From assembly GCF_000189635.1 (NCBI RefSeq), contig NW_002476315.1, forward strand, positions 3,567 to 67,566: DNA of 64,000 nucleotides, written 5' to 3'. Positions within the stretch are counted from its first letter, which is position 1. Each line of letters opens with the position of its first letter. Positions 1-64,000 of the stretch are shown here, piece by piece. The notes below the pieces were generated by a model, which was not told the DNA's origin, searched no databases, and saw only the letters and a list, made by a program, of their open reading frames with translations. The position numbers and the translations under genes were made by a program. This DNA is from Tetrahymena thermophila SB210. Lineage: Eukaryota; Ciliophora; Oligohymenophorea; Hymenostomatida; Tetrahymenidae.

Positions 1-165
1 GATAAACAAGTGGCTAAAAACGGATAAATAAATATTAAATGTTTGAATAATTGAATATTATATGTTTTATCAAATAATACTTTGAAAAAGTTTTTTTAAC
101 CTAAAATATAGATACATAGATAGATTTTATTATTGTTTTTATATTTATTAATATTATATTCTTGT
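1..165 (+). repeat. 3' flank of an LRR gene that ends at the window edge
   Basis: The first 165 bases match 18291-18455, the sequence directly after the stop of LRR gene D, with few differences. In gene D the match begins inside the TGA stop, so bases 1-2 here are probably the last two bases of the stop of a seventh LRR gene lying left of the window on the + strand. A frame open from base 1 to a TGA at 52-54 is therefore read as 3' flank, not coding sequence. Related sequence follows the stops of genes B and E on the other strand. Confidence 0.7.
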
Positions 166-810
166 ATGTTAATAAATACCTTATAAATAATAAAAAAAAC
201 GATCAAATCATTTGAAATTTGTAGTGTAAAATTATATGTTATTAAATAATATAAATGCCAAGCTTTTATATTCCAGTTAGATTTTAATCTTAAATAGTAT
301 CCATCAATCATATTAAGGAATTTAAGGGGTTAAAAATTGTAACCCCTAAATTAGATACCATGATTTAAAACCTTTTTAAAAAATTTAATGATGAATTAAT
401 TATTAAAGAAATTATTAGCTCCTCCTATAAAAATTTAATTGAAATAATAAATATTTAATCTTATTTGTGTTTTATGCATGAACTTCAATACAGTTTTTTT
501 TTATATTGTTTAGAATTATTAATAGAAAAATAAACAAAAATAGTAAATTTAAATAAATGGAATAATAATACTAAATAATGAAATTTCATTTAAATAAGCT
601 ATGATATTTTAAATTTATAAAAGACATTAAATTAATTTCTTTTATATGACTATTTAAAACAATTAAAAGTAATTAAAGTATCTAATTTTTTCATTTTTTA
701 AAAATACTGATAAATATTTGATATACAATTCAAAATAAAGACATTGTATATTTTACAACTAACTAACTAATTATAAAAAATTATAATTGAATATTTTACA
801 ACAAAAAAAA
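166..810. other. Intergenic; right half is duplicated 5' flank of LRR gene A
   Basis: No coding sequence is seen. Roughly 380-810 resembles 10460-10904, the 5' flank of LRR gene C, so the duplication that made A and C carried about 430 bases of upstream sequence with it. The flank probably holds the promoter of gene A. An inverted repeat at 324-349 is listed separately. Confidence 0.6.
324..349. repeat. Inverted repeat with telomere-like arms
   Basis: AGGGGTTA (325-332) and TAACCCCT (340-347) are perfect inverted copies around a 7-base AT-rich loop. GGGGTT is the Tetrahymena telomere unit, but only one unit per arm is present, so this is a short hairpin-forming palindrome and not a telomere. 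Confidence 0.6.
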
Positions 811-3800
811 ATGATATAACAAACTGAATCCTATTACGACTTAGGAAAAGTAAAAGATATATTTATTTAATTATGATTTGAATTTATTTTTACTTTGAAA
901 AATAGTTTTTAAACTCTTCTTTATCTTCTCATTCTGATCTACTTATTGACCTGAGGTATTTATTTATATGAACTATGATATTATCAATTTTATTTAAAAA
1001 TTTATTTACTATCAAATAAGTTTATTGTTTGTTTTAAATCTTATTTTCTTATTTAAAAAAGTAAAAATAAAATATTATCATAAAAAACAGAAAATACATA
1101 CATAAAAACATAATTCTTATTTTTAATTTATTTTTAAATTATTAAATTGAGATATCTTTAATCAAAAATATAAATAGCTACTGCTAAATAGGAGATCATG
1201 GTGTTTAATAAATAAGTTCTGCTTTAAAATAATGTATTGAACTCTCAACTTTTAGAATAGATCTTGGGTAAATATTAACATAACATTTTTTTATTAAATA
1301 TTTTAAAAAATATTACTGTATGTATATTTGTCTAATTAATTACATCCAAAAAATTTTAAATTATCTATTTCTCCATTAAATTTTACATAAATTGTTTTTA
1401 ATTCCCTTTATATATAATTCCTTTTTGTTCGCCTAAATACTAATAGGTATAATTAAATAAGTAATGAGGGTGTATCATCTTTAATTTCTGCTCTGACTGA
1501 CTGCCCTAATCTCTCAGTTTTGTAACTTGATCTTTAGTAAAAATATAATAAAAATATTCAATTTTATTTATTAAAATTATTTTCCTTCCATTATCCTATC
1601 CATCTATCCTTGCCTTGTATGTTTTTTTTCAGCTTTAAATTTAAATTTACTAAAATAATTTATTTCTCATTTAAGATGAAATCAAATTTATTTTTATTTT
1701 ATTAAAAGCTAAAATAATATTAGTGAACTAGGTGCATAAAGTCTAAGCTGTGGTTTGAAAAAATTAGCTAAAATTTCAATATTAATTATCAATCTTGGGT
1801 AGAAATAAAATTTATTTATTTAATTAATTTAAAAATATATTTTTAAAATAAATGATTAAAAACTTAACATTTTAAAGAATTTATTTAGATATTTTATAAT
1901 GGTCATAACAAATTTTATATTATTTAATTAATATTTATTTTTTTATTTTTGACAATTAGCTTTAATTTAAAATTAAAAGATTGAATTAAATTGGTTCATA
2001 GGGTACATTAAACTTAGGCTCTGCTTTTTTGAACTGCAATAGTCTCTAAAGTTTAACTCTCAAACTCAAGTTAAAATTATTAAAATGCTTTAATTAATTT
2101 ACAATATTTAATAATTTAATTGCTAACTAAGAACAAAAATATATAAATAAATAACCAAATACATATATTTTATTAAAATAGTTTTGATCATATAAAAATT
2201 TTAATCTATTTATTTTTTAATGTCTATAAATCTTTAAGCTAATTACTTTAAATCCTATTAAATTTTCACCATATGAATTTAAAAATAATTAATTAATTGA
2301 TTTAAGCCAAAAAAGTGTTTTTTTTGGGTGAATATTTAAGGACAGAGAATATATAAGGATTTACAGCAATTAGATTTTATTTAATTTTAATATTTTTTTA
2401 ATTTATAAACAACTTATTAAATATAAAGCGATAATTAAATTGGATCATAAGGTCTATAAGGTTTAATCTCTAATTTAACAAGTTGCAGTAATCTTTCAAA
2501 TTTGACACTAATTCTTTTGTAAAATTAGTCAATTTTAATTTATTTTGTTTACCTATTTGTTTAATTTATGATAGGAAATTTACAGAAACCTCTTTTATAA
2601 CTTTTCTATTATATCCAATATTTATTCCTTTATCGCTTTTTGCTTTTTGATTTATCTCTTCTCTTTTTTTTATTAAAAATTTACAATTAAATTAATATTT
2701 ATTTTAAAATGAAAATAGTGAAAATTAAATCGATGATTCAAGCGTTTCTTGTTTAGTTTCTATTGGTGAAAATTGCTCTAAATTATAAAGTTTAAAACTA
2801 AATCTTGAGTTAAATGCTTTTATATATTTAAAATTACCATACTATTTACTCTATTTGTTAATAATTTATTTTTTTTAATTTAACTTTTATTTATTATTTT
2901 TAATAGATGCAACCAAATAGGTTCTATAGGAGTATCACATATAGGTTCTGCTTTGGCTAGTTATACTCATATCAAAACTCTGGATCTCTATCTATCGTAA
3001 AAAAATTATATATTTATTTATCAATTTTGAAAAGTTTTTGGCTTACTCTTTACTTTGTAATTTTTTTATATGTACTCTTTTATTTTATATTTTCACATTT
3101 TTGTATTAAAATTTAAAAAGCTAAAACAAATTAGGGTCATAAGGTGCATCATGCTTGGGCTCTTCTTTGAAAAGCTGCTATAACATATCAAAATTGAATC
3201 TTTCTCTAGGGTGAAAATTTATTTGACTTAATTTAGTATATTTAATTAAATAAATATTAAAAGTGATAATTAAATTGGGGTATAAGGAATATTAGATTTA
3301 GCTACATCTTTGGCAATCTGCAATAATCTCTAAAATCTAACAATCGATCTCTAGTAAAATGAATTATTTTGTTAATTTTCTTATTAGAAGACTGAAAACT
3401 AACTATCTCTTGGTTTAGTTTTAAAGCTTTTATTGTTACACTTTTATCAATTTACTTTTTTTTTAGTTCAGATTTCTTTCAATTTTTCATATACTTTAGA
3501 TTTTATTTAATTTGTCTTAATTTTTTATATATAAATAATTCTATTTTTAAATTTTTAAAAGCAATAATGGGATTGATGATGAAGGAGCTAGCGATTTGAT
3601 TTCTGCTTTATCAGACTGCACTAATCTCACTATTTTAGAGCTTTTGCTTCAGTAAAATATATACTTTATATTTATTGTAAAATTTATATTTATAAATTTA
3701 GTCTTATTTACTTATCTTTAAAGGCTTAATTTGAGCATAATTTTATTAAATTTATAAATAAAAAGTTACAATTTGTTAAGTGAAATTGGTAAAACGAAAC

Positions 3801-3856
3801 TGATCTTTCAGATCCTGAAATTTAAGAGATTAGTTTTCAAATAAATCTGCTTGTGA
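811..3856 (+). CDS. LRR tandem-exon gene A (ribonuclease-inhibitor-type repeats)
   Basis: Thirteen exons: 811-849, 906-955, 1178-1267, 1447-1536, 1709-1798, 1980-2069, 2429-2518, 2719-2808, 2907-2996, 3121-3210, 3264-3353, 3562-3651, 3781-3856; 354 codons plus TGA. The start is the ATG after an A-run and gives MIQQTESYYDLGK. Exon 2 gives a Ser-rich linker ending IDL. Each of the next ten 90-nt exons, with phase 2 introns on both sides, encodes one LRR of the form N-x-I-G-x-x-G-...-L-...-A-L-...-C-...-L-S-x-L-x-L-x-L. The last exon ends KFKRLVFKQICL. Donors are GTAAA, GTTAA, GTGAAA or GTATTT. LRRs are protein-binding scaffolds; no partner or location can be inferred and no signal peptide or membrane segment is evident. 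It is exon-by-exon paralogous to gene C but lacks five LRR exons. The exons differ from each other, so the array is old. Confidence 0.8.
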
Positions 3857-4279
3857 TTTTTTATATAAATTAACATATTTTATTTCATATAAAATAAAAA
3901 ACAAAATTGGAACTTGATACTTAAATACTTAATAAATACTACAAGTATATGTTTTATAATTGATGTACTATAAAAATCAATTTATTGTAATTCGTTAATA
4001 ATTAAAACCAAACATTTCTCTAAATTTTTTCCTATTTTTTTTGTTGAGAGGAATTAACTCATTTAAGTATATTAAATTTTTAAATTTTTAATTTTTTTAT
4101 TATATAAGCTATTTATTAACTAAAAAAAATATAAATTATAAAAATATAAAAAACAATAATTAAATCTATTAATAATTAAGGAGAAAAAACATTTTCAAAT
4201 TATTATATTATAAAACATATAATATTCAATTATTCAAACATTTAATATTTATTCATCTTTTTTCACCACTCATTTATCA
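3857..4279. other. Convergent intergenic between LRR genes A and B
   Basis: AT-rich 3' flank of both genes. The stretch 4190-4260 read on the minus strand resembles the shared LRR 3' flank seen at 1-80 and 18291-18370. No gene was seen. Confidence 0.6.
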
Positions 4280-7200
4280 TCAGAGTTATATTTTAAAGAC
4301 GACTAATCTTTTTGATTTAATATACTTACTTTTTACTTTGAATTCTTATTATTCATTCAATTTATTATAACTTTTTTTATAAATTTGTGTAAATTTTAAA
4401 TTAACATTAAATAAAATAAACTTTCAAATTAAAAATTTAAATTAATAAATAAAATAACATTAGCCGAATTAAAAAGATAAAAAAATAAATTATTAAAAAG
4501 CTATCAAATAAATTCAAAGAGTTTTGTTATTTTAAATCAGTTTTATAATTAAAAATATCACAATCCAAAATAAAAAAACTGTTTTTACTAAAGACCAAGT
4601 GTCAAATTTGAGAGATTGATACACTTTGCTAAAGCAGAACCTAAGCCTGATGCACCTTCATCACCAATTTTATTCCCACTTTTTAAATATTGAAGAAAAA
4701 ATAAAATTTAATTTGTTATTTAGATGGAAAAAATGAAGAAAAAATATGAAATAATAAGATTAATGAAAAATAAAAGCAAAAGTTAAAGATAAATAAAATG
4801 ATGAGTTAAATTAACAAAAAAAGAAGAAATAAAAGCAAGCAAGCACAATAAAAAGAAAAAGAAATATTAGCTTTATTGTTTTAAATTCGTTTTATAATTA
4901 AAAATATCACAATACAAAATAAATAAACTTTTTTACCGAATATCAAGTGTCAAATTTGAGAGATTAATGCACTTTGCTAAAGCAGAACCTAAGTCTGATA
5001 CACTTTTATCACCAATTTAATTTTTACTTTTTAAATATTGAAGAAAAAATAAATAATTAATTAGTTAGTTATTTAGAAGGAAAAAATGAAGAAAAAATTA
5101 GAAATAATGAAAAATAAAAGTAAAAGTTAAAAAAAAATAAATTGATGAGTTAAATTAACAAAGAAAGAAGAAATAAAAGCAAGCAAGCACTATAAAAAGA
5201 AAAAGAAAAATGAACTTTATTACTTTAAATTCGTTTTATAATTAAAAATATCACAATCCAAAATAAATAAACTGTTTTTACCTAAGATTAAGTATCAAAT
5301 TTGAGAGATTAATGCACTTTGCTAAAGCAGAACCTAAGTCTTATGCACCTGTTGCACCAATTTAATTTTTACTTTTTAAATATTGAAGAAAAAATAAAAA
5401 ATTAATTAGTTATTTAGAAGGAAAAAATGAAGAAAAAATATGAAATAGTAAGATTAATGAAAAATAAAAGCAAAAGTTAAAATAAATAAAATGATGAGTT
5501 AAATTAACAAAGAAAGAAGAAATAAAAGCAAGCAAGCATAATAAAAAGAAAAAGAAAATAGAGCTTTATTGTTTTATATTAGTTTTATAATTAAAAATAC
5601 AACAATCCAAAATAAATAAACTTTTTTACCGAAGATCAAGTGTCAAATTTGAGAGATTAATGCACTTTGCTAAAGCAGAACCTAAGTCTGATACACTTTT
5701 ATCATCAATTTAATTGTAACTTTTTAAATATTGAAGAAAAAATAAATAATTAATTAGTTATTTAGAAGGAAATAATATTAAATAATAAGATTAATGAAAA
5801 ATAAAGGGAAAGTTAAAAATAAATAAAATAATGAGTTAAATTATCAAAGAAAGAAGAAATAAAAGCAAGCAAGCACAATAATAAGAAAAAGAAAATAGAG
5901 CTTTTTATTTTAAATTCTTTTTATAATTAAAACTATCACAATCCAAAATAAATAAACTATTTTTACCTTAGATTAAGTGTCAAATTTGAGAGATTGATGC
6001 ACTTTGCTAAAGCAGAACCTAAGCCTGATGCACCTTCATCACCAATTTTATTCCCACTTTTTAAATATTGAAGAAAAAAATAATAATTAATTAGTTATTT
6101 AGAAAGAAAAAATATTAAATAATAAGATTAATGAAAAATAAAAGCAAAAGTTAAAAATAAATAAATTGATGAGTTAAATTAATAAAGAAAGAAGAAATAA
6201 AATCAAGCAAGCATAATAAAAAGAAAAAGAAAATTTTAAATTCGTTTTATAATTAAAAATATCATAATCCAAAATAAATAAACTGTTTTTACCTAAGATT
6301 AAGTATCAAATTTGAGAGATTAATGCACTTTGCTAAAGCAGAACCTAAGTCTGATGCACTTTTATCACCAATTTAATTTTTACTTTTTAAATATTGAAGA
6401 AAAAATAAATAATTAATTAGTTATTTAGAAGGAAAAAATATGAAATAATAAGATTAATGAAAAATAAAAGCAAAGGTTAAATAAATAAAATAATGAGTTA
6501 AATTAACAAAGAAAAAAGAAATTAAAGCTAGCAAGCACAATAATAAGAAAAAGAAAATTGAGCTTTATTGTTTTAAATTCGTTTTATAATTAAAAATATC
6601 ACAATACAAAATAAATAAACTTTTTTACCTAAGATCAAGTGATAAATTTGAGAGATTAATGCACTTTGCTAAAGCAGAACCTAAGTCTTATGTACTTTTA
6701 TCATCAATTTAATTTTTACTTTTTAAATATTGAAGAAAAAATAAATAATTAATTAGTTATTTAGAAGGAAAAAATATGAAATAATAAGATTAATGAAAAA
6801 TAAAAGCAAAAGTTAAAAATAAATAAAAAGATGAGTTAAATTATCAAAGAAAGAAGAAATAAAAGCAAGCACAATAAAAAGAAAGAAAAAAATGAGCTTT
6901 ATTGCTTTAAATTCGTTTTATAATTAAAAATATCACAATCCAAAATAAATAAACTGTTTATACTAAAGACTAAGTGTCAAATTTGAGAGATTAATGCACT
7001 TTGCTAAAGCAGAGCCTAAGCCAGATACACCTTTATCACCAATTTAATTGGAACTTTTTAAATATTGATTTAGAAGGAAAAAATGAAGAAAAAATATGAA
7101 ATAATAAGATTAATGAAAAATAAAAGCAAATGTTAAAAATAAATAAAATGGTGAGTTAAATTATCAAAGAAAGAAGAAATAAAAGCAAGCAAGCACAATA

Positions 7201-10200
7201 AAAAGAAAGAAAAAAATGAGTTTTATTATTATAAATTCTTTTTATTATTAAAAATATCGCAATTAAAATAAATAAAGTTTTTACCTAAGATCAAGTGTCA
7301 AATTAGAGAGATTAATGCATTTTGCTAAAGCAGAACCTAAGCCTGATACACCTTCATCACCAATTTAAATGGAACTTTTTAAATATTGAAGAAAAAATAA
7401 ATAATTAATTAGTTATTTAGATGGAAAAAATATGAAATAGTAAGATTAATGAAAAATAAAAGTAAAAGTTAAAAATAAATAAAATGATGAGTTAAATTAT
7501 CAAAAAAAGTAGAAATAAAAGCAAGCATAATAAAAAGAAAAAAAAAAAATCAGCTTTATTGTTTTAAATTCATTTTATAATTAAAAATATCATAATCCAA
7601 AATAAATAAACTGTTTTTACGAAAGACTAAGTGTCAAATTAGAGAGATTAATGCACTTTACTAAAGCAGAACCTAAGCCTGATACACCTTTATCACCAAT
7701 TTAATTGAAACTTTTTAAATATTGAAGAAAAAATAAATAATTAATTCGTTATTTAGAAGGAAAAAATATGAAATAATATAATTAATGAAAAATAAAGCTA
7801 AAGTTAAAAATAAATAAAATGATGAGTTAAATTATCAAAGAAAGAAGAAATAAAAGCAAGCATAATAAAAAGAAAGAAAAAATGAGCTTTATTGCTTTAA
7901 ATTCGTTTTATAATTAAAAATATCACAATTAAAATAATAAAAGTTTTTACCTAAGATCAAGTGTCAAATTTGAGAGATTAATGCACTTTGCTAAAGCAGA
8001 ACCTAAGCCTGGTGCACCTGTTGCACTAATTTAATTTTCACTTTTTAAATATTGAAGAAAAAATAAATAAAATGATGAGTTAAATTTACAAAGAAAGAAG
8101 AAATTAAAGCAAGTAAGCACAAAAAAAAGAAAAAGAAATATGAGCTTTATTGTTTTAAATTCGTTTTATAATTAAAAATATCACAATACAAAATAAATAA
8201 ACTTTTTTACCGAAGATCAAGAGTCAAATTTGAGAGATTAATGCACTTTGCTAAAGCAGAACCTAAGTCTGATGCACTTTTATCACCAATTTAATTTTTA
8301 CTTTTAAAATATTGAAGAAAAAATAAATAATTAATTAGTTAGTTATTTAGAAGGAAAAAATGAAGAAAAAATATGAAATAATAAGATTAATGAAAAATAA
8401 AAGCAAAAGTTAAAAAAAAATAAAAAGATGAGTTAAATTATCAAAGAAAGAAGAAATAAAAGCAAGCAAGCACTATAAAAAGAAAAATGAGCTTTATTAC
8501 TTTAAATTCGTTTTATAATTAAAAATATCACAATCCAAAATAAATAAACTGTTTTTACTAAAGACCAAGTGTCAAATTTGAGAGATTAATGCACTTTGCT
8601 AAAGCGGAACCTAAGCCTGATGCACCTTTATCACCAATTTAATTGAAACTTTTTAAATATTGAAGAAAAAATAAATAATTAATTAGTTATTTAGAAAGAA
8701 AAAATATGAAATAATAAGATTAATGAAAAATAAAAGCAAAAGTTAAAAATAAATAAAATGATGAGTTAAATTATCAAAGAAAGAAGAAATATAAGCAAGC
8801 ACAATAAAAAGAAAGAAAAAAATGAGCTTTATTGCTTTAAATTCATTTTATAATTAAAAATATCACAATCAAAAATAAATAAACTGTTTTTACTAAAGAC
8901 CAAGTGTCAAATTTGAGAGATTAATGCATTTTGCTAAAGCAGAGCCTAAGCCTGATACACCTTTATCACCAATTTAATTGAAACTTTTTAAATATTGTAG
9001 AAAAAATAAATAATTAAATAGTTATTTAGAAGGAAAAAATGAAGAAAAAATATGAATAAAATGATGAGTTAAATTAACAAAGAAAGAAGAAATAAAAGCA
9101 AGCATAATAAAAAGAAAAATGAGCTTTATTGTTTTAAATTCGTTTTATAATTAAAAATATCACAATCCAAAATAAATAAACTGTTTTTACCTAAGATTAA
9201 GTGTCAAATTTGAGAGATTAATGCACTTTGCTAAAGCAGAACCTAAGCTTGAAGCACCTGTTGCACCAATTTTATTGGAGCTTTTTTTTAAATAAAAAAT
9301 ATATAATTTATTAGTTATTTAGAAGGAAAAAATGAAGAAAAAATATGAAATAGTAAGATTAATTAAAAATAAAAGCAAAAGTTAAAATAAATAAAATGAT
9401 GAGTTAAATTAACAAAGAAAGAAGAAATAAAAGCAAGCATAATAAAAAGAAAAATAAAAATGAGCTTTATTGTTTTAAATTCGTTTTATAATTAAAAATA
9501 TCACAGTCCAAAATAAATAAACTGTTTTTACCTACTAAGATTAAGTGTCAAATTTGAGAGATTAATGCACTTTGCTAAAGCAGAACATAAGCCTGATGCA
9601 CCTGTTGAACCAATTTTATTGGAACTTTTTATTGAATAAAAAATATATAATTTATTAGTTAATTAGAAGGAAAAAATATGAAAAAATAAGATTAATTTAA
9701 TTAATAATTAGTTAAACTAACAAAGAAAGAAAAAAAATTAAGCAAGCACAATTAAAAGAAAAAGAAATAAAATAAATTAAAAGAGCTTTAATGTTTTAAA
9801 TTAAATTTTATAATTAAAAATATTAAAATCCAAAATAAAAAAATTGTTTTTATTAAGTGTAAGTGTTAATAGCAAAAAATGAAGAAAAAATATCAAATAA
9901 TAAAAAATGAATAATAAATAATTCAAAATTGAAATCAAAATTAAGTTGAAATTGCTAAAAATTTTTGTATAAATAGAAATTAATGAATAGTGGTGAAAAT
10001 TTCTATTATAAAAAATTATTTTTTTAAATAAATTGAAAGTTGAAATAAAAAAATTAAAAATATTTTTTATTTTAATATACTTTAGACTAATATGGAGAAC
10101 CTAATGAGATTAAAGTGAAGAGTTTAAAAACTTTTTTTATTAATTTATATAAATTTAAAGGATATTAATAAAAAAATTAATAATTACTTCTTCTAATTTG

Positions 10201-10226
10201 TTGTATTCTTTAATCTATTATACCAT
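4280..10226 (-). CDS. LRR tandem-exon gene B (16 near-identical repeat exons)
   Basis: Nineteen exons on the minus strand: first exon 10188-10226 (MVQQIKEYNKLEE), second 10081-10130, then sixteen LRR exons whose left ends are 9532, 9191, 8894, 8559, 8211, 7951, 7621, 7285, 6964, 6629, 6293, 5967, 5630, 5282, 4937 and 4589. All are 90 nt except the first of these, 9532-9624, which is 93. The last exon is 4280-4328, ending in a KSKRLVVF-like tail and TGA; 526 codons in all. A typical exon reads N-x-I-G-D-E-G-A-S-G-L-G-S-A-L-A-K-C-I-N-L-S-N-L-T-L. Introns are also nearly identical from unit to unit, which points to recent amplification or homogenisation. All introns between LRR exons are phase 2. 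It diverges from gene C across a shared 678-bp promoter region. Function is unknown beyond an LRR scaffold. Confidence 0.82.
4589..9624 (-). repeat. Tandem exon-plus-intron array (about 330-350 bp unit, 16 copies)
   Basis: The repeating unit contains the 90-nt LRR exon, a polypyrimidine-type acceptor region (AATATTTAAAAAG on the coding strand), a block with AAGCAAGC and GAAAGAAGAAAT (plus-strand orientation), and a donor-proximal block around CACAATCCAAAATAAATAAAC. Exon-to-exon spacings are mostly 321-348 bp. Two are short (260 between the exons at 7951 and 8211, 297 between 8894 and 9191), caused by deletions inside the intron. Sequence similarity extends through the introns, not just the coding part. 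Confidence 0.85.
9845..9872 (-). pseudogene. Vestigial LRR exon in intron 2 of gene B
   Basis: On the minus strand this reads as the last 20 or so bases of an LRR exon (ACACTTACACTTAA) joined to the usual intron start AAAAACAA. The donor GT is changed to AT and the rest of the exon plus its acceptor are missing. The conserved intron block (CCAAAATAAA) follows as in intact units. A similar scar occurs at the same place in gene E (38006-38038). Confidence 0.5.
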
Positions 10227-10904
10227 TTATTTTTTTTTTCAAAAATATTGAGTAGCAATTTATGGAATTTAATTAATTAATTAATATAATAATTATCTAA
10301 TATTAATTTATAAATTTGCTTTTATGAAGAGAGATCACAAAAAAATTAATTTCATATTCATTATTAAATCTTAATATTATTATTTAAAACTTATACTTAA
10401 AAATATAGCAGGTATTAGAGATTGGCAGTTAGTCATATTAGAAAAAATTCTAGTAATTAAAAGTTTAATGATGAATTAATTACTTTCTAAAAAAATTATT
10501 AGCTCCCCCTATTAAAAATTAAACAGAAATAATAAATGCATAATGTCATTTGTGTTTTATGAATTTCAATATTGTTTTCTATAAAAAGTGTTTCGAATTA
10601 AAAATATAAAATAAATAAAAATAGTGAATTTAAATAAAGAAAATAATAATATTAAATAATTATTTGCCATTTAAATAAGCTATAGTGTTTTAAATTAAAG
10701 ACTTTAAATTAACTTTTGTTATTGCTACTTTTATGAACAATTTAAAACAATTAAAAGTTATTAAAGTGAATAATTTTTTCATTTAAAAAAAATATTGATA
10801 AATATTTGATTTAGAATTCAAAATAAAGTTATTACATATTTTACAACTAACTAATTAACTAATTAATTATCAAAAATTTAATTGAATATTTTTCAAAAAA
10901 AAAA
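10227..10904. promoter_or_regulatory. Divergent promoter region of LRR genes B and C
   Basis: This 678-bp gap separates two genes transcribed away from each other. The left 120 bp or so, read on the minus strand, match the 5' flanks of genes D (16490-16627), E (38392-38530) and F (43581-43690): a CATAAAAGCAAATTTATAAATTAATATT-like block (split here by position, not quoted whole), then a CAATATTTTTGAAAAAAAA block just before the ATG. The right part (10460-10904) matches the 5' flank of gene A. So two promoter types meet here, one per subfamily. No TATA box or factor site can be named. Confidence 0.5.
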
Positions 10905-13900
10905 ATGATTTAAAAAACGCAATCCTTCTACGATTTAGAATAAGTAAAATATTTATTTGTTTAATTATGCTTCGAATTTATTTTTACTTTTAAAAATAGT
11001 TTTTGAGCTCATCTCTATCTTCTCATTATGATCTTCACATTGACCTCAGGTATATATATGAACTATGATATTATTATATTTATTTAAAAAATTATTTACT
11101 TTCAAATTAGGTTATAGCTTATTTTAAATCTTATTTTCTTATTTAAAAAACTAAAATAAAATAATAAAAAACTAAAAATACTTACATACATAATTCTAAT
11201 TTTTAATTATTTATTTGATATATCTTCAATAAAAATATACATAGCTACTGCTAAATAGGAGATCATGGTGTTTAATCAATAAGTTCTGCTTTAAAAAAAT
11301 GTATTAACCTCTCAACTTTTAGAATAGACCTTGGGTAAATTTTAATACCATGTTTTTTGTTTGTTTAAATATGTTAAAAAATAATTACTTATAAATTTGT
11401 CATATTAATTAAATACAAAAATTTTTAATTTTCCATTTCTTCATTTAATTTTATATTAGTTATTTTTAATTAGCTTTATATTATTCCTTTTTTGTTAGCC
11501 AAAATACTCATTTAAAAAATTTAAAAAGATCTAATTAAATAAGCAACGAGGGTGTAACAGCTTTAATTTCCGCTTTGGCTGATTTATCTAATCTCTCAGT
11601 TTTATAACTTGAACTTTAGTAAAAATAAGATGATAATATTCAGTTTTATTTAACAGAATTATTTTCCATTTATATTTTCTATACTTTTTTCTTTTTTTCA
11701 GTTTAATTTTTTAATTTTCTAAAATAAATTTATTTTAAATAAAAATTTACTTAAATTTTATTAAAAGCTAAAATAATATTAGTGAAATATGTGCATAAAG
11801 TCTAAGCTGTGCTTTGAAAAACTTAACTAAAATTTCGATATTAATTATCAATCTTGGGTAGAAATAAAATTAAATTAATTAATTCAAAATAATTTTTTAT
11901 ATTAAATGATTATAACATTTTAAGGAATTTATTTAGAAATATTACTATTATGATTTTAGATTAAATGGTCATAACAAATTTTATACTTTTAATAGCCATT
12001 TAATTAAGATTTCTCATTTTATTATTTGACAATTATCGTTGTTTTAAAAAATTAAAAGATATAATTAAATTGGTTCCTAGGGTACATTAAATTTAGGCTC
12101 TGCATTTGTGAATTGCAATAGTCTCTAAAATTTAACTCTCTAACTCAAGTTAAAATTATTAAAATGCTTTAATTTACAACACTTAATAATTTAATTGCTA
12201 ACTAAGAACAAAAATAAATAAAAAAATAACCAAAAATATTTTAAATAAATAAATAAATAAAGAGTTTTCTTCTTTTTAAAAATTTTAATCATTTTATTTT
12301 TTAATGTCTTTCAATTTTAAAATTAAATTAATTACTTTAAATTTTATTACATTTATTTTCACCCTATTATGGACAATTTAAAATTCTAATATAATTTATT
12401 TGGGTGAAATTTCAAATCTAAAAAAATTAAATTCAAGGTAATTTTTCATATTTTTTCATTAAAAATTAATCTTTCAAAAGATTCTTTATCAAGCAATACA
12501 AAAAAGTTTTTTTTAGGTGAATATTTAATTAAGTAAGTAAGAATTTAAAAGGATTTACAGCAATTAAATTTTATTTATTATGAATATTTTTTTAATTATA
12601 AATAACTCATTAAATATAAAGTGATAATTAAATTGGTTCATAAGGTCTATAAGGTTTAATCTCTAATTTAACTAGTTGCAGTAATCTTACAGATTTAACA
12701 CTAATTCTTTAGTAAAATTAGCCAATTTTAATTTATTTTAATCAATCATTTGTTTAATTTATGATAAAAAAGTTACAGAATCCTCTTTTATAACTTTTAA
12801 ATTATATGAAATATTTATTTATTATTTTTTGATATTATCACTTCTCTTTTAAATTAAAAATTAAATTAATATTTATTTTAAAATGATATTAGTCAAAATT
12901 AAATCGATGATTAAAGTGTTTCTGCTTTAGTTTCTATCGGTGAAAATTGCTCTAAACTATCAAGTTTAACACTAGATCTTGGGTAAAATGCTTTATATTT
13001 TTTAAATTAAATTACTTACTATCAACTCTATTTGTTTATAATTTATTTTTTTCAATTTAAAATTTATTTATTATTTTTAATAGTTGTAACTAAATTTGTG
13101 CTTAAGGAGTATCACACATGGGTTCTACTTTGGCTAAATTTACTCATATCAAAACTCTGAATCTATATCTATAGTAAAAAAAATTTTATTTATTAATAAG
13201 TTATGAAAAATTTTTGGCTAACTATTAACTTTTTAATTTTTATTATTTGTACTCTTTTACTTTATATTTTCATATATTTTTATTAATTTTTAAAAAAGCT
13301 AGAACAAATTAGGGTCATAAGGCACATCGTGTTTGGGTTCTTTGTTGAAAAGCTGCAATAATATATCAAAATTAAATCTTTCTCTAGAGTGAAAAATTTG
13401 TTTGATTTAATTTAATATATTTAAAAAACTTCTTAAATTAACCCTTCCAGCTAAAATATTTGCTTGTTTTGTTAAATTTATAATTTATAATTTATTTATT
13501 TCTTTGCTTATAAATTGATTTTTTAGTTAAAAAACAAATAAATAATTAAAATAAATTTTAATAGTGAAAATTAAATCGGGGTATAAGGAATATCAGATTT
13601 AGCTACTTCTTTGGCAATCTGTAATAATCTCTAAAATTTAGCAATCCATCTGAAGTAAAATGAATTATTTTATTAATTTTCTTATCAAAGAAGGCTGATA
13701 AATTAACTAACTATATTTATTGGTTTTGTTTAAAAGCTTTTATTATTACATTTTTGATCAATTTATTTATTTAATTTTTCATATATTTTAAATCTTATTT
13801 AATTTATCTTAAACTTTTTTATTTTATAATAATTTTATTTTTTTACTTTTCAAAGCAAAAATGAAATTGATGATGAGGGTATTAGAGCTTTGATTTCAGA

Positions 13901-15802
13901 TTTATCAGAATGCACAAATCTCTGTATTTTAGAACTTTCGCTTCGGTAAAAAATCTATTTTTTGTGAAATTTATATTTGCTAAAAGGATAGATAGATAGA
14001 TAGATAGATAAACTACATTTGCTTTGTTTTACATTTTTGCTTTCAATTTTTTTAAATCCGAATTTCATGTTAGCCTAGCCTATTTTTTATATATTTTATT
14101 TAAATATTTAATTTTTTTGTTTAAATTTATAATATAAAAATTTATTTGAAGTAATAACTAAATTGGTGAATAAGGCGTTTCAGGTTTAGATTCTATTTTC
14201 TTAAAGTATAAAAAACTGTCAACATTTAATATTGACCTAGGGTAAAATAATTTTTACTTCTGTTCAGATTATTTTGTTTTTAATATTAAAATTTTTATTT
14301 TTTTAATAAGTCTGATAGCTAATATTGCATTTTTATTACATTTTATTTTAAAATAATTTGATTGTTATAATGAAAATAATATTAAAATAAATTTGAATAT
14401 ATAAAAAGTGGAAATTAAATTGGTGCTACTGGTATTTAAAGCTTAAGTACATCTATTAGAAACTGTTCAAATCTATCAAATTTAACTTTAGCGCTTTAGT
14501 AAATTAATTTATTTGATTATTTTATAATTAAATATCAAAACTAAAAATTTTTATTTGGTTTTAAATTGATTTTTAGTTTTACGTTTTTTTTTTGTTCTAA
14601 TTTTATAACTAACTTTCATATTTTAATTTATTTCACTGTAACATGATTTTGCTAATTTTTTTTTCTATTCAAAAATATTAAAAGCAACTGTTAAATTGGT
14701 ACATAAGGTGTAAAAGATTTACCTCTGGCATGCTATTCTAATCTACAAAGTTTAAGTATCATCTTAGGGTAATGAGTTTATTTGATTTGTTTTTGTTAAT
14801 TAAAATTAATATACTTGAAACCTATAACTAAGTGATAATTAATATTCAAAAGTATTAAATTAAAAATTTTCACAAAAAATCCTCTAAAAAGTTTATTTTG
14901 GGCAGATATGTTAAAATGATTATTCCTCATTAATAAATTTATATTGATATTAGTATTTTTAGAAAATAATTAAGAAATAGTTAATAATAAAAAGAAATGT
15001 TACAAAGAATTTTTAAAATCTATACTAATTTTAATATAAACAGAAAAGCGAAAATTGTTAAATTTTAAAGAAAAGAAAATAGTTTGATATGAATGTCGAT
15101 ATACAAAATTTTATTATAACTTCAATTTGTAATTTTAAAATTGATAAATAAATATCCTCTTTATTTTCATATAAGCTTATTAAATTAAAAATTTTTATAA
15201 TAAGTTTGAATTAAATTGACGATGTGGGTGTTTCTAATTTAGGTTCTGCTTTGGAAAATTGCACCATTCTCTTCGATTTGAAATTGTATTTAGGGTAAGC
15301 ATATTTATTTTATAATATTTTATTGTATTATTTTTTTATAAAATTCTGTGGTTTTATCATTTATAACATAATTCCTAAGTTAAGTTAATTATTTTAATTT
15401 ACTCTTGTCACCTGTTTTTTCATAATAAGTAACACACACACACATATTATATAAAAGCTAAAATTAAATTGGTGACCAAGGTGCTTAAAATTTAGTCTTA
15501 AGTTTGGCAAACTGCTCCAGTATCTTAACTTTATTGCTTGAAATTGAGTAAAAATATCTTCTTTACTTTATTAAATAACTTATTAAAAATTACCAAAAAA
15601 TATTTTTTCATTTGGCAGTTTACTTTTTATTCACAATTAATTAGTTTATATATTTATTTTTAAATGCTTAATTTTATTTAGTATATTTTTAATTAATTAA
15701 TAAATAATAAGATAAAATTAATTAAGTGAAGTTGGTAAAACAAAATTAACCTATCAGATCCTCAAATTTAAGAGATTAGCTTTCAAATAAATTAGCTTGT
15801 GA
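10905..15802 (+). CDS. LRR tandem-exon gene C (15 repeat exons)
   Basis: Eighteen exons: 10905-10943, 11000-11049, 11245-11334, 11529-11618, 11768-11857, 12059-12148, 12622-12711, 12893-12982, 13084-13173, 13299-13388, 13565-13654, 13856-13945, 14152-14241, 14409-14498, 14685-14768, 15205-15294, 15458-15547, 15727-15802; 502 codons plus TGA. The exons through 13945 pair one-to-one with those of gene A, as does the last exon (KFKRLAFKQISL), so A and C are sister copies. The five exons between 14152 and 15547 have no match in A. One of them, 14685-14768, is only 84 nt, a shortened repeat that still keeps the frame. All LRR exons are bounded by phase 2 introns. The repeats are more divergent than in B or E. 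LRR scaffold; partner unknown. Confidence 0.8.
13987..14010. repeat. GATA microsatellite
   Basis: Six perfect GATA units lie in an intron of LRR gene C. Confidence 0.9.
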
Positions 15803-16627
15803 TACATATAAAAATTATCATATTTTATTCAATATAAAATACAAAATAAAATTGAAACTTGTTACTTAAATGCTTATTCTGTATTTTTTTATGATAGATG
15901 ATTTATAAAAATGAATTATTTATTTATTTTCAATTTTTTGCAGTTCCTTAATAATTAAGACCAACTATCTCCCCTAAATTTTTTACTCCTTACTTTAGCT
16001 GGTATTAATTGAAATTTTCTGACATTTTTTTAATATGATATTAATTAATTTCAAAAAATTATTATTAAAAAAAACATAATAATAATCAATATATTTTATA
16101 AAAGTAAATATCTTAATTTTCTATTTTTTAGATTTTTCTTTTTTTAACTCATGTAATTTCTCTTTTGAATTATAAAAATTTAATTTAGTATAAAAAAAAA
16201 TTTATTGTTAATTATATAATAAAACTTTTTAATCCAATAAATATTTTTGAATTTATTTAATTTTAGTTAAAGTATTTTTTTTTAATTAAAATATCTAGAT
16301 AATTATACCATAAACTCTCATGATCTAGGATTTCGGATATTCGATTTCCTAAATCCGAAATGTGAATTTAATTACAAGAATTTTTCAAATATCACTAACT
16401 TCCCATCTCTAATTCCTACTAAATTTTTAAGTATATATTTTAAATACAAATATTAAAATTAAATAATTAATGTTAAATTAATTTTTCTTTAATACCTCTT
16501 CATAAAAGCAAATTTATAAATTAATATTTGATAATTAATTAATTATTAAATTTTCTTTTTTCTTTTTATCCATTTATAATTAATTAAATTCCATAAATTT
16601 CTATTCAATATTTTTGAAAAAAAATAA
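15803..16627. other. Gap between LRR genes C and D, with conserved D-type 5' flank
   Basis: No gene was seen in the left 650 bp. An inverted repeat ATTTCGGAT / ATCCGAAAT lies at 16330-16338 and 16353-16361. From about 16440 the sequence matches the 5' flanks of genes B, E and F (all on the minus strand), ending in a run of A before the ATG, and is the likely promoter and 5' leader of gene D. Confidence 0.55.
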
Positions 16628-18292
16628 ATGATATAATAGATTAAATATTACAAAGAATTAGAAGAAGTAATTATTTATTTTTTTATTAATATTCTTTAAA
16701 TTTAAATAAAATAAGTTTTTAAGCTCTTCACTTTTATCTCATTAGGTTCTCCATATTGATCTGACGTATATTTAATTTATAAAAATTATTTTTACTATTA
16801 TTAATATTTTTTGTATTTTAACTTTGTTTGATTTATTTTCTATTTTATTTTGCATGCTATTTTTTTCCATTTTTTGTTAATTTAACTCATCATTTTATTT
16901 TCAACGTTTGCTTTTATTATTAATTAATCTTAATATTTCATATATTTTCTTCATTTTTTCTTCAAATTAACTATTTAATTATGTATTTTTTCTTCAATAT
17001 TTAAAAAGTAGCAATAATATTTGCCCAAAGGGTGCATCAGGTTTAGGTTCTGGTTTAGCAAATTGCATTAATCTTTCAAATTTGACACTTGGCCTTGGGT
17101 AAAAACAGTTTATTTGTTTTGGATTGCGATATTTTTAAATAAAAAATTTAATTTAAAACAATAAAGCTCTTTTTTCTTTTTATTGTGCTTGCTTGCTTTT
17201 TTTTTTCTTTCTTTGTTAATTTTTTTCTTCAATATTTAAAAAGTTGGAATTAAATTGGCGATGAAGGTGCATCAGGCTTAGGTTATGGCTTAGCAAATTG
17301 TATTAATCTCTCAAATTTGACACTTGATCTTTAGTAAAAACAGTTTATTTGTTCTTGATTGTGATATTTTTAAATATAAAAACTAATTTAAAACAATAAA
17401 ACTCTTTTATTTTTTTCTTTTTATTGTGCTTGCTTGCTTTTTTTCTTCTTTCTTTGTTAATTTAACTCATCATTTTATTTTCGACTTTTGATTTTATTAT
17501 TAATTAATTAATCTTATTATTTCATATTTCTTCTTCATTTTTTCTCTATAATTAAGTAATTAATTATATATATTTTCTTTAACATTTAAATAGTAGGAAT
17601 AATATTGGTGCAATGGGTGCTTCAGGCTTAGGTTCTGGTTTAGCAATTTGCATTAATCTCTCAAATTTGGCACTTGATCTTTAGTAAAAACTGTTTATTT
17701 GTTTTGGATTGTGATATTTTTAAAAATAAAGCTAATTTAAAACAATAAAGCTCTTTTATCTTTTTCTTTTTATTGTGCTTGCTTGCTTTTTTTGTTCTTT
17801 CTTTGTTAATTTAACTCATGATTTTATTTTCAACTTTTGCTTTTATTCTTAATTAATTAATCATATTATTTAATATTTTTTCTTCATTTTTCCTTCTAAT
17901 TGACTATTTTATTATATATTTTTTCTTCAATATTTAAATAGTGGCAATAAAATTGGTGCAATGAGTGCATCAGGCTTAGGTTCTGGTTTAGCAAATTGCA
18001 TTAATCTCTCAAATTTGAAACTTGACCTTACGTAAAAATAATTTATTTGTTTTAGATTGTGATATTTTTAACTATAAAAAATATAAAACAAAAAAGCACT
18101 TTGAATTTATTTGTTAGCTTTTATTTGATTTTTTTCATTATCTTTTTTATTCCACTAATATTATTTTATTTAAAATTTACACAAATTTATTATAAAAGTT
18201 CTAACGAAATGAATGAATCATAAAAATTCAAAGTAATAAGCAAGTGTCTTAAATCAAAAAGATTAGTTGTCTTTGAAAAAAAATTCTAATGA
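16628..18292 (+). CDS. LRR tandem-exon gene D (short, four repeat exons)
   Basis: Seven exons: 16628-16666 (MIQQIKYYKELEE), 16716-16765, 17009-17098, 17244-17333, 17594-17683, 17942-18031, and 18241-18292, with TGA at the end. The total is 166-167 codons depending on the last acceptor. The four middle exons are 90 nt with phase 2 boundaries and near-consensus LRRs (for example IGAMSASGLGSGLANCINL). The last exon was chosen to give the KSKRLVVFE tail shared with B and E; an alternative upstream AG would give a different tail ending at an earlier TGA. This is the shortest member, and its promoter-like flank and introns are closest to those of B and E. It may be a recently seeded or contracted array. 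Confidence 0.78.
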
Positions 18293-19205
18293 TAAACAAG
18301 TGGCGAAAATAGGATGAATAAATATTAAATGTTTGAATAATTGAATATTATACATTTTATAATAGAATATTTTGAAAACGTTTTTTTAACCTAAAAAATA
18401 GATACATAGATAGATTTTATTATTGTTTTTATATTTATAAATACTATATTTTTTAAGTTAATATTTAGCTGAAAAATTTAGAATGATTCTTAATTATTAA
18501 AAGTTTTATTCAATTGAAAATATCCTTTTTTATTTATATAATATTGAGGTAGTTCTCTTTGTTTGCTTTTCTATTTTGTTAAGCTGAAAAAAATTAGTAG
18601 AACATATTAATTTCTAATTTATTTCAATACAGATATTTATATTATTAAAATAAAATTTAATATATTAATTTGAAAAGTATTACTTAGCAGATAAAAATTG
18701 TTTTTGAATTCAAGAATGTATTTATTCTGAATTGTATTTGATTATTTAGTTTAAAATTTGCTAAATATTTGTATTGAAATAAATTAATGATTTCAACTAT
18801 TTATTTTTATTAAACTTTATTGAAATATTAGCTTTTAATGATTTAGTAAAATGAATGAATCACTTGAATGATATAACTAACAATTAGAAAATGAATCAAA
18901 CTAATATTTTCTTACATTAATTACATTATCTAAATAGTATAGTTGATCATTATTTAAATATAAAGTATTATTAATCAAAAATATAAAAGAAAGATATTTA
19001 TCATTACAATTAATAGAAGAATTATGTATGTTTTTACAAATATTTACTTAATTCGGAATATTTGTTTTTCATAAATAAAAGATTTGATAATATCATAATA
19101 AATTAATCAATAAACCAAAAGTTGATAAAAAGTTCGTAATTTGCTTTTAGAAATATCAAATAAAAAGTAGAAAGAAAACATACAAAACTAAATATACGCT
19201 AAAAA
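18293..19205. other. Intergenic after LRR gene D
   Basis: The first 165 bp repeat the sequence at the left edge of the window (shared LRR 3' flank). The rest is AT-rich with no recognisable gene; it should include the promoter of the receptor-like gene that starts at 19206. Confidence 0.6.
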
Positions 19206-22200
19206 ATGCTAACAAAACTTTTTATCTTGATAATAATACCAATTATTTTAGCATTTTTAAGTGCTATTACAAGCTAACTGGCTGCTCTTTATTATAAAAA
19301 CATATACATAAATTAATATTGTGATAATCTCTTTCAGAACCAAGTGAAAATTAGCTCCTCAACGACTTAGTATATCTCATATCGCTTGAGCAAAGAAATA
19401 TATAAATTTCCTTTCTACTTAAATATCATAAATTCTTTCTCGCAAAAAATCATTTAAGGCAAAGTAAAACATCATCCAAAACATCGTCCAGCTCTAGTAA
19501 ATTACATACTTGTATATCTACAGCAGGAAAATAAAGAATTAATTGAGATGGCTGAAAAAAATCCATTTTTAGTTGATGGTTGGTAAATAAATTTAACTTA
19601 ATTGATTTTGTTTTACATTTCTTCAAACTTATACAAAAAACTATCTCAATTAGAGTTTCTTTAATTTAAAATGAAAATGCATCTTTGTTTAAATTTTCAA
19701 AACCGAATTTATTTTTTAAGTAAATGCAAGTAAAGTGTTTTATCATGTGTTTAGGTATGCTTTGCATTATATTAACTGATAAAAAAATATATATACACCT
19801 TGTTGGATTTAGCATCAAATTTGACTTTACTTTATTTGAAATAAAATAGACATCAAAATTTACCATAAAAATAATAATTAATTAATAATTTTAGATATGA
19901 GTTGATTCGAGTATGTATCAATTTATTCACTAATTAATTTATTGATAAGAGAAAATGTAATCCAAATTGAATAATTTAGTAATTTTATTATATAGGTATC
20001 AGCAAAACGAAACACACATGAATAATTTAGATAGTTTTGGAAAAATGCTGATTTAGAATTATACTAAAATGAATTTCCTCATCAAGTCTATTGAACATTA
20101 AAATTTTGTGACTGCAAGAAGCGACAATTTTGAGAAGATTCCATTTTAATCTGTATTTTATGCTTCAGAATAAGGTGGATTTCTTTTCGCTGCTTATTCT
20201 AATACTTCTCTTTCAAATTTAGTTGAGCAAAACAATTAACAAGGAAAATATTAATATGATCCTAGAAATCGTTTTTGGTATTAGAATAGTTTAAATTAAA
20301 CTTCATTTTACATGAATTCGCCAAATTTATCTTATGGTAAAAACATTCCTTATATGTCATAATTCGGATGCTAAAAATTGATGTTTTATAATCCTGTCAC
20401 AGAGAAAGTTGAAAACCATCATGTGTAATGCATTGAAGCGATGCTTTCGAATGTATCAAATTATTTTGATAATATTATAAAATCTTCTAAATAATATTAT
20501 ATTATTGATCCTAGATCTTTATCTATAATTTACAATTCTTAGAAAGATTATAATTAGTTTTAGTTCAACTAAATAGATAACTTTTTCAATGTTGAGTTGG
20601 AATATTTGTAAGATTAAAAACAATCATTATATTTTCAAAATATGATAAATGAAAATTACAACAAATGGGTCTTTAGTACTTCAAGTAATTTCACAACTTT
20701 TTAATAAATGGCAAATTAAAGCTAATTCTAAGTAGTTTTTGACTATAAAAGGAATTCATCTGTTTATAAAGTCATCATTAATCCAGTAATTGGATATGAT
20801 GATATCCCAAAATATATCAGTCAATACTCTAATTCTAATGGGTAGTAGTTAGAGTATGTGTACTTATAAATTAATATGATTTCAAACGAAGATTTAAGAG
20901 CAAAAACAGATTCTTTAATTAAACTCTCAAGTATTTTATTTATACCAGCTTTGGTCTTCATAATAATAATTGGCATATTTCTAATTATAGTAACTTTTTA
21001 GTTTGTGAATCTTACTAAAAAATAGATTTATAACCCAATAATTAAACTTATTTGCATATTAAAAAAAATTAGTATGCTTAAAAAATATAGCAATATGAAA
21101 GAAATAATTATTGAATTTGAAAAGAATTCAGATAAAATATTTCCATCTCATGAAACCAAGCTGCTTTATAAGATTTTTTATGATTTATTTCAATAACTTT
21201 AATATTTAACTGAGCATTTTTTTATTGAGAATCAAGGAAAGACTTTAATTGATTTGAGTAAAAAAGTTAACTTTTTTAAAAAATTTAAAAACTACTACGC
21301 AATAGGAATTGCTCATAACAATATAGGTAATATATTGTTAAATTAGTAACATCATTTTTAGTCTTTGGAGCACTTTGAACAATCAATTATTTATGCTAAA
21401 TACGAAATATAAGAATTTTGTGAAAAAATTGATAATATTGATTTGCTTAAGATTCTTTAGCCATATTGTTTTAAAGATTTTTTATAAGATAACAAAGAAA
21501 ATAAAATGAATTAACATTAATCAATAATAAATAAGGTATCTTCTGTATCAATTAATTAAATGTTTGATAAACATACAGATAATTCTAATGTTAAATAAAT
21601 AAGCAATCGTAGTCAATTTGGCAGTCAAAGAATCGCCAAATCTAATAAACAATAAAAAAAAAGCCATCGATGCACAGTTGATAGTCAAATATTAAAAGAA
21701 GATTACTTATCAAATGCAGAATTATTTTACTTAGACAATTTACTGATTGATGAGAAACTAAAAAAGGAAAATCCTTGTTGTAGAACTGTTGTTAATAGCT
21801 AGTAAAAATCTGATTAAGAAAGAGAAGAAGAATATTTAGAATTTTAAGAATTACTTTAAAATTTATTTTTTAGAAAATTAAATTACATTACTGCTTTAAT
21901 TGTTTTTTAATAGACATTGGACTCAAATAAAAATTAAATAAACTAATACAATTTTTGGGTTTAAATAAAATAGCTGAATAAAGAACTAGTTTAATTGTCT
22001 TCTCATTTACCTTCGTCAGAAAGCATACAAGCAATATGTCAGTGCATATTTTCTAAATGCAATTTTAGCATGTTCAAATTTAAAAAAGCAGAATATACAT
22101 TTTAAAAATCTAAACAAATAATAAAAGTACAGCAAGAAAAGCTAAAGCAAAACAGAACTTAAAAAAATGAATCTGAAGAAAAAAATAAATTAGAAGGTTT

Positions 22201-24325
22201 AATAGCAAACTAAAAATAAGCATTGATTTAATAAAATGTGGTAGCAAGTGAAAAATAAATTATTTAAAATGATTTTAATATAAAAAAAGAAATTAGAAAG
22301 GAAACATTTGATTCTTATTAAAATTACAAAAATTATCCTTTAATTTAAAATTATAAAAACTCTCCTTAAAGTTAAAATAATTAAAATTACAAAAATTCTC
22401 CTTTAAATTAAGATCATAATAGTTATTAGAGCTCATATTTTGTTCCTCTCTCTGAAAGAATAAACTAAGGCTTTTCATAGCATTTTTTTATATAAAAAAA
22501 TATTTAACAAACTGACACGAACTCTTAAAAATATAATTCACCAAAAAAAATAAATATTGAACACAACCATTCTAAAATAAATGAAACAAATTACACCAAT
22601 AAAGTTTATTTAAGCAATTAAAAAAACAATAAACTTTCACTATTGAATTTACCTGCAAACAATCTATATGAATATATTTAGTTTAACTATGCTGAATACC
22701 TTATATTTACTAAGCAATATAAAAAGGCAGCCTATATTCTTACAAGTCTTTTGGAAAAAGGCAGATGCTTAATGTCAAATATGCCTTACAGGATAATCTA
22801 TAAATTGAAAAATATTTTTGATTTATATGGAATAAAAGATAACTCTATCATTGAACAGCAGCAAAGATTTAACAAAGACAAAAAAATTACAATTGTAATT
22901 TCTTTTGAGATGCAAAGTTAAATAGAGAGAATTAATACATAATTTAATTAATAAGGAATCATTGGAGGCGATATTGTAGATTTTCATGCAAAACAAGTTT
23001 AGTTGTACAAAAGAATTGTTGATGAAATTTTAGTGGAAAATAAAGATAGAATTTCTGTTTATTTGAGCTATCTGAACATCAATTATTTATAATAATTTAT
23101 GACACTGATACAAATCAATTAATTAAATTCGATTAAAAAATGTATTTTAAGTTAATTAAATCATTTGATTAGTCAAAATAAGATATTTAAATAAAAAATA
23201 CTCTCTTAACACACTCAACACGAAGATCCTTTAACATTTTATAAAGCTATTTATCCTAGGAATACAATCTTGCATAATAACTCCTTTGAATACTTTGAAT
23301 CTAATTCTTCAAGCATTTCTTTAACGGAACAACAAATTGACTTTTAAGAAAACATTTAATTAAATAAAACAAAAGACAACAGCTAACGTTTTCATTTCAT
23401 TACAGATTAAAAAAATTATCTTATTAATGTTTAAAATTAAAATGAAAGCTAAAAAAATATTTTAGAAGACAATTTAACTATATTTCAAAATGATGTTTGC
23501 AACTTATAATCTTCATAAAGCAGTTAATTGTAATAAATAAATACAGACTAAACTTTGATTAAACACTCAGATGAAAATAAAACAAGAAAGAACAGCTCAG
23601 AAAATTAGATAAAAGAAAATATTTAAGTGAACAAATAAACAACATCTAATATAAAAAAAAATAAAATACCAATAGATAATGAAAAAAAATTAAATAACTA
23701 ATCAGATAAAATACTTAACATCTAAGCGAATTTAGATTAGATAGAAATTAAAAGAAATAAATAAATGAAATAAGAAATCATTAATGATATTTAAATATTT
23801 TAAAACAAAGAAATGTCTGACATAGAAGCTACATAAAAATCTATTGAAATAAATAATTCTTTTCATTATTTTATTAGGCAGGCTTTGAATTAACTCTTAT
23901 TTGAATCAATAAGTTATAAGTTTGGTGAATATAATTTCAATTGCTCTAAATAAAGAAAATCTGACTTATTAAAGTAAAACTTTTATGGGCATTTAGAATA
24001 ACAATCTGTGAAATAGACTAAATTAAATGATTGCTAACTAAACCTTAAATTAATATTATATCAAACTGATTCAGTTTAGATATTTTAAAACGATCTATTT
24101 AAAAGCTTGTGTAAATTGTTGTCTACATTAAACATTTAAATTTTAATATTTTCTAATAAAAGAGGTTCTAACTTCATTGAAAGAAATGAAAATTAAACTT
24201 TAGTTTTTGAAAATTAAGAAATAATCAAAATATTTTATTCAATAGAAAAAATTATTTAATACTTATATTACAAAAGAGATTAGTTCTCTTCATATGCCTA
24301 TCTTTCTTATATTTAACATTACTGA
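19206..24325 (+). CDS. Membrane receptor-like protein with Cache-like ectodomain and TPR-like region
   Basis: Two exons, 19206-19582 and 19996-24325, joined in a Trp codon across a 413-bp intron; about 1568 residues. The N-terminus (MLTKLFILIIIPIILAFL) is an uncleaved signal anchor or first membrane helix. Residues about 30-430 form a probable extracellular sensor region containing YDPRNRFWY near residue 213, a motif typical of Cache-type domains. A second helix lies near 436-461 (FIPALVFIIIIGIFLIIV). The cytoplasmic part has a TPR-like stretch near 558-590 (GIAHNNIGNILLNQQ), then long Gln/Asn/Lys-rich segments including short NYKNSP repeats near 1040-1070. This two-helix sensor plus TPR layout recurs in ciliates. 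The ligand is unknown and no kinase or cyclase domain was seen. The long second exon stays open only when TAA and TAG are glutamine. Confidence 0.78.
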
Positions 24326-24696
24326 ATATAATACACAGTAAAACAATATAAATGAAATATTTTATTATCAATTTAATTATTAAAAAAATCAACTAAACTT
24401 TTCATATTTTTTTTGTTAAATTCTTTTGTAAAAAATTTATATTGTTAAAAATACATATTTATTTATCTTTCAGCTATTCATAGATTTGTTTAAAAATATT
24501 AAATAAATTTACTTGATAATTTGGTAACAAGAATTCATTTTCATTCAATAAATTTTGTTTATATTTGACTAGATAGATTAGATTCATTTTTAGGTTAATT
24601 ATTATTATATATATATATTTAGGTTTTTTAGAAATTTTTTTGTTGCTATTCTTTAGTGTTTCTATAATTTTCTTAAATGTGAATGTGATACATTTA
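24326..24696. other. Convergent intergenic, 371 bp
   Basis: AT-rich 3' flank between the receptor-like gene and the minus-strand coiled-coil gene; contains a short TA run near 24607. No gene supported. Confidence 0.5.
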
Positions 24697-25197
24697 TCAT
24701 CCAAGTTTATTGAGCTTTTTATTAATTCTAGCAAGTTACTCTTGAATCTCTTTCTTAAAAATAACAAAATCATTAGACAATTAGCCATAACAATTTTGTA
24801 TTAATTGCTAATTTTCTAGTATCTTTAGCAATTTATTGTTATTTGCTTACCAATAATCTTGGGTTTATTTCTATTATTTGAGCATTTCTTCTTGCATTTT
24901 GAGATATTTATTATTATTTTCTTACTATTATTTTAGCATTTCTTCTTGCATTTTTAGATATTTATTATTATTTTCTTACTGTTATTTGAGCATTTCTTCT
25001 TGCATTTTGAGATATTTATTATTATTTTCTTACTATTATTTTAGCATTTCTCTATTCATTTGAATCAAATAATTTTCTAAAGAAGTAAATTTTTTCTCTT
25101 AGGTGTGATCACTATTAATATTTTCTAAACTTTGATTGATTTCATTACCTTTTTTCTATTTACAAATAATAAAAAGTTTTTATTTTTTACAAAGCAT
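24697..25197 (-). CDS. Small coiled-coil protein with 18-residue repeats
   Basis: A single exon from ATG at 25195-25197 to TGA at 24697-24699, 166 residues. The middle holds three full and one partial copy of MQEEMLKQQQENNNKYLK, a charged, Gln/Asn-rich unit predicted to form a long coiled coil. The first copy starts MNRE and the last drifts to MQEEMLKQQKQTQ. The C-terminal part (FKKEIQEQLARINKKL) is also helical. No family was recognised. The frame is chosen because it is the one with regular codons through the repeat; other frames over the same DNA are hydrophobic shadows. A GTAAGC within the frame could be a splice donor but need not be used. It lies between a convergent and a divergent neighbour. 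Confidence 0.6.
24880..25055 (-). repeat. 54-bp tandem repeat inside the coiled-coil gene
   Basis: About three and a third copies of a 54-bp unit differ at only a few positions, mostly silent or conservative (CTC/CTA; TAG/CAG, both glutamine). The period is a multiple of three, so copies add 18 residues each without shifting the frame. Confidence 0.85.
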
Positions 25198-25792
25198 CTT
25201 TTTTGAATGTTATTTAATTTTTTTAATTCTAAAAAATAATAATTAAAAAATCAATGAAGAAAGAATATAATGCAACAAATTCTTTGATAATAAAAATTTA
25301 AAAAATTTCTAGTAAAAATTCATAAATTTTTTACTACTTTTTTTTTGGGGAGTAAAACTTAAGATGATATCAAATATTTTACTCAAATTATAGTTAAATT
25401 ATTTAAGAATTTATATTTTTTTGTTTTAATGAAATAAATTTTGGTATTTTAGAAAAAATGTTTAAAAATATCATTTACAAATATAAATGATGTCATAAAC
25501 TTTACATTTAATTTTTTTATGTTGTGCTATTAAAGATATTCATGATAAAATTGACGAAAAATATTTGCTTAACTATCTATCTTTGAATGGATACAGAAAA
25601 TAAATCTCATGTTTACATTTTTATTTTCTTGTTGATTAAACTAAATAAAATCTTATGATTAGTTATTCAATAATCACAATTAATTGGGTACTATCTTCTT
25701 AAAATTGTTATTGATAAACAAATTAATTACAAATTTCACTAAAAGATTTATTCTAAAGATTTATTTATATATTAGAAAGTAAGTATTAAAGA
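25198..25792. other. Divergent intergenic, 595 bp
   Basis: Promoter region between the minus-strand coiled-coil gene and the plus-strand acylase-like gene. AT-rich with no specific site recognised. Confidence 0.5.
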
Positions 25793-28669
25793 ATGGGATT
25801 ATTTAAAAGATTAGGATAAATAATTTAGGTAACTATAGCTTTATTAGTAGTAGGCTTAGTATTGGCTACATATTTATGGATTCCTTCTTACTAAGGAAAG
25901 CTATATCATAGTAGAAATTATGGAGATATCAACATATATAGAGACGAATTTGCAATTCCTCATATTGTTTCAGAGAGTATCTAAAGCTCATTTTATGGAT
26001 TAGGTAAGAAATACAAATATTCAAAAATAACAATTTAAATTATGATTTGGTTAATAATAAATAATAGGACATGTTCATTGCTAAGATAGGTTGTGGAATA
26101 TGGATATGTATAGAAGAATAGCTAGCGGTAAAATGAGCGAACTCTTTGGTAATAGCACATTAGATACAGATATTATGATGAGAGAATTTGGATTTAGAAG
26201 AGCAGCTGAAAAAATGAGAGATAATTTGACTAAGGATATTTTAGAAACCATTCAAGCTTATGCAGATGGTGTTAATGATTGTGTTGATGCTATGAAAATT
26301 TTGCCTTTGGAATATTACATCACTGGAAATAAATTTGAAAAGTGGGATGTAGTAGATAGTTTGTCCTTTGTCAAGTTGCTTAATTTCTAACTTACTTCAG
26401 ATTGGAGTTATGAACTAATAAGAGAAAAGCTCATCAAAATATTTGGAAAAAAAGTAGTCAAATTAATGATGGTAAACAGATATCTCTTTGATAATACAAC
26501 AATTATGACTGACGAAGAATTAAAACTTATGGGTCTTTATTCTCCTTTTGATGTAATTAATATAAATATCATTTTTTATATTCTAATAAAAGAGAAATCT
26601 ACTTATCCTCTTTAGATAAATCCAATCAATTTATTTTAATTATTTTTTATTTGCTTAAATATTTATAGCCCAAGATAGACTTAGAGGAAGATTAAGATGC
26701 TGGAAGCTCATTATCAGTTGAAAAACTAGAATTGATTATGAAGACTGGAATTGTTTAATTTTTGAGTGAAAATAAAGGCTCAAATGGATGGGCTATCCAC
26801 GGAAATCACACAACAACAGGAAAACCCATTCTCGCTAATGATCCTCACTTGGATAACCAAATACCTGCAATTTGGGCTCAAGCAGTTTTACATTTTAAAA
26901 CAAAATATGGTAAAGAATAAACTGTTTCTGGAGGGTCAATGCCTGGTATTGGAGCTATTCTTAGTGGTTAGACTAACTATTTTGCATGGGGTATGACAAC
27001 TCTGTATACAGATTCAAGTGATTTGTATCAAGAAAAGTTAAATGATGAAGGAGATAAATATTTCCTAGATGATGAATGGCGTAAATTAAAGACTGTTAAG
27101 GAATAAATTAATATCAAAAGTGGTTAAGCCTATAATTTGACTGTAAAATTAACTCACAGAGGACCCATTCTCTAAAGGGATTCTATGAATGTTTCTTTTG
27201 CTTGGATAGGATATATTGACAATGATAAAACATGTGATGGTATTTTCAATTTCTACCATTTAGATAATTTTTAAGAATTGATAGATTCTCTTAATCTTAT
27301 TGATGGACCAACTTAAGCTCTATCATTTGCTACAGTAGATAATCATATTGGATTCTTCGGCATGGGAAAGCACCCAATTAGATCAAACCCATATCAAGGT
27401 GCTTTCATTCAAGATGGAACTAAATCAAAGAATGATTGGATTAGATTCAACACTGTTTAAGAACAACCTCGCTCATATGATCCTCCTAAAGGTAAATTTA
27501 AATTAAATTAAAGCTAAAAGAAAAATAGAATTTTTTAAATATTTTAGGATATGTTGTTACTGCAAACAATAAATTTGCATCTGATAATACTTTAAATAAT
27601 TTGTCTTTGTACGTAGCTTCTACAGCAAGAAGCAAAAGAATAACAGAAATAATTGAAGAATATATTAGAAACGGAACAAAAATATCTCCTGAGCATGTGA
27701 TGAATATGTAGAGAGACGTCAAGGATAGTTATGCACAAAAAATACACAGACATTATTTGAATATCTATCATAAAAATAAGAGAGAGTAATTTTGATTGAT
27801 TTTAAAATAGAATAAAAATTAAATTCAATGTTTTAATTAGTATTCTCACTCCTGACTAAATTTCTGAATGCGATAAAATGATGAAATTACTGGAAAAATG
27901 GGATTTCTATGCTGAAGAAAAATCAGTTGGAGCTTCAGTTTACTACGCAATCGACTATTTTTTAAGTAAAAAATTGCTACTTTCGTATTCAGAAGATATC
28001 CTAGTTAGATTAAAAGTTACAGTTCACTTCTTATTTGATCATTTTAGATTAAATTAGATTCAAAATTGGTCTGAAGGAAAAAATATAGACGAAGAATGGT
28101 GCAGAAATGCTAACTCTACTCTGAAAGGAAAAGATTGCATCTATAATTTTGTTGTATCTATAAATGAAGCCTATCTTTTCTTGAAGGTAATAAAAAAATT
28201 AATTCTAAAAATTTTTTAATTTATTGTTTGTTAAATTTGTTAAAAGGAAAAACTAGGAGAAAATATGAACAAATGGTATTATGGTGAGATTCACTAGCAT
28301 CATTTTATCCATATTCCCTTTTCGAAGACTCCTCTGAAATCTCTTTTTGAAAGATCATATCAATCTAAAGGATCAAAATACACAGTTCATGTTAGTGCTC
28401 TCGATTTCTAAAATGATTCTTGGAAAGGTATTTGGGGAGGTAATTACAAGATGATTGCTTCTTTAGATAAAAGCTAAGATAGTTACTATATACTAGATAC
28501 TGGTGTTTCTGGTAATCTTTTATCGTCTCACTATGACGATCAATAATAAATCTATAAACAAGGCAATTATCTAAAGTAAAATAGAAATCCTAAGACATAT
28601 TCTTCATTTAAAAAGTTTAGTCTGATCTCATCTAAACTTACAAAATAAAAATCTTAAAAAGATTTATGA
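25793..28669 (+). CDS. Penicillin-acylase-family Ntn hydrolase, membrane-anchored
   Basis: Six exons: 25793-26003, 26068-26552, 26669-27491, 27548-27785, 27841-28186, 28247-28669; 841 residues, the usual size for the family. The introns are 54-116 nt and every junction restores a conserved segment (GLGHVHCQDRLWNMDMYRR across intron 1). A hydrophobic helix at about residues 13-32 (TIALLVVGLVLATYLWI) anchors or exports it. The alpha-like part runs to about 269. Ser270 in GSNGWAIHG is the expected N-terminal nucleophile exposed by autocleavage after Gly269, followed by GKPILANDPHL. The C-terminal landmark TGVSGNLLSSHYDDQ is near 786-800. Family members hydrolyse amide bonds of penicillins, acyl-homoserine lactones or other N-acyl compounds; the substrate here is unknown. 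The active site probably faces a lumen or the outside. It is a mainly bacterial family, so ancient transfer is possible. Confidence 0.9.
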
Positions 28670-29688
28670 TAAATAAAAAACTAAAACACTTCTAACTTAA
28701 ACCTAATTAATTAATATTCTTGTATTTAATTTTTAATTATTTTTTTCATTAGTCTATTTATTTTTTAAGCTTTAACTAAAAATATCTTCTTAATTCTTAC
28801 AAATAAAATGGATATCTTTTCGTTTATTTTATTTGATATTTTAAAATTTTATTTTTATAATTTTCTTCAATTATTTTATCCAAACAATTTAATTTTAATC
28901 ATTCAAAAAAATATTTAAAATTAAAATCTTTTGTTTCTTAAATAATAAATATTTTAACTCTATCAAACAAACTAGATTTATAATATAAATCAAATATTTT
29001 TCATAAAAGAGTTAATCAATTATTATTTAAAAAAATTTGATAACTATCTCAAATATTATTTAAATAAAAATTGAATTAATTTAATTTAATAAAATTAAAA
29101 AAATATTGTAATTTTTCTGATAACTAATATTAATTACTATCACTGTAAATATCTACACTAATATCAGCTGATTTAAATAAAAAACAATTATCTTATTCAT
29201 TACTCAAAATCAAATTAATCTGTAAAAGATTTAAATTATTTTTCTTTATTCTATCTTAATAATTGTTTTAATGGTTTGATAATTTAAAAAAAAAATATAA
29301 AAGGTTCTCTCTCTTAAAAATGTAGTTTAAATTTTTTATATTATTTTTTATAAGGTAAGAAATACAAATCACTCAAAAATTAAACAAGCAAACAAACAAA
29401 CAAATAAACAAATAAACAGAAGTATAGTATTATTTATATTCTTCTAAAAATAAAATTAGATTAAAAAACAAGAAAATTTTATTGAAATGAAAATTTTTAA
29501 TTTATTACAAGTTATAAATTATATTTAAATACAGAAAAATTTGACTTTTAAGAAGGTAAAAGTTGAAAATTAAATGTAAATATTTAATAAATTCTGATTA
29601 AAATTTTATATTTTAGTAAAACATATTTTATTTATAAATTTAGATTTGAAATTATTATTCACAAATTAATGTAAATATATTGAAATAC
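28670..29688. other. Convergent intergenic, about 1 kb
   Basis: AT-rich, no gene seen. A CAAA/TAAA-type microsatellite run lies at 29384-29419. Confidence 0.55.
29384..29419. repeat. (CAAA/TAAA)n microsatellite
   Basis: Consecutive AAAC/AAAT tetranucleotides in a non-coding stretch. Confidence 0.8.
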
Positions 29689-31480
29689 TCAAAGTTTTTT
29701 TGAAGAGTTAACAAGTTGCTTTTGATTTACTTTTTAAACTTAGTAATTATCAAAATACATTTAAGTTCTGCTAAAGCTATTCTTTTTGCCACTTAAAGGG
29801 GAAGACTGTCTTGATTTCTTTATGTTAGTTTGTTAATATTATGACTCATGTTTTTTAATTTACTCTCCTATGTTATGCTATGATAAAGGAGCAAGCCACT
29901 ATTTTTTCTAATGGTCTTGTATAGATGCATCATGAGAAGCGGATCTATAATGATTTTGTCTTGGAGAATATAGCAATTTTAGATTTTGCTGGCTGTTGTC
30001 ATCTTAAAATAAAACTCCACTTGGAATTTTCTGCTTGTATTGCTTGTTTTTTAGAAGGCTTTAACCTGATTTTTGTTAAATTAATTCTTATTCTGAAGTT
30101 TAAGGTTTTTAAAAGGTTTTGGCTCCTTTTAAAGACAGCTTAGAATTTTATTTTCTGTTAGATTTTAAAGGCGAAGATAATCGAGAGCTCAAGTAACCTT
30201 TATTAATTTCTTAGCTTTCAGCTTGGCTAAATCTAGAGGTTAGTGTTGTCTTGAAATATTCTTAATTCTCGAAGTCTATTTTAATTTTTTTATGGAACTT
30301 TTTAATAGGCACAAAAGGAATGGTAATTTATTATTAATTGAGCAATTAAGCTTATTCTCTTCTCTGATTTTAAATGTTTTACAGAATCTAATTAGAATTA
30401 GAATGTACTTTTTCAACAAATCTCCAATAATTAGTCACGTACATAAACTTTTGTTAACTTTGTTTACTTCCATCAAAATTACTCTGTGAATATAAACTTG
30501 AGCTAGGAGTTTCTCTATTGCTAAGCTGTCTCTTTAGAGTGAATTTGTTCGATTTATCTAACTCAATCTTTTAAATTAAAGGAATTTTTAAACTAATTTG
30601 ATTAAATTATTAGCTGCTATCTCCTTTGTTTTCTTCATTTGCGAATTTAGAGAATTAGCTGTTTCCTATTTTTTTCTCCCTTCCTGAATCAGCTGAAATA
30701 GATCTTTTTCGCTCTCTTATACTCTGCTAATGAGCAAGAGCTTCTAGAGCATGCTCTTCCTTTAAGGTTTCTAGCTTGTCGAATTGTTTCTCAGGAGTTT
30801 AATCATCTGAATACTTTTTATTAATTTTCGTAAGAGAAGTTTCAATGACTTCATCTTAAAATTGAGAAATAGAAGAAGACTTTGGATCTGCATCTTCTTT
30901 GTTTAGTTGTATACTGTTTTGGTGTCTCAGTCCATTAAAATTCACATTAAATTAGCTATTTATATTTGATAATGTTGGGATACAAACTTCAGTTTATTGT
31001 TTATTTGACATTTAAGAATTTGAAAACGAAGAATTTGATTGATCTTCTTTCTCTTATGGCTTTAAATTATCTTTTATTTAATTAGAAGAGTTTATTTATT
31101 AATCTATTGGTGTTTGCTCTCCTTCTTTTTTAGCCACTGTTTTCGATTAACTCCTTTAAAACTAACTCAATGGCTTGCTTCCATCACTAATGAGCATCAT
31201 ACTTTTCAGATTTTTTTTGCCATTTTTCTATATTTTTAGTGATATTTAATAGCATGAATAATTAAAAATATAAATAAGTTGACATAAAACATTTGTAAAA
31301 AAATAATTTTATTTTATTTATTAAATTAATACCTTATCTTCTAAAGGAGACTAGATTCCATTTACTGTCTTCCAAGAAGGAGTATTTACAATAGAATTCT
31401 ATCTAGAATCATCTCTTCTTCTTGGGGTGTCTAATCCATGAGATTAGCCCCTTTAAGAAGGAGACTTTTCAATATTTAGT
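29689..31480 (-). CDS. Ser/Gln-rich protein of unknown function, 5' end unresolved
   Basis: Two exons are clear on the minus strand: 31333-31480 and 29689-31227, ending in TGA at 29689-29691. They join in phase 0 across a GTATTA...ATATAG intron. The first starts at an AG acceptor in phase 2 and has no in-frame ATG, with an in-frame TGA just upstream, so at least one more 5' exon exists. The protein is rich in Ser, Gln, Lys and Asn and looks mostly disordered, with Ser-Pro sites (NTPSWK, SSPLKSNRK, QSSPLSGKK) suggesting phosphorylation. A more ordered segment is FMYVTNYWRFVEKVH, with KKFHKKIKIDFENQEYF further on. No domain was recognised. A possible upstream exon is in the locus at 32220-32819: splicing from GTATGG near 32230 would keep phase, with an intron of about 750 nt. 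This is speculative. Confidence 0.6.
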
Positions 31481-32219
31481 CTAATTTATTCAAACAAAAT
31501 AATGAATACAATTTATCAGCCTAAAATTATTTTTAAACTTGTATTTGCGCTTTTAAATAGAAGAAAATAAATAGATTTATTTTATGTTAAAAAAACTTCA
31601 GTATTATTATTAGAACCAAAAAAAAAAGTTTATATTACTGACAACTATTAATAGAACTTCAGTAATTTATTTAGTTATTATTTAAATAATCAATTTTTAA
31701 TTTGGTAAATTAAAAATAACCAGTGATTTTTAAAAAAACTTGATTATTGATGTTATTTTAAAACCTTCTTCTATAATAAAATTTATTAGTATCAATCACT
31801 CACTCTATTTAAATTAAAGTGGTTCTAAAAACCTTTTTTTGATGCACTGATTTAAAAAATCTATAAAAGTTTGTAAAAATCTAATAAAGAAGTTTGAAAA
31901 CTTCTAAAAACATAAAGTAAATCTCATTTAAATTTATAAAAACTATTTTTAGGTTTAAAAAGTTTTAGTGAGATTAAAATATTTTTTTGTAAATTACAAT
32001 TGACTAACTAAATTTGCCAATTTATTCGAAAAAAGATCTATTCTAATCTAGTTTTTTATATTTAGAGGTATGAATTGATATTAATTAGATAAATTTGTAA
32101 TTTTTTAAAAAATTATCTTATGTGAATATATTTTAAACAGGTCTAAATTTTGAACTCACTTATTTAGATAGAATCATCTAAATTTTTCATATTACTCAAA
32201 AGAGTTTGAGCAAAAAAGC
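31481..32219. other. AT-rich gap, possible intron or intergenic
   Basis: Low-complexity AT-rich sequence. It may be a long intron of the minus-strand gene to its left or a plain intergenic spacer. A short minus-strand frame near 31840-31920 starting MRFTL could supply a phase-compatible first exon but would need an atypical GTTTTT donor. Confidence 0.4.
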
Positions 32220-32819
32220 TCATTGAATTCCATACAAAATTTAATACTGAGGAAGTTTGTTTATTATAAAAGTATTTATGTATGTATTTCGCTTGTAAAT
32301 ATCTTATTTATATATTTTCTCCAAAAAAAGTCTTACTCGTTCAAATTGACATTTATGTTAAACTGAGATCCTCGATGCTTATTCAAAATTCTTGCTAAAT
32401 TATTATTTTTTAATATAATTAATAACAGTTTGTTTTCTAAATAAATTACTTCTTTTCATCTTTGCTGTAAACCTTACTGACTTGAGGAAGGTTCCTGTGC
32501 TCATAGTTTATTTTTGGCATTAAGATGAAAAATTCATCTCTTCTTTTAGCTGCTATTCTATTTTTACATGCTATGAAATAGTCGAAATAGGGCACAATGC
32601 ATCAACTTTTTAAACATAACTTGACTTATACAGGCCTTTACCACAGTCTGCGTAGCTTTTTCTTCTAAAAATTTATCTTTTTGCTCTTTTCAAGTCTTGC
32701 TATTCTACTTATCCATACATTTTAGATTATTCAGTATTCTAAGTAGTTTGTAGGGATTGGCGACGATTAACATATAGTTTTCCGCATTTATCTTCATTGA
32801 GAACCTTTGCAAAATACAT
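32220..32819 (-). CDS. Hypothetical basic protein, possible fragment of a larger gene
   Basis: An open frame from ATG at 32817-32819 to TGA at 32220-32222, 199 residues, with balanced codon use over the first two thirds (MYFAKVLNEDKCGKLYVNRR, and later KSYADCGKGLYKSSYVQKVD and GTFLKSVRFTAKMKR). It is basic and Gln/Lys-rich; no family recognised. A GTAATT donor near 32445 with a TTTAG acceptor could replace the last 60 or so residues by another C-terminus ending at 32174-32176. A second frame, one base off, is open upstream (32690-33103) and overlaps it by 130 bp; its N-terminal half also looks coding. Either the two are one gene with a frameshift or missed intron, or one frame is spurious. 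Confidence 0.45.
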
Positions 32820-33103
32820 AGCTATTTAGCAGTAAAAATAATTTGTTTGATGAAGCTTTTAATTCTGCTAAAATCCTATTTATCCTATTATGATTCTACT
32901 TACTTTTTTGGTAATTAATATTTATTTTCTCTTAATGTGTTTGCTCCTTCTATATTTTCTTTAGAGTTTTTGTATTCACAAATAAATTAAAGTTGTTATA
33001 TTTAGATAAATATTAATTGGATTACAATTAATCTATCAATTAATTAATTTATAATTATATTCTTGTTGCGCTCCAAACACTTAGTTTCTAAAATTATATC
33101 CAT
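32690..33103 (-). other. Overlapping open frame upstream of the 199-residue frame
   Basis: It is open from ATG at 33101-33103 to TGA at 32690-32692, 137 residues. The segment around residues 45-85 (KNSKENIEGANTLRENKY, then KKQVESQQDKQDFSRIK) looks like genuine ciliate protein; the part beyond about residue 90 looks less so. A GTAAGT...TTTTAG 36-nt intron is possible near 32895-32930 but keeps the same frame. It probably supplies the N-terminus of the gene continued in the other frame. Confidence 0.35.
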
Positions 33104-34176
33104 TCTAATTAAACTAATATCATTACTTACATTAAACAAAAAGAACCTTATATAATTGAAAACTCTTCAAAACCTCAAAGATTTTAAGTATTTGTTCCTA
33201 TCATTACATCAGAGCTATTCATTATTTTAAATGAAAAGTAATCCATCCATAAAATGTAAAATTGTTATTTTCTATTTTCATAAAAGTGGCTGTAATTTAT
33301 CATTTATTTTAATATTATCCTTTGTTAAAATTATAATTTCTTTCTTACTATAAAGTGTATACAATATAAATAATACGGGTTTAAAATCTTGAATATACTC
33401 TTAATATAAATCAAAATTTACTCAGCTCAGTCATCTTGTAAGTTAATTTTTGTTAGTAAATAAATGATTAAAACTTAAGAAGTATAATAAATAAATAAAT
33501 TAATTAGCGCAAATAAATATTTGTAAAGATCTTAACTTAGATTACATAATATATCTTATCTATCTATCAACCACATATTTTTAATCAAGTTAATTTTATG
33601 TTTAAAATAAATTAAGTATTTATTACAGTTAAATAAATTTTATTTGATCAATTATGATTTAAGTAAGGAATTTATTTATTTATTATACTATTTTGATATT
33701 TCAAAATGAAACTCTCAAAAATTAATTTTCTATTCATTTTATAAAATTTAATAAAAGTTACACTTTTTTATAATTAATTATGGTACTCAATTATACTAAA
33801 AATCAAAAAAGAAATTTTCATATTTATTTTTTATAAGTCCTTTTATTAACTTATAACAAAATAATATACAAATATATAAAAACAAGAATAAAATCTATCT
33901 CTATTTTAGGAATAAATAATCCTATTTCAAAATAGAGTTAAATGCCTTTTTAATTTTGGATAGGCAATCTATCTATACATACTAATGAATATTTATTTAA
34001 TTAAAAGAAATTTAGACAAATTTTTAGCTTAAAAAAAAATTAGATTAAATTTTGAAAATGTATCTATATTTAGGTTAAAAAAAAAAATTTTCAAAATTTT
34101 ATATAATAAAAAATATCATATTCAATTATTCAAATATTTAATATTTGTTTATTTTTTTTATGACACTTGTTTATCA
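33104..34176. other. Intergenic, about 1.1 kb, with LRR-type 3' flank at its right end
   Basis: AT-rich and without a supported gene. The right end (about 33880-34176), read on the minus strand, resembles the shared 3' flank found after gene D and at the left window edge, continuing the family's duplicated flank. Confidence 0.55.
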
Positions 34177-37100
34177 TCAGAAATATACTTAGAAGACAAC
34201 TAATCTTTTTGATTTAAGACACTCGCTTTTTGCCTTGAATTTTTATTATAGATTCATTTAGTTATCACTTTTATTATAAATTTGTGTAAAGTTTAAATAA
34301 ATATTATAATAAAAAACAAATCAAATAAAATCAAACAAATAAATTCAAAGTGTTTTTTTGTTTTGTTTTATTCATTTTAATAATTAAAACAATCCAAAAC
34401 CAATAAACTGCTATTACCAAAGATTAAGTATCAAATATGAGAGATTAATACAATTTGCTAAAGCAGAACCTAAGCCTAAAGCACCTTCTTCATCAATTTA
34501 ATTGTCACTTTTTAAATATTGAAGAAAAAAAAATATTTAAAAAGTTAATTAGAAGGAAAAAATGAAGAAAAAATATGAAATAATAACATTAATTAATAGT
34601 AAAAGTAAAATTTAAAAATAAAATGATGAGTTAAATTAACAAAAAAAGAACAAAAAAAAAGCAAGCACAATAGAAAGAAAAACTAAAAAGAACTTTTTTC
34701 TTTTAAATTAGTTTTTATAATTAAAAATATCACAATCCAAAACCAATAAACTGCTATTACTCAAGGCTAAGTGTCAAATATGAGAGATTAATGCAATTTG
34801 CAAAAGCAGAACCTAAACCTGATGCACCTTTAGCACCAATTTAATTGGAACTTTTTAAATATTGAAAAAAAAATATTTAATTAAATAGTGAATTAGAAGG
34901 AAAAAATGAAGAAAAAATATGAAAAAATAAGATTAATTAATTAATAATTAAAGCAAAAGTTGAAAATAAAATGATGAGTTAAATTAACAAAGAAAGAAGA
35001 AAAAAAAGCAAGAATCACAATAAAAAGAAAAAGAATAAAAAAGAGCTTAATTGTTTTAAATTAGTTTTTATAGTTAAAAATAGCACAACCCAAAACAATA
35101 AACTTCTATTACCTAAGTTTAAGTGTCAAATTTGAGAGATTAGTGTAATTTGCTAAAGCAGAACCTAAATCTGATGCACATTTATCATCAATTTAATTGC
35201 CACTTTTTAAATATTGAACAAAAAATAAATAATTAAATAGTTAATTAGAAGGAAAAAATGAAGAAAAAATATAAATGATAAAATTAATAAAAAAATCAAA
35301 AGTTGAAAAAAAATTGATGAGTTAAATTAACAAAGAAGGTAGAAAAAAAAGCAAGTAAGCACAATAAAAAGAAAAAGAAAAAAGAGCTTTATTGTTTTAA
35401 ATTACTTTTTATTGTTAAAATTATGACAATCCAAAACCAATAAACTGCTATTACTCTAGGTTAAGTGTCAAATTTGAGAGATTAATGCAATTTGCTGAAC
35501 CAGAACGTAAACCTAATGCACTTTTACTACCAATTTGATTGTAACTTTTTAAATATTGAAGAAAAAATAAATTATTAAATAGTTAATTAGAAGGAAAAAA
35601 TGAAGAAAAAATATGAAATAATAAATAAGATTACTTAATTAAGAATAAAACAAAAGTTGAAAATAAAATGGTGAGTTAAATTAGCAAAGAAAGAAGAAAA
35701 AAAAGCAAGCATAATAAAAAGAAAACAAACAAAAAAGGCTTAATTATTTTAAATTAGCTATTATATTTAAAAATATCACAATCAAAAACAAATAAACTGC
35801 TATTACTTAAGATTAAGTGTCAAATTTGTTAGATTAATGCAATTTGCTATACCATAACCTAAATCTTATCCACCTTAATCACCAATTGTATTGACACTTT
35901 TTAAATATTGAAGAAAAAATAAATAATTAAATTGTAAATTAGAAGGAAAAAATGAAGAAATAATATGAAATAATAAAATTAATTAATTAATAAAAAAAGC
36001 AAAAGCTGAAAATAAAATGTTGTGTTAAATTAGCAAAGAAAGAAGAAAAAAAAGTAAGCAAGCTCAATAAAAAGAAAAAAAAGCTTTATTTGTTTTAAAT
36101 TAGTTTTTATAATTAAAAGTATCACAATCCAAAATAAATAAACTGTTTTTACAAAAGGTAAAGTGTCAAATTTGAGAGGTTAATGCAATTTGCTATACCA
36201 TAACCTAAGCCTGATGCCCCTTCATCACCAATTCTATTGAAACTTTTTAAATATTGAAGATGAAATATATAATTAAATAGTTAATTAGAAGGAAAAAATG
36301 AAGAAAAAATATTAATTAATAAGATTAATAAATTAATAATAAAAGCAAAAGTTTAAAATAAAATGATGAGTTAAATTAGCTAAAAAAGGAGAATAAAAAG
36401 CAATCAAGTACAATAATAAAAAAAAAGAGCTTTATTGTTTTAAATTACTTTTTAAAATTAAAATTATGACAATCCAAAACCAATAAATTGCTAATACTCA
36501 AGATCAAGTGTCAAATTTATGAGATTAATGCAATTTGCTATACCAGAACCTAAGCCTGATGCACCTTCATCACCAATTCTATTTTCACTTTTTAAATATT
36601 GAAGAAAAAATATATAATTAAATAGTTAATTGGAAGGAAAAAATGAAGAAAAAATACGAAATAATAATTATTATTATTAATACTTGACACAGAAAAATAT
36701 AAGCTAAGCAAAAAAATTTTTTTATATATTTTTAATAGATTATTAATAAATTAATTAAAACTGAGTTTTACTTTTTTTGGGGGGGGGGGGGGAATTTTTT
36801 TTTTAATAAAGAATCTAAGAAATAATAAGATTAATTAATTAATAGTAAAAGAAAAATTTAAAAATATAATGATGAGTTAAATTAACAAAGAAAGAACAAA
36901 AAAAAGCGAGCACAATAAAAAGAAAAAGAAAAAAGCTTAATTGTTTTAAATTAGTTTTTATAATTAAAATTATGACAATCTAAAACCAATAAACTGCTAT
37001 TACTCAAGGCTAAGTGTCAAATTTAAGAGATTAATGCAATTTGCTAAACCAGAGCCTAAACCTGATGCACCTTCATCACCAATTCTTTTGTCACTTTTTA

Positions 37101-38391
37101 AAAAATGAAGATAAAATATAAAATTAAATAGTAAATTAGAACGAAAAAATGAAGAAAAAATATGAAATAATATGATTAATTAATTAATAATAAAAGCAAA
37201 AGTTGAAAATAAAATGTTAAATTAAATTAACAAAGAAGGAATAAAAAAAAAAAGCATCAAGCACAATAAAAAGAAAAAAGGCTTAATTGTTTTAAATTAG
37301 TTTTTATAATAAAAAATAGCACAATCCAAAACTAATAAACTGCTATTACCTAAGTTTAAGTGTTAAATCTGAGAGATTAATGCAATTTACTAAACCAAAA
37401 CCTAAGCCTGATGCATCTATTGCACTAATATAATTCTACCTTTTTAAATATTGAAGAAAAAATATATCATTAAATAGTTAATTAGAAGGAAAAAATTAAG
37501 AAAAAATATGAAATAATAAGATTAATTAATTAAAATGATGAGAGAGTTTAATTAGCAAAGTAAAGACAATATAAAGAAAAAGAAAAAAGAGCTTAATTAT
37601 TTTAAATTAGTTTTTTTGTTAAAAATATCACAATCCAAAACAAATATACTATTTTTACCCAACATAAAGAGCCAAACTTGAGAGATTAATGCAATTTTTT
37701 AAAGCAAGACCTAACCGTGATGCACCCATTGCACCAATTTCATCTGAACTTTTTAAATATTGAAGAAAAAATATATAATTAAACAATGAATTATAAGAAA
37801 AAATGAAGAAAAAATATGAAATAATAAGATTAATTAATTAATAATAAAAGCAAAAGATGAAAATAAAATGATGAGGGAGTTAAATTAATAAATAAAAAAG
37901 AAAAAAAAAAAGCACAATTAAAAGAAAAGGAAAATAAATAAAAAGATCTTTAATGTTTTAAATTAATTTTTTTTATTAAAATTGTTACAATCCAAAATAA
38001 ATGAACTGTTTTTATCAAGTATAAATAAATATTAATAACGAAAAATGAAAAAACAAAAAAAATAATAATTAATTAAAAATTGAAATGAAAATTAAGTAAA
38101 AATAGCTAAAAAATTTTTGTTTTAATAAAAATCAATGAATAATGATTAGAATTTCTATTAGAAAAAAATTTCTTTAAATAAATTGAAAGTTAAATACATA
38201 AAAAGTATTAATAAAATAAAAATAATATTTATAAAATAAATATACGTCAGATCAATATGGAGAATCTAATGAGATAAAAGTGAAGAGTTTAAAAACTTTT
38301 TTTATTAAAAGATATCAATTTAAAGGATATTAATAAAAAAATTAATAATTACTTCTTCTAATTTGTAATATTCTTAAATCTATTATATCAT
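34177..38391 (-). CDS. LRR tandem-exon gene E (ten repeat exons)
   Basis: Thirteen exons on the minus strand: 38353-38391, 38246-38295, then LRR exons 37659-37748, 37350-37439, 37004-37093, 36498-36587, 36153-36242, 35807-35896, 35455-35544, 35113-35202, 34761-34850, 34418-34507, and the last exon 34177-34225; 345 codons plus TGA. All ten LRR exons are 90 nt with phase 2 boundaries and near-consensus repeats (IGDEGASGLGSGLANCINL type). The last exon gives LKSKRLVVF. The introns carry the same blocks as in genes B and D. One intron is enlarged by an insertion with a 14-G run (36658-36828), and intron 2 carries a vestigial exon. It lies head-to-tail with gene F. Confidence 0.82.
36658..36828. 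repeat. Insertion with 14-G run, flanked by a 10-bp direct repeat
   Basis: GAAATAATAA occurs at 36658-36667 and again at 36819-36828; neighbouring LRR introns have this sequence once. The extra 161 bp contain 14 consecutive G (36779-36792) next to T-runs, unlike anything else in the window. It could be a small mobile-element remnant with a target-site duplication, a repair insertion, or an assembly artefact. Confidence 0.6.
38006..38038 (-). pseudogene. Vestigial LRR exon in intron 2 of gene E
   Basis: Read on the minus strand, it shows a TACTTGAT remnant of an exon end fused to the normal intron start AAAAACAGTT; acceptor, most of the exon and the donor GT are lost. Its position matches the scar in gene B (9845-9872), suggesting inheritance from a common ancestor. 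Confidence 0.45.
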
Positions 38392-38817
38392 TTATTTTTT
38401 TTCAAAAATATTGAATAGAAATTTAAGGAATTTAATTAATTAATTATAAATGGATAAAAAGAACAAATAAAATATAATAATTAATTAATTATCAAATATT
38501 AATTTATAAATTTTCTTTTACGAAAATACCACATAAAAATTAATTTAGCATTAATTATTTAATCTTAATATTTTTATTTAAAAAATATATTTATTTATAG
38601 TAGGAATTAGAGATGGACAGCTATTCATATTTGAAAAAATTCTATTAATTAAGGGAAAATTATTAAAAATTATTATTCTTATTCATTTTTTTTACCCCAC
38701 ATTCTCTGACTCCAAATTAATCCGCGCTTTCATGCTATATTAAATTATATTATATTATATTATTCAAATATTTTTAAACTTATTCATCCTTTTTCACGAG
38801 ACAGACGTTTATAATAA
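38392..38817. promoter_or_regulatory. Promoter region of LRR gene E and 3' flank of gene F
   Basis: The left 140 bp match the 5' flank of gene D on the opposite strand, including the CAATATTTTTGAAAAAAA block before the ATG. The right part is the 3' flank of gene F. Confidence 0.5.
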
Positions 38818-41800
38818 TCAGAAATTTATTATAAACAAAATTAATCTTTTTAATTTGAGAAACTTACTTTTTACTTTCAATTATTATGATTCGTTGATTA
38901 TATTTGCACTTTTAACATAAATTAATGTGAATTACTAAAAAATTAAATAGACTAAAATAAAAAAATAAAATATTATCTTTTAAATGAATAAATAAAAATA
39001 AAAATAAATCAAATAAAAAGCTAATAAATAAATTAAAAGAATAAGTTAGTAAAATTGTTTTAAATTCATTTTTATATTCAAAAACATCATAATCCAAAAC
39101 AAATAAACTATTTTTACTCTAGACTAAGTACCAAATTTGAGAGATTAGTGCAGTTTGATAAAAGAGAACCTAATCCTGATGCACCAATTGCGCTAATATA
39201 ATTAGACCTTTTAAAATATTTACGAAAAAATATATTGCTAATTAGTTAGTAATAGTAAATAATGAAGAAAAAATATTAAATAATAAGAAATAAATTTATT
39301 AATAATAAAACTAAAGTTAAAAATTAGTTAAATTAACAAAGAAATAAAATAAAAAATTCAAGAAAAATAATCAAATAAATAGCTTATCAATAAATAAATT
39401 AAAAGAGTTAGTTATATTATATGTTTTAAATTCATTTTTATTTTCAAAAATATCACAATTCAAAACAAATAAACTGTTTTTACTCAAGAACAAGACTTAA
39501 ATTTGTGAGATTAGTGCAGTTTGCTAAACCAGAACCTAAGCCTTATGTACCTTCATCACGAATTTAATTAGATCTTTTTAAACATCGAAGAAAAAATAAA
39601 TAATTAGCTAGAAGGAAAAAATGAAGAAAAATAAATATGAAATAATAAGAAATGAATTAAATAAATAATAATAAAATTAAAATTTTAAACTTATAAATAA
39701 GTTAAATTAATAAGAAAAAAAGAAAAAAATACAAGCAGAATTTTAAAAAAAACAAAAATAAATCAAATAAAAAGCTAATAAAAAAATAAATTAAAAGAGT
39801 TTGTTTTATTGTTTTGAATTTATTTTTAAATTCAATAATATCAAAATCACAATAAATAAACTATTTTTACCCAAGATAAAGTGTCAAATTTGAGAGATTA
39901 GTGCAATTTGCAAGAGCAGAACCTAAGCCTGATGCACCAATTGCACCAATTTAATTCAACCTTTTTAAAATATTTAGAAAAAATATAAAGGAAAAAATGA
40001 AGAAAAAATATGAAATAATTAGAAATTAATTAATTAATAATAAATGAAAATATTGAAAATAAAAAAATGAGTTAAATTAACAAAGAAAGAAAACAAAAAC
40101 ATAAGCAAAATCAAAAAAACAAAATAAATCAAATAAAGCTAATAAATTAAAAAGCAAATTTATATTTTTATATTAATTTTTACATTAAAAATATCACAAT
40201 CTAAAATAAATAAATAGATAAATAAATAAATAAATAAATGTATTTACCTAAGATCAAGTGTCAAATTTGAGAGATTAGTGCAATTTACTAAAGCAGAGAC
40301 TAAGCCGAATGCACCTTGATCACCAATAGAATTTAATCTTTTTAAATATTGTAGAGAAAATATAAAGTTCATTCGTTTAAGGAAATAATGAAGAGAAAAC
40401 ATTAAATCTTAGTAATTTAATAAATTTAAAATAAATAAAAAATTTGAAAATGAAATAATGAATTAAATAAACAAAAAAATACAAACTAAATAAAAAATAG
40501 AAAAATAAATCAAAGAAATATTTAATAAATAAATGAAGAGAGTTTATTTTTTTGTTTTAAATTCAAAAATATTACAATCCAAAACAAATAGACTGTTTTT
40601 ACCTAAGATAAAGCTCGAAATTTGAGAGATTAATGTAGTTTGTTAAAGTAGAACCTAATTCTGATGCTCCAACTCCACCAATTTAATTTAAACTTTTTAA
40701 ATGTTGAAGAAAAATATAGTTAGCCAATCATTTTGCTTGCTAGTTAGAAGGTAAAAATGAAGAAAATAAAAAGATAAATAAAAATGGTTAGTTATAAATG
40801 AAAAGTTAAAAATTAATTAGAAAATAAATGAGTAAATTAACAAACAAAGAAAAAAAGCTCAAACATAATAAAAAAAAGAATAATAAGTAAAGTAAAATAA
40901 AAATCTATTTTTTTTAAGTTCATTTTTATATTAAAAAATATCATAATCCAAAACAAATAAACTTTTTTACCGAAGATCAAGTATCAAATTTGAAAGATTA
41001 GTGCAGTTTGCTAAGGCATAACCTAAGCCAGATGTACCTTCATCACCAATTTAATTTTACCTTTTTAAATATTGAATAAAAAGGATTTAATTAGTTAGTT
41101 TGAAATGAAAGAAAAAATATGAAATAATAAGAAATTAATTAATTAATATTAAAGTAAAATAAATTTAAAAATTTTAAATTAGTTAAATTAAGAAAGAAAA
41201 AAAATAAAAGTAGAGTAAAAAAAAGAAAAATAAATCAAATAAAGAACTAATAAATAAATAAATTAAAAGAGTTTTTTTGTTTAAATTCATTTTCAAAACA
41301 AATTAATTGTTTTTACGCAAGATAAAGCGTCAAATTTGACAGATTAGTGCAGCTTGCTAAAGAAGAACCTAAGTCTGTCACACCAATTGCACCAATGTAA
41401 TTAGACCTTTTAAAATATTTAAGTAAAATTATACAGACAATTAGTTAATTAGAATTAAAAAATGAAGAAGATAATATTAAATGATATTACTAATAATAGA
41501 AAAAGTTGAAAATAAGAAAATTAGTTAAATTAACGAAGAAAGAAAAGAAACACATATAAAATATAAAAACAAATCAAATAAAGAGCTCATAAATAAATTA
41601 TAGGAGTTAGTAATATTGTTTTAAATTCTTTTTTATTAAAAATATAAAAATCCAAAATAAATAAACTGTTTATTTTTACTGAAAATTAAGTGTCAAATTT
41701 GAGAGATTAGCGCAATTTGCTAAACTAGACCCTAAGCCTTACATACCTTTGTCACCAATTTAATTTACTCTTTTTAAATATTGAAAAAAAAAATTGTTTT

Positions 41801-43580
41801 AAATTCATTTTTATTTTCAATAAAATCAAAATCAAAACAAATAAACATATTTTACCTAAGATCTAGTGTCAAATTTGAGAGATAAGTACAGTTTGCTAAA
41901 CCAGAACCTAAGCCTGATGCACCTTCGTCGCCAATTTAATTACACCTTTTTATTTTTGATGAATAAAGATATAGTTAATTTGAAGAAAAAAAGAAGAAAA
42001 AATATGAAATAAAGGAATTCATTAATTAATTAGACAGATGATAAAAATAAAAAAATGATTTAAATTAACAAAGAATGAAAAAAAAATACAAGTAGAATAA
42101 AAATAGGAAAAATAAATCAAATAAAAAGCTAATAAATAAATTAAAAGGGTTAGTTTTATTATTTTAAATTCATTATTATATTAAGAAATATTTCACAATT
42201 TAAAACAAATAAACTGTTTTTACATAAGATTTAGTGTGAAATTTGAGAGATTAGTACAGCTTGCTAAAGCAGAACCTAAGCAATATGCTCCTCTTACACC
42301 AATTTAATTAGACCTTTTTAAATATTAGAAAGAAAAAAAATATTTAATTAGTTGGTTTGAGGTAAAAATTTAGAAAAAATTAAATAATTAATAATAAAAG
42401 CAAAAGAAAGCTCAAAATTTTAAAATGAGTAAAATTAACAAGGAATGAAAAAAAACACAAGCAAAATAATAAAAACAAATAAATAAATTTAAAGAGTTTT
42501 ATTTTTTTTAAACTCATTTTTAAATTAAAAAATATAACTTTTTACGCAAGATCAAGGCTTAAATTTGAGAGATTAGTGCAGTATGCTAAAGCAAAACTTA
42601 AGCATGATGCACCTTCATCATCAATTAAATTAGACCTTTTTTAATATTGAAGAAAAAGTATAGTTAGTTAGTTAGTTAAAAGGAAAAAATCAAGAAAAAA
42701 TAAATATGAAATATTAACAAATGAGTTAATTAATAATAAAAGTAAAATTTGAAATCAAAAAAATGAGCTAAATTAACAAAGAAAAAAAAAAGCAAAATAA
42801 AAAAGAAAGAAAAATAAATCAAATAAAATTCTATTGTTTTAAATTCATTTTTATATTAAAAAATATCAATATCCAAAACAAAAAAACATTTTACTGTAGA
42901 TCAAGTGTCAAATTTGAGAGATTAGTGCATTTTCCCAAACCAGAACAAAAACCTGATACACCTATTGCTCGAATTTAATTTAAACTATTTAAAAATTGAA
43001 GAAAAAATATATTGTTTGTTAATAAGTGTTATTCAGAATTAAAAAATAAATTAAAAATATAAAATAATAAAAAATGAATTAATAAATCAATCAATCATAA
43101 TTAAAGCAAAAGTTGAAAATGAAAAAATAAGTTTAATGAACAAAGAAAGAAAGAAAAAAACACAAACAGAAAAAACAAAAAATGAAATAAGTACTATTAG
43201 TTTTCCATTTTTAAATAATGAAGAAAAAATAAAAAGTATGAAAAAATGAAAAAAAAATATCAAATAATAAAAAATAAATAAATAATTAATTAATTAATAA
43301 TCAAAATAAAAATTAAATTAAAACAATTTTAAAAAATATTTCAATAAATAAAAATGAATGAAAACTATGAAAATTTCTATTAAAAAAATTAAATTGTAAA
43401 TAGCTTGAAAATGAAATATAATAAAAGAATATACTTCAGAGAAATATGGAGAACCTAGTGAGATTAAAGTGAAGAGTTTAAAAACTTTTTTTATTAATAA
43501 AATTTAATTTAAATAATATCAATAAAAAAATAAATAATTACTTCTTTTAAATTGCTAAAATATTTTTTCTATTATATCAT
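38818..43580 (-). CDS. LRR tandem-exon gene F (twelve repeat exons)
   Basis: Fifteen exons on the minus strand: 43542-43580 (MIQQKKYFSNLKE), 43435-43484, LRR exons 42895-42984, 42546-42635, 42224-42313, 41856-41945, 41680-41769, 41317-41406, 40971-41060, 40603-40692, 40248-40337, 39871-39960, 39484-39573, 39118-39207, and last exon 38818-38866; 405 codons plus TGA. All LRR exons are 90 nt with phase 2 boundaries. They are more varied than in B or E (second position often Ser-Asn or Leu-Asn; ISAIGASGLGSLLSNCTNL type), and the tail LKLKRLILF differs slightly. Introns vary from 86 to about 280 nt. It shares the 5' flank type of B, D and E. LRR scaffold of unknown partner. Confidence 0.8.
40208..40240. 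repeat. (TAAA)n microsatellite
   Basis: TAAA units with one TAGA interruption, in an intron of LRR gene F close to a donor site. Confidence 0.8.
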
Positions 43581-43628
43581 TTATTTTTTTATAATTTTTC
43601 AAAGATGTTTATTGAATAACAATTTGAG

Positions 43629-44275
43629 CAAATAAATTATTATAATTATCAAATATAAATTAAAAAATCTGCTTTTAGAAAGAAATAGCATTAATATATT
43701 TTTAAAATGTAAGTTTATCAAAATTATGTAAAAAATATTATTCACAAAATAATTAATGAATGAATGAATACATCAATTTTTATAAATTTTTAATTTATAA
43801 GTTTATTTATTTTTTATTTTCACAAAGTTTTATTGAAAAATATTTCTTTTTCAATCAAAAAATTTTTACTTTCAAATATATTTAAATTTTATCTTTTTAC
43901 CAAGCTATTTAACAAATAAGTTATTATTGTGGATTTTATTAGAAATCACACAAATAAATTACAATAATTATCAAATATAAATTTATAAATTTACTTTTAG
44001 AAAGAAATCGCATTAATATATTTTTTAAAATGTAAGTTTATCAAAATTATGCAAACAATATTCTTCACAAAATAATGAATGAATGAATACATCAATTTTA
44101 TAAATTTTTAATTTATAAGTTTATTTATTGCTTATTTCCACAAACAAAAATTTATTGAAAAGTATTTATTTTTCAATCGAAATTTTACTTCAAATATATT
44201 TAAATTTTTATCTTTTTATCAAGCTATTTAGCAAGTATTTTATTTTTGTGGATTTTATTAGAAATCACACAAATT
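43629..44275. repeat. Tandem duplication of about 320 bp
   Basis: 43629-43950 and 43951-44270 are two diverged copies of the same sequence (landmarks: AATTATCAAATATAAATT, AGAAAGAAAT, AATGTAAGTTTATCAAAATT, TGAATGAATACATCAATTTT), and a third copy begins at about 44271. The unit lies between LRR gene F and the next gene and is non-coding. The left edge overlaps the 5' flank of gene F. Confidence 0.8.
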
Positions 44276-44396
44276 AATTACAATAATTATTTTACCCAAA
44301 TATACATACATACATTCATGAATTTAAATTATTTTAATTAATTGATATTATTTTTTTAGTATTTAATAATTTAAATATTTTTGCTGATTAATTATT

Positions 44397-46282
44397 TCAA
44401 AATTTAGAATCTTAAATGCTTTTCCACTTCTTCATAATATTACCCTTTAATATTTTACTTACTTTTGTTAATAAGTAAGCATTTCCTTCTTCGAGGTTAG
44501 CTCTGTGTTCAAAGAAATCATCAGTTAAAGTTCCTTTTTCAATCATTTCTTACATTTTTTTTTTAGCCATAAAATTAGGCGAGAGCAGAGAGAATTCTTT
44601 GCTTTCTTCTGAATAATATTTTTAACCTTGACTCAAAAGTGAAGGTTTTTATTTAAATTCCTCTTCAGCCTTTTATCTGTGTTCTAATAAGAATTTAATT
44701 ACATATCTTTTTACTTCCTCTTCATCATCTTTCTTCCTGATATCACGATAAAGCATTTCTCCTTTTGCAGTCTTAAACTCTATATCTATAGGTATATCAA
44801 TTTCAACCTCTGTTTATTAATTTTTTTTAACAGAATCCTAACTCAATCTTTCGAAAACACCAGGAACTGGACGAGCTTTGAAAGTTTTGAATTATTTTTA
44901 GTATTCTTATTGTATATTCTTTTTATAAGTATTGTTGTTTTAGATTATAGGATTTTTCAGCTTAGAGCTTCTATTTTCTAGATCTCGTTAATTTGGTGAA
45001 GGGCTATACTAGTTTGGAGGAGTTTAAAATCTAATATTTTTTTGATTCTTTTGATTTTATTAATTTGTCTATGCATTTTACATTCCCATCACAGAAACGT
45101 TGTTTTGATTCTGACTCGCATTGGGGTTTTGTAATTGAATTAATTTTGTAGCTGATTAGGTCTAAGGATTTGCTAAATTTTATTAATTTAATAGAAAACT
45201 TCTTTGTTGCTTTAGCTTTCTTTCTTGGTTGTCTCCCTACTATTAGAGTTAGCCGCCTTGCTAATTAGCATTTAAATTAGCTTGTTGAATAAAAGCAACA
45301 GAATTTCTTTTTTCAGGAGATTTATCAGATTAAAATGCATTATTTAGATTTGTATTTGAATTAAAATTTGATGTAGAATTTATGTTATTTGAAGGGTTAT
45401 TTTAATTTTATGTTTGGTTTTGATTATTATTGATTTATCTAACTCTAGCTTCTTCTTTTTGCATACGAGAATCGAATTGATTCTTTTTAAGCTTAGAATA
45501 ATATTTAACATCACCCTATTCTTTTCTAAGTTTAGCCTCTATAGTTTCATGTATTCTATTTTAAATTTTAGCCTTCCTCTCTTCTTCTTTTTTAATTTAT
45601 TTCAAAAGTGTGTCTTTATTTTATAAAATAATTTCAATAACATCAGGTTTCTCTATCTTCTTTCTGAATAAATTTAATCTCTAAGAAAAGTTCTCTATCG
45701 AAGGCATTGTTCCAGTTTTCTTACTTTCTTGCATTATATTATTAGCGATTGTTTCCCACATGTTATTTCTGTAAGTTTTTTTATCGCTATTCAAATTAAC
45801 ATCATTAGTATTTCCCATAACTACTGCTGTTTGAGGTCTTGCATTATACATAGTATTATAACCCGTGCTGGAATATCCACCTCCCATTTGATCATTTTTT
45901 ACCTACGCTACAGGAGTTTCTGCTTATGCATTAATAATATCTTTGCTAAATTTTATATCGTCCTACAATTCAGGGTGAGTGAGAAGAAATCTCACCATTT
46001 GCTCTTTGAATAGATTTATATTCTTTTGTTCCTCTTTTTATAAATAATTGTAATAATTTATATTTAAATTGAAACTTTCATATTTTATTTTCTCAATTCA
46101 TTCATTTTATTAATTAGAATCAATCAAACATTCTTTTGGAGGGAAAAATAATCTAAATGATAATTTTGCTTACTGTTAATGCCTTAGTTATCTTCCTTTT
46201 CGTCAAACGAGCTCTCATAAGAGAGGTCTGATCCCTCAGTATCATCTGAATCAAATTTAATTGGGTTTTATACCTTTTTCAT
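44397..46282 (-). CDS. Gln/Asn-rich coiled-coil protein with FKARPVP motif (FAM161/TPX2-like)
   Basis: The main exon is 44397-46091, ending in TGA at 44397-44399. The proposed first exon is 46130-46282, starting at ATG (MKKVQNPIKFDSDDTEG). This model gives 615 residues in frame but uses an atypical GTTTGA donor and a 38-nt intron; a better donor, GTAAGC at 46172, has no phase-matching acceptor. Order of regions: acidic N-terminus, charged coiled coil (KLRKEQGDVKYYSKLKK), long Gln/Asn-rich stretch, then QFKTFKARPVPGVFERL, an ordered EVEIDIPIDIEFKTAKGEML segment and a helical C-terminus. FKARPVP is found in microtubule-associated families such as TPX2 and FAM161, so a cytoskeletal or ciliary role is plausible but unproven. 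A GTAAGT near the 3' end could be a further intron. Confidence 0.65.
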
Positions 46283-46978
46283 TAATTCTAGTAATTATTT
46301 ATTGACTGATTGTATTATTAAACAACAATTAAGTTTGTTTTACTATTTGATTAACCACTAATTAACTAATTAATTAATCAATCAATAAATCAATTATTTA
46401 TATATTAAAATTTATAAAAATAATTAAATTATGTTTTAGATATTCATTATTAACTCAAAAATATGTTTTGTAAACGTTAAAAAATAACTTATTAATTTTT
46501 AAAACATAAAAGGAAAAGTATTGCTTGGATATACTTTGTATATTCAATCATTAAGAAGGAATATTTTTAATCAATTATTTTCTCATTAATTTCCAAATTT
46601 GATTGTTAAATAATTAATAAATATTTTCTTTTAAAATATTAAACATATTTATAATATATTTTTAAATATAAATTTAATATAAATTTAAAATTTAATATCT
46701 GAAATTAATTACAAATTTTAAAATAAATATAGCAAATCCAGTAATTAAATTACTTATTTTCTACATCCATAAGAATTTAATACCTGGAAGTACAATATGT
46801 AAAAAATAAATATATTTTTATATATTGAACATATAAGGCTTTATTTACTTTTAATTAATTATTTTATTGATAACTTTTAAGTAAAAATTTTCTTTTTATT
46901 GTGCTAGGTTATGTAAAAAATATTGTTTGATGATACCAAATGTAGCTAAATTACAATAATTATATTTATTCATTTTTT
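46283..46978. other. Intergenic, about 700 bp
   Basis: AT-rich sequence between two minus-strand genes: promoter of the left gene, 3' flank of the peptidase. No gene seen. Confidence 0.55.
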
Positions 46979-48400
46979 TCAGTTTTTAAAATGATTGTGC
47001 AGGTCAGACAAGATAGAAGCTATAGAACAAATTATTTTTTTAGTGAAAGGAATGTGTAGAAATTCGTTTGGTCCATGAGCATTACAACCTGGTCCACCAA
47101 CTCCTGTGACTACAAATTAGGCTTTTGGGAATAATTTAGTCAAAATTCCCATTAGAGGGATAGTTCCTCCACCGCTCATGTACAAAGCATCTTATTTGTA
47201 ATAATCTAAACTGGCTTTTTAAATACTTTTTTATAAATAAGAATCTATTGGAGGGCAATTCCAGCCAGGCATTCCAGTGATATTTAGAATAGTTACTTAT
47301 GCATTATAAGGAACATTTTCTGTAAAGAGCTTCATAAATCTTTATTTTGCATCTTTAACGTTTAAAGTAGGTGGAAGCCTAATTGAAAGCTTTAAAGTAG
47401 TTTCTGGCCTTAAAACGTTCCCTGCATTCTATGTTTGTGGAAATCCATCAGCTCCAACAGTACATAAAGTGGCTTTCCAAGTATTATTAATATAAGCTTA
47501 AAAGACATTATTTGTAGTAAATTACATTTGATTAGTTAATGGAAATCTTTAAATCAACTTGATACCTATTTTTTCTGTTAAATTAGTTGCTTCCAAGTAT
47601 CTGTCAGCAGGAACAACTACTTAAAATCCTTCATCAACTTCTCCTGTTTCCTCATTTTCAATTCTATTAATAAGCTATCTTAATACTCTAAAACTGCAAG
47701 GAACAATACCGCTAGCATCTCCACTGTGAACTCCTTCATTTAAAATTTTAACATTAACAGTTACTTGCAAGCATCCTCTTAAAGAACTAGTAACCCAAAA
47801 TTGATCATAATTAAGAGTCCCTGAATCTAAACAAAAAACTAATGAAGGTTCTCCAATTCTGCCATTTAGTTTTTCTAAATATTAAGTTAAATGAAGGGAT
47901 CCTGACTCTTCGTCTCCTTCTATTAATATAACGCATCTTGGGATAGGTATTTTTTGCTCTTAACAAATCTTAATAGAAGAGACAGCTCCAAAAATGCTAT
48001 AGCCATCATCTACACTTCCTCTTCCATAAAGTTTGTCATCAATAACTACTGGTTTGTTAAACGCTAAACCGTCACTCCATCCAGTAAATGGAGGTTGCTT
48101 ATCAAAATGACCATAAAAAAGAACAGTTTTAGTATCTGAAATTGTACCTTCTACTTCAATAAGTATAATAGGAGATTTATCTTCGTCTTTAATAATTTCA
48201 TATTTTGCTCCTTCTAAATTTTATGCTTTTGCCCATTCTAAAAGTAAATTAGCTGCCTGATCCTGTAGTCCGTTTGAGTTCCACTCAGGATCAAATGCCC
48301 TGCTTTAATTAGGTATCCTAATAAAATCTTCTAGAGTAGGTAATATGCTTTTAGTCCAATGTTATTCTACCCAATCAATAGTCTTCTATGTATCTACCAT
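46979..48400 (-). CDS. M20 family metallopeptidase (cytosolic dipeptidase-like)
   Basis: An intronless frame from ATG at 48398-48400 to TGA at 46979-46981, 473 residues, close to the 470-480 usual for eukaryotic CNDP-type dipeptidases. Metal-site signatures are in place: YGHFDKQPP (His98, Asp100), GRGSVDDG (Asp131, Asp132), EGDEESGS (Glu164, Glu165), FCLDSG (Asp192) and AHGPNEFLH near the C-terminus (final His about 449). The lid-domain motif EGVHSGDASGIVP is also present. These enzymes use two zinc or manganese ions to cleave dipeptides in the cytosol; no signal peptide is seen. Fourteen or more glutamines are TAA or TAG codons. The exact dipeptide preference cannot be told. Confidence 0.92.
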
Positions 48401-49712
48401 TTATATTAATTTGTAAATCTATTTTCTATGATTTGAATAGATTATAATAAATTTTCTAATAATATCTTACAATAAAAATTATAATTCAAAATAGTTATCA
48501 TAAATTTTTGATATAATTAAAAATCTTTAATATCAATTTAATAATCTGATTCTTTTTCTTCAATCAACAAATCATAATCATCAATTAAAATCTGATCAAA
48601 TTAAAAATTATAAAAATGGTTTAGGTTAGCCAGCCACACAATTTCTAAATATAACAACTAACTAACTAACATACATAATACCTTAATTAAAAAAAGTAAA
48701 AATATTTTTTTATAGTTCAAAATTTAATAAATTTATGAGTAATTTTTTTAATCTTTTGCTATTATTACATTTAATAAAATTATAGAATTGGAAATTATTT
48801 TTATAAATTTTAATAGAATAGCAATTAATTAATAATAGATTTTGAATCGAAATAATATTCAGTGCTAAAATATGTAATTTTTATCATTCAAACTATCTCT
48901 TTTAAAAATTATTCTTAAATATTAAAATTAAAAAAAGCAAATAATTAAAAAATATCAACTCATATTTGAATATTTGAGGAATTTAACTGGTTTAATTGTT
49001 TTCATATAGAATATGATTTAAAGTATTTGTTTTTTTAGAAATTGTTAACAATCAACAAATATTAAAAGTGAAAATAATTAAATTTCATTATAAATATAAA
49101 ATGTTATTTAAGTTTAAGCTTATATCATATTCTATGATTAAATGAATAATCTTTAATTTCAAAATATTTGTTTGAACACAATAAACAATTTATAAAATAG
49201 CAAATTCACATTTTATGGAATGAATTTAAAATTATTTTCATTTAACAAATAAGCAATTTCAGCATAAAGAATTTTCTAAAATATTTTTATGCATTTCAAA
49301 GATAATTTCTTGGTTTAAAATATAAAATTTTTGTATCATATATATATGCCTATTTTGACTTCGATTTTTAATGCTTATATAAAAAACAAACAACTTTTTG
49401 ATATAATTCTTTTAATTTATTACAAATAAATTTTTTATTTTAAAATGTTTTTACTAAAATAAAGAATTTTTATTTTTTGATAAAATTATTTTTTTCAGTT
49501 TTAAGTTTTGAGGTAATTTTAAAATATTTATTGAGCAATCATTGGTTTTTTTTATGATACTGTGAATAAATTTTTGAATTGATTGAATAATCAAAGAGAC
49601 TTTAAATAATAGTTAATTAGACGCAATATATTTAATCCCTAAAATTGATATTTAATTTAACAAATATTTACAGTATTATAAAATGAATAGCCAGACTATT
49701 TATGTAATACTC
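48401..49712. other. Intergenic, 1.3 kb
   Basis: AT-rich spacer between two minus-strand genes. No coding, tRNA or repeat feature recognised apart from short TA and ACTAACTAAC runs. Confidence 0.55.
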
Positions 49713-50186
49713 TCACTATTAAGTTTATTTGCTTGCTATTTCTTTTAAACGATCAACTTCTTCTTATTTCTTTTGTAAATCAGTCTTTTTGTTGATTTTA
49801 TGAGGTTGATAATATAAAACAATTAAATATCTGCCTGCAACATTAAAACCATTTAAATGTTCAACTGCAGTCTTTGCATCAAAAATATCTTCATAAACTA
49901 CAAATGCTGTTCCTTTTTTATCACCACTAACTCCCCTATTGAATATTGATAAAATAATTAGCTATTTTCAATTTGAATAAAAATAATTTATTTACTTTCT
50001 TATTTATCTAATTGGACCATAAGTTCCAAAAACATCATATAATTCTTCTGCTGATATTTTATATGGTAGATTTCTAACATAAACTACTCTATTAACCTCA
50101 GGGGGTAACTTAACCTATTTGAATTAAAATATTTTAGAATATAAAATTGGTTTTTTAATGCTAATATTTACAATCTTATTGCTCAT
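49713..50186 (-). CDS. SF3B6: Splicing factor 3B subunit 6 (p14) homologue
   Basis: Three exons on the minus strand: 50172-50186 (MSNKI), 49996-50114 and 49713-49935; 118 residues, similar to the family. A single RRM: RNP2 in [16 protein letters not shown]1 in [16 protein letters not shown], then [19 protein letters not shown], all diagnostic of SF3b14/p14. In the U2 snRNP this protein sits at the branch-point adenosine and binds SF3B1. The 15-nt first exon is inferred because skipping 50115-50171 gives the conserved VKLPPEVNR start. That intron is 57 nt and has no TGA, so its retention would add 19 residues without a frameshift. The second intron (49936-49995) splits the RRM. Confidence 0.93.
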
Positions 50187-51332
50187 TTTCTTATCTAGCG
50201 AGACAAAAATTACTTTTATTAATATGCTTTTTTAATCAATTTGCAAAATAAATATAGATTTTTAAATTAATATACAAACAAACATATAATATCCAAGCAG
50301 AAAAAACATAATTAATAAATATTCAAAGCAATCATCGTGAACTAGTCACAATCTTATAATTTATTATTATTATTATTCTATTTTTAATTAATTCATTTGG
50401 TTTTTAACACTAAGCAGTAAATCACCAATTAAAACTAAAGTAAATTCTTTCTTCTTTTTTATAATTAACACATTTCAGCTATTTTATACACATTTTATTA
50501 TTTAATTATCTAACAAATCATTAATAAAATAAAACTAAATCTTGTTAAAATAAAATATTTTCAAAAAATTATTTCTTTTCTTTTATATTTTTACAAAGAA
50601 TTTATATCAATTTTAATTTTATAAATTGAAATTGTTTAGAATAAGTTAAAAAATTAAATATTTTTTTATTGGAACAAATTTTGGTTTTCTTTTAAAGGTT
50701 TTAAGAAATTTAAGAAATGTTAACTGAATTTTCCCAAAAACTTTAAATTATGTTTAGGATTAATAATGAATGAAAGTATTTTAACGAAAAAATCATATTT
50801 TAATTTTAATTTTAAGCTATGAAAATTAGTTCGATCCATCGATTGATTTATAACTCGTTACCAAAACCATGAGTTAAATATATCAAAGATATTTGAAAAA
50901 AAAGCTACTTTGAGAAATAAAATATTGCGAAATTACTATTTTTTCTAATGGGTTGATGAAATATCAAATGAGAAATGTAATTTGAAATTGAGTGCTTTTA
51001 ACCTGATATCATTTAATAAATTGAGTGTTAGATTTACTTCTTTGTTTGAAGAGGTCTGTCTTACTTGTTTGTTTAAATGATATTTAAAACACTTTAAATA
51101 ACATATAATAAACATTAATAAAGATTAATATTTATTTTGTTTTAATTTATATTACAAGTAATTCTTTTTGCAATCACTTTCAATTCTAAAAATTTTAAAT
51201 TAATTAAATTAGCAACTTTATCAACTCAGTTTTATCATAGATAAAGAGCAAAGGAAATTTACTTATAGAAAAATTCATTTTATAAAAGTAAAAATTAGAT
51301 CAACTCAAATATTTTGTTAGTTATAAAGTTAA
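50187..51332. other. Divergent intergenic, 1.15 kb
   Basis: Promoter region shared by the SF3B6 homologue (-) and the RING membrane protein (+). AT-rich with no specific site or gene recognised; contains a short TTATTA run near 50360. Confidence 0.5.
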
Positions 51333-54300
51333 ATGAATGCTTAAGTTGTGCCTATTTAGCCAAGAAGTACATATATTTGAAGCTTAAAAAACTATTTTGA
51401 ATAATAAATTAATCAAAAAGGCGCAAGAGGAGTTGGCATGAACTCATAAATATCTTCATTGTCATCTTAAAGTCGTTAATCACAGGATCAACAAAATTAG
51501 TTAAATTAAAGGAATTAATAAAGCGATTAAAGAAGAAATTAAGTAGCAGGATCGCAATCGATTTCCTCAAACAGGAGTTAAGGTGCTAACTCAGCGAGAA
51601 ATGGAAATAGAGCAGGAAGTGGTATTAAATAGGTTTTTTATTGAGAATCGATATTTAGAATATAAAATAAAATAGTTTTGAATTCGGAAAGAGGATCAGA
51701 GTTGCCTCTTAATGTTGGAAGAAATTAAAGATCACTTGCTTCTAATAGAATTAGTGGAGTCTTAGGAGTAGGTATATAAAATGGGAATGGATCAAATTAT
51801 AGTAGGAATAACTCATATTAGAGAAGTTTATCATAATAGTAGAATAATAGTCAAAATAGACCTAATAGGATTGCGAGCTTACAGTATTCAGAAAATCTAT
51901 CAGTTTTCCATGAAAATACATTTGTTAATTAAATTTATAACCAAGAATGGGAATACAGAACGTTTGTGCATTATTTTGAATTAGTTTATCACTAAGTTAT
52001 GATCTGTCTTTTTTCCTTTTTGATGACAACTGTATTTTTGTTCAAGATCTCTTATGCTATTCCTATGGTTCTATTCTTTGCATACGATATAATAAGCATA
52101 GTCCGCAGTTCTTATAGATTAACACTTTATTCATGTTAAAAAAACAGAATTAAATGTAGAATTATCATGCTCGAAATATTTTGTTTGATAATTGCAAAAG
52201 TATTTACTTAATGATATTATTATTCATTTTTTAAAATTAAAATAAATAAACAAACTCTGGCTAAAAATAAATTCAAACCATTAAAAATATGAAACAAAAT
52301 TTCTTTTTGTTCATCAATCAATCTATCCATCCATTCATCAGTTTTGATATGGTATTAATAGCATTACAAAGCAGATTTCAAGTTTAAGATATTTATTTGC
52401 AGCCAATTTTATCAAATATTTATTTATTTTTAATAGTTATTTATAATTTATAAAAAAAGATCTTAGCAATTATTTATATTCAAGCCTAGCTCTTTTATTC
52501 TTTATTTACGATGATACCAATAAGTGTTTATTGTTTATTAAGAATTATTATTTATAAGTTGGAGAGAAAGAGTGAAGACTGTAATTCCCTAATCAACTTT
52601 GTAATTCAAACATTTTGAAATATTTTTAAGTTAATATTTTACTAGTTAATTAATACAATTTAAAACAAAAAATAAATAAATAAATAAATAAATACTTTGT
52701 AAGCATTCAAAATAATAGCAAAAAATTGAAATTAATAAATTTTAAACCAAGCATTTAATAAAAAAAATTGCCATTCATCTTTTTGATTTTGAGATAATTA
52801 AAAAGTTTCTGAAAAAAACAAATTTTTGAAAAAAATAATTATGGTTAATTGTTCACCTAAATTAAATTTATCTAAGATAAAAATTCTCTTTAAAAAAATC
52901 TTCAACTGTAAAGAAGTATCTTTAGTATTTATTTAGTTTATTTAAAACAAAAAAATTTTAATTTTTAAAAATTAAACAAGTTAGTTAATTAAAATTTTAA
53001 AAATATAAATAAACCAAAATAATATTTAATATTCAAAAATAATAATTTATTTCTTTCTTCAGATTTCTTTTATTGTTTATTGAAGAATTATAAATATTTT
53101 AACTAATTTTTGAATGATAAAATAGTTCTTATTAGGCTTTAGAATATTTATTTTATTATTGAGCTTTTCAGTCTGCTTAAAAATGGATTAATATGTTGAT
53201 TGGAATTGGTAATAAACATTTTGGTCTTATTGGATCATATTTTCAGTTATGGTAGGCATTGTTTTTGGATCTTTTCTAATGTTTTTAAGTAAATTATTCT
53301 AAGTGTGTTTGAATGAAGCTTAAACCTTTGAGTGTAAATAAATAAATATTTTGTTTTATAACTAAATTACATAAAATAATAAATTAAATAGTGAAAGGGA
53401 TATTTTGGGCTTTCTTTAATGTTGCAGGAGTTACTACTGGATCTTGTTTATTTCTTTTTGGTGTAATTGATTACCTGGATAATAACGAAAAAAATCAGCT
53501 GTTAATTTTTCTTTACTTTGTTATGGCCTACTTTGCTTTATATGTTTTTATAAGCTCTTATTGGAGAACTTCAATTTTGTAAAAAATTTAAAATATAATT
53601 CAAATTATTTATTTATTTATTAATTTATTAAATAAATTAAAAAAAGGTATTATTTAAAATCTATGTCATCTTTTGATACTGATTTTGTTAGAAAATAATT
53701 CTAACAAAAAATATAATAAAATACCCAATAAAATATCGATCCTACATAAGCTAACTAAAATGCATAAAATCAGCAATTAAACGACAATGATAATGATTAA
53801 CAAAATGACTAATAAAATTTATAGCAAAATGAAGAAGATGAAGATAAAGAAAAAGCTGAGAATAAATCTGATAAATAAATCGAGCAACCACTTTTTATTC
53901 CTAGATTTTTAGAGAAACTTACAAACACTTTCTTCAAAAAAACAGATCCTAAAATGAATCCTAATGAATATTTTAAGCAAAAATAGAAAGAAAAATAGTA
54001 AAAAGAAGAACAGAAAAAATAAAAAATTCAACCAAAGAAGCAACAGCCTAAAAAGGCTAATAAAAATGATGAGTAAAATAAATAAAGTTAAATAGTTTTA
54101 CAAAACTCTAACAATAGTAATACCAAAAAAAATATGCTTGATAAAAACCACGGAAGATCAGCTTCTTCAATAGTATTTGATTATAGCAGCTTTTCATAGA
54201 GTTCAGGTAATAAATTTGGATTTGCTAATGAACTGCTAACTTCACTCAAAAAAGGAGCAAATAATATAATACAAAATATGCCCTTTAAGAGACCTAGCTA

Positions 54301-57139
54301 AAATGCCGTCTCTTTAGCAGCATAAGACAATATAAATAACAATCAAAACAATAATAATCAAATTTTACTCCCTTTTACAGAAAGCGATGAATTAAATCTT
54401 AATTAGAACAAAGACAGCAAAGATTGTGTATTAGAATTCGAAACATAAGAATCTGAAAGAGAAGATATAAATTAGAAAAATGGTATTCCAAGTTAGAGAA
54501 ATAAGGAATAGCATGTTTCCATCATAGAAAATCCATTACAAGCAGAAAATAGCCAAAATGGAACAAATAATACTAATAATTAAATACAATAAAATATCAA
54601 TATTTAATAAAATAACAATAAAAAATTATATTAAAACCAATTATTTAAAAATAATAATGATGAAATTAATGACTAATAACAAGAGTCATAATAAAATTAA
54701 GTTGAGTTAATATAGCATAATAGTGATGATGAAGGATAACTTAACACAATTATTGAAGAAAAAAGTATCCTTGATTAAACAAATAACAACAACATTATCA
54801 GCAAAGCCTAAAAAAGAGAGAGAAATTTAAGCTAATGCGATGCTTACTAAAATAACTAAGGTAAATAAAAATATTTTTGTTTATTTCTTGATTCTAAACA
54901 AGTTAAAAAGAAAGTATTTTGAAAACGAAATCAAAATATTTTATTTTCTATTAAATATTTTTAATTTTAAAAGCTGATTTATTAATTCGCTTTTTAGATT
55001 AACTAAAAAATATATAGCTATGTTGAATTTAATCAAATAACATCAATAAAATATTTAGAATAAATATTAATTTTTATTATTTAAAAATAAAACGCTTTAT
55101 TTTTAAAAATAGGAATTCCTTCCATACAAAACATTCCAAATAGTCCTAAAAACTACTAATTTGGGAAAACATAGAACAATCCATTAATTAGCAGTTATAA
55201 AAAGAAAGATGACGAAGTTCTACTTTAAAATACAAATGCTATTGCTAATAGTAATAACAGTAATTAGCATAGGAGGTTTTTAAGTGCATAACTTACATCT
55301 TAAATGAATTTCAACAGATAGTTATCACTTAAAAACGAAAATTAAGATTCAACTAATAAACTTCCATTACCTCCTTTTGAAGAGGAGAGCTCAATCTGCG
55401 ATCAATCTTAGTAGAGTAAATGCTAATAAGATCAAAGCTCTATGATGTCTTGCAGTAGAATGGATAAATCGACTAACACTTGCTTGGTTTGCTTCGATAA
55501 ATCCCCTGATTCAGTCTTTATGGATTGCGGTCATGGAGGTATTTATAACTTTTTAAATTATTGCATTTTTAAACAATTCCAAATGGATTCTTTCTTATAA
55601 ATTTTATATTTCAATTTTATCTATAACAATGAGAACCTAACGATAAAAACAAACTAGATTGCTATTTGTGAAAATAGAATAATAAAAAGAATTTTCAATA
55701 AAAAATATAATAGTCATCATTTGCAATTATTACTTTTCACGTAACGTTTATTGGTAGAATAAAGTTTATTATTTCTTTTCCACTGGATCTGTTTTGTATA
55801 GAAAATTTATAACAACTAAAACCTTTACTTTTACTTATTTTTAAGTAAATTAAATTATCTATTTTTTCGCAAGCCAGCTTTTTTATAATAGCAAAAGTTT
55901 TTAAAATATGTGCAATATGAAGTAATAATTTCTAAATCAATAATGTAAGCACAATAAAATTTTAATTATGACTATTATATAATCAAAGACTATTACAAAT
56001 ATTTAGAATAAATCAGAGTTTTTTTACTTTATTTAAATTTATGAGAATAGTACTTAGAAATGAATGCAAGTTAAATTTTAAAATCTAAAGAATATCATTC
56101 ATTTTGAAAGAAAGTTATTTGTCATTTAGTTACCCTTCTTTTGATAAAAAATTTCAGTTTATTTAAATGTAAAATTTTAAATATAATTAACAAATAAAAT
56201 AATGCGGTCATCAGATATTTATTTGCAATGATACGTAATCAAAACTTTATGAAATTTTATAAGAAATTTTTTTATTATTGCATACTAATTCCCTTATTAA
56301 AAAAATATATTTATTACATTGATTAAATTTTTAATATTACTTTCAAGCATTAAAAGGCAGAAACAAGTTCCAAAAATTTTTTTAATTAAATTAAATCTAA
56401 TTTTTCTACTTCCAAATTCCCGTCTATATTAGTTAATCTTGCTTATCTTGCTCTCTCTTTCACTCTCACTTTTTTTTGGTTGACTGATTTAAATATAAGC
56501 TAATTTTAGAAAATATCAGAAATTTATTTATTTTTATTATCTTTTCATTGAAAAATACAATTTAAAATTATACTTTATCGAAATTGATGAAATATTTTTT
56601 AACGTTTTAAACAAACTCATTCGCGTTTGAAATTATTTTTAATAGAAATAAATAAATTAAATTTTATTTAAATGAGGTGTGAATATTTATTTGTTTTTGT
56701 AAATTTAAAGATATTTATCAATGTAGGTTTATCAAATTAAAAATATTAATTATTAGCTTGCCTTAGATTTTTTTCATTTTCCTTAAAATTGCATTCCAAA
56801 TAATTAACATTTTTCAAAAAATTTAAAAAGGTGTTTGCTATGACTGTTCATTAGAAATATGGAAGAAAACTGGTGAATGTTATCTGTGCAGATTGGTAAA
56901 AATAGTTTATTTCTATACAAATTTAAATATTTAAAGAAAATAAATTAAGCCTTTTCTGATAAATTATATGAATATAGAAAATAGTTCAAGTTCTCTAAGT
57001 AGACTTAAAGAGTAAAGTGTATGGACTTATGAAAGTCATTTCTTCAACTCAAATGGTACAAAGGGAGGTTGATGAAAGTGAGCAATCATCTCAGCCACCT
57101 CTCGAAGAAATAGAGGAAGATGTTCAAGAGCAGGATTGA
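51333..57139 (+). CDS. Multipass membrane protein with Q/N-rich middle and C-terminal RING finger
   Basis: Nine exons: 51333-51366, 51421-51621, 51676-52199, 53126-53333, 53392-53578, 53647-54860, 55113-55538, 56831-56895, 56978-57139; 1006 residues, all junctions in phase. Residues about 1-170 are Ser/Gln/Asn-rich (QSRQSQDQQNQLNQRNQQ). About 176-385 hold roughly six hydrophobic helices (CLFSFLMTTVFLF, FWAFFNVAGVTTGSCLFLFG, LLIFLYFVMAYFALYVF). About 386-900 is a long hydrophilic, Gln/Asn-rich region. The RING is C913-x2-C916 (CLVC), then CGHGGVCYDC and CYLC (948-951), followed by a VLQVDLKSK-type tail and an acidic end. The RING implies E3 ubiquitin-ligase activity at a membrane; substrates are unknown. 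Similar membrane-RING proteins form a ciliate family. Introns of 926 and 1292 nt are unusually long, and the second splits the RING between its His and its fifth ligand. Confidence 0.87.
52200..53125 (+). other. Long intron of the RING membrane-protein gene (926 nt)
   Basis: Phase 0 intron from GTATTT to AAATAG. It contains a (TAAA)n run at about 52674-52694. An extra small exon near 52560-52585 cannot be excluded but is not needed, because the phases already match and the joined sequence gives a continuous membrane helix before LKMD. Confidence 0.6.
55539..56830 (+). other. Long intron within the RING domain (1292 nt)
   Basis: It begins GTATTT after CGHG and ends TTTAAAAAG before GVCYDC. 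A pyrimidine-rich patch (TTGCTCTCTCTTTCACTC) lies near 56450-56470. No nested gene or RNA was recognised. Confidence 0.6.
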
Positions 57140-59972
57140 AAAATTAAAAAACCTTTTATAAATCTTATTAAATAAACTTATAAATAAATCAATAAAAAAT
57201 AGTAATAAATAATTTTAAACAGAAATAAAGCCTTTGTATTATAATAATTTTAAAATGCTTTAAGAAAGAAGGCTTGGTATAGTTAATTAGTTAGCAATTT
57301 ATGATGAGAAGGCAGATAAATACTTTGTCTTTTTTATTTTTATAGTAGATGAGATAATAAAGAAGAGAACTATTTTCTACTTATTTAAATAGAAGTAGAA
57401 AATATTCAATTAAAGTCAATAATTTTATATCTCCATTTAATAAAAGCCTATTTATTTAACTTCAAGAGTCGAGTTGAAATGTAATGAGGTTAATGAATAA
57501 GAGTCAGAGCAATATATAAATAAACAAGTAAGTAAGTAAATAAGTTACAAGAAAAATATTAAATAAAATAGTATGAATTTAAAAACAGTCAGTACAAATT
57601 GTGATATTGTTTAATAGTAGCTAACTAACTAGCAACTATCCTTTAAAAATGAAAAACGTGTAAAAAATATTGTATGATTGCTAGATTTTAGAGTCTTGAT
57701 TTGTTTATCTATTAGCATGAAGATGGGTAATAAATAGAACTCTAAATTTAAAAAGGTATATCCTTAGATTTAAATGTATTTTCAATTTAAATCTTAAGCT
57801 TTGACTGATTATTAATAAGTGGCTATAAATATATCTGATCGATTGATTGTAATTTGCATGAAAGTTATTTAATAAAAGTAAGAGGTATTCTATTGATTGA
57901 TCTATTTTAATATGAATAATATTAATTATTTCCTCGATTTATTAGACTGATCGATCGATTTGGCAAATATAAATTATTAATCCTCTAGGTCACTTTTAGC
58001 AAAAAAGAATTAAGTACAAGGTTAAATTTTATCATAATTTTATCTAATTTAAATTTGGGTTTGAATTTCTTCTTTATCTCCATCCCTAAGTATTTATCTG
58101 ACAATAATTATAATTAATTCTTCTGACTTAATCTTTATCTTATTTGTATTATGTGAATAAATAAAAAAATAAATAGATTGTATATGAGTTCTCTTTTTAT
58201 ACTCTCAAATAACATTATAATATGCATTTATAATTTTAAATTCTTTAATTCACTATTAGATTTATATTTTATTAAACTTACTCAAACAATAAACTCAATT
58301 TAACAGCCATTTCTATTTTCTTATACTCATTTTAATGTATTTTTAATTGAGTTTAGAAAACTTAATTTGTTTTAATATGAATTGATTGATTGTTATCGAA
58401 AATTAAATGCATCAGTCAGTCACATAAAGAAATTAGATGATATTTGCTACTAATAATTTTTCCATTGAATTTATATAAAATTTAATTAATTTAAAATTAA
58501 TCGTCACTACCCATGTCTCATAGATAAATTCATAATTTTTTTGTGTTGTTTGTTAAATTAAATGAAAATCTTGTTTTTGATCAAATTTAATTTGAGAGAA
58601 TTCAAATATTGCTTGCTTGGTTGTATTTTTGCATTTGATTTTTGTGAGTTGTGGAATTACCTTGTAAAAATTTAAGGGTGCAAATTAGATATCATGAAAT
58701 AATTTAATTTAAAGACTGGATTGAGATGTACAAAAAAAATCAAATAAATAGATTAAGGGCGGCGGATTTTCAATACTTTTAGTTCTTTTGATAAATAGGG
58801 ATAAAAAAAAAAAATACTTATCTGCCTTAAAGCGGCTATTAGAGGATTTAAATGAATTTGAGTTAGATTCACTTGCATCTACCAGAAAAAAAAGATAAAG
58901 GAATATTAAGCCTTTCTATTTGTATAAGCAGAAATAAATTGAATGATATCTTTGTTTATGTATCTATCTATCTATATTAGAAGCCAAATAATAAAATAAA
59001 TAAAGAGCTAGCTGGTTTTTAGAGAGAGTGAAAATGCAATAGAAAAGAAAGTAGATAAAGAAAGCACAAGCAGCTATTAAATTAAAAGAATTTACTATAG
59101 TTTCATAATCAGAATAATTATTTCTTCTATATTGTACAAATTTATCAGAAGAATAAACAAACAATGAGCAAACAAATAAATTATTTAGGTTCGCTTTAAT
59201 TTGATTTTAACTTTCCTTAATAAAGTATTTTAATAGCCTTGTAATTACTATGATAGTAATTAGAAAAACCAAAATTATGAATGGAAAATAGAAGTGGGTA
59301 TGAAATTGAGTACAGAATTAAATTCTTCTGATCAGTTATCTTTAGATTTTCTTAGCAGAAAAAAATAAGTAAATAAAGAAATAATTAAAAATTGAGTAAA
59401 ATTGCTTTATTTTTCGCTCCAAGTACAAATGAATAGGTTTTGAAAAGAATGATGAAAGATAATTAATTTAGCGCAAGGCACATTGAAAAATGTATAGACG
59501 ATATATTGAATTAATAATAGAGAGTGACTAATTAACAACTAACCTAAATAACTATCTCATAGAAAAGTGAGAGGAAATTAATTATGCAAGAAAATTATAT
59601 GCGCGAAAGAAATTCGCGTCAGAATTTTAAAGCATCTATTATATGCAAAAGGATCATACATACATTAATAATTAAAGAATTTGATATAGTGTCTATGATG
59701 GGTAGACTCTAATTAAATTTCGTCAACTGCAAATTATTCATAATTAATTTTAAAACTCAAACAAAAATTAATTCAAAAACACAAAAAATCACAAATATTT
59801 AAAAAATTTAAGAAGGCAAATCTTATTAAATCAATTAAAAGAATATTCAATAAATTAATAAATTAATTTATTTACTTTTACAAACACTTTTCATTCAACT
59901 CTCCATACAAAAATACAAAATTCTTTAGAAACGGAATCATTATCTTAAACACAAAAAAATAATTTTACTTAA
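57140..59972. other. Largest intergenic gap, 2.8 kb
   Basis: The sequence is less uniformly AT than other gaps, with GGGCGGCGG at 58757-58765 and a GC-rich hairpin at 59602-59618. A minus-strand frame is free of TGA from ATG at 59164 to TGA at 58412 (250 codons) but has no recognisable domain. An ATCT run lies near 58961-58975. No gene is called with confidence. Confidence 0.45.
59602..59618. repeat. GC-rich hairpin
   Basis: CGCGAA (59602-59607) and TTCGCG (59613-59618) form a perfect 6-bp stem with an AGAAA loop, in a region where GC-rich words are rare. Confidence 0.6.
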
Positions 59973-60890
59973 ATGAGCTTTGAAAATTAATCTTCTGAAA
60001 ATAACACCAACTAAGCTAAGAAATAGTTGGATCTCTATAACATCTAAATTGATGAAATGGAAATCATGAGAACTATAGGAAAGGGCAAGACTTGCACAGT
60101 CAAGACTGCCAAAATGCCTAATTCCGATAAAGTATTCGCTATCAAGCAATTCAAGTCATATGCTTCTGCTGTCTAAGACTTAAATAATGAAATTACTTCT
60201 CTTCAAACTCTTTCCCATGAAAATATCATCGAAATGGTCTCTTTCGATAAGAAAAATGTTGTATTCGAATACCTCTCCAACGGTGAATTATTCGATGTTG
60301 TAGCCAAAAAGAAATTTTCTGAAAGAGTAGCTAAGTTCTACTTTAGATAATTAATAAACGCTGTCCAATACATCCATGAAAATGGCTTTGCTCACAGAGA
60401 TATCAAGCTCGAAAATATTTTAATCAGCGACGAATTCAACTTGAAGCTTGCCGACTTCGGTTTTGCTTCCAAGATGACCGAAGGCCAAAAGTTCGAAAGA
60501 ATTATGGGAACCGAAGGTTATATGGCTCCCGAATTACAAGCCAGACAAAGATACTGTGGTAAAAAGGTTGATATCTTTGCCTGTGGTGTTGTCTTATTCT
60601 CTATCGTCAATGGTATGCCTCCCTTCTTCAAGGCTACCCAAAGTGATCCTTATTACAGATTCTTCGTTGATAACAATTTTGATGCCTACTGGGCCAACCT
60701 CGCTAAAAAGTACAACAACAACATCTCTGATGAATTCAAGGATTTGATCAACAGAATGTTAGCCTACAACGAAGAAGACAGAATCAGTGCTTCAGAAATC
60801 CTCAATCACCCCTGGTTACAAGAAGAATCTGCTTGCACTTATGAAGAAGCTTCTAACTTCGTTAGAGATATCATCTCTAGCAGCAACTGA
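59973..60890 (+). CDS. Ser/Thr protein kinase, CAMK/SNF1-like, intronless
   Basis: A single exon from ATG to TGA at 60888-60890, 305 residues: a short Gln/Asn-rich N-terminus then one catalytic domain from about residue 30 to 290. The full active-kinase set is present: glycine loop GKGKTCTV (36-43), Lys58 in FAIKQF, Glu73 in LNNEI, HRDIKLEN (141-148), DFG (161-163), GTEGYMAPE in the activation segment, DIFACGVVLF and the terminal HPWLQEE. The activation loop and subdomain IX wording suggest a CAMK-like group member. No regulatory domain follows. Codons are biased to C-ending forms (ATC, TTC, GAC) compared with neighbours, and TAA/TAG glutamines are few beyond the N-terminus, which in Tetrahymena usually marks highly expressed genes. 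It phosphorylates Ser/Thr of unknown substrates. Confidence 0.93.
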
Positions 60891-62840
60891 TTCAGATGAG
60901 TTTTAGTTTTTTTTTGTGAAATGCCTTTGAAATTTCAATCTGCATCTACAATAAAAACAAACTAACAAATTCTGAATACCATCTCTTTTAATTAAACTAA
61001 TTAACATACAAATAACAATAACAATTAATATCCCAACTCTCTCAAAATTTTCACTTCTTTTCTCGAATACTAAATTCTAATTAAATTAACTCAACTAAAA
61101 TATAATTAAAAATTCTCTCAATTAAATTATTTATATACATACACACAACCATCTTCTTGTACATATCTATCTACTTATTTATAAACTGCATTCAATTATA
61201 ATTCTTAAAAATTTCTAATTTATTTTCATCTCTTAAAACAATTTTTCTTAAGAAATATTTATATTACATTATATTCAAACACATTTAAGTAAAGCTCTTC
61301 TCCAAAAAGCAACTATTTGATATTTTTAGCATAAATATTAATTAATTCAAATACTAAACTTTCAAGTACTATAAGAATTAAATCTAATATTTTTAGCAAG
61401 CTAAACATAAAAAAATTGTAAAAGTATATTTTGGTATAGAATCTTCAAATTTAATTTATTTTTTATTAATTTAAAGAAAGAATCTTTTAATTTTACAAAT
61501 TAATAAAGTTTAAACAAAAAACATTTAATTTTAATTAGCAAAAAAGAAACATTTGAAAATAAAAATAATTTTAAATACCTAATTTAATTTTATTTATCGG
61601 AGATTTAAATATAAAAATATGGTTTTTTACTACTTTTATAAATGTAAAAAAAAAATATGTTTTAAAATTTTAAATTATTTTTGGATTTAAACTCATAAAT
61701 TTTAATTGCATTTCTTAAAAAATACATATAAAGTAAAAATAAAAAACTTTACTAAAAAATTCTTTTTTAAAGTTGTTAATTGCATTAAAAATATAAAAAA
61801 TAAAATAAATAAATTAATTTATGAAAATAATTTTTTTTGTTAATTCAAAATCAATAATTTAAATAAAAATTTTATATAGTATTTATACGAATTAAGTCTA
61901 TTTTCAAGACATTTTGTTTTATATTATGTACTAAAAAAAATTCAAGCTAGTAGAATCAAAAATTTTGGATGGTCCTAAAATTACAAAAGTAAATCTTTAA
62001 CTGAACAACAAAAGGTTTTCTATATAGTTTAAATAAAAATAAATAAATAATTTTTTTTTTGATTAATATTTTTGAAATTAAGATTAAATGAATAAAACTA
62101 AAAGTTAAATTAAAAATTATTTTATTTTGTGTATATTATTTTCTAGTTAATTAATTAAAGAATACAGTTGAATTTTTAAATTTAACTTTAAATATTTTAT
62201 AAAAAAAAATTAAGCTCAATTTATTTTACGTTTTGAGAAAGAAATATAATTTTTATTATATTTATATAATTTTAAAAGGAATTTAGTATTTAAATAGAAT
62301 GTTTTTTAATTTTATGAAATTTTTTTATAATCATTAAAATTTTAACAACCAACTAACTTATTGTTAGTATTTTTGCTTTGAGATATTTTTAGATATAAAT
62401 TTAACTTTGAAACTAAAAAAATCAAAACAAAACAGGCGCAGGATTATCAAAGGCAAAACGTATCCTTAAATTGTGAATATGAGAAGAAATTGAATTTTTT
62501 TTTTATCGATTAGTAAGTGATTGAGTGATTTATTGTTTTTTGTAAGAAATATATGGCTAATGAGTACTAACTTAAAAAATAATGAATTGACTAATTGATT
62601 TGTTTGATAAAATATCTTGTAAAAATAAGATTTGTTTATTTAGCATTAGCATTGGATTATCGCGAAATAAAAATTATTACTTCTATTTGCATTTAATTGA
62701 AGACTATATAAATAAAATTTGTTTATTTGTTTGTTTGTTTGATATTTATTTAATTATTAAAAAAGAGTTTTTAAAGATTATTTCAATCAGTAAAGTAAGT
62801 AAGATTTATCAAATAAGTAAAAGGTTTAAAGTTTGAAAAA
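60891..62840. other. Intergenic, about 1.95 kb
   Basis: Very AT-rich spacer between the kinase and the calpain gene. A frame open at 62600-62836, ending just before the calpain ATG, has no codon pattern and is treated as leader sequence. No RNA gene was recognised. Confidence 0.55.
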
Positions 62841-64000
62841 ATGTCGATGCAAATACCATCTTCTAGCAGATTGAATTTTACCCATGATTAAATGGAATAC
62901 ATCAAGTAGATATTTTGTAAAGAGTTTGGTGAAGATACAACTGAATACTAGATGCGTAAAAAACATCTAGATTAGAACCCTGGATCCATTTTTATAGATG
63001 AGCAATTTCCTCCTGATAGAGAATCCCTTTGCAACAATTGGGACGATATTACAGACTAAGCTACTTTAAAGTCTTGGTCACAAATTACATGGCTTAGACC
63101 AAAAGATTTTTTGAAACTTGCTCCAGGAGAATAGATAAAATTATTTGACACTATTGAACCAAACGATATTAAATAAGGTATTTTAGGTGATTGCTATTTT
63201 TTATCATCATTAAGCTCTCTAGCAGAAAGAGAAATGCTTATTAAGAGATTATTTGAAACTAAGACTTACCAAGAAAATGGTCTTTATGCAATCTGGTTAA
63301 ATATTGAAGGAGAATGGAGATGCATCGTCGTCGATGATCACATTCCTTGTAAAAATAAATAACCTGCATTCACTAGATCTAATGGAAATGAATTGTGGGT
63401 ACTTTTATTGGAAAAAGCATACGCAAAAGCCTATGGTTCCTATTACAAAATTGAAGGTGGTAATCCAGCAGTTGCTCTCAGAGATTTAACAGGTGCCCCA
63501 TATGTCAATTTTGATGAAAAAGAACCAGATAGCATGTTTAATTTCTTATTTGAGCATGATAAGTCAGGAAGAGGTGATATACTTACATGCTACACACCTT
63601 CCACTGAAATTAGAGAAGCTCAGTTAGATGTTGGTCTTTATTCAGGACATGCTTACTCAATATTAGATGTCCAAAAAATTAAGACACAAGATGGCAAAGA
63701 ACATCGCATCCTTCAAATTAGAAATCCATGGGGGTATATTTAATCTTAAATAATATTTTAAAGCATTTTTTCTATTAATTAATCTATAAATACTTCTGTT
63801 TTATCAACAAAAATTTTAATTAGCTCTCAAATTGCTTGTTATATGGTTAAAATATTGCAGAGATAAATTAGAAGATATTCTCTGCTTAAACTATATTTAT
63901 TTTACTACTTCAAACATAAGCAAAAAATAATGTTTTTTAAAAAAAATAATACTTGTTTAATCAATACAATAAGGTATCAAATAAAGGATTTATTATATAA
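62841..64000 (+). CDS. Calpain-family cysteine protease, 5' part
   Basis: The first exon is 62841-63733, starting MSMQIPSSSRLNF. It ends in GG|GTATAT directly after RNPWG, and the remaining 267 bases are the start of an intron, so the gene runs off the window. The exon holds the whole papain-like calpain core: Cys118 in GILGDCYFLSSL, His270 in YSGHAYSIL and Asn295 in RNPWG, plus LWVLLLEKAYAKAYGSY and DDHIPCKN. Calpains are calcium-dependent cytosolic proteases that cut target proteins at limited sites. Any C2-like or EF-hand domain would lie outside the window. The start codon is the first ATG after an A-rich leader; a second Met at residue 3 is also possible. Confidence 0.9.

Follow-up and report, generated by a model that had tools for sequence, protein, structure and literature searches.

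Hypervariable codons at presumed concave-face positions of modular leucine-rich repeat genes in Tetrahymena thermophila

Introduction

Genes built from interchangeable leucine-rich repeat (LRR) exons raise the question of whether their repeats serve to vary a binding surface. Six such genes, A to F, lie in the window analyzed here, a stretch of 64,000 nucleotides of Tetrahymena thermophila SB210. A first-pass annotation stated that the family was known in outline in Tetrahymena, which is correct: the class was described by Xiong et al. 2019 (PMC6564038), who reported thousands of LRR genes with exons of exactly 90 bp and phase 2 introns and proposed unequal crossing-over.

Gene models and exon plan

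The features of the locus are as follows.

Gene A, 811..3856, + strand: spliced model, 359 aa, older type; 39-nt exon 811-849, 50-nt exon 906-955, ten 90-nt LRR exons 1178-3651, 91-nt tail 3766-3856.
Gene B, 4280..10226, - strand: spliced model, 540 aa, young type; head 10188-10226 and 10081-10130, 16 LRR exons (the first of 93 nt at 9532-9624, the last at 4589-4678), tail 4280-4370.
Gene C, 10905..15802, + strand: spliced model, 507 aa, older type, paralogue of A; head 10905-10943 and 11000-11049, 15 LRR exons (one of 84 nt at 14685-14768), tail 15712-15802.
Gene D, 16628..18292, + strand: spliced model, 180 aa, young type; head 16628-16666 and 16716-16765, four LRR exons, 94-nt tail 18199-18292.
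Gene E, 34177..38391, - strand: spliced model, 359 aa, young type; head 38353-38391 and 38246-38295, ten LRR exons, tail 34177-34267.
Gene F, 38818..43580, - strand: spliced model, 419 aa, young type, Pfam LRR_6; head 43542-43580 and 43435-43484, twelve LRR exons, tail 38818-38908.
D-like 3' flank, 1..316, + strand: 74% identity, over the alignment, to the 3' flank of gene D; probably the downstream flank of another LRR gene beyond the window edge.

The exon plan proposed in the first-pass annotation was borne out. The models carry 10, 16, 15, 4, 10, and 12 LRR exons in genes A to F, 65 of the 67 being 90 nt long, one 93 nt, and one 84 nt, and all 67 are predicted to be phase 2. The spliced models have no internal stop and a length divisible by three, and their introns are GT-AG without exception. 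When open AG-90nt-GT frames, translated with table 6, were scanned with a profile, the 65 exons of 90 nt emerged; a scan for other lengths added the two deviating exons, 93 nt at 9532-9624 (-) and 84 nt at 14685-14768 (+). The two real strands held 164 open AG-90-GT frames, 65 of them scoring above 20, and none of 542 such frames from ten single-strand Markov shuffles scored above 0; the profile was trained on 45 of the same exons that it then scored.

The fixed head also held in all six genes, with a 39-nt exon followed by phase 0 and a 50-nt exon followed by phase 2. The short last exon could be refined to 91 nt in A, B, C, E, and F and 94 nt in D, where, among several possible acceptors in each gene, the one common to all was chosen. 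It starts in the repeat register and therefore resembles a terminal cap. The 90-nt exons each consist of 29 whole codons and two split codons, so that exon borders cut inside the LxLxxN strand motif.

Other loci, taken from the top of the head-match list (20 loci, not a random sample), were also surveyed. The window together with loci L002-L023, L014 excepted, yielded 291 LRR-exon cores, of which 284 lie in intact 90-nt phase-2 exons, three are in-frame variants, and four are without an acceptor. No exon with a stop was noted among the 255 that were chained, a count in which overlapping loci enter twice. The survey gave 31 head rows, some repeated since L012-L014 overlap; in five of these no 39-nt ATG exon could be located, and in eight no tail. 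One called tail, at L006, looks doubtful.

Two subfamilies

Genes A and C belong to an older type and B, D, E, and F to a young type, whose motifs number genome-wide at least 291 heads, at least 426 tails, and at least 3,082 exons. Mean intron pair identity is 0.81 in B and 0.70 in E and is weaker in D (0.61) and F (0.60), against 0.47 (sd 0.12) for shuffled introns. In A (0.44) and C (0.49) it is at the shuffled level, and therefore these two genes have no nucleotide-level repeats. The published older group II has 90-bp exons without such repeats and introns near 56 bp (PMC6564038); the introns between LRR exons of A and C span 53-473 nt and are mostly far from 56. Young-type introns have a mode of 255-259 nt and a median of 252 nt (units kept at 150-330 nt), and B, D, E, and F match the published group III (young) in their nucleotide-level intragenic repeats and introns near 257 bp. 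Group III is described as pericentromeric or subtelomeric in the germline and associated with REP retrotransposons (PMC6564038). Where introns can be aligned, their divergence is 0.065-0.071 within genes and 0.094 between genes, and exon divergence within genes is 0.18-0.20.

Gain or loss of whole repeats

Whole repeats were expected to be added or removed without frame damage, and within the window A and C provide such a case; unequal crossing-over itself is only the inferred source. Exons 1-10 of A pair one-to-one with exons 1-10 of C (diagonal identity 80-94%), exons 11-15 of C are absent from A, and the tail is common to both. The 3' half of the last intron of A matches the last intron of C with a score of 27.5 (null mean 16.5; reached by 0 of 300 shuffles), and its 5' half has no significant match among C introns. 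As controls, 17 of the 18 halves of A introns 1-9 ranked their own C partner first. The sole failure, the 3' half of A intron 8, also ranked C intron 15 first, weakly.

The exact breakpoint of the exon block was sought, and the intron matched in its 3' half alone. A third paralogue that could polarise the difference was sought with C 13856-15802 as query (40 of 612 candidates scored, 130 matches listed). Among the matches listed, only A, C aside, had the tail together with exon 10, the remaining ones being single-unit or shorter; hence the A/C difference can be read from these sequences as a gain or a loss. Conversion and retrotransposition may be alternative routes to it.

Hypervariable codons in the young type

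Seventy disjoint closest pairs were drawn from 242 young-type units. Codons 1, 6, 7, and 28 differ in these pairs by 0.464 per nucleotide, against 0.062 in introns and 100/1367 = 0.073 at silent third positions, and they exceed the intron divergence in 68 of the 70 pairs and the silent divergence likewise in 68. The split junction codon groups with these high-divergence codons (about 0.46 per nucleotide), whereas the conserved codons diverge by 0.05 with an omega of 0.54 (95% 0.37-0.75). Judged by motif, codons 28, junction, and 1 would be those x positions of L-x-L-x-x-N that are exposed, and codons 6-7 would lie in the loop after the LRR strand. The divergence tests omit units with introns outside 150-330 nt or a profile score of 30 or less, as well as loci L001-L003 and L014 (which overlaps L013), and introns were alignable in 2,721 of 29,161 unit pairs.

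Circular codon choice was countered by choosing codons on window units and testing them on loci. The excess persisted in the 58 held-out pairs (0.361, against 0.062 in introns and 67/1065 = 0.063 at silent sites). With the window-based choice, codons 11 and 9 replace 3 and 7 in the top five. A bias from pairing units by low intron divergence was also considered; with pairs picked on one intron half, the other half diverges by 0.078-0.092, and codons 1, 3, 6, 7, and 28 still differ by 0.41-0.48. Intron halves are weakly linked, which makes intron divergence an imperfect clock. Exon divergence exceeds intron divergence in 60 of 73 pairs picked by exon identity.

The dN/dS check suggested in the first-pass annotation was made within one genome. 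The dN at codons 1, 3, 6, 7, and 28 is 5.8 times the dS of the other codons, but within the hypervariable codons the NG86 omega is 0.91 (95% 0.70-1.16); for the whole exon it is 1.13 (0.96-1.30). Silent third positions are raised within codons 1 (7/35) and 28 (15/56) of the disjoint pairs, and this, together with these omega values, is unexpected under selection on point mutations alone. Across the ten exon pairs of A and C, no excess was seen (hypervariable codons 0.167, silent sites 40/239 = 0.167, introns 0.134). The idea of a machine for varying a binding surface is supported at exposed positions of the young type but not between A and C, and these sequences support it more through amino-acid data than through exon counts.

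Protein architecture

The six models comprise head, repeats, and tail only. In F and C, the two of the six proteins that were scanned, Pfam LRR_6 was found with E-values of 5.3e-25 and 4.6e-22, respectively, and no ROC-COR or NACHT/NB-ARC domain was found. Nine PDB sequences match F, including RanGAP (1k5d/1yrg, E 7.7e-7). One further PDB search with a window protein gave no match. At the sequence level the proteins fit the RI/RanGAP-like type, which is marked by an LxxLxLxxNxL strand-turn with helix and a Pfam LRR. The repeat is 30 aa long, and in the alignments of F to 9y6s and 8j07 two additional residues precede the strand end. By hydropathy, no secretion signal or membrane anchor was detected in A-F (highest 19-residue mean 1.61). 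The tails carry a charge of +4 to +6.

Proposed function and alternative explanations

These findings suggest, with a probability of roughly 0.65, that A-F are intracellular LRR binding proteins whose concave face is under diversifying selection aided by conversion. Each gene would encode a stand-alone, probably cytosolic RI/RanGAP-like solenoid, formed by a fixed N-cap (13 + 16 aa), a variable number of interchangeable repeats of 30 residues, each encoded by one exon, and a basic C-cap that is likewise fixed. The DNA itself displays unbroken modular frames, a split codon at each border within LxLxxN, and similar introns in the young type. Recombination in these introns would shift complete repeats while keeping the frame, other units would donate new codon states by conversion, and diversifying selection acting on the concave face would hold the presumed binding residues apart. 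Together, these processes would result in hundreds of proteins with differing binding faces in the genome. Prey, microbial products, or partners might be guessed as ligands. Counter-evidence comes from the Ka/Ks values below 1 for gene pairs, which Xiong et al. took as purifying selection (PMC6564038).

It is rather unlikely, although the strongest alternative, that each duplicated repeat underwent a single round of adaptation to its position in the solenoid and then stayed unchanged, with no ongoing arms race. Both units share the same locus and strand in 45 of the 70 closest pairs. Since the compared units mostly sit at different positions in the protein, some of the divergence could reflect a single adjustment to position; a position-by-position comparison of A with C gave no excess. 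However, cross-gene runs at equal or shifted offsets differ by 0.25-0.60 at codons 1, 6, 7, and 28 with mean intron divergences of 0.049-0.066 (the 14 lowest of 200, none a proven collinear duplicate).

Another explanation, which appears improbable, is that a localised mechanism such as short-tract conversion or templated or targeted mutation speeds these codons, with selection only filtering the results. The five closest pairs diverge by 0.014 in introns and by 1/106 at silent sites, yet are unlike at 1.8 of 4 hypervariable residues. Of all 253 hypervariable codons found to differ, 149 do so by two or three bases. The raised silent sites in codons 1 and 28 point the same way, as do codons 6-7, which travel as linked haplotypes (MI z 19), and the silent base of codon 8, which differs in 224/1667 cases when codon 7 differs and in 36/516 otherwise. 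Against this, where both units of a held-out pair carry NNY at codon 1 or 28, positions 1-2 differ in 54/78 cases and the silent base in 19/78, which indicates a change biased to amino-acid-changing bases. Taken together, silent sites by hypervariable codons show no clear rise either (25/354 near, 38/649 far).

Random whole-codon hypermutation is disfavoured, since the silent bases of codons 1 and 28, though raised, change less than the amino-acid-changing ones. Old alleles with hitch-hiking are no more than disfavoured, by the same near and far silent counts: silent change does rise with a differing neighbour at codon 8, as above, and at codon 27 (94/1976 vs 12/580), and it falls at codon 2 when codon 1 differs (146/2240 vs 27/223). 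The wider proposal, that in hundreds of modular LRR genes a localised process renews concave-face codons while introns and scaffold are homogenised, is similarly doubtful; if true, it would mean a germline-encoded, continually refreshed recognition repertoire in a single-celled ciliate.

Neutral arrays, in which exon-intron units grow selfishly and the protein is unconstrained, would fit the high copy number and similar introns but are very improbable given 284 of 291 intact cores, the lack of recorded stops among the chained exons, and the contrast between conserved codons and the 0.46 of codons 1, 6, 7, and 28.

Comparison with known systems

Genes A-F share with the family in PMC6564038 the 90-bp exons, phase 2 introns, arrays of at least three, variable exon number, in the young type also group III introns of about 257 bp and intragenic nucleotide repeats, and, for most members of the family, the lack of a transmembrane domain. 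Head and tail exon lengths and site-level diversity are not described in the parts of that work compared here; relative to them, the hypervariability pattern appears to be new, while the gene class and exon plan were already published.

Under diversifying selection on the concave face, the family would read as binding proteins in which the residues presumed to make contact vary more than any other part of the locus, and the view of merely species-specific genes under relaxed purifying selection would have to be revised. The hypervariable codons name residues to test, so the ligand question becomes experimental. Among other LRR proteins, NLRC and NLRP have signalling domains attached to the LRR domain. 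Their exons encode one (NLRC) or two (NLRP) LRRs with the border fixed in the beta-sheet, and their repeats have 28-29 residues, compared with 30 in A-F (PMC6642158).

A free-living protist would thereby stand with brown algae and lampreys among the lineages in which the concave face of LRR proteins varies. Brown algal LRR-ROCO genes were reportedly also studied by Zambounis et al. in 2012, a work cited in Teng et al. 2024. Like A-F, these genes have one LRR per exon, one exon length, and phase 2; exon shuffling and positive selection at four concave-side sites are described for them, comparable to what is proposed for A-F. They differ in their 72-bp exons, shorter repeat, attached ROC-COR, and reported alternative splicing (Teng et al. 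2024, PMC11378527). Lamprey variable lymphocyte receptors are extracellular and diversified by a somatic, deaminase-linked, conversion-like process; like A-F, they combine caps and several repeats with a variable concave face (PMC3900441).

Exon plan and gene models

The window belongs to a genome of 101 Mb in 445 contigs, and genes were read with the ciliate code (table 6). LRR exons were sought as open 90-nt frames with AG before and GT after, scored by an LRR profile. This search recovered 65 LRR exons of 90 nt in the window, and none of ten single-strand Markov shuffles used as a control scored above 0. A search for other lengths added one 93-nt and one 84-nt exon, at the two positions where the first-pass annotation had read them. 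Its LRR exon counts of 10, 16, 15, 4, 10 and 12 for genes A to F, the six LRR genes of the window, proved exact in the profile search and in the intact gene models. Its fixed head exons of 39 and 50 nt are present in 6/6 genes, and its observation of a modular LRR gene family is confirmed. The predicted spliced proteins A to F are intact, with 359, 540, 507, 180, 359 and 419 aa, and all introns of the six models are GT-AG. The tail exon begins in the repeat register and has 91 nt, but 94 nt in D; several tail acceptors are candidates in each gene, and the one common to all six was taken.

Positions 1-316 of the window resemble the 3' flanks of gene D (74%) and gene B (72%), and the end of a further LRR gene therefore probably lies a short way upstream of position 1. 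The other features of the window are as follows:
19946-24325, forward strand, 1459-aa open frame with no Pfam match at E 0.01
24697-25470, reverse strand, open frame, coiled-coil-like, in which a unit of about 18 residues (EMLKQQQENNNKYLKMQE) recurs in tandem in nearly identical form
26552-27697, forward strand, open frame beside the LRR cluster that encodes a Penicillin amidase domain (E 5.5e-73)
46982-48532, reverse strand, Peptidase M20 family gene
59685-60887, forward strand, protein kinase gene

Older and young genes

In the young type (B, D, E and F), introns between repeats resemble one another, at mean pair identities of 0.81, 0.61, 0.70 and 0.60. They are not alike in A and C, the older type (0.44 and 0.49 versus 0.47 in shuffled sequence, sd 0.12). 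Heads and tails divide in the same way. The upstream 200 nt are 73-92% identical among B, D, E and F and 86% identical between A and C, with a mean of 0.64 and a maximum of 0.72 in 30 control pairs.

When as many as 3 mismatches were allowed, the genome gave at least 291 matches to the young head motif, at least 426 to the young tail motif and at least 3,082 to a 37-nt repeat stretch, and each reversed-pattern control gave 0. Twenty loci, each of at most 10 kb, were taken at head matches near the top of 100 listed of the 291, and are therefore biased to close matches and not a random sample. The gene plan at these loci is that of the window. Of the 31 head rows, which include those of the window and some that overlap, all 31 have the 50-nt exon with AG and GT borders, 26 have the 39-nt ATG exon and 23 have a tail; 0 to 15 exons of 90 nt follow a head in the window and the 20 loci.

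Divergence at hypervariable codons

Exon, silent and intron divergence were compared in 242 units, each an LRR exon with its intron (39 from the window and 203 from the loci). Exon divergence exceeds intron divergence in every class: 0.131 versus 0.040 (118 pairs), 0.164 versus 0.080 (1,646), 0.184 versus 0.113 (944) and 0.200 versus 0.158 (13). This is the opposite of what purifying selection on exons would leave. The excess sits in codons 1, 3, 6, 7 and 28 and the final two exon bases. Divergence per nucleotide over 70 disjoint pairs is 0.464 at codons 1, 6, 7 and 28 and 0.062 in introns, and silent third positions of the other codons differ at 100/1367; the excess appears in 68 of the 70 by either the intron or the silent yardstick. 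When pairs were picked by exon identity, codons 1, 3, 6, 7 and 28 gave 0.282 and introns 0.083, with exon above intron divergence in 60/73. The five closest pairs have intron divergence of 0.014, silent change of 1/106 and 1.8 of 4 hypervariable residues differing.

Codons picked on the window and tested on the loci gave 0.361 versus 0.062 for introns, with silent change of 67/1065 (58 pairs). Strand positions 1 and 28 alone gave 0.477 in these pairs, and the 9 window pairs gave 0.500 (8/9). At codons 1, 3, 6, 7 and 28, dN reaches 5.8 times dS at the remaining codons. On the reverse strand of L013, a locus placed at a young head-motif match, the exons of the units at positions 2256, 3277, 3965 and 4312 are identical over 72 nt once the hypervariable codons and the junction bases are set aside, and differ at 1-5 of five hypervariable residues (WKAMD, SQDEG, SQDED, QKDEV). 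The same codon classes show no excess between A and C (0.167; silent 40/239 = 0.167; intron 0.134; 10 exon pairs). Hypervariability at the level of sites is strong and was tested on held-out loci, within one genome and at non-randomly chosen loci.

Third bases show a bias of their own: codon 1 ends in C in 52% of the 242 young-type units, most other codons ending in T or A, and codons 11, 19 and 22 of young-type exons are also C-rich there.

Selection and multi-base replacement

A simple selection reading has several results against it. Silent change is also elevated within the hypervariable codons, where NG86 omega is 0.91 (0.70-1.16); it is 1.13 (0.96-1.30) for the whole exon, 1.53 (1.19-2.03) for intermediate codons and 0.54 (0.37-0.75) for conserved codons. 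Where both codons of a disjoint pair have a pyrimidine as third base, 7/35 cases at codon 1 and 15/56 at codon 28 differ in this silent base. Held-out pairs differ at positions 1-2 in 54/78 cases and at the silent base in 19/78, and 149 of 253 differing hypervariable codons carry two- or three-base differences. From these counts, amino-acid change leads, with multi-base replacement contributing too, perhaps through conversion from other units. Codons 6 and 7 form linked haplotypes (D-E, D-K, A-M, A-T and A-I; MI z 19), and codon 1 is weakly linked with codon 3 (z 2.9) and with the junction, the split codon at the exon border (z 2.3). The other tested pairs among codons 1, 6, 7 and 28 show no linkage (z -0.7 to 0.8).

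Gain or loss of whole repeats

A and C are paralogues, A1-A10 matching C1-C10 exon by exon at 80-94% identity, and C has five extra exons ahead of the tail common to both. The 3' half of the last A intron matches the last C intron (score 27.5; null mean 16.5; 0/300 as high) and none of the other 14 C introns (p 0.16 or more); its 5' half has no significant C intron match (best p 0.06). On these exon and half-intron matches, five whole exons were gained or lost as one block with the frame kept, and one end of the block lies within or close to an intron. Alignable introns of the young genes diverge by 0.065-0.071 within a gene (1-8 units apart) and 0.094 between genes, as would be seen under concerted evolution.

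Position in the repeat and possible function

The repeat pattern is L22xxL25xL27x28L29x30x1N2x3I4x5x6x7G8. In RI-like LRRs, we take x28, x30 and x1 to lie on the concave face and x6-x7 in the loop following the strand, so the hypervariable positions are probably surface-exposed. Pfam places LRR_6 in proteins F and C. A PDB search with F returned nine sequences, including RanGAP and dynein regulatory complex subunit 5, and the alignments of 9y6s and 8j07 to F have two additional query residues ahead of the strand end. Hydropathy reveals no strongly hydrophobic segment in proteins A-F, and the LRR proteins are therefore likely to be cytosolic. The sequence itself establishes the modular frame, the intact genes, the similar introns and the hypervariable positions. 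Recombination within introns probably moves whole repeats, diversifying selection probably acts at the hypervariable positions, and the proteins probably bind ligands. Recognition of prey, microbes or partners is a conjectural role.

Comparison with known systems

The gene class is already known, and Xiong et al. (2019, PMC6564038) also suggested bacterial recognition or neutralisation of digestion products. Their main text does not contain the terms positive selection, hypervariable or solvent, nor 39-bp or first exon. Among the matches listed, as titles and abstract beginnings, there was no further paper on the exon plan of this LRR family. Site-level hypervariability is the part worth following. 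The nearest analogue is the brown algal LRR-ROCO family, in which phase 2 exons have 72 bp and four sites on the concave side are under positive selection (PMC11378527).
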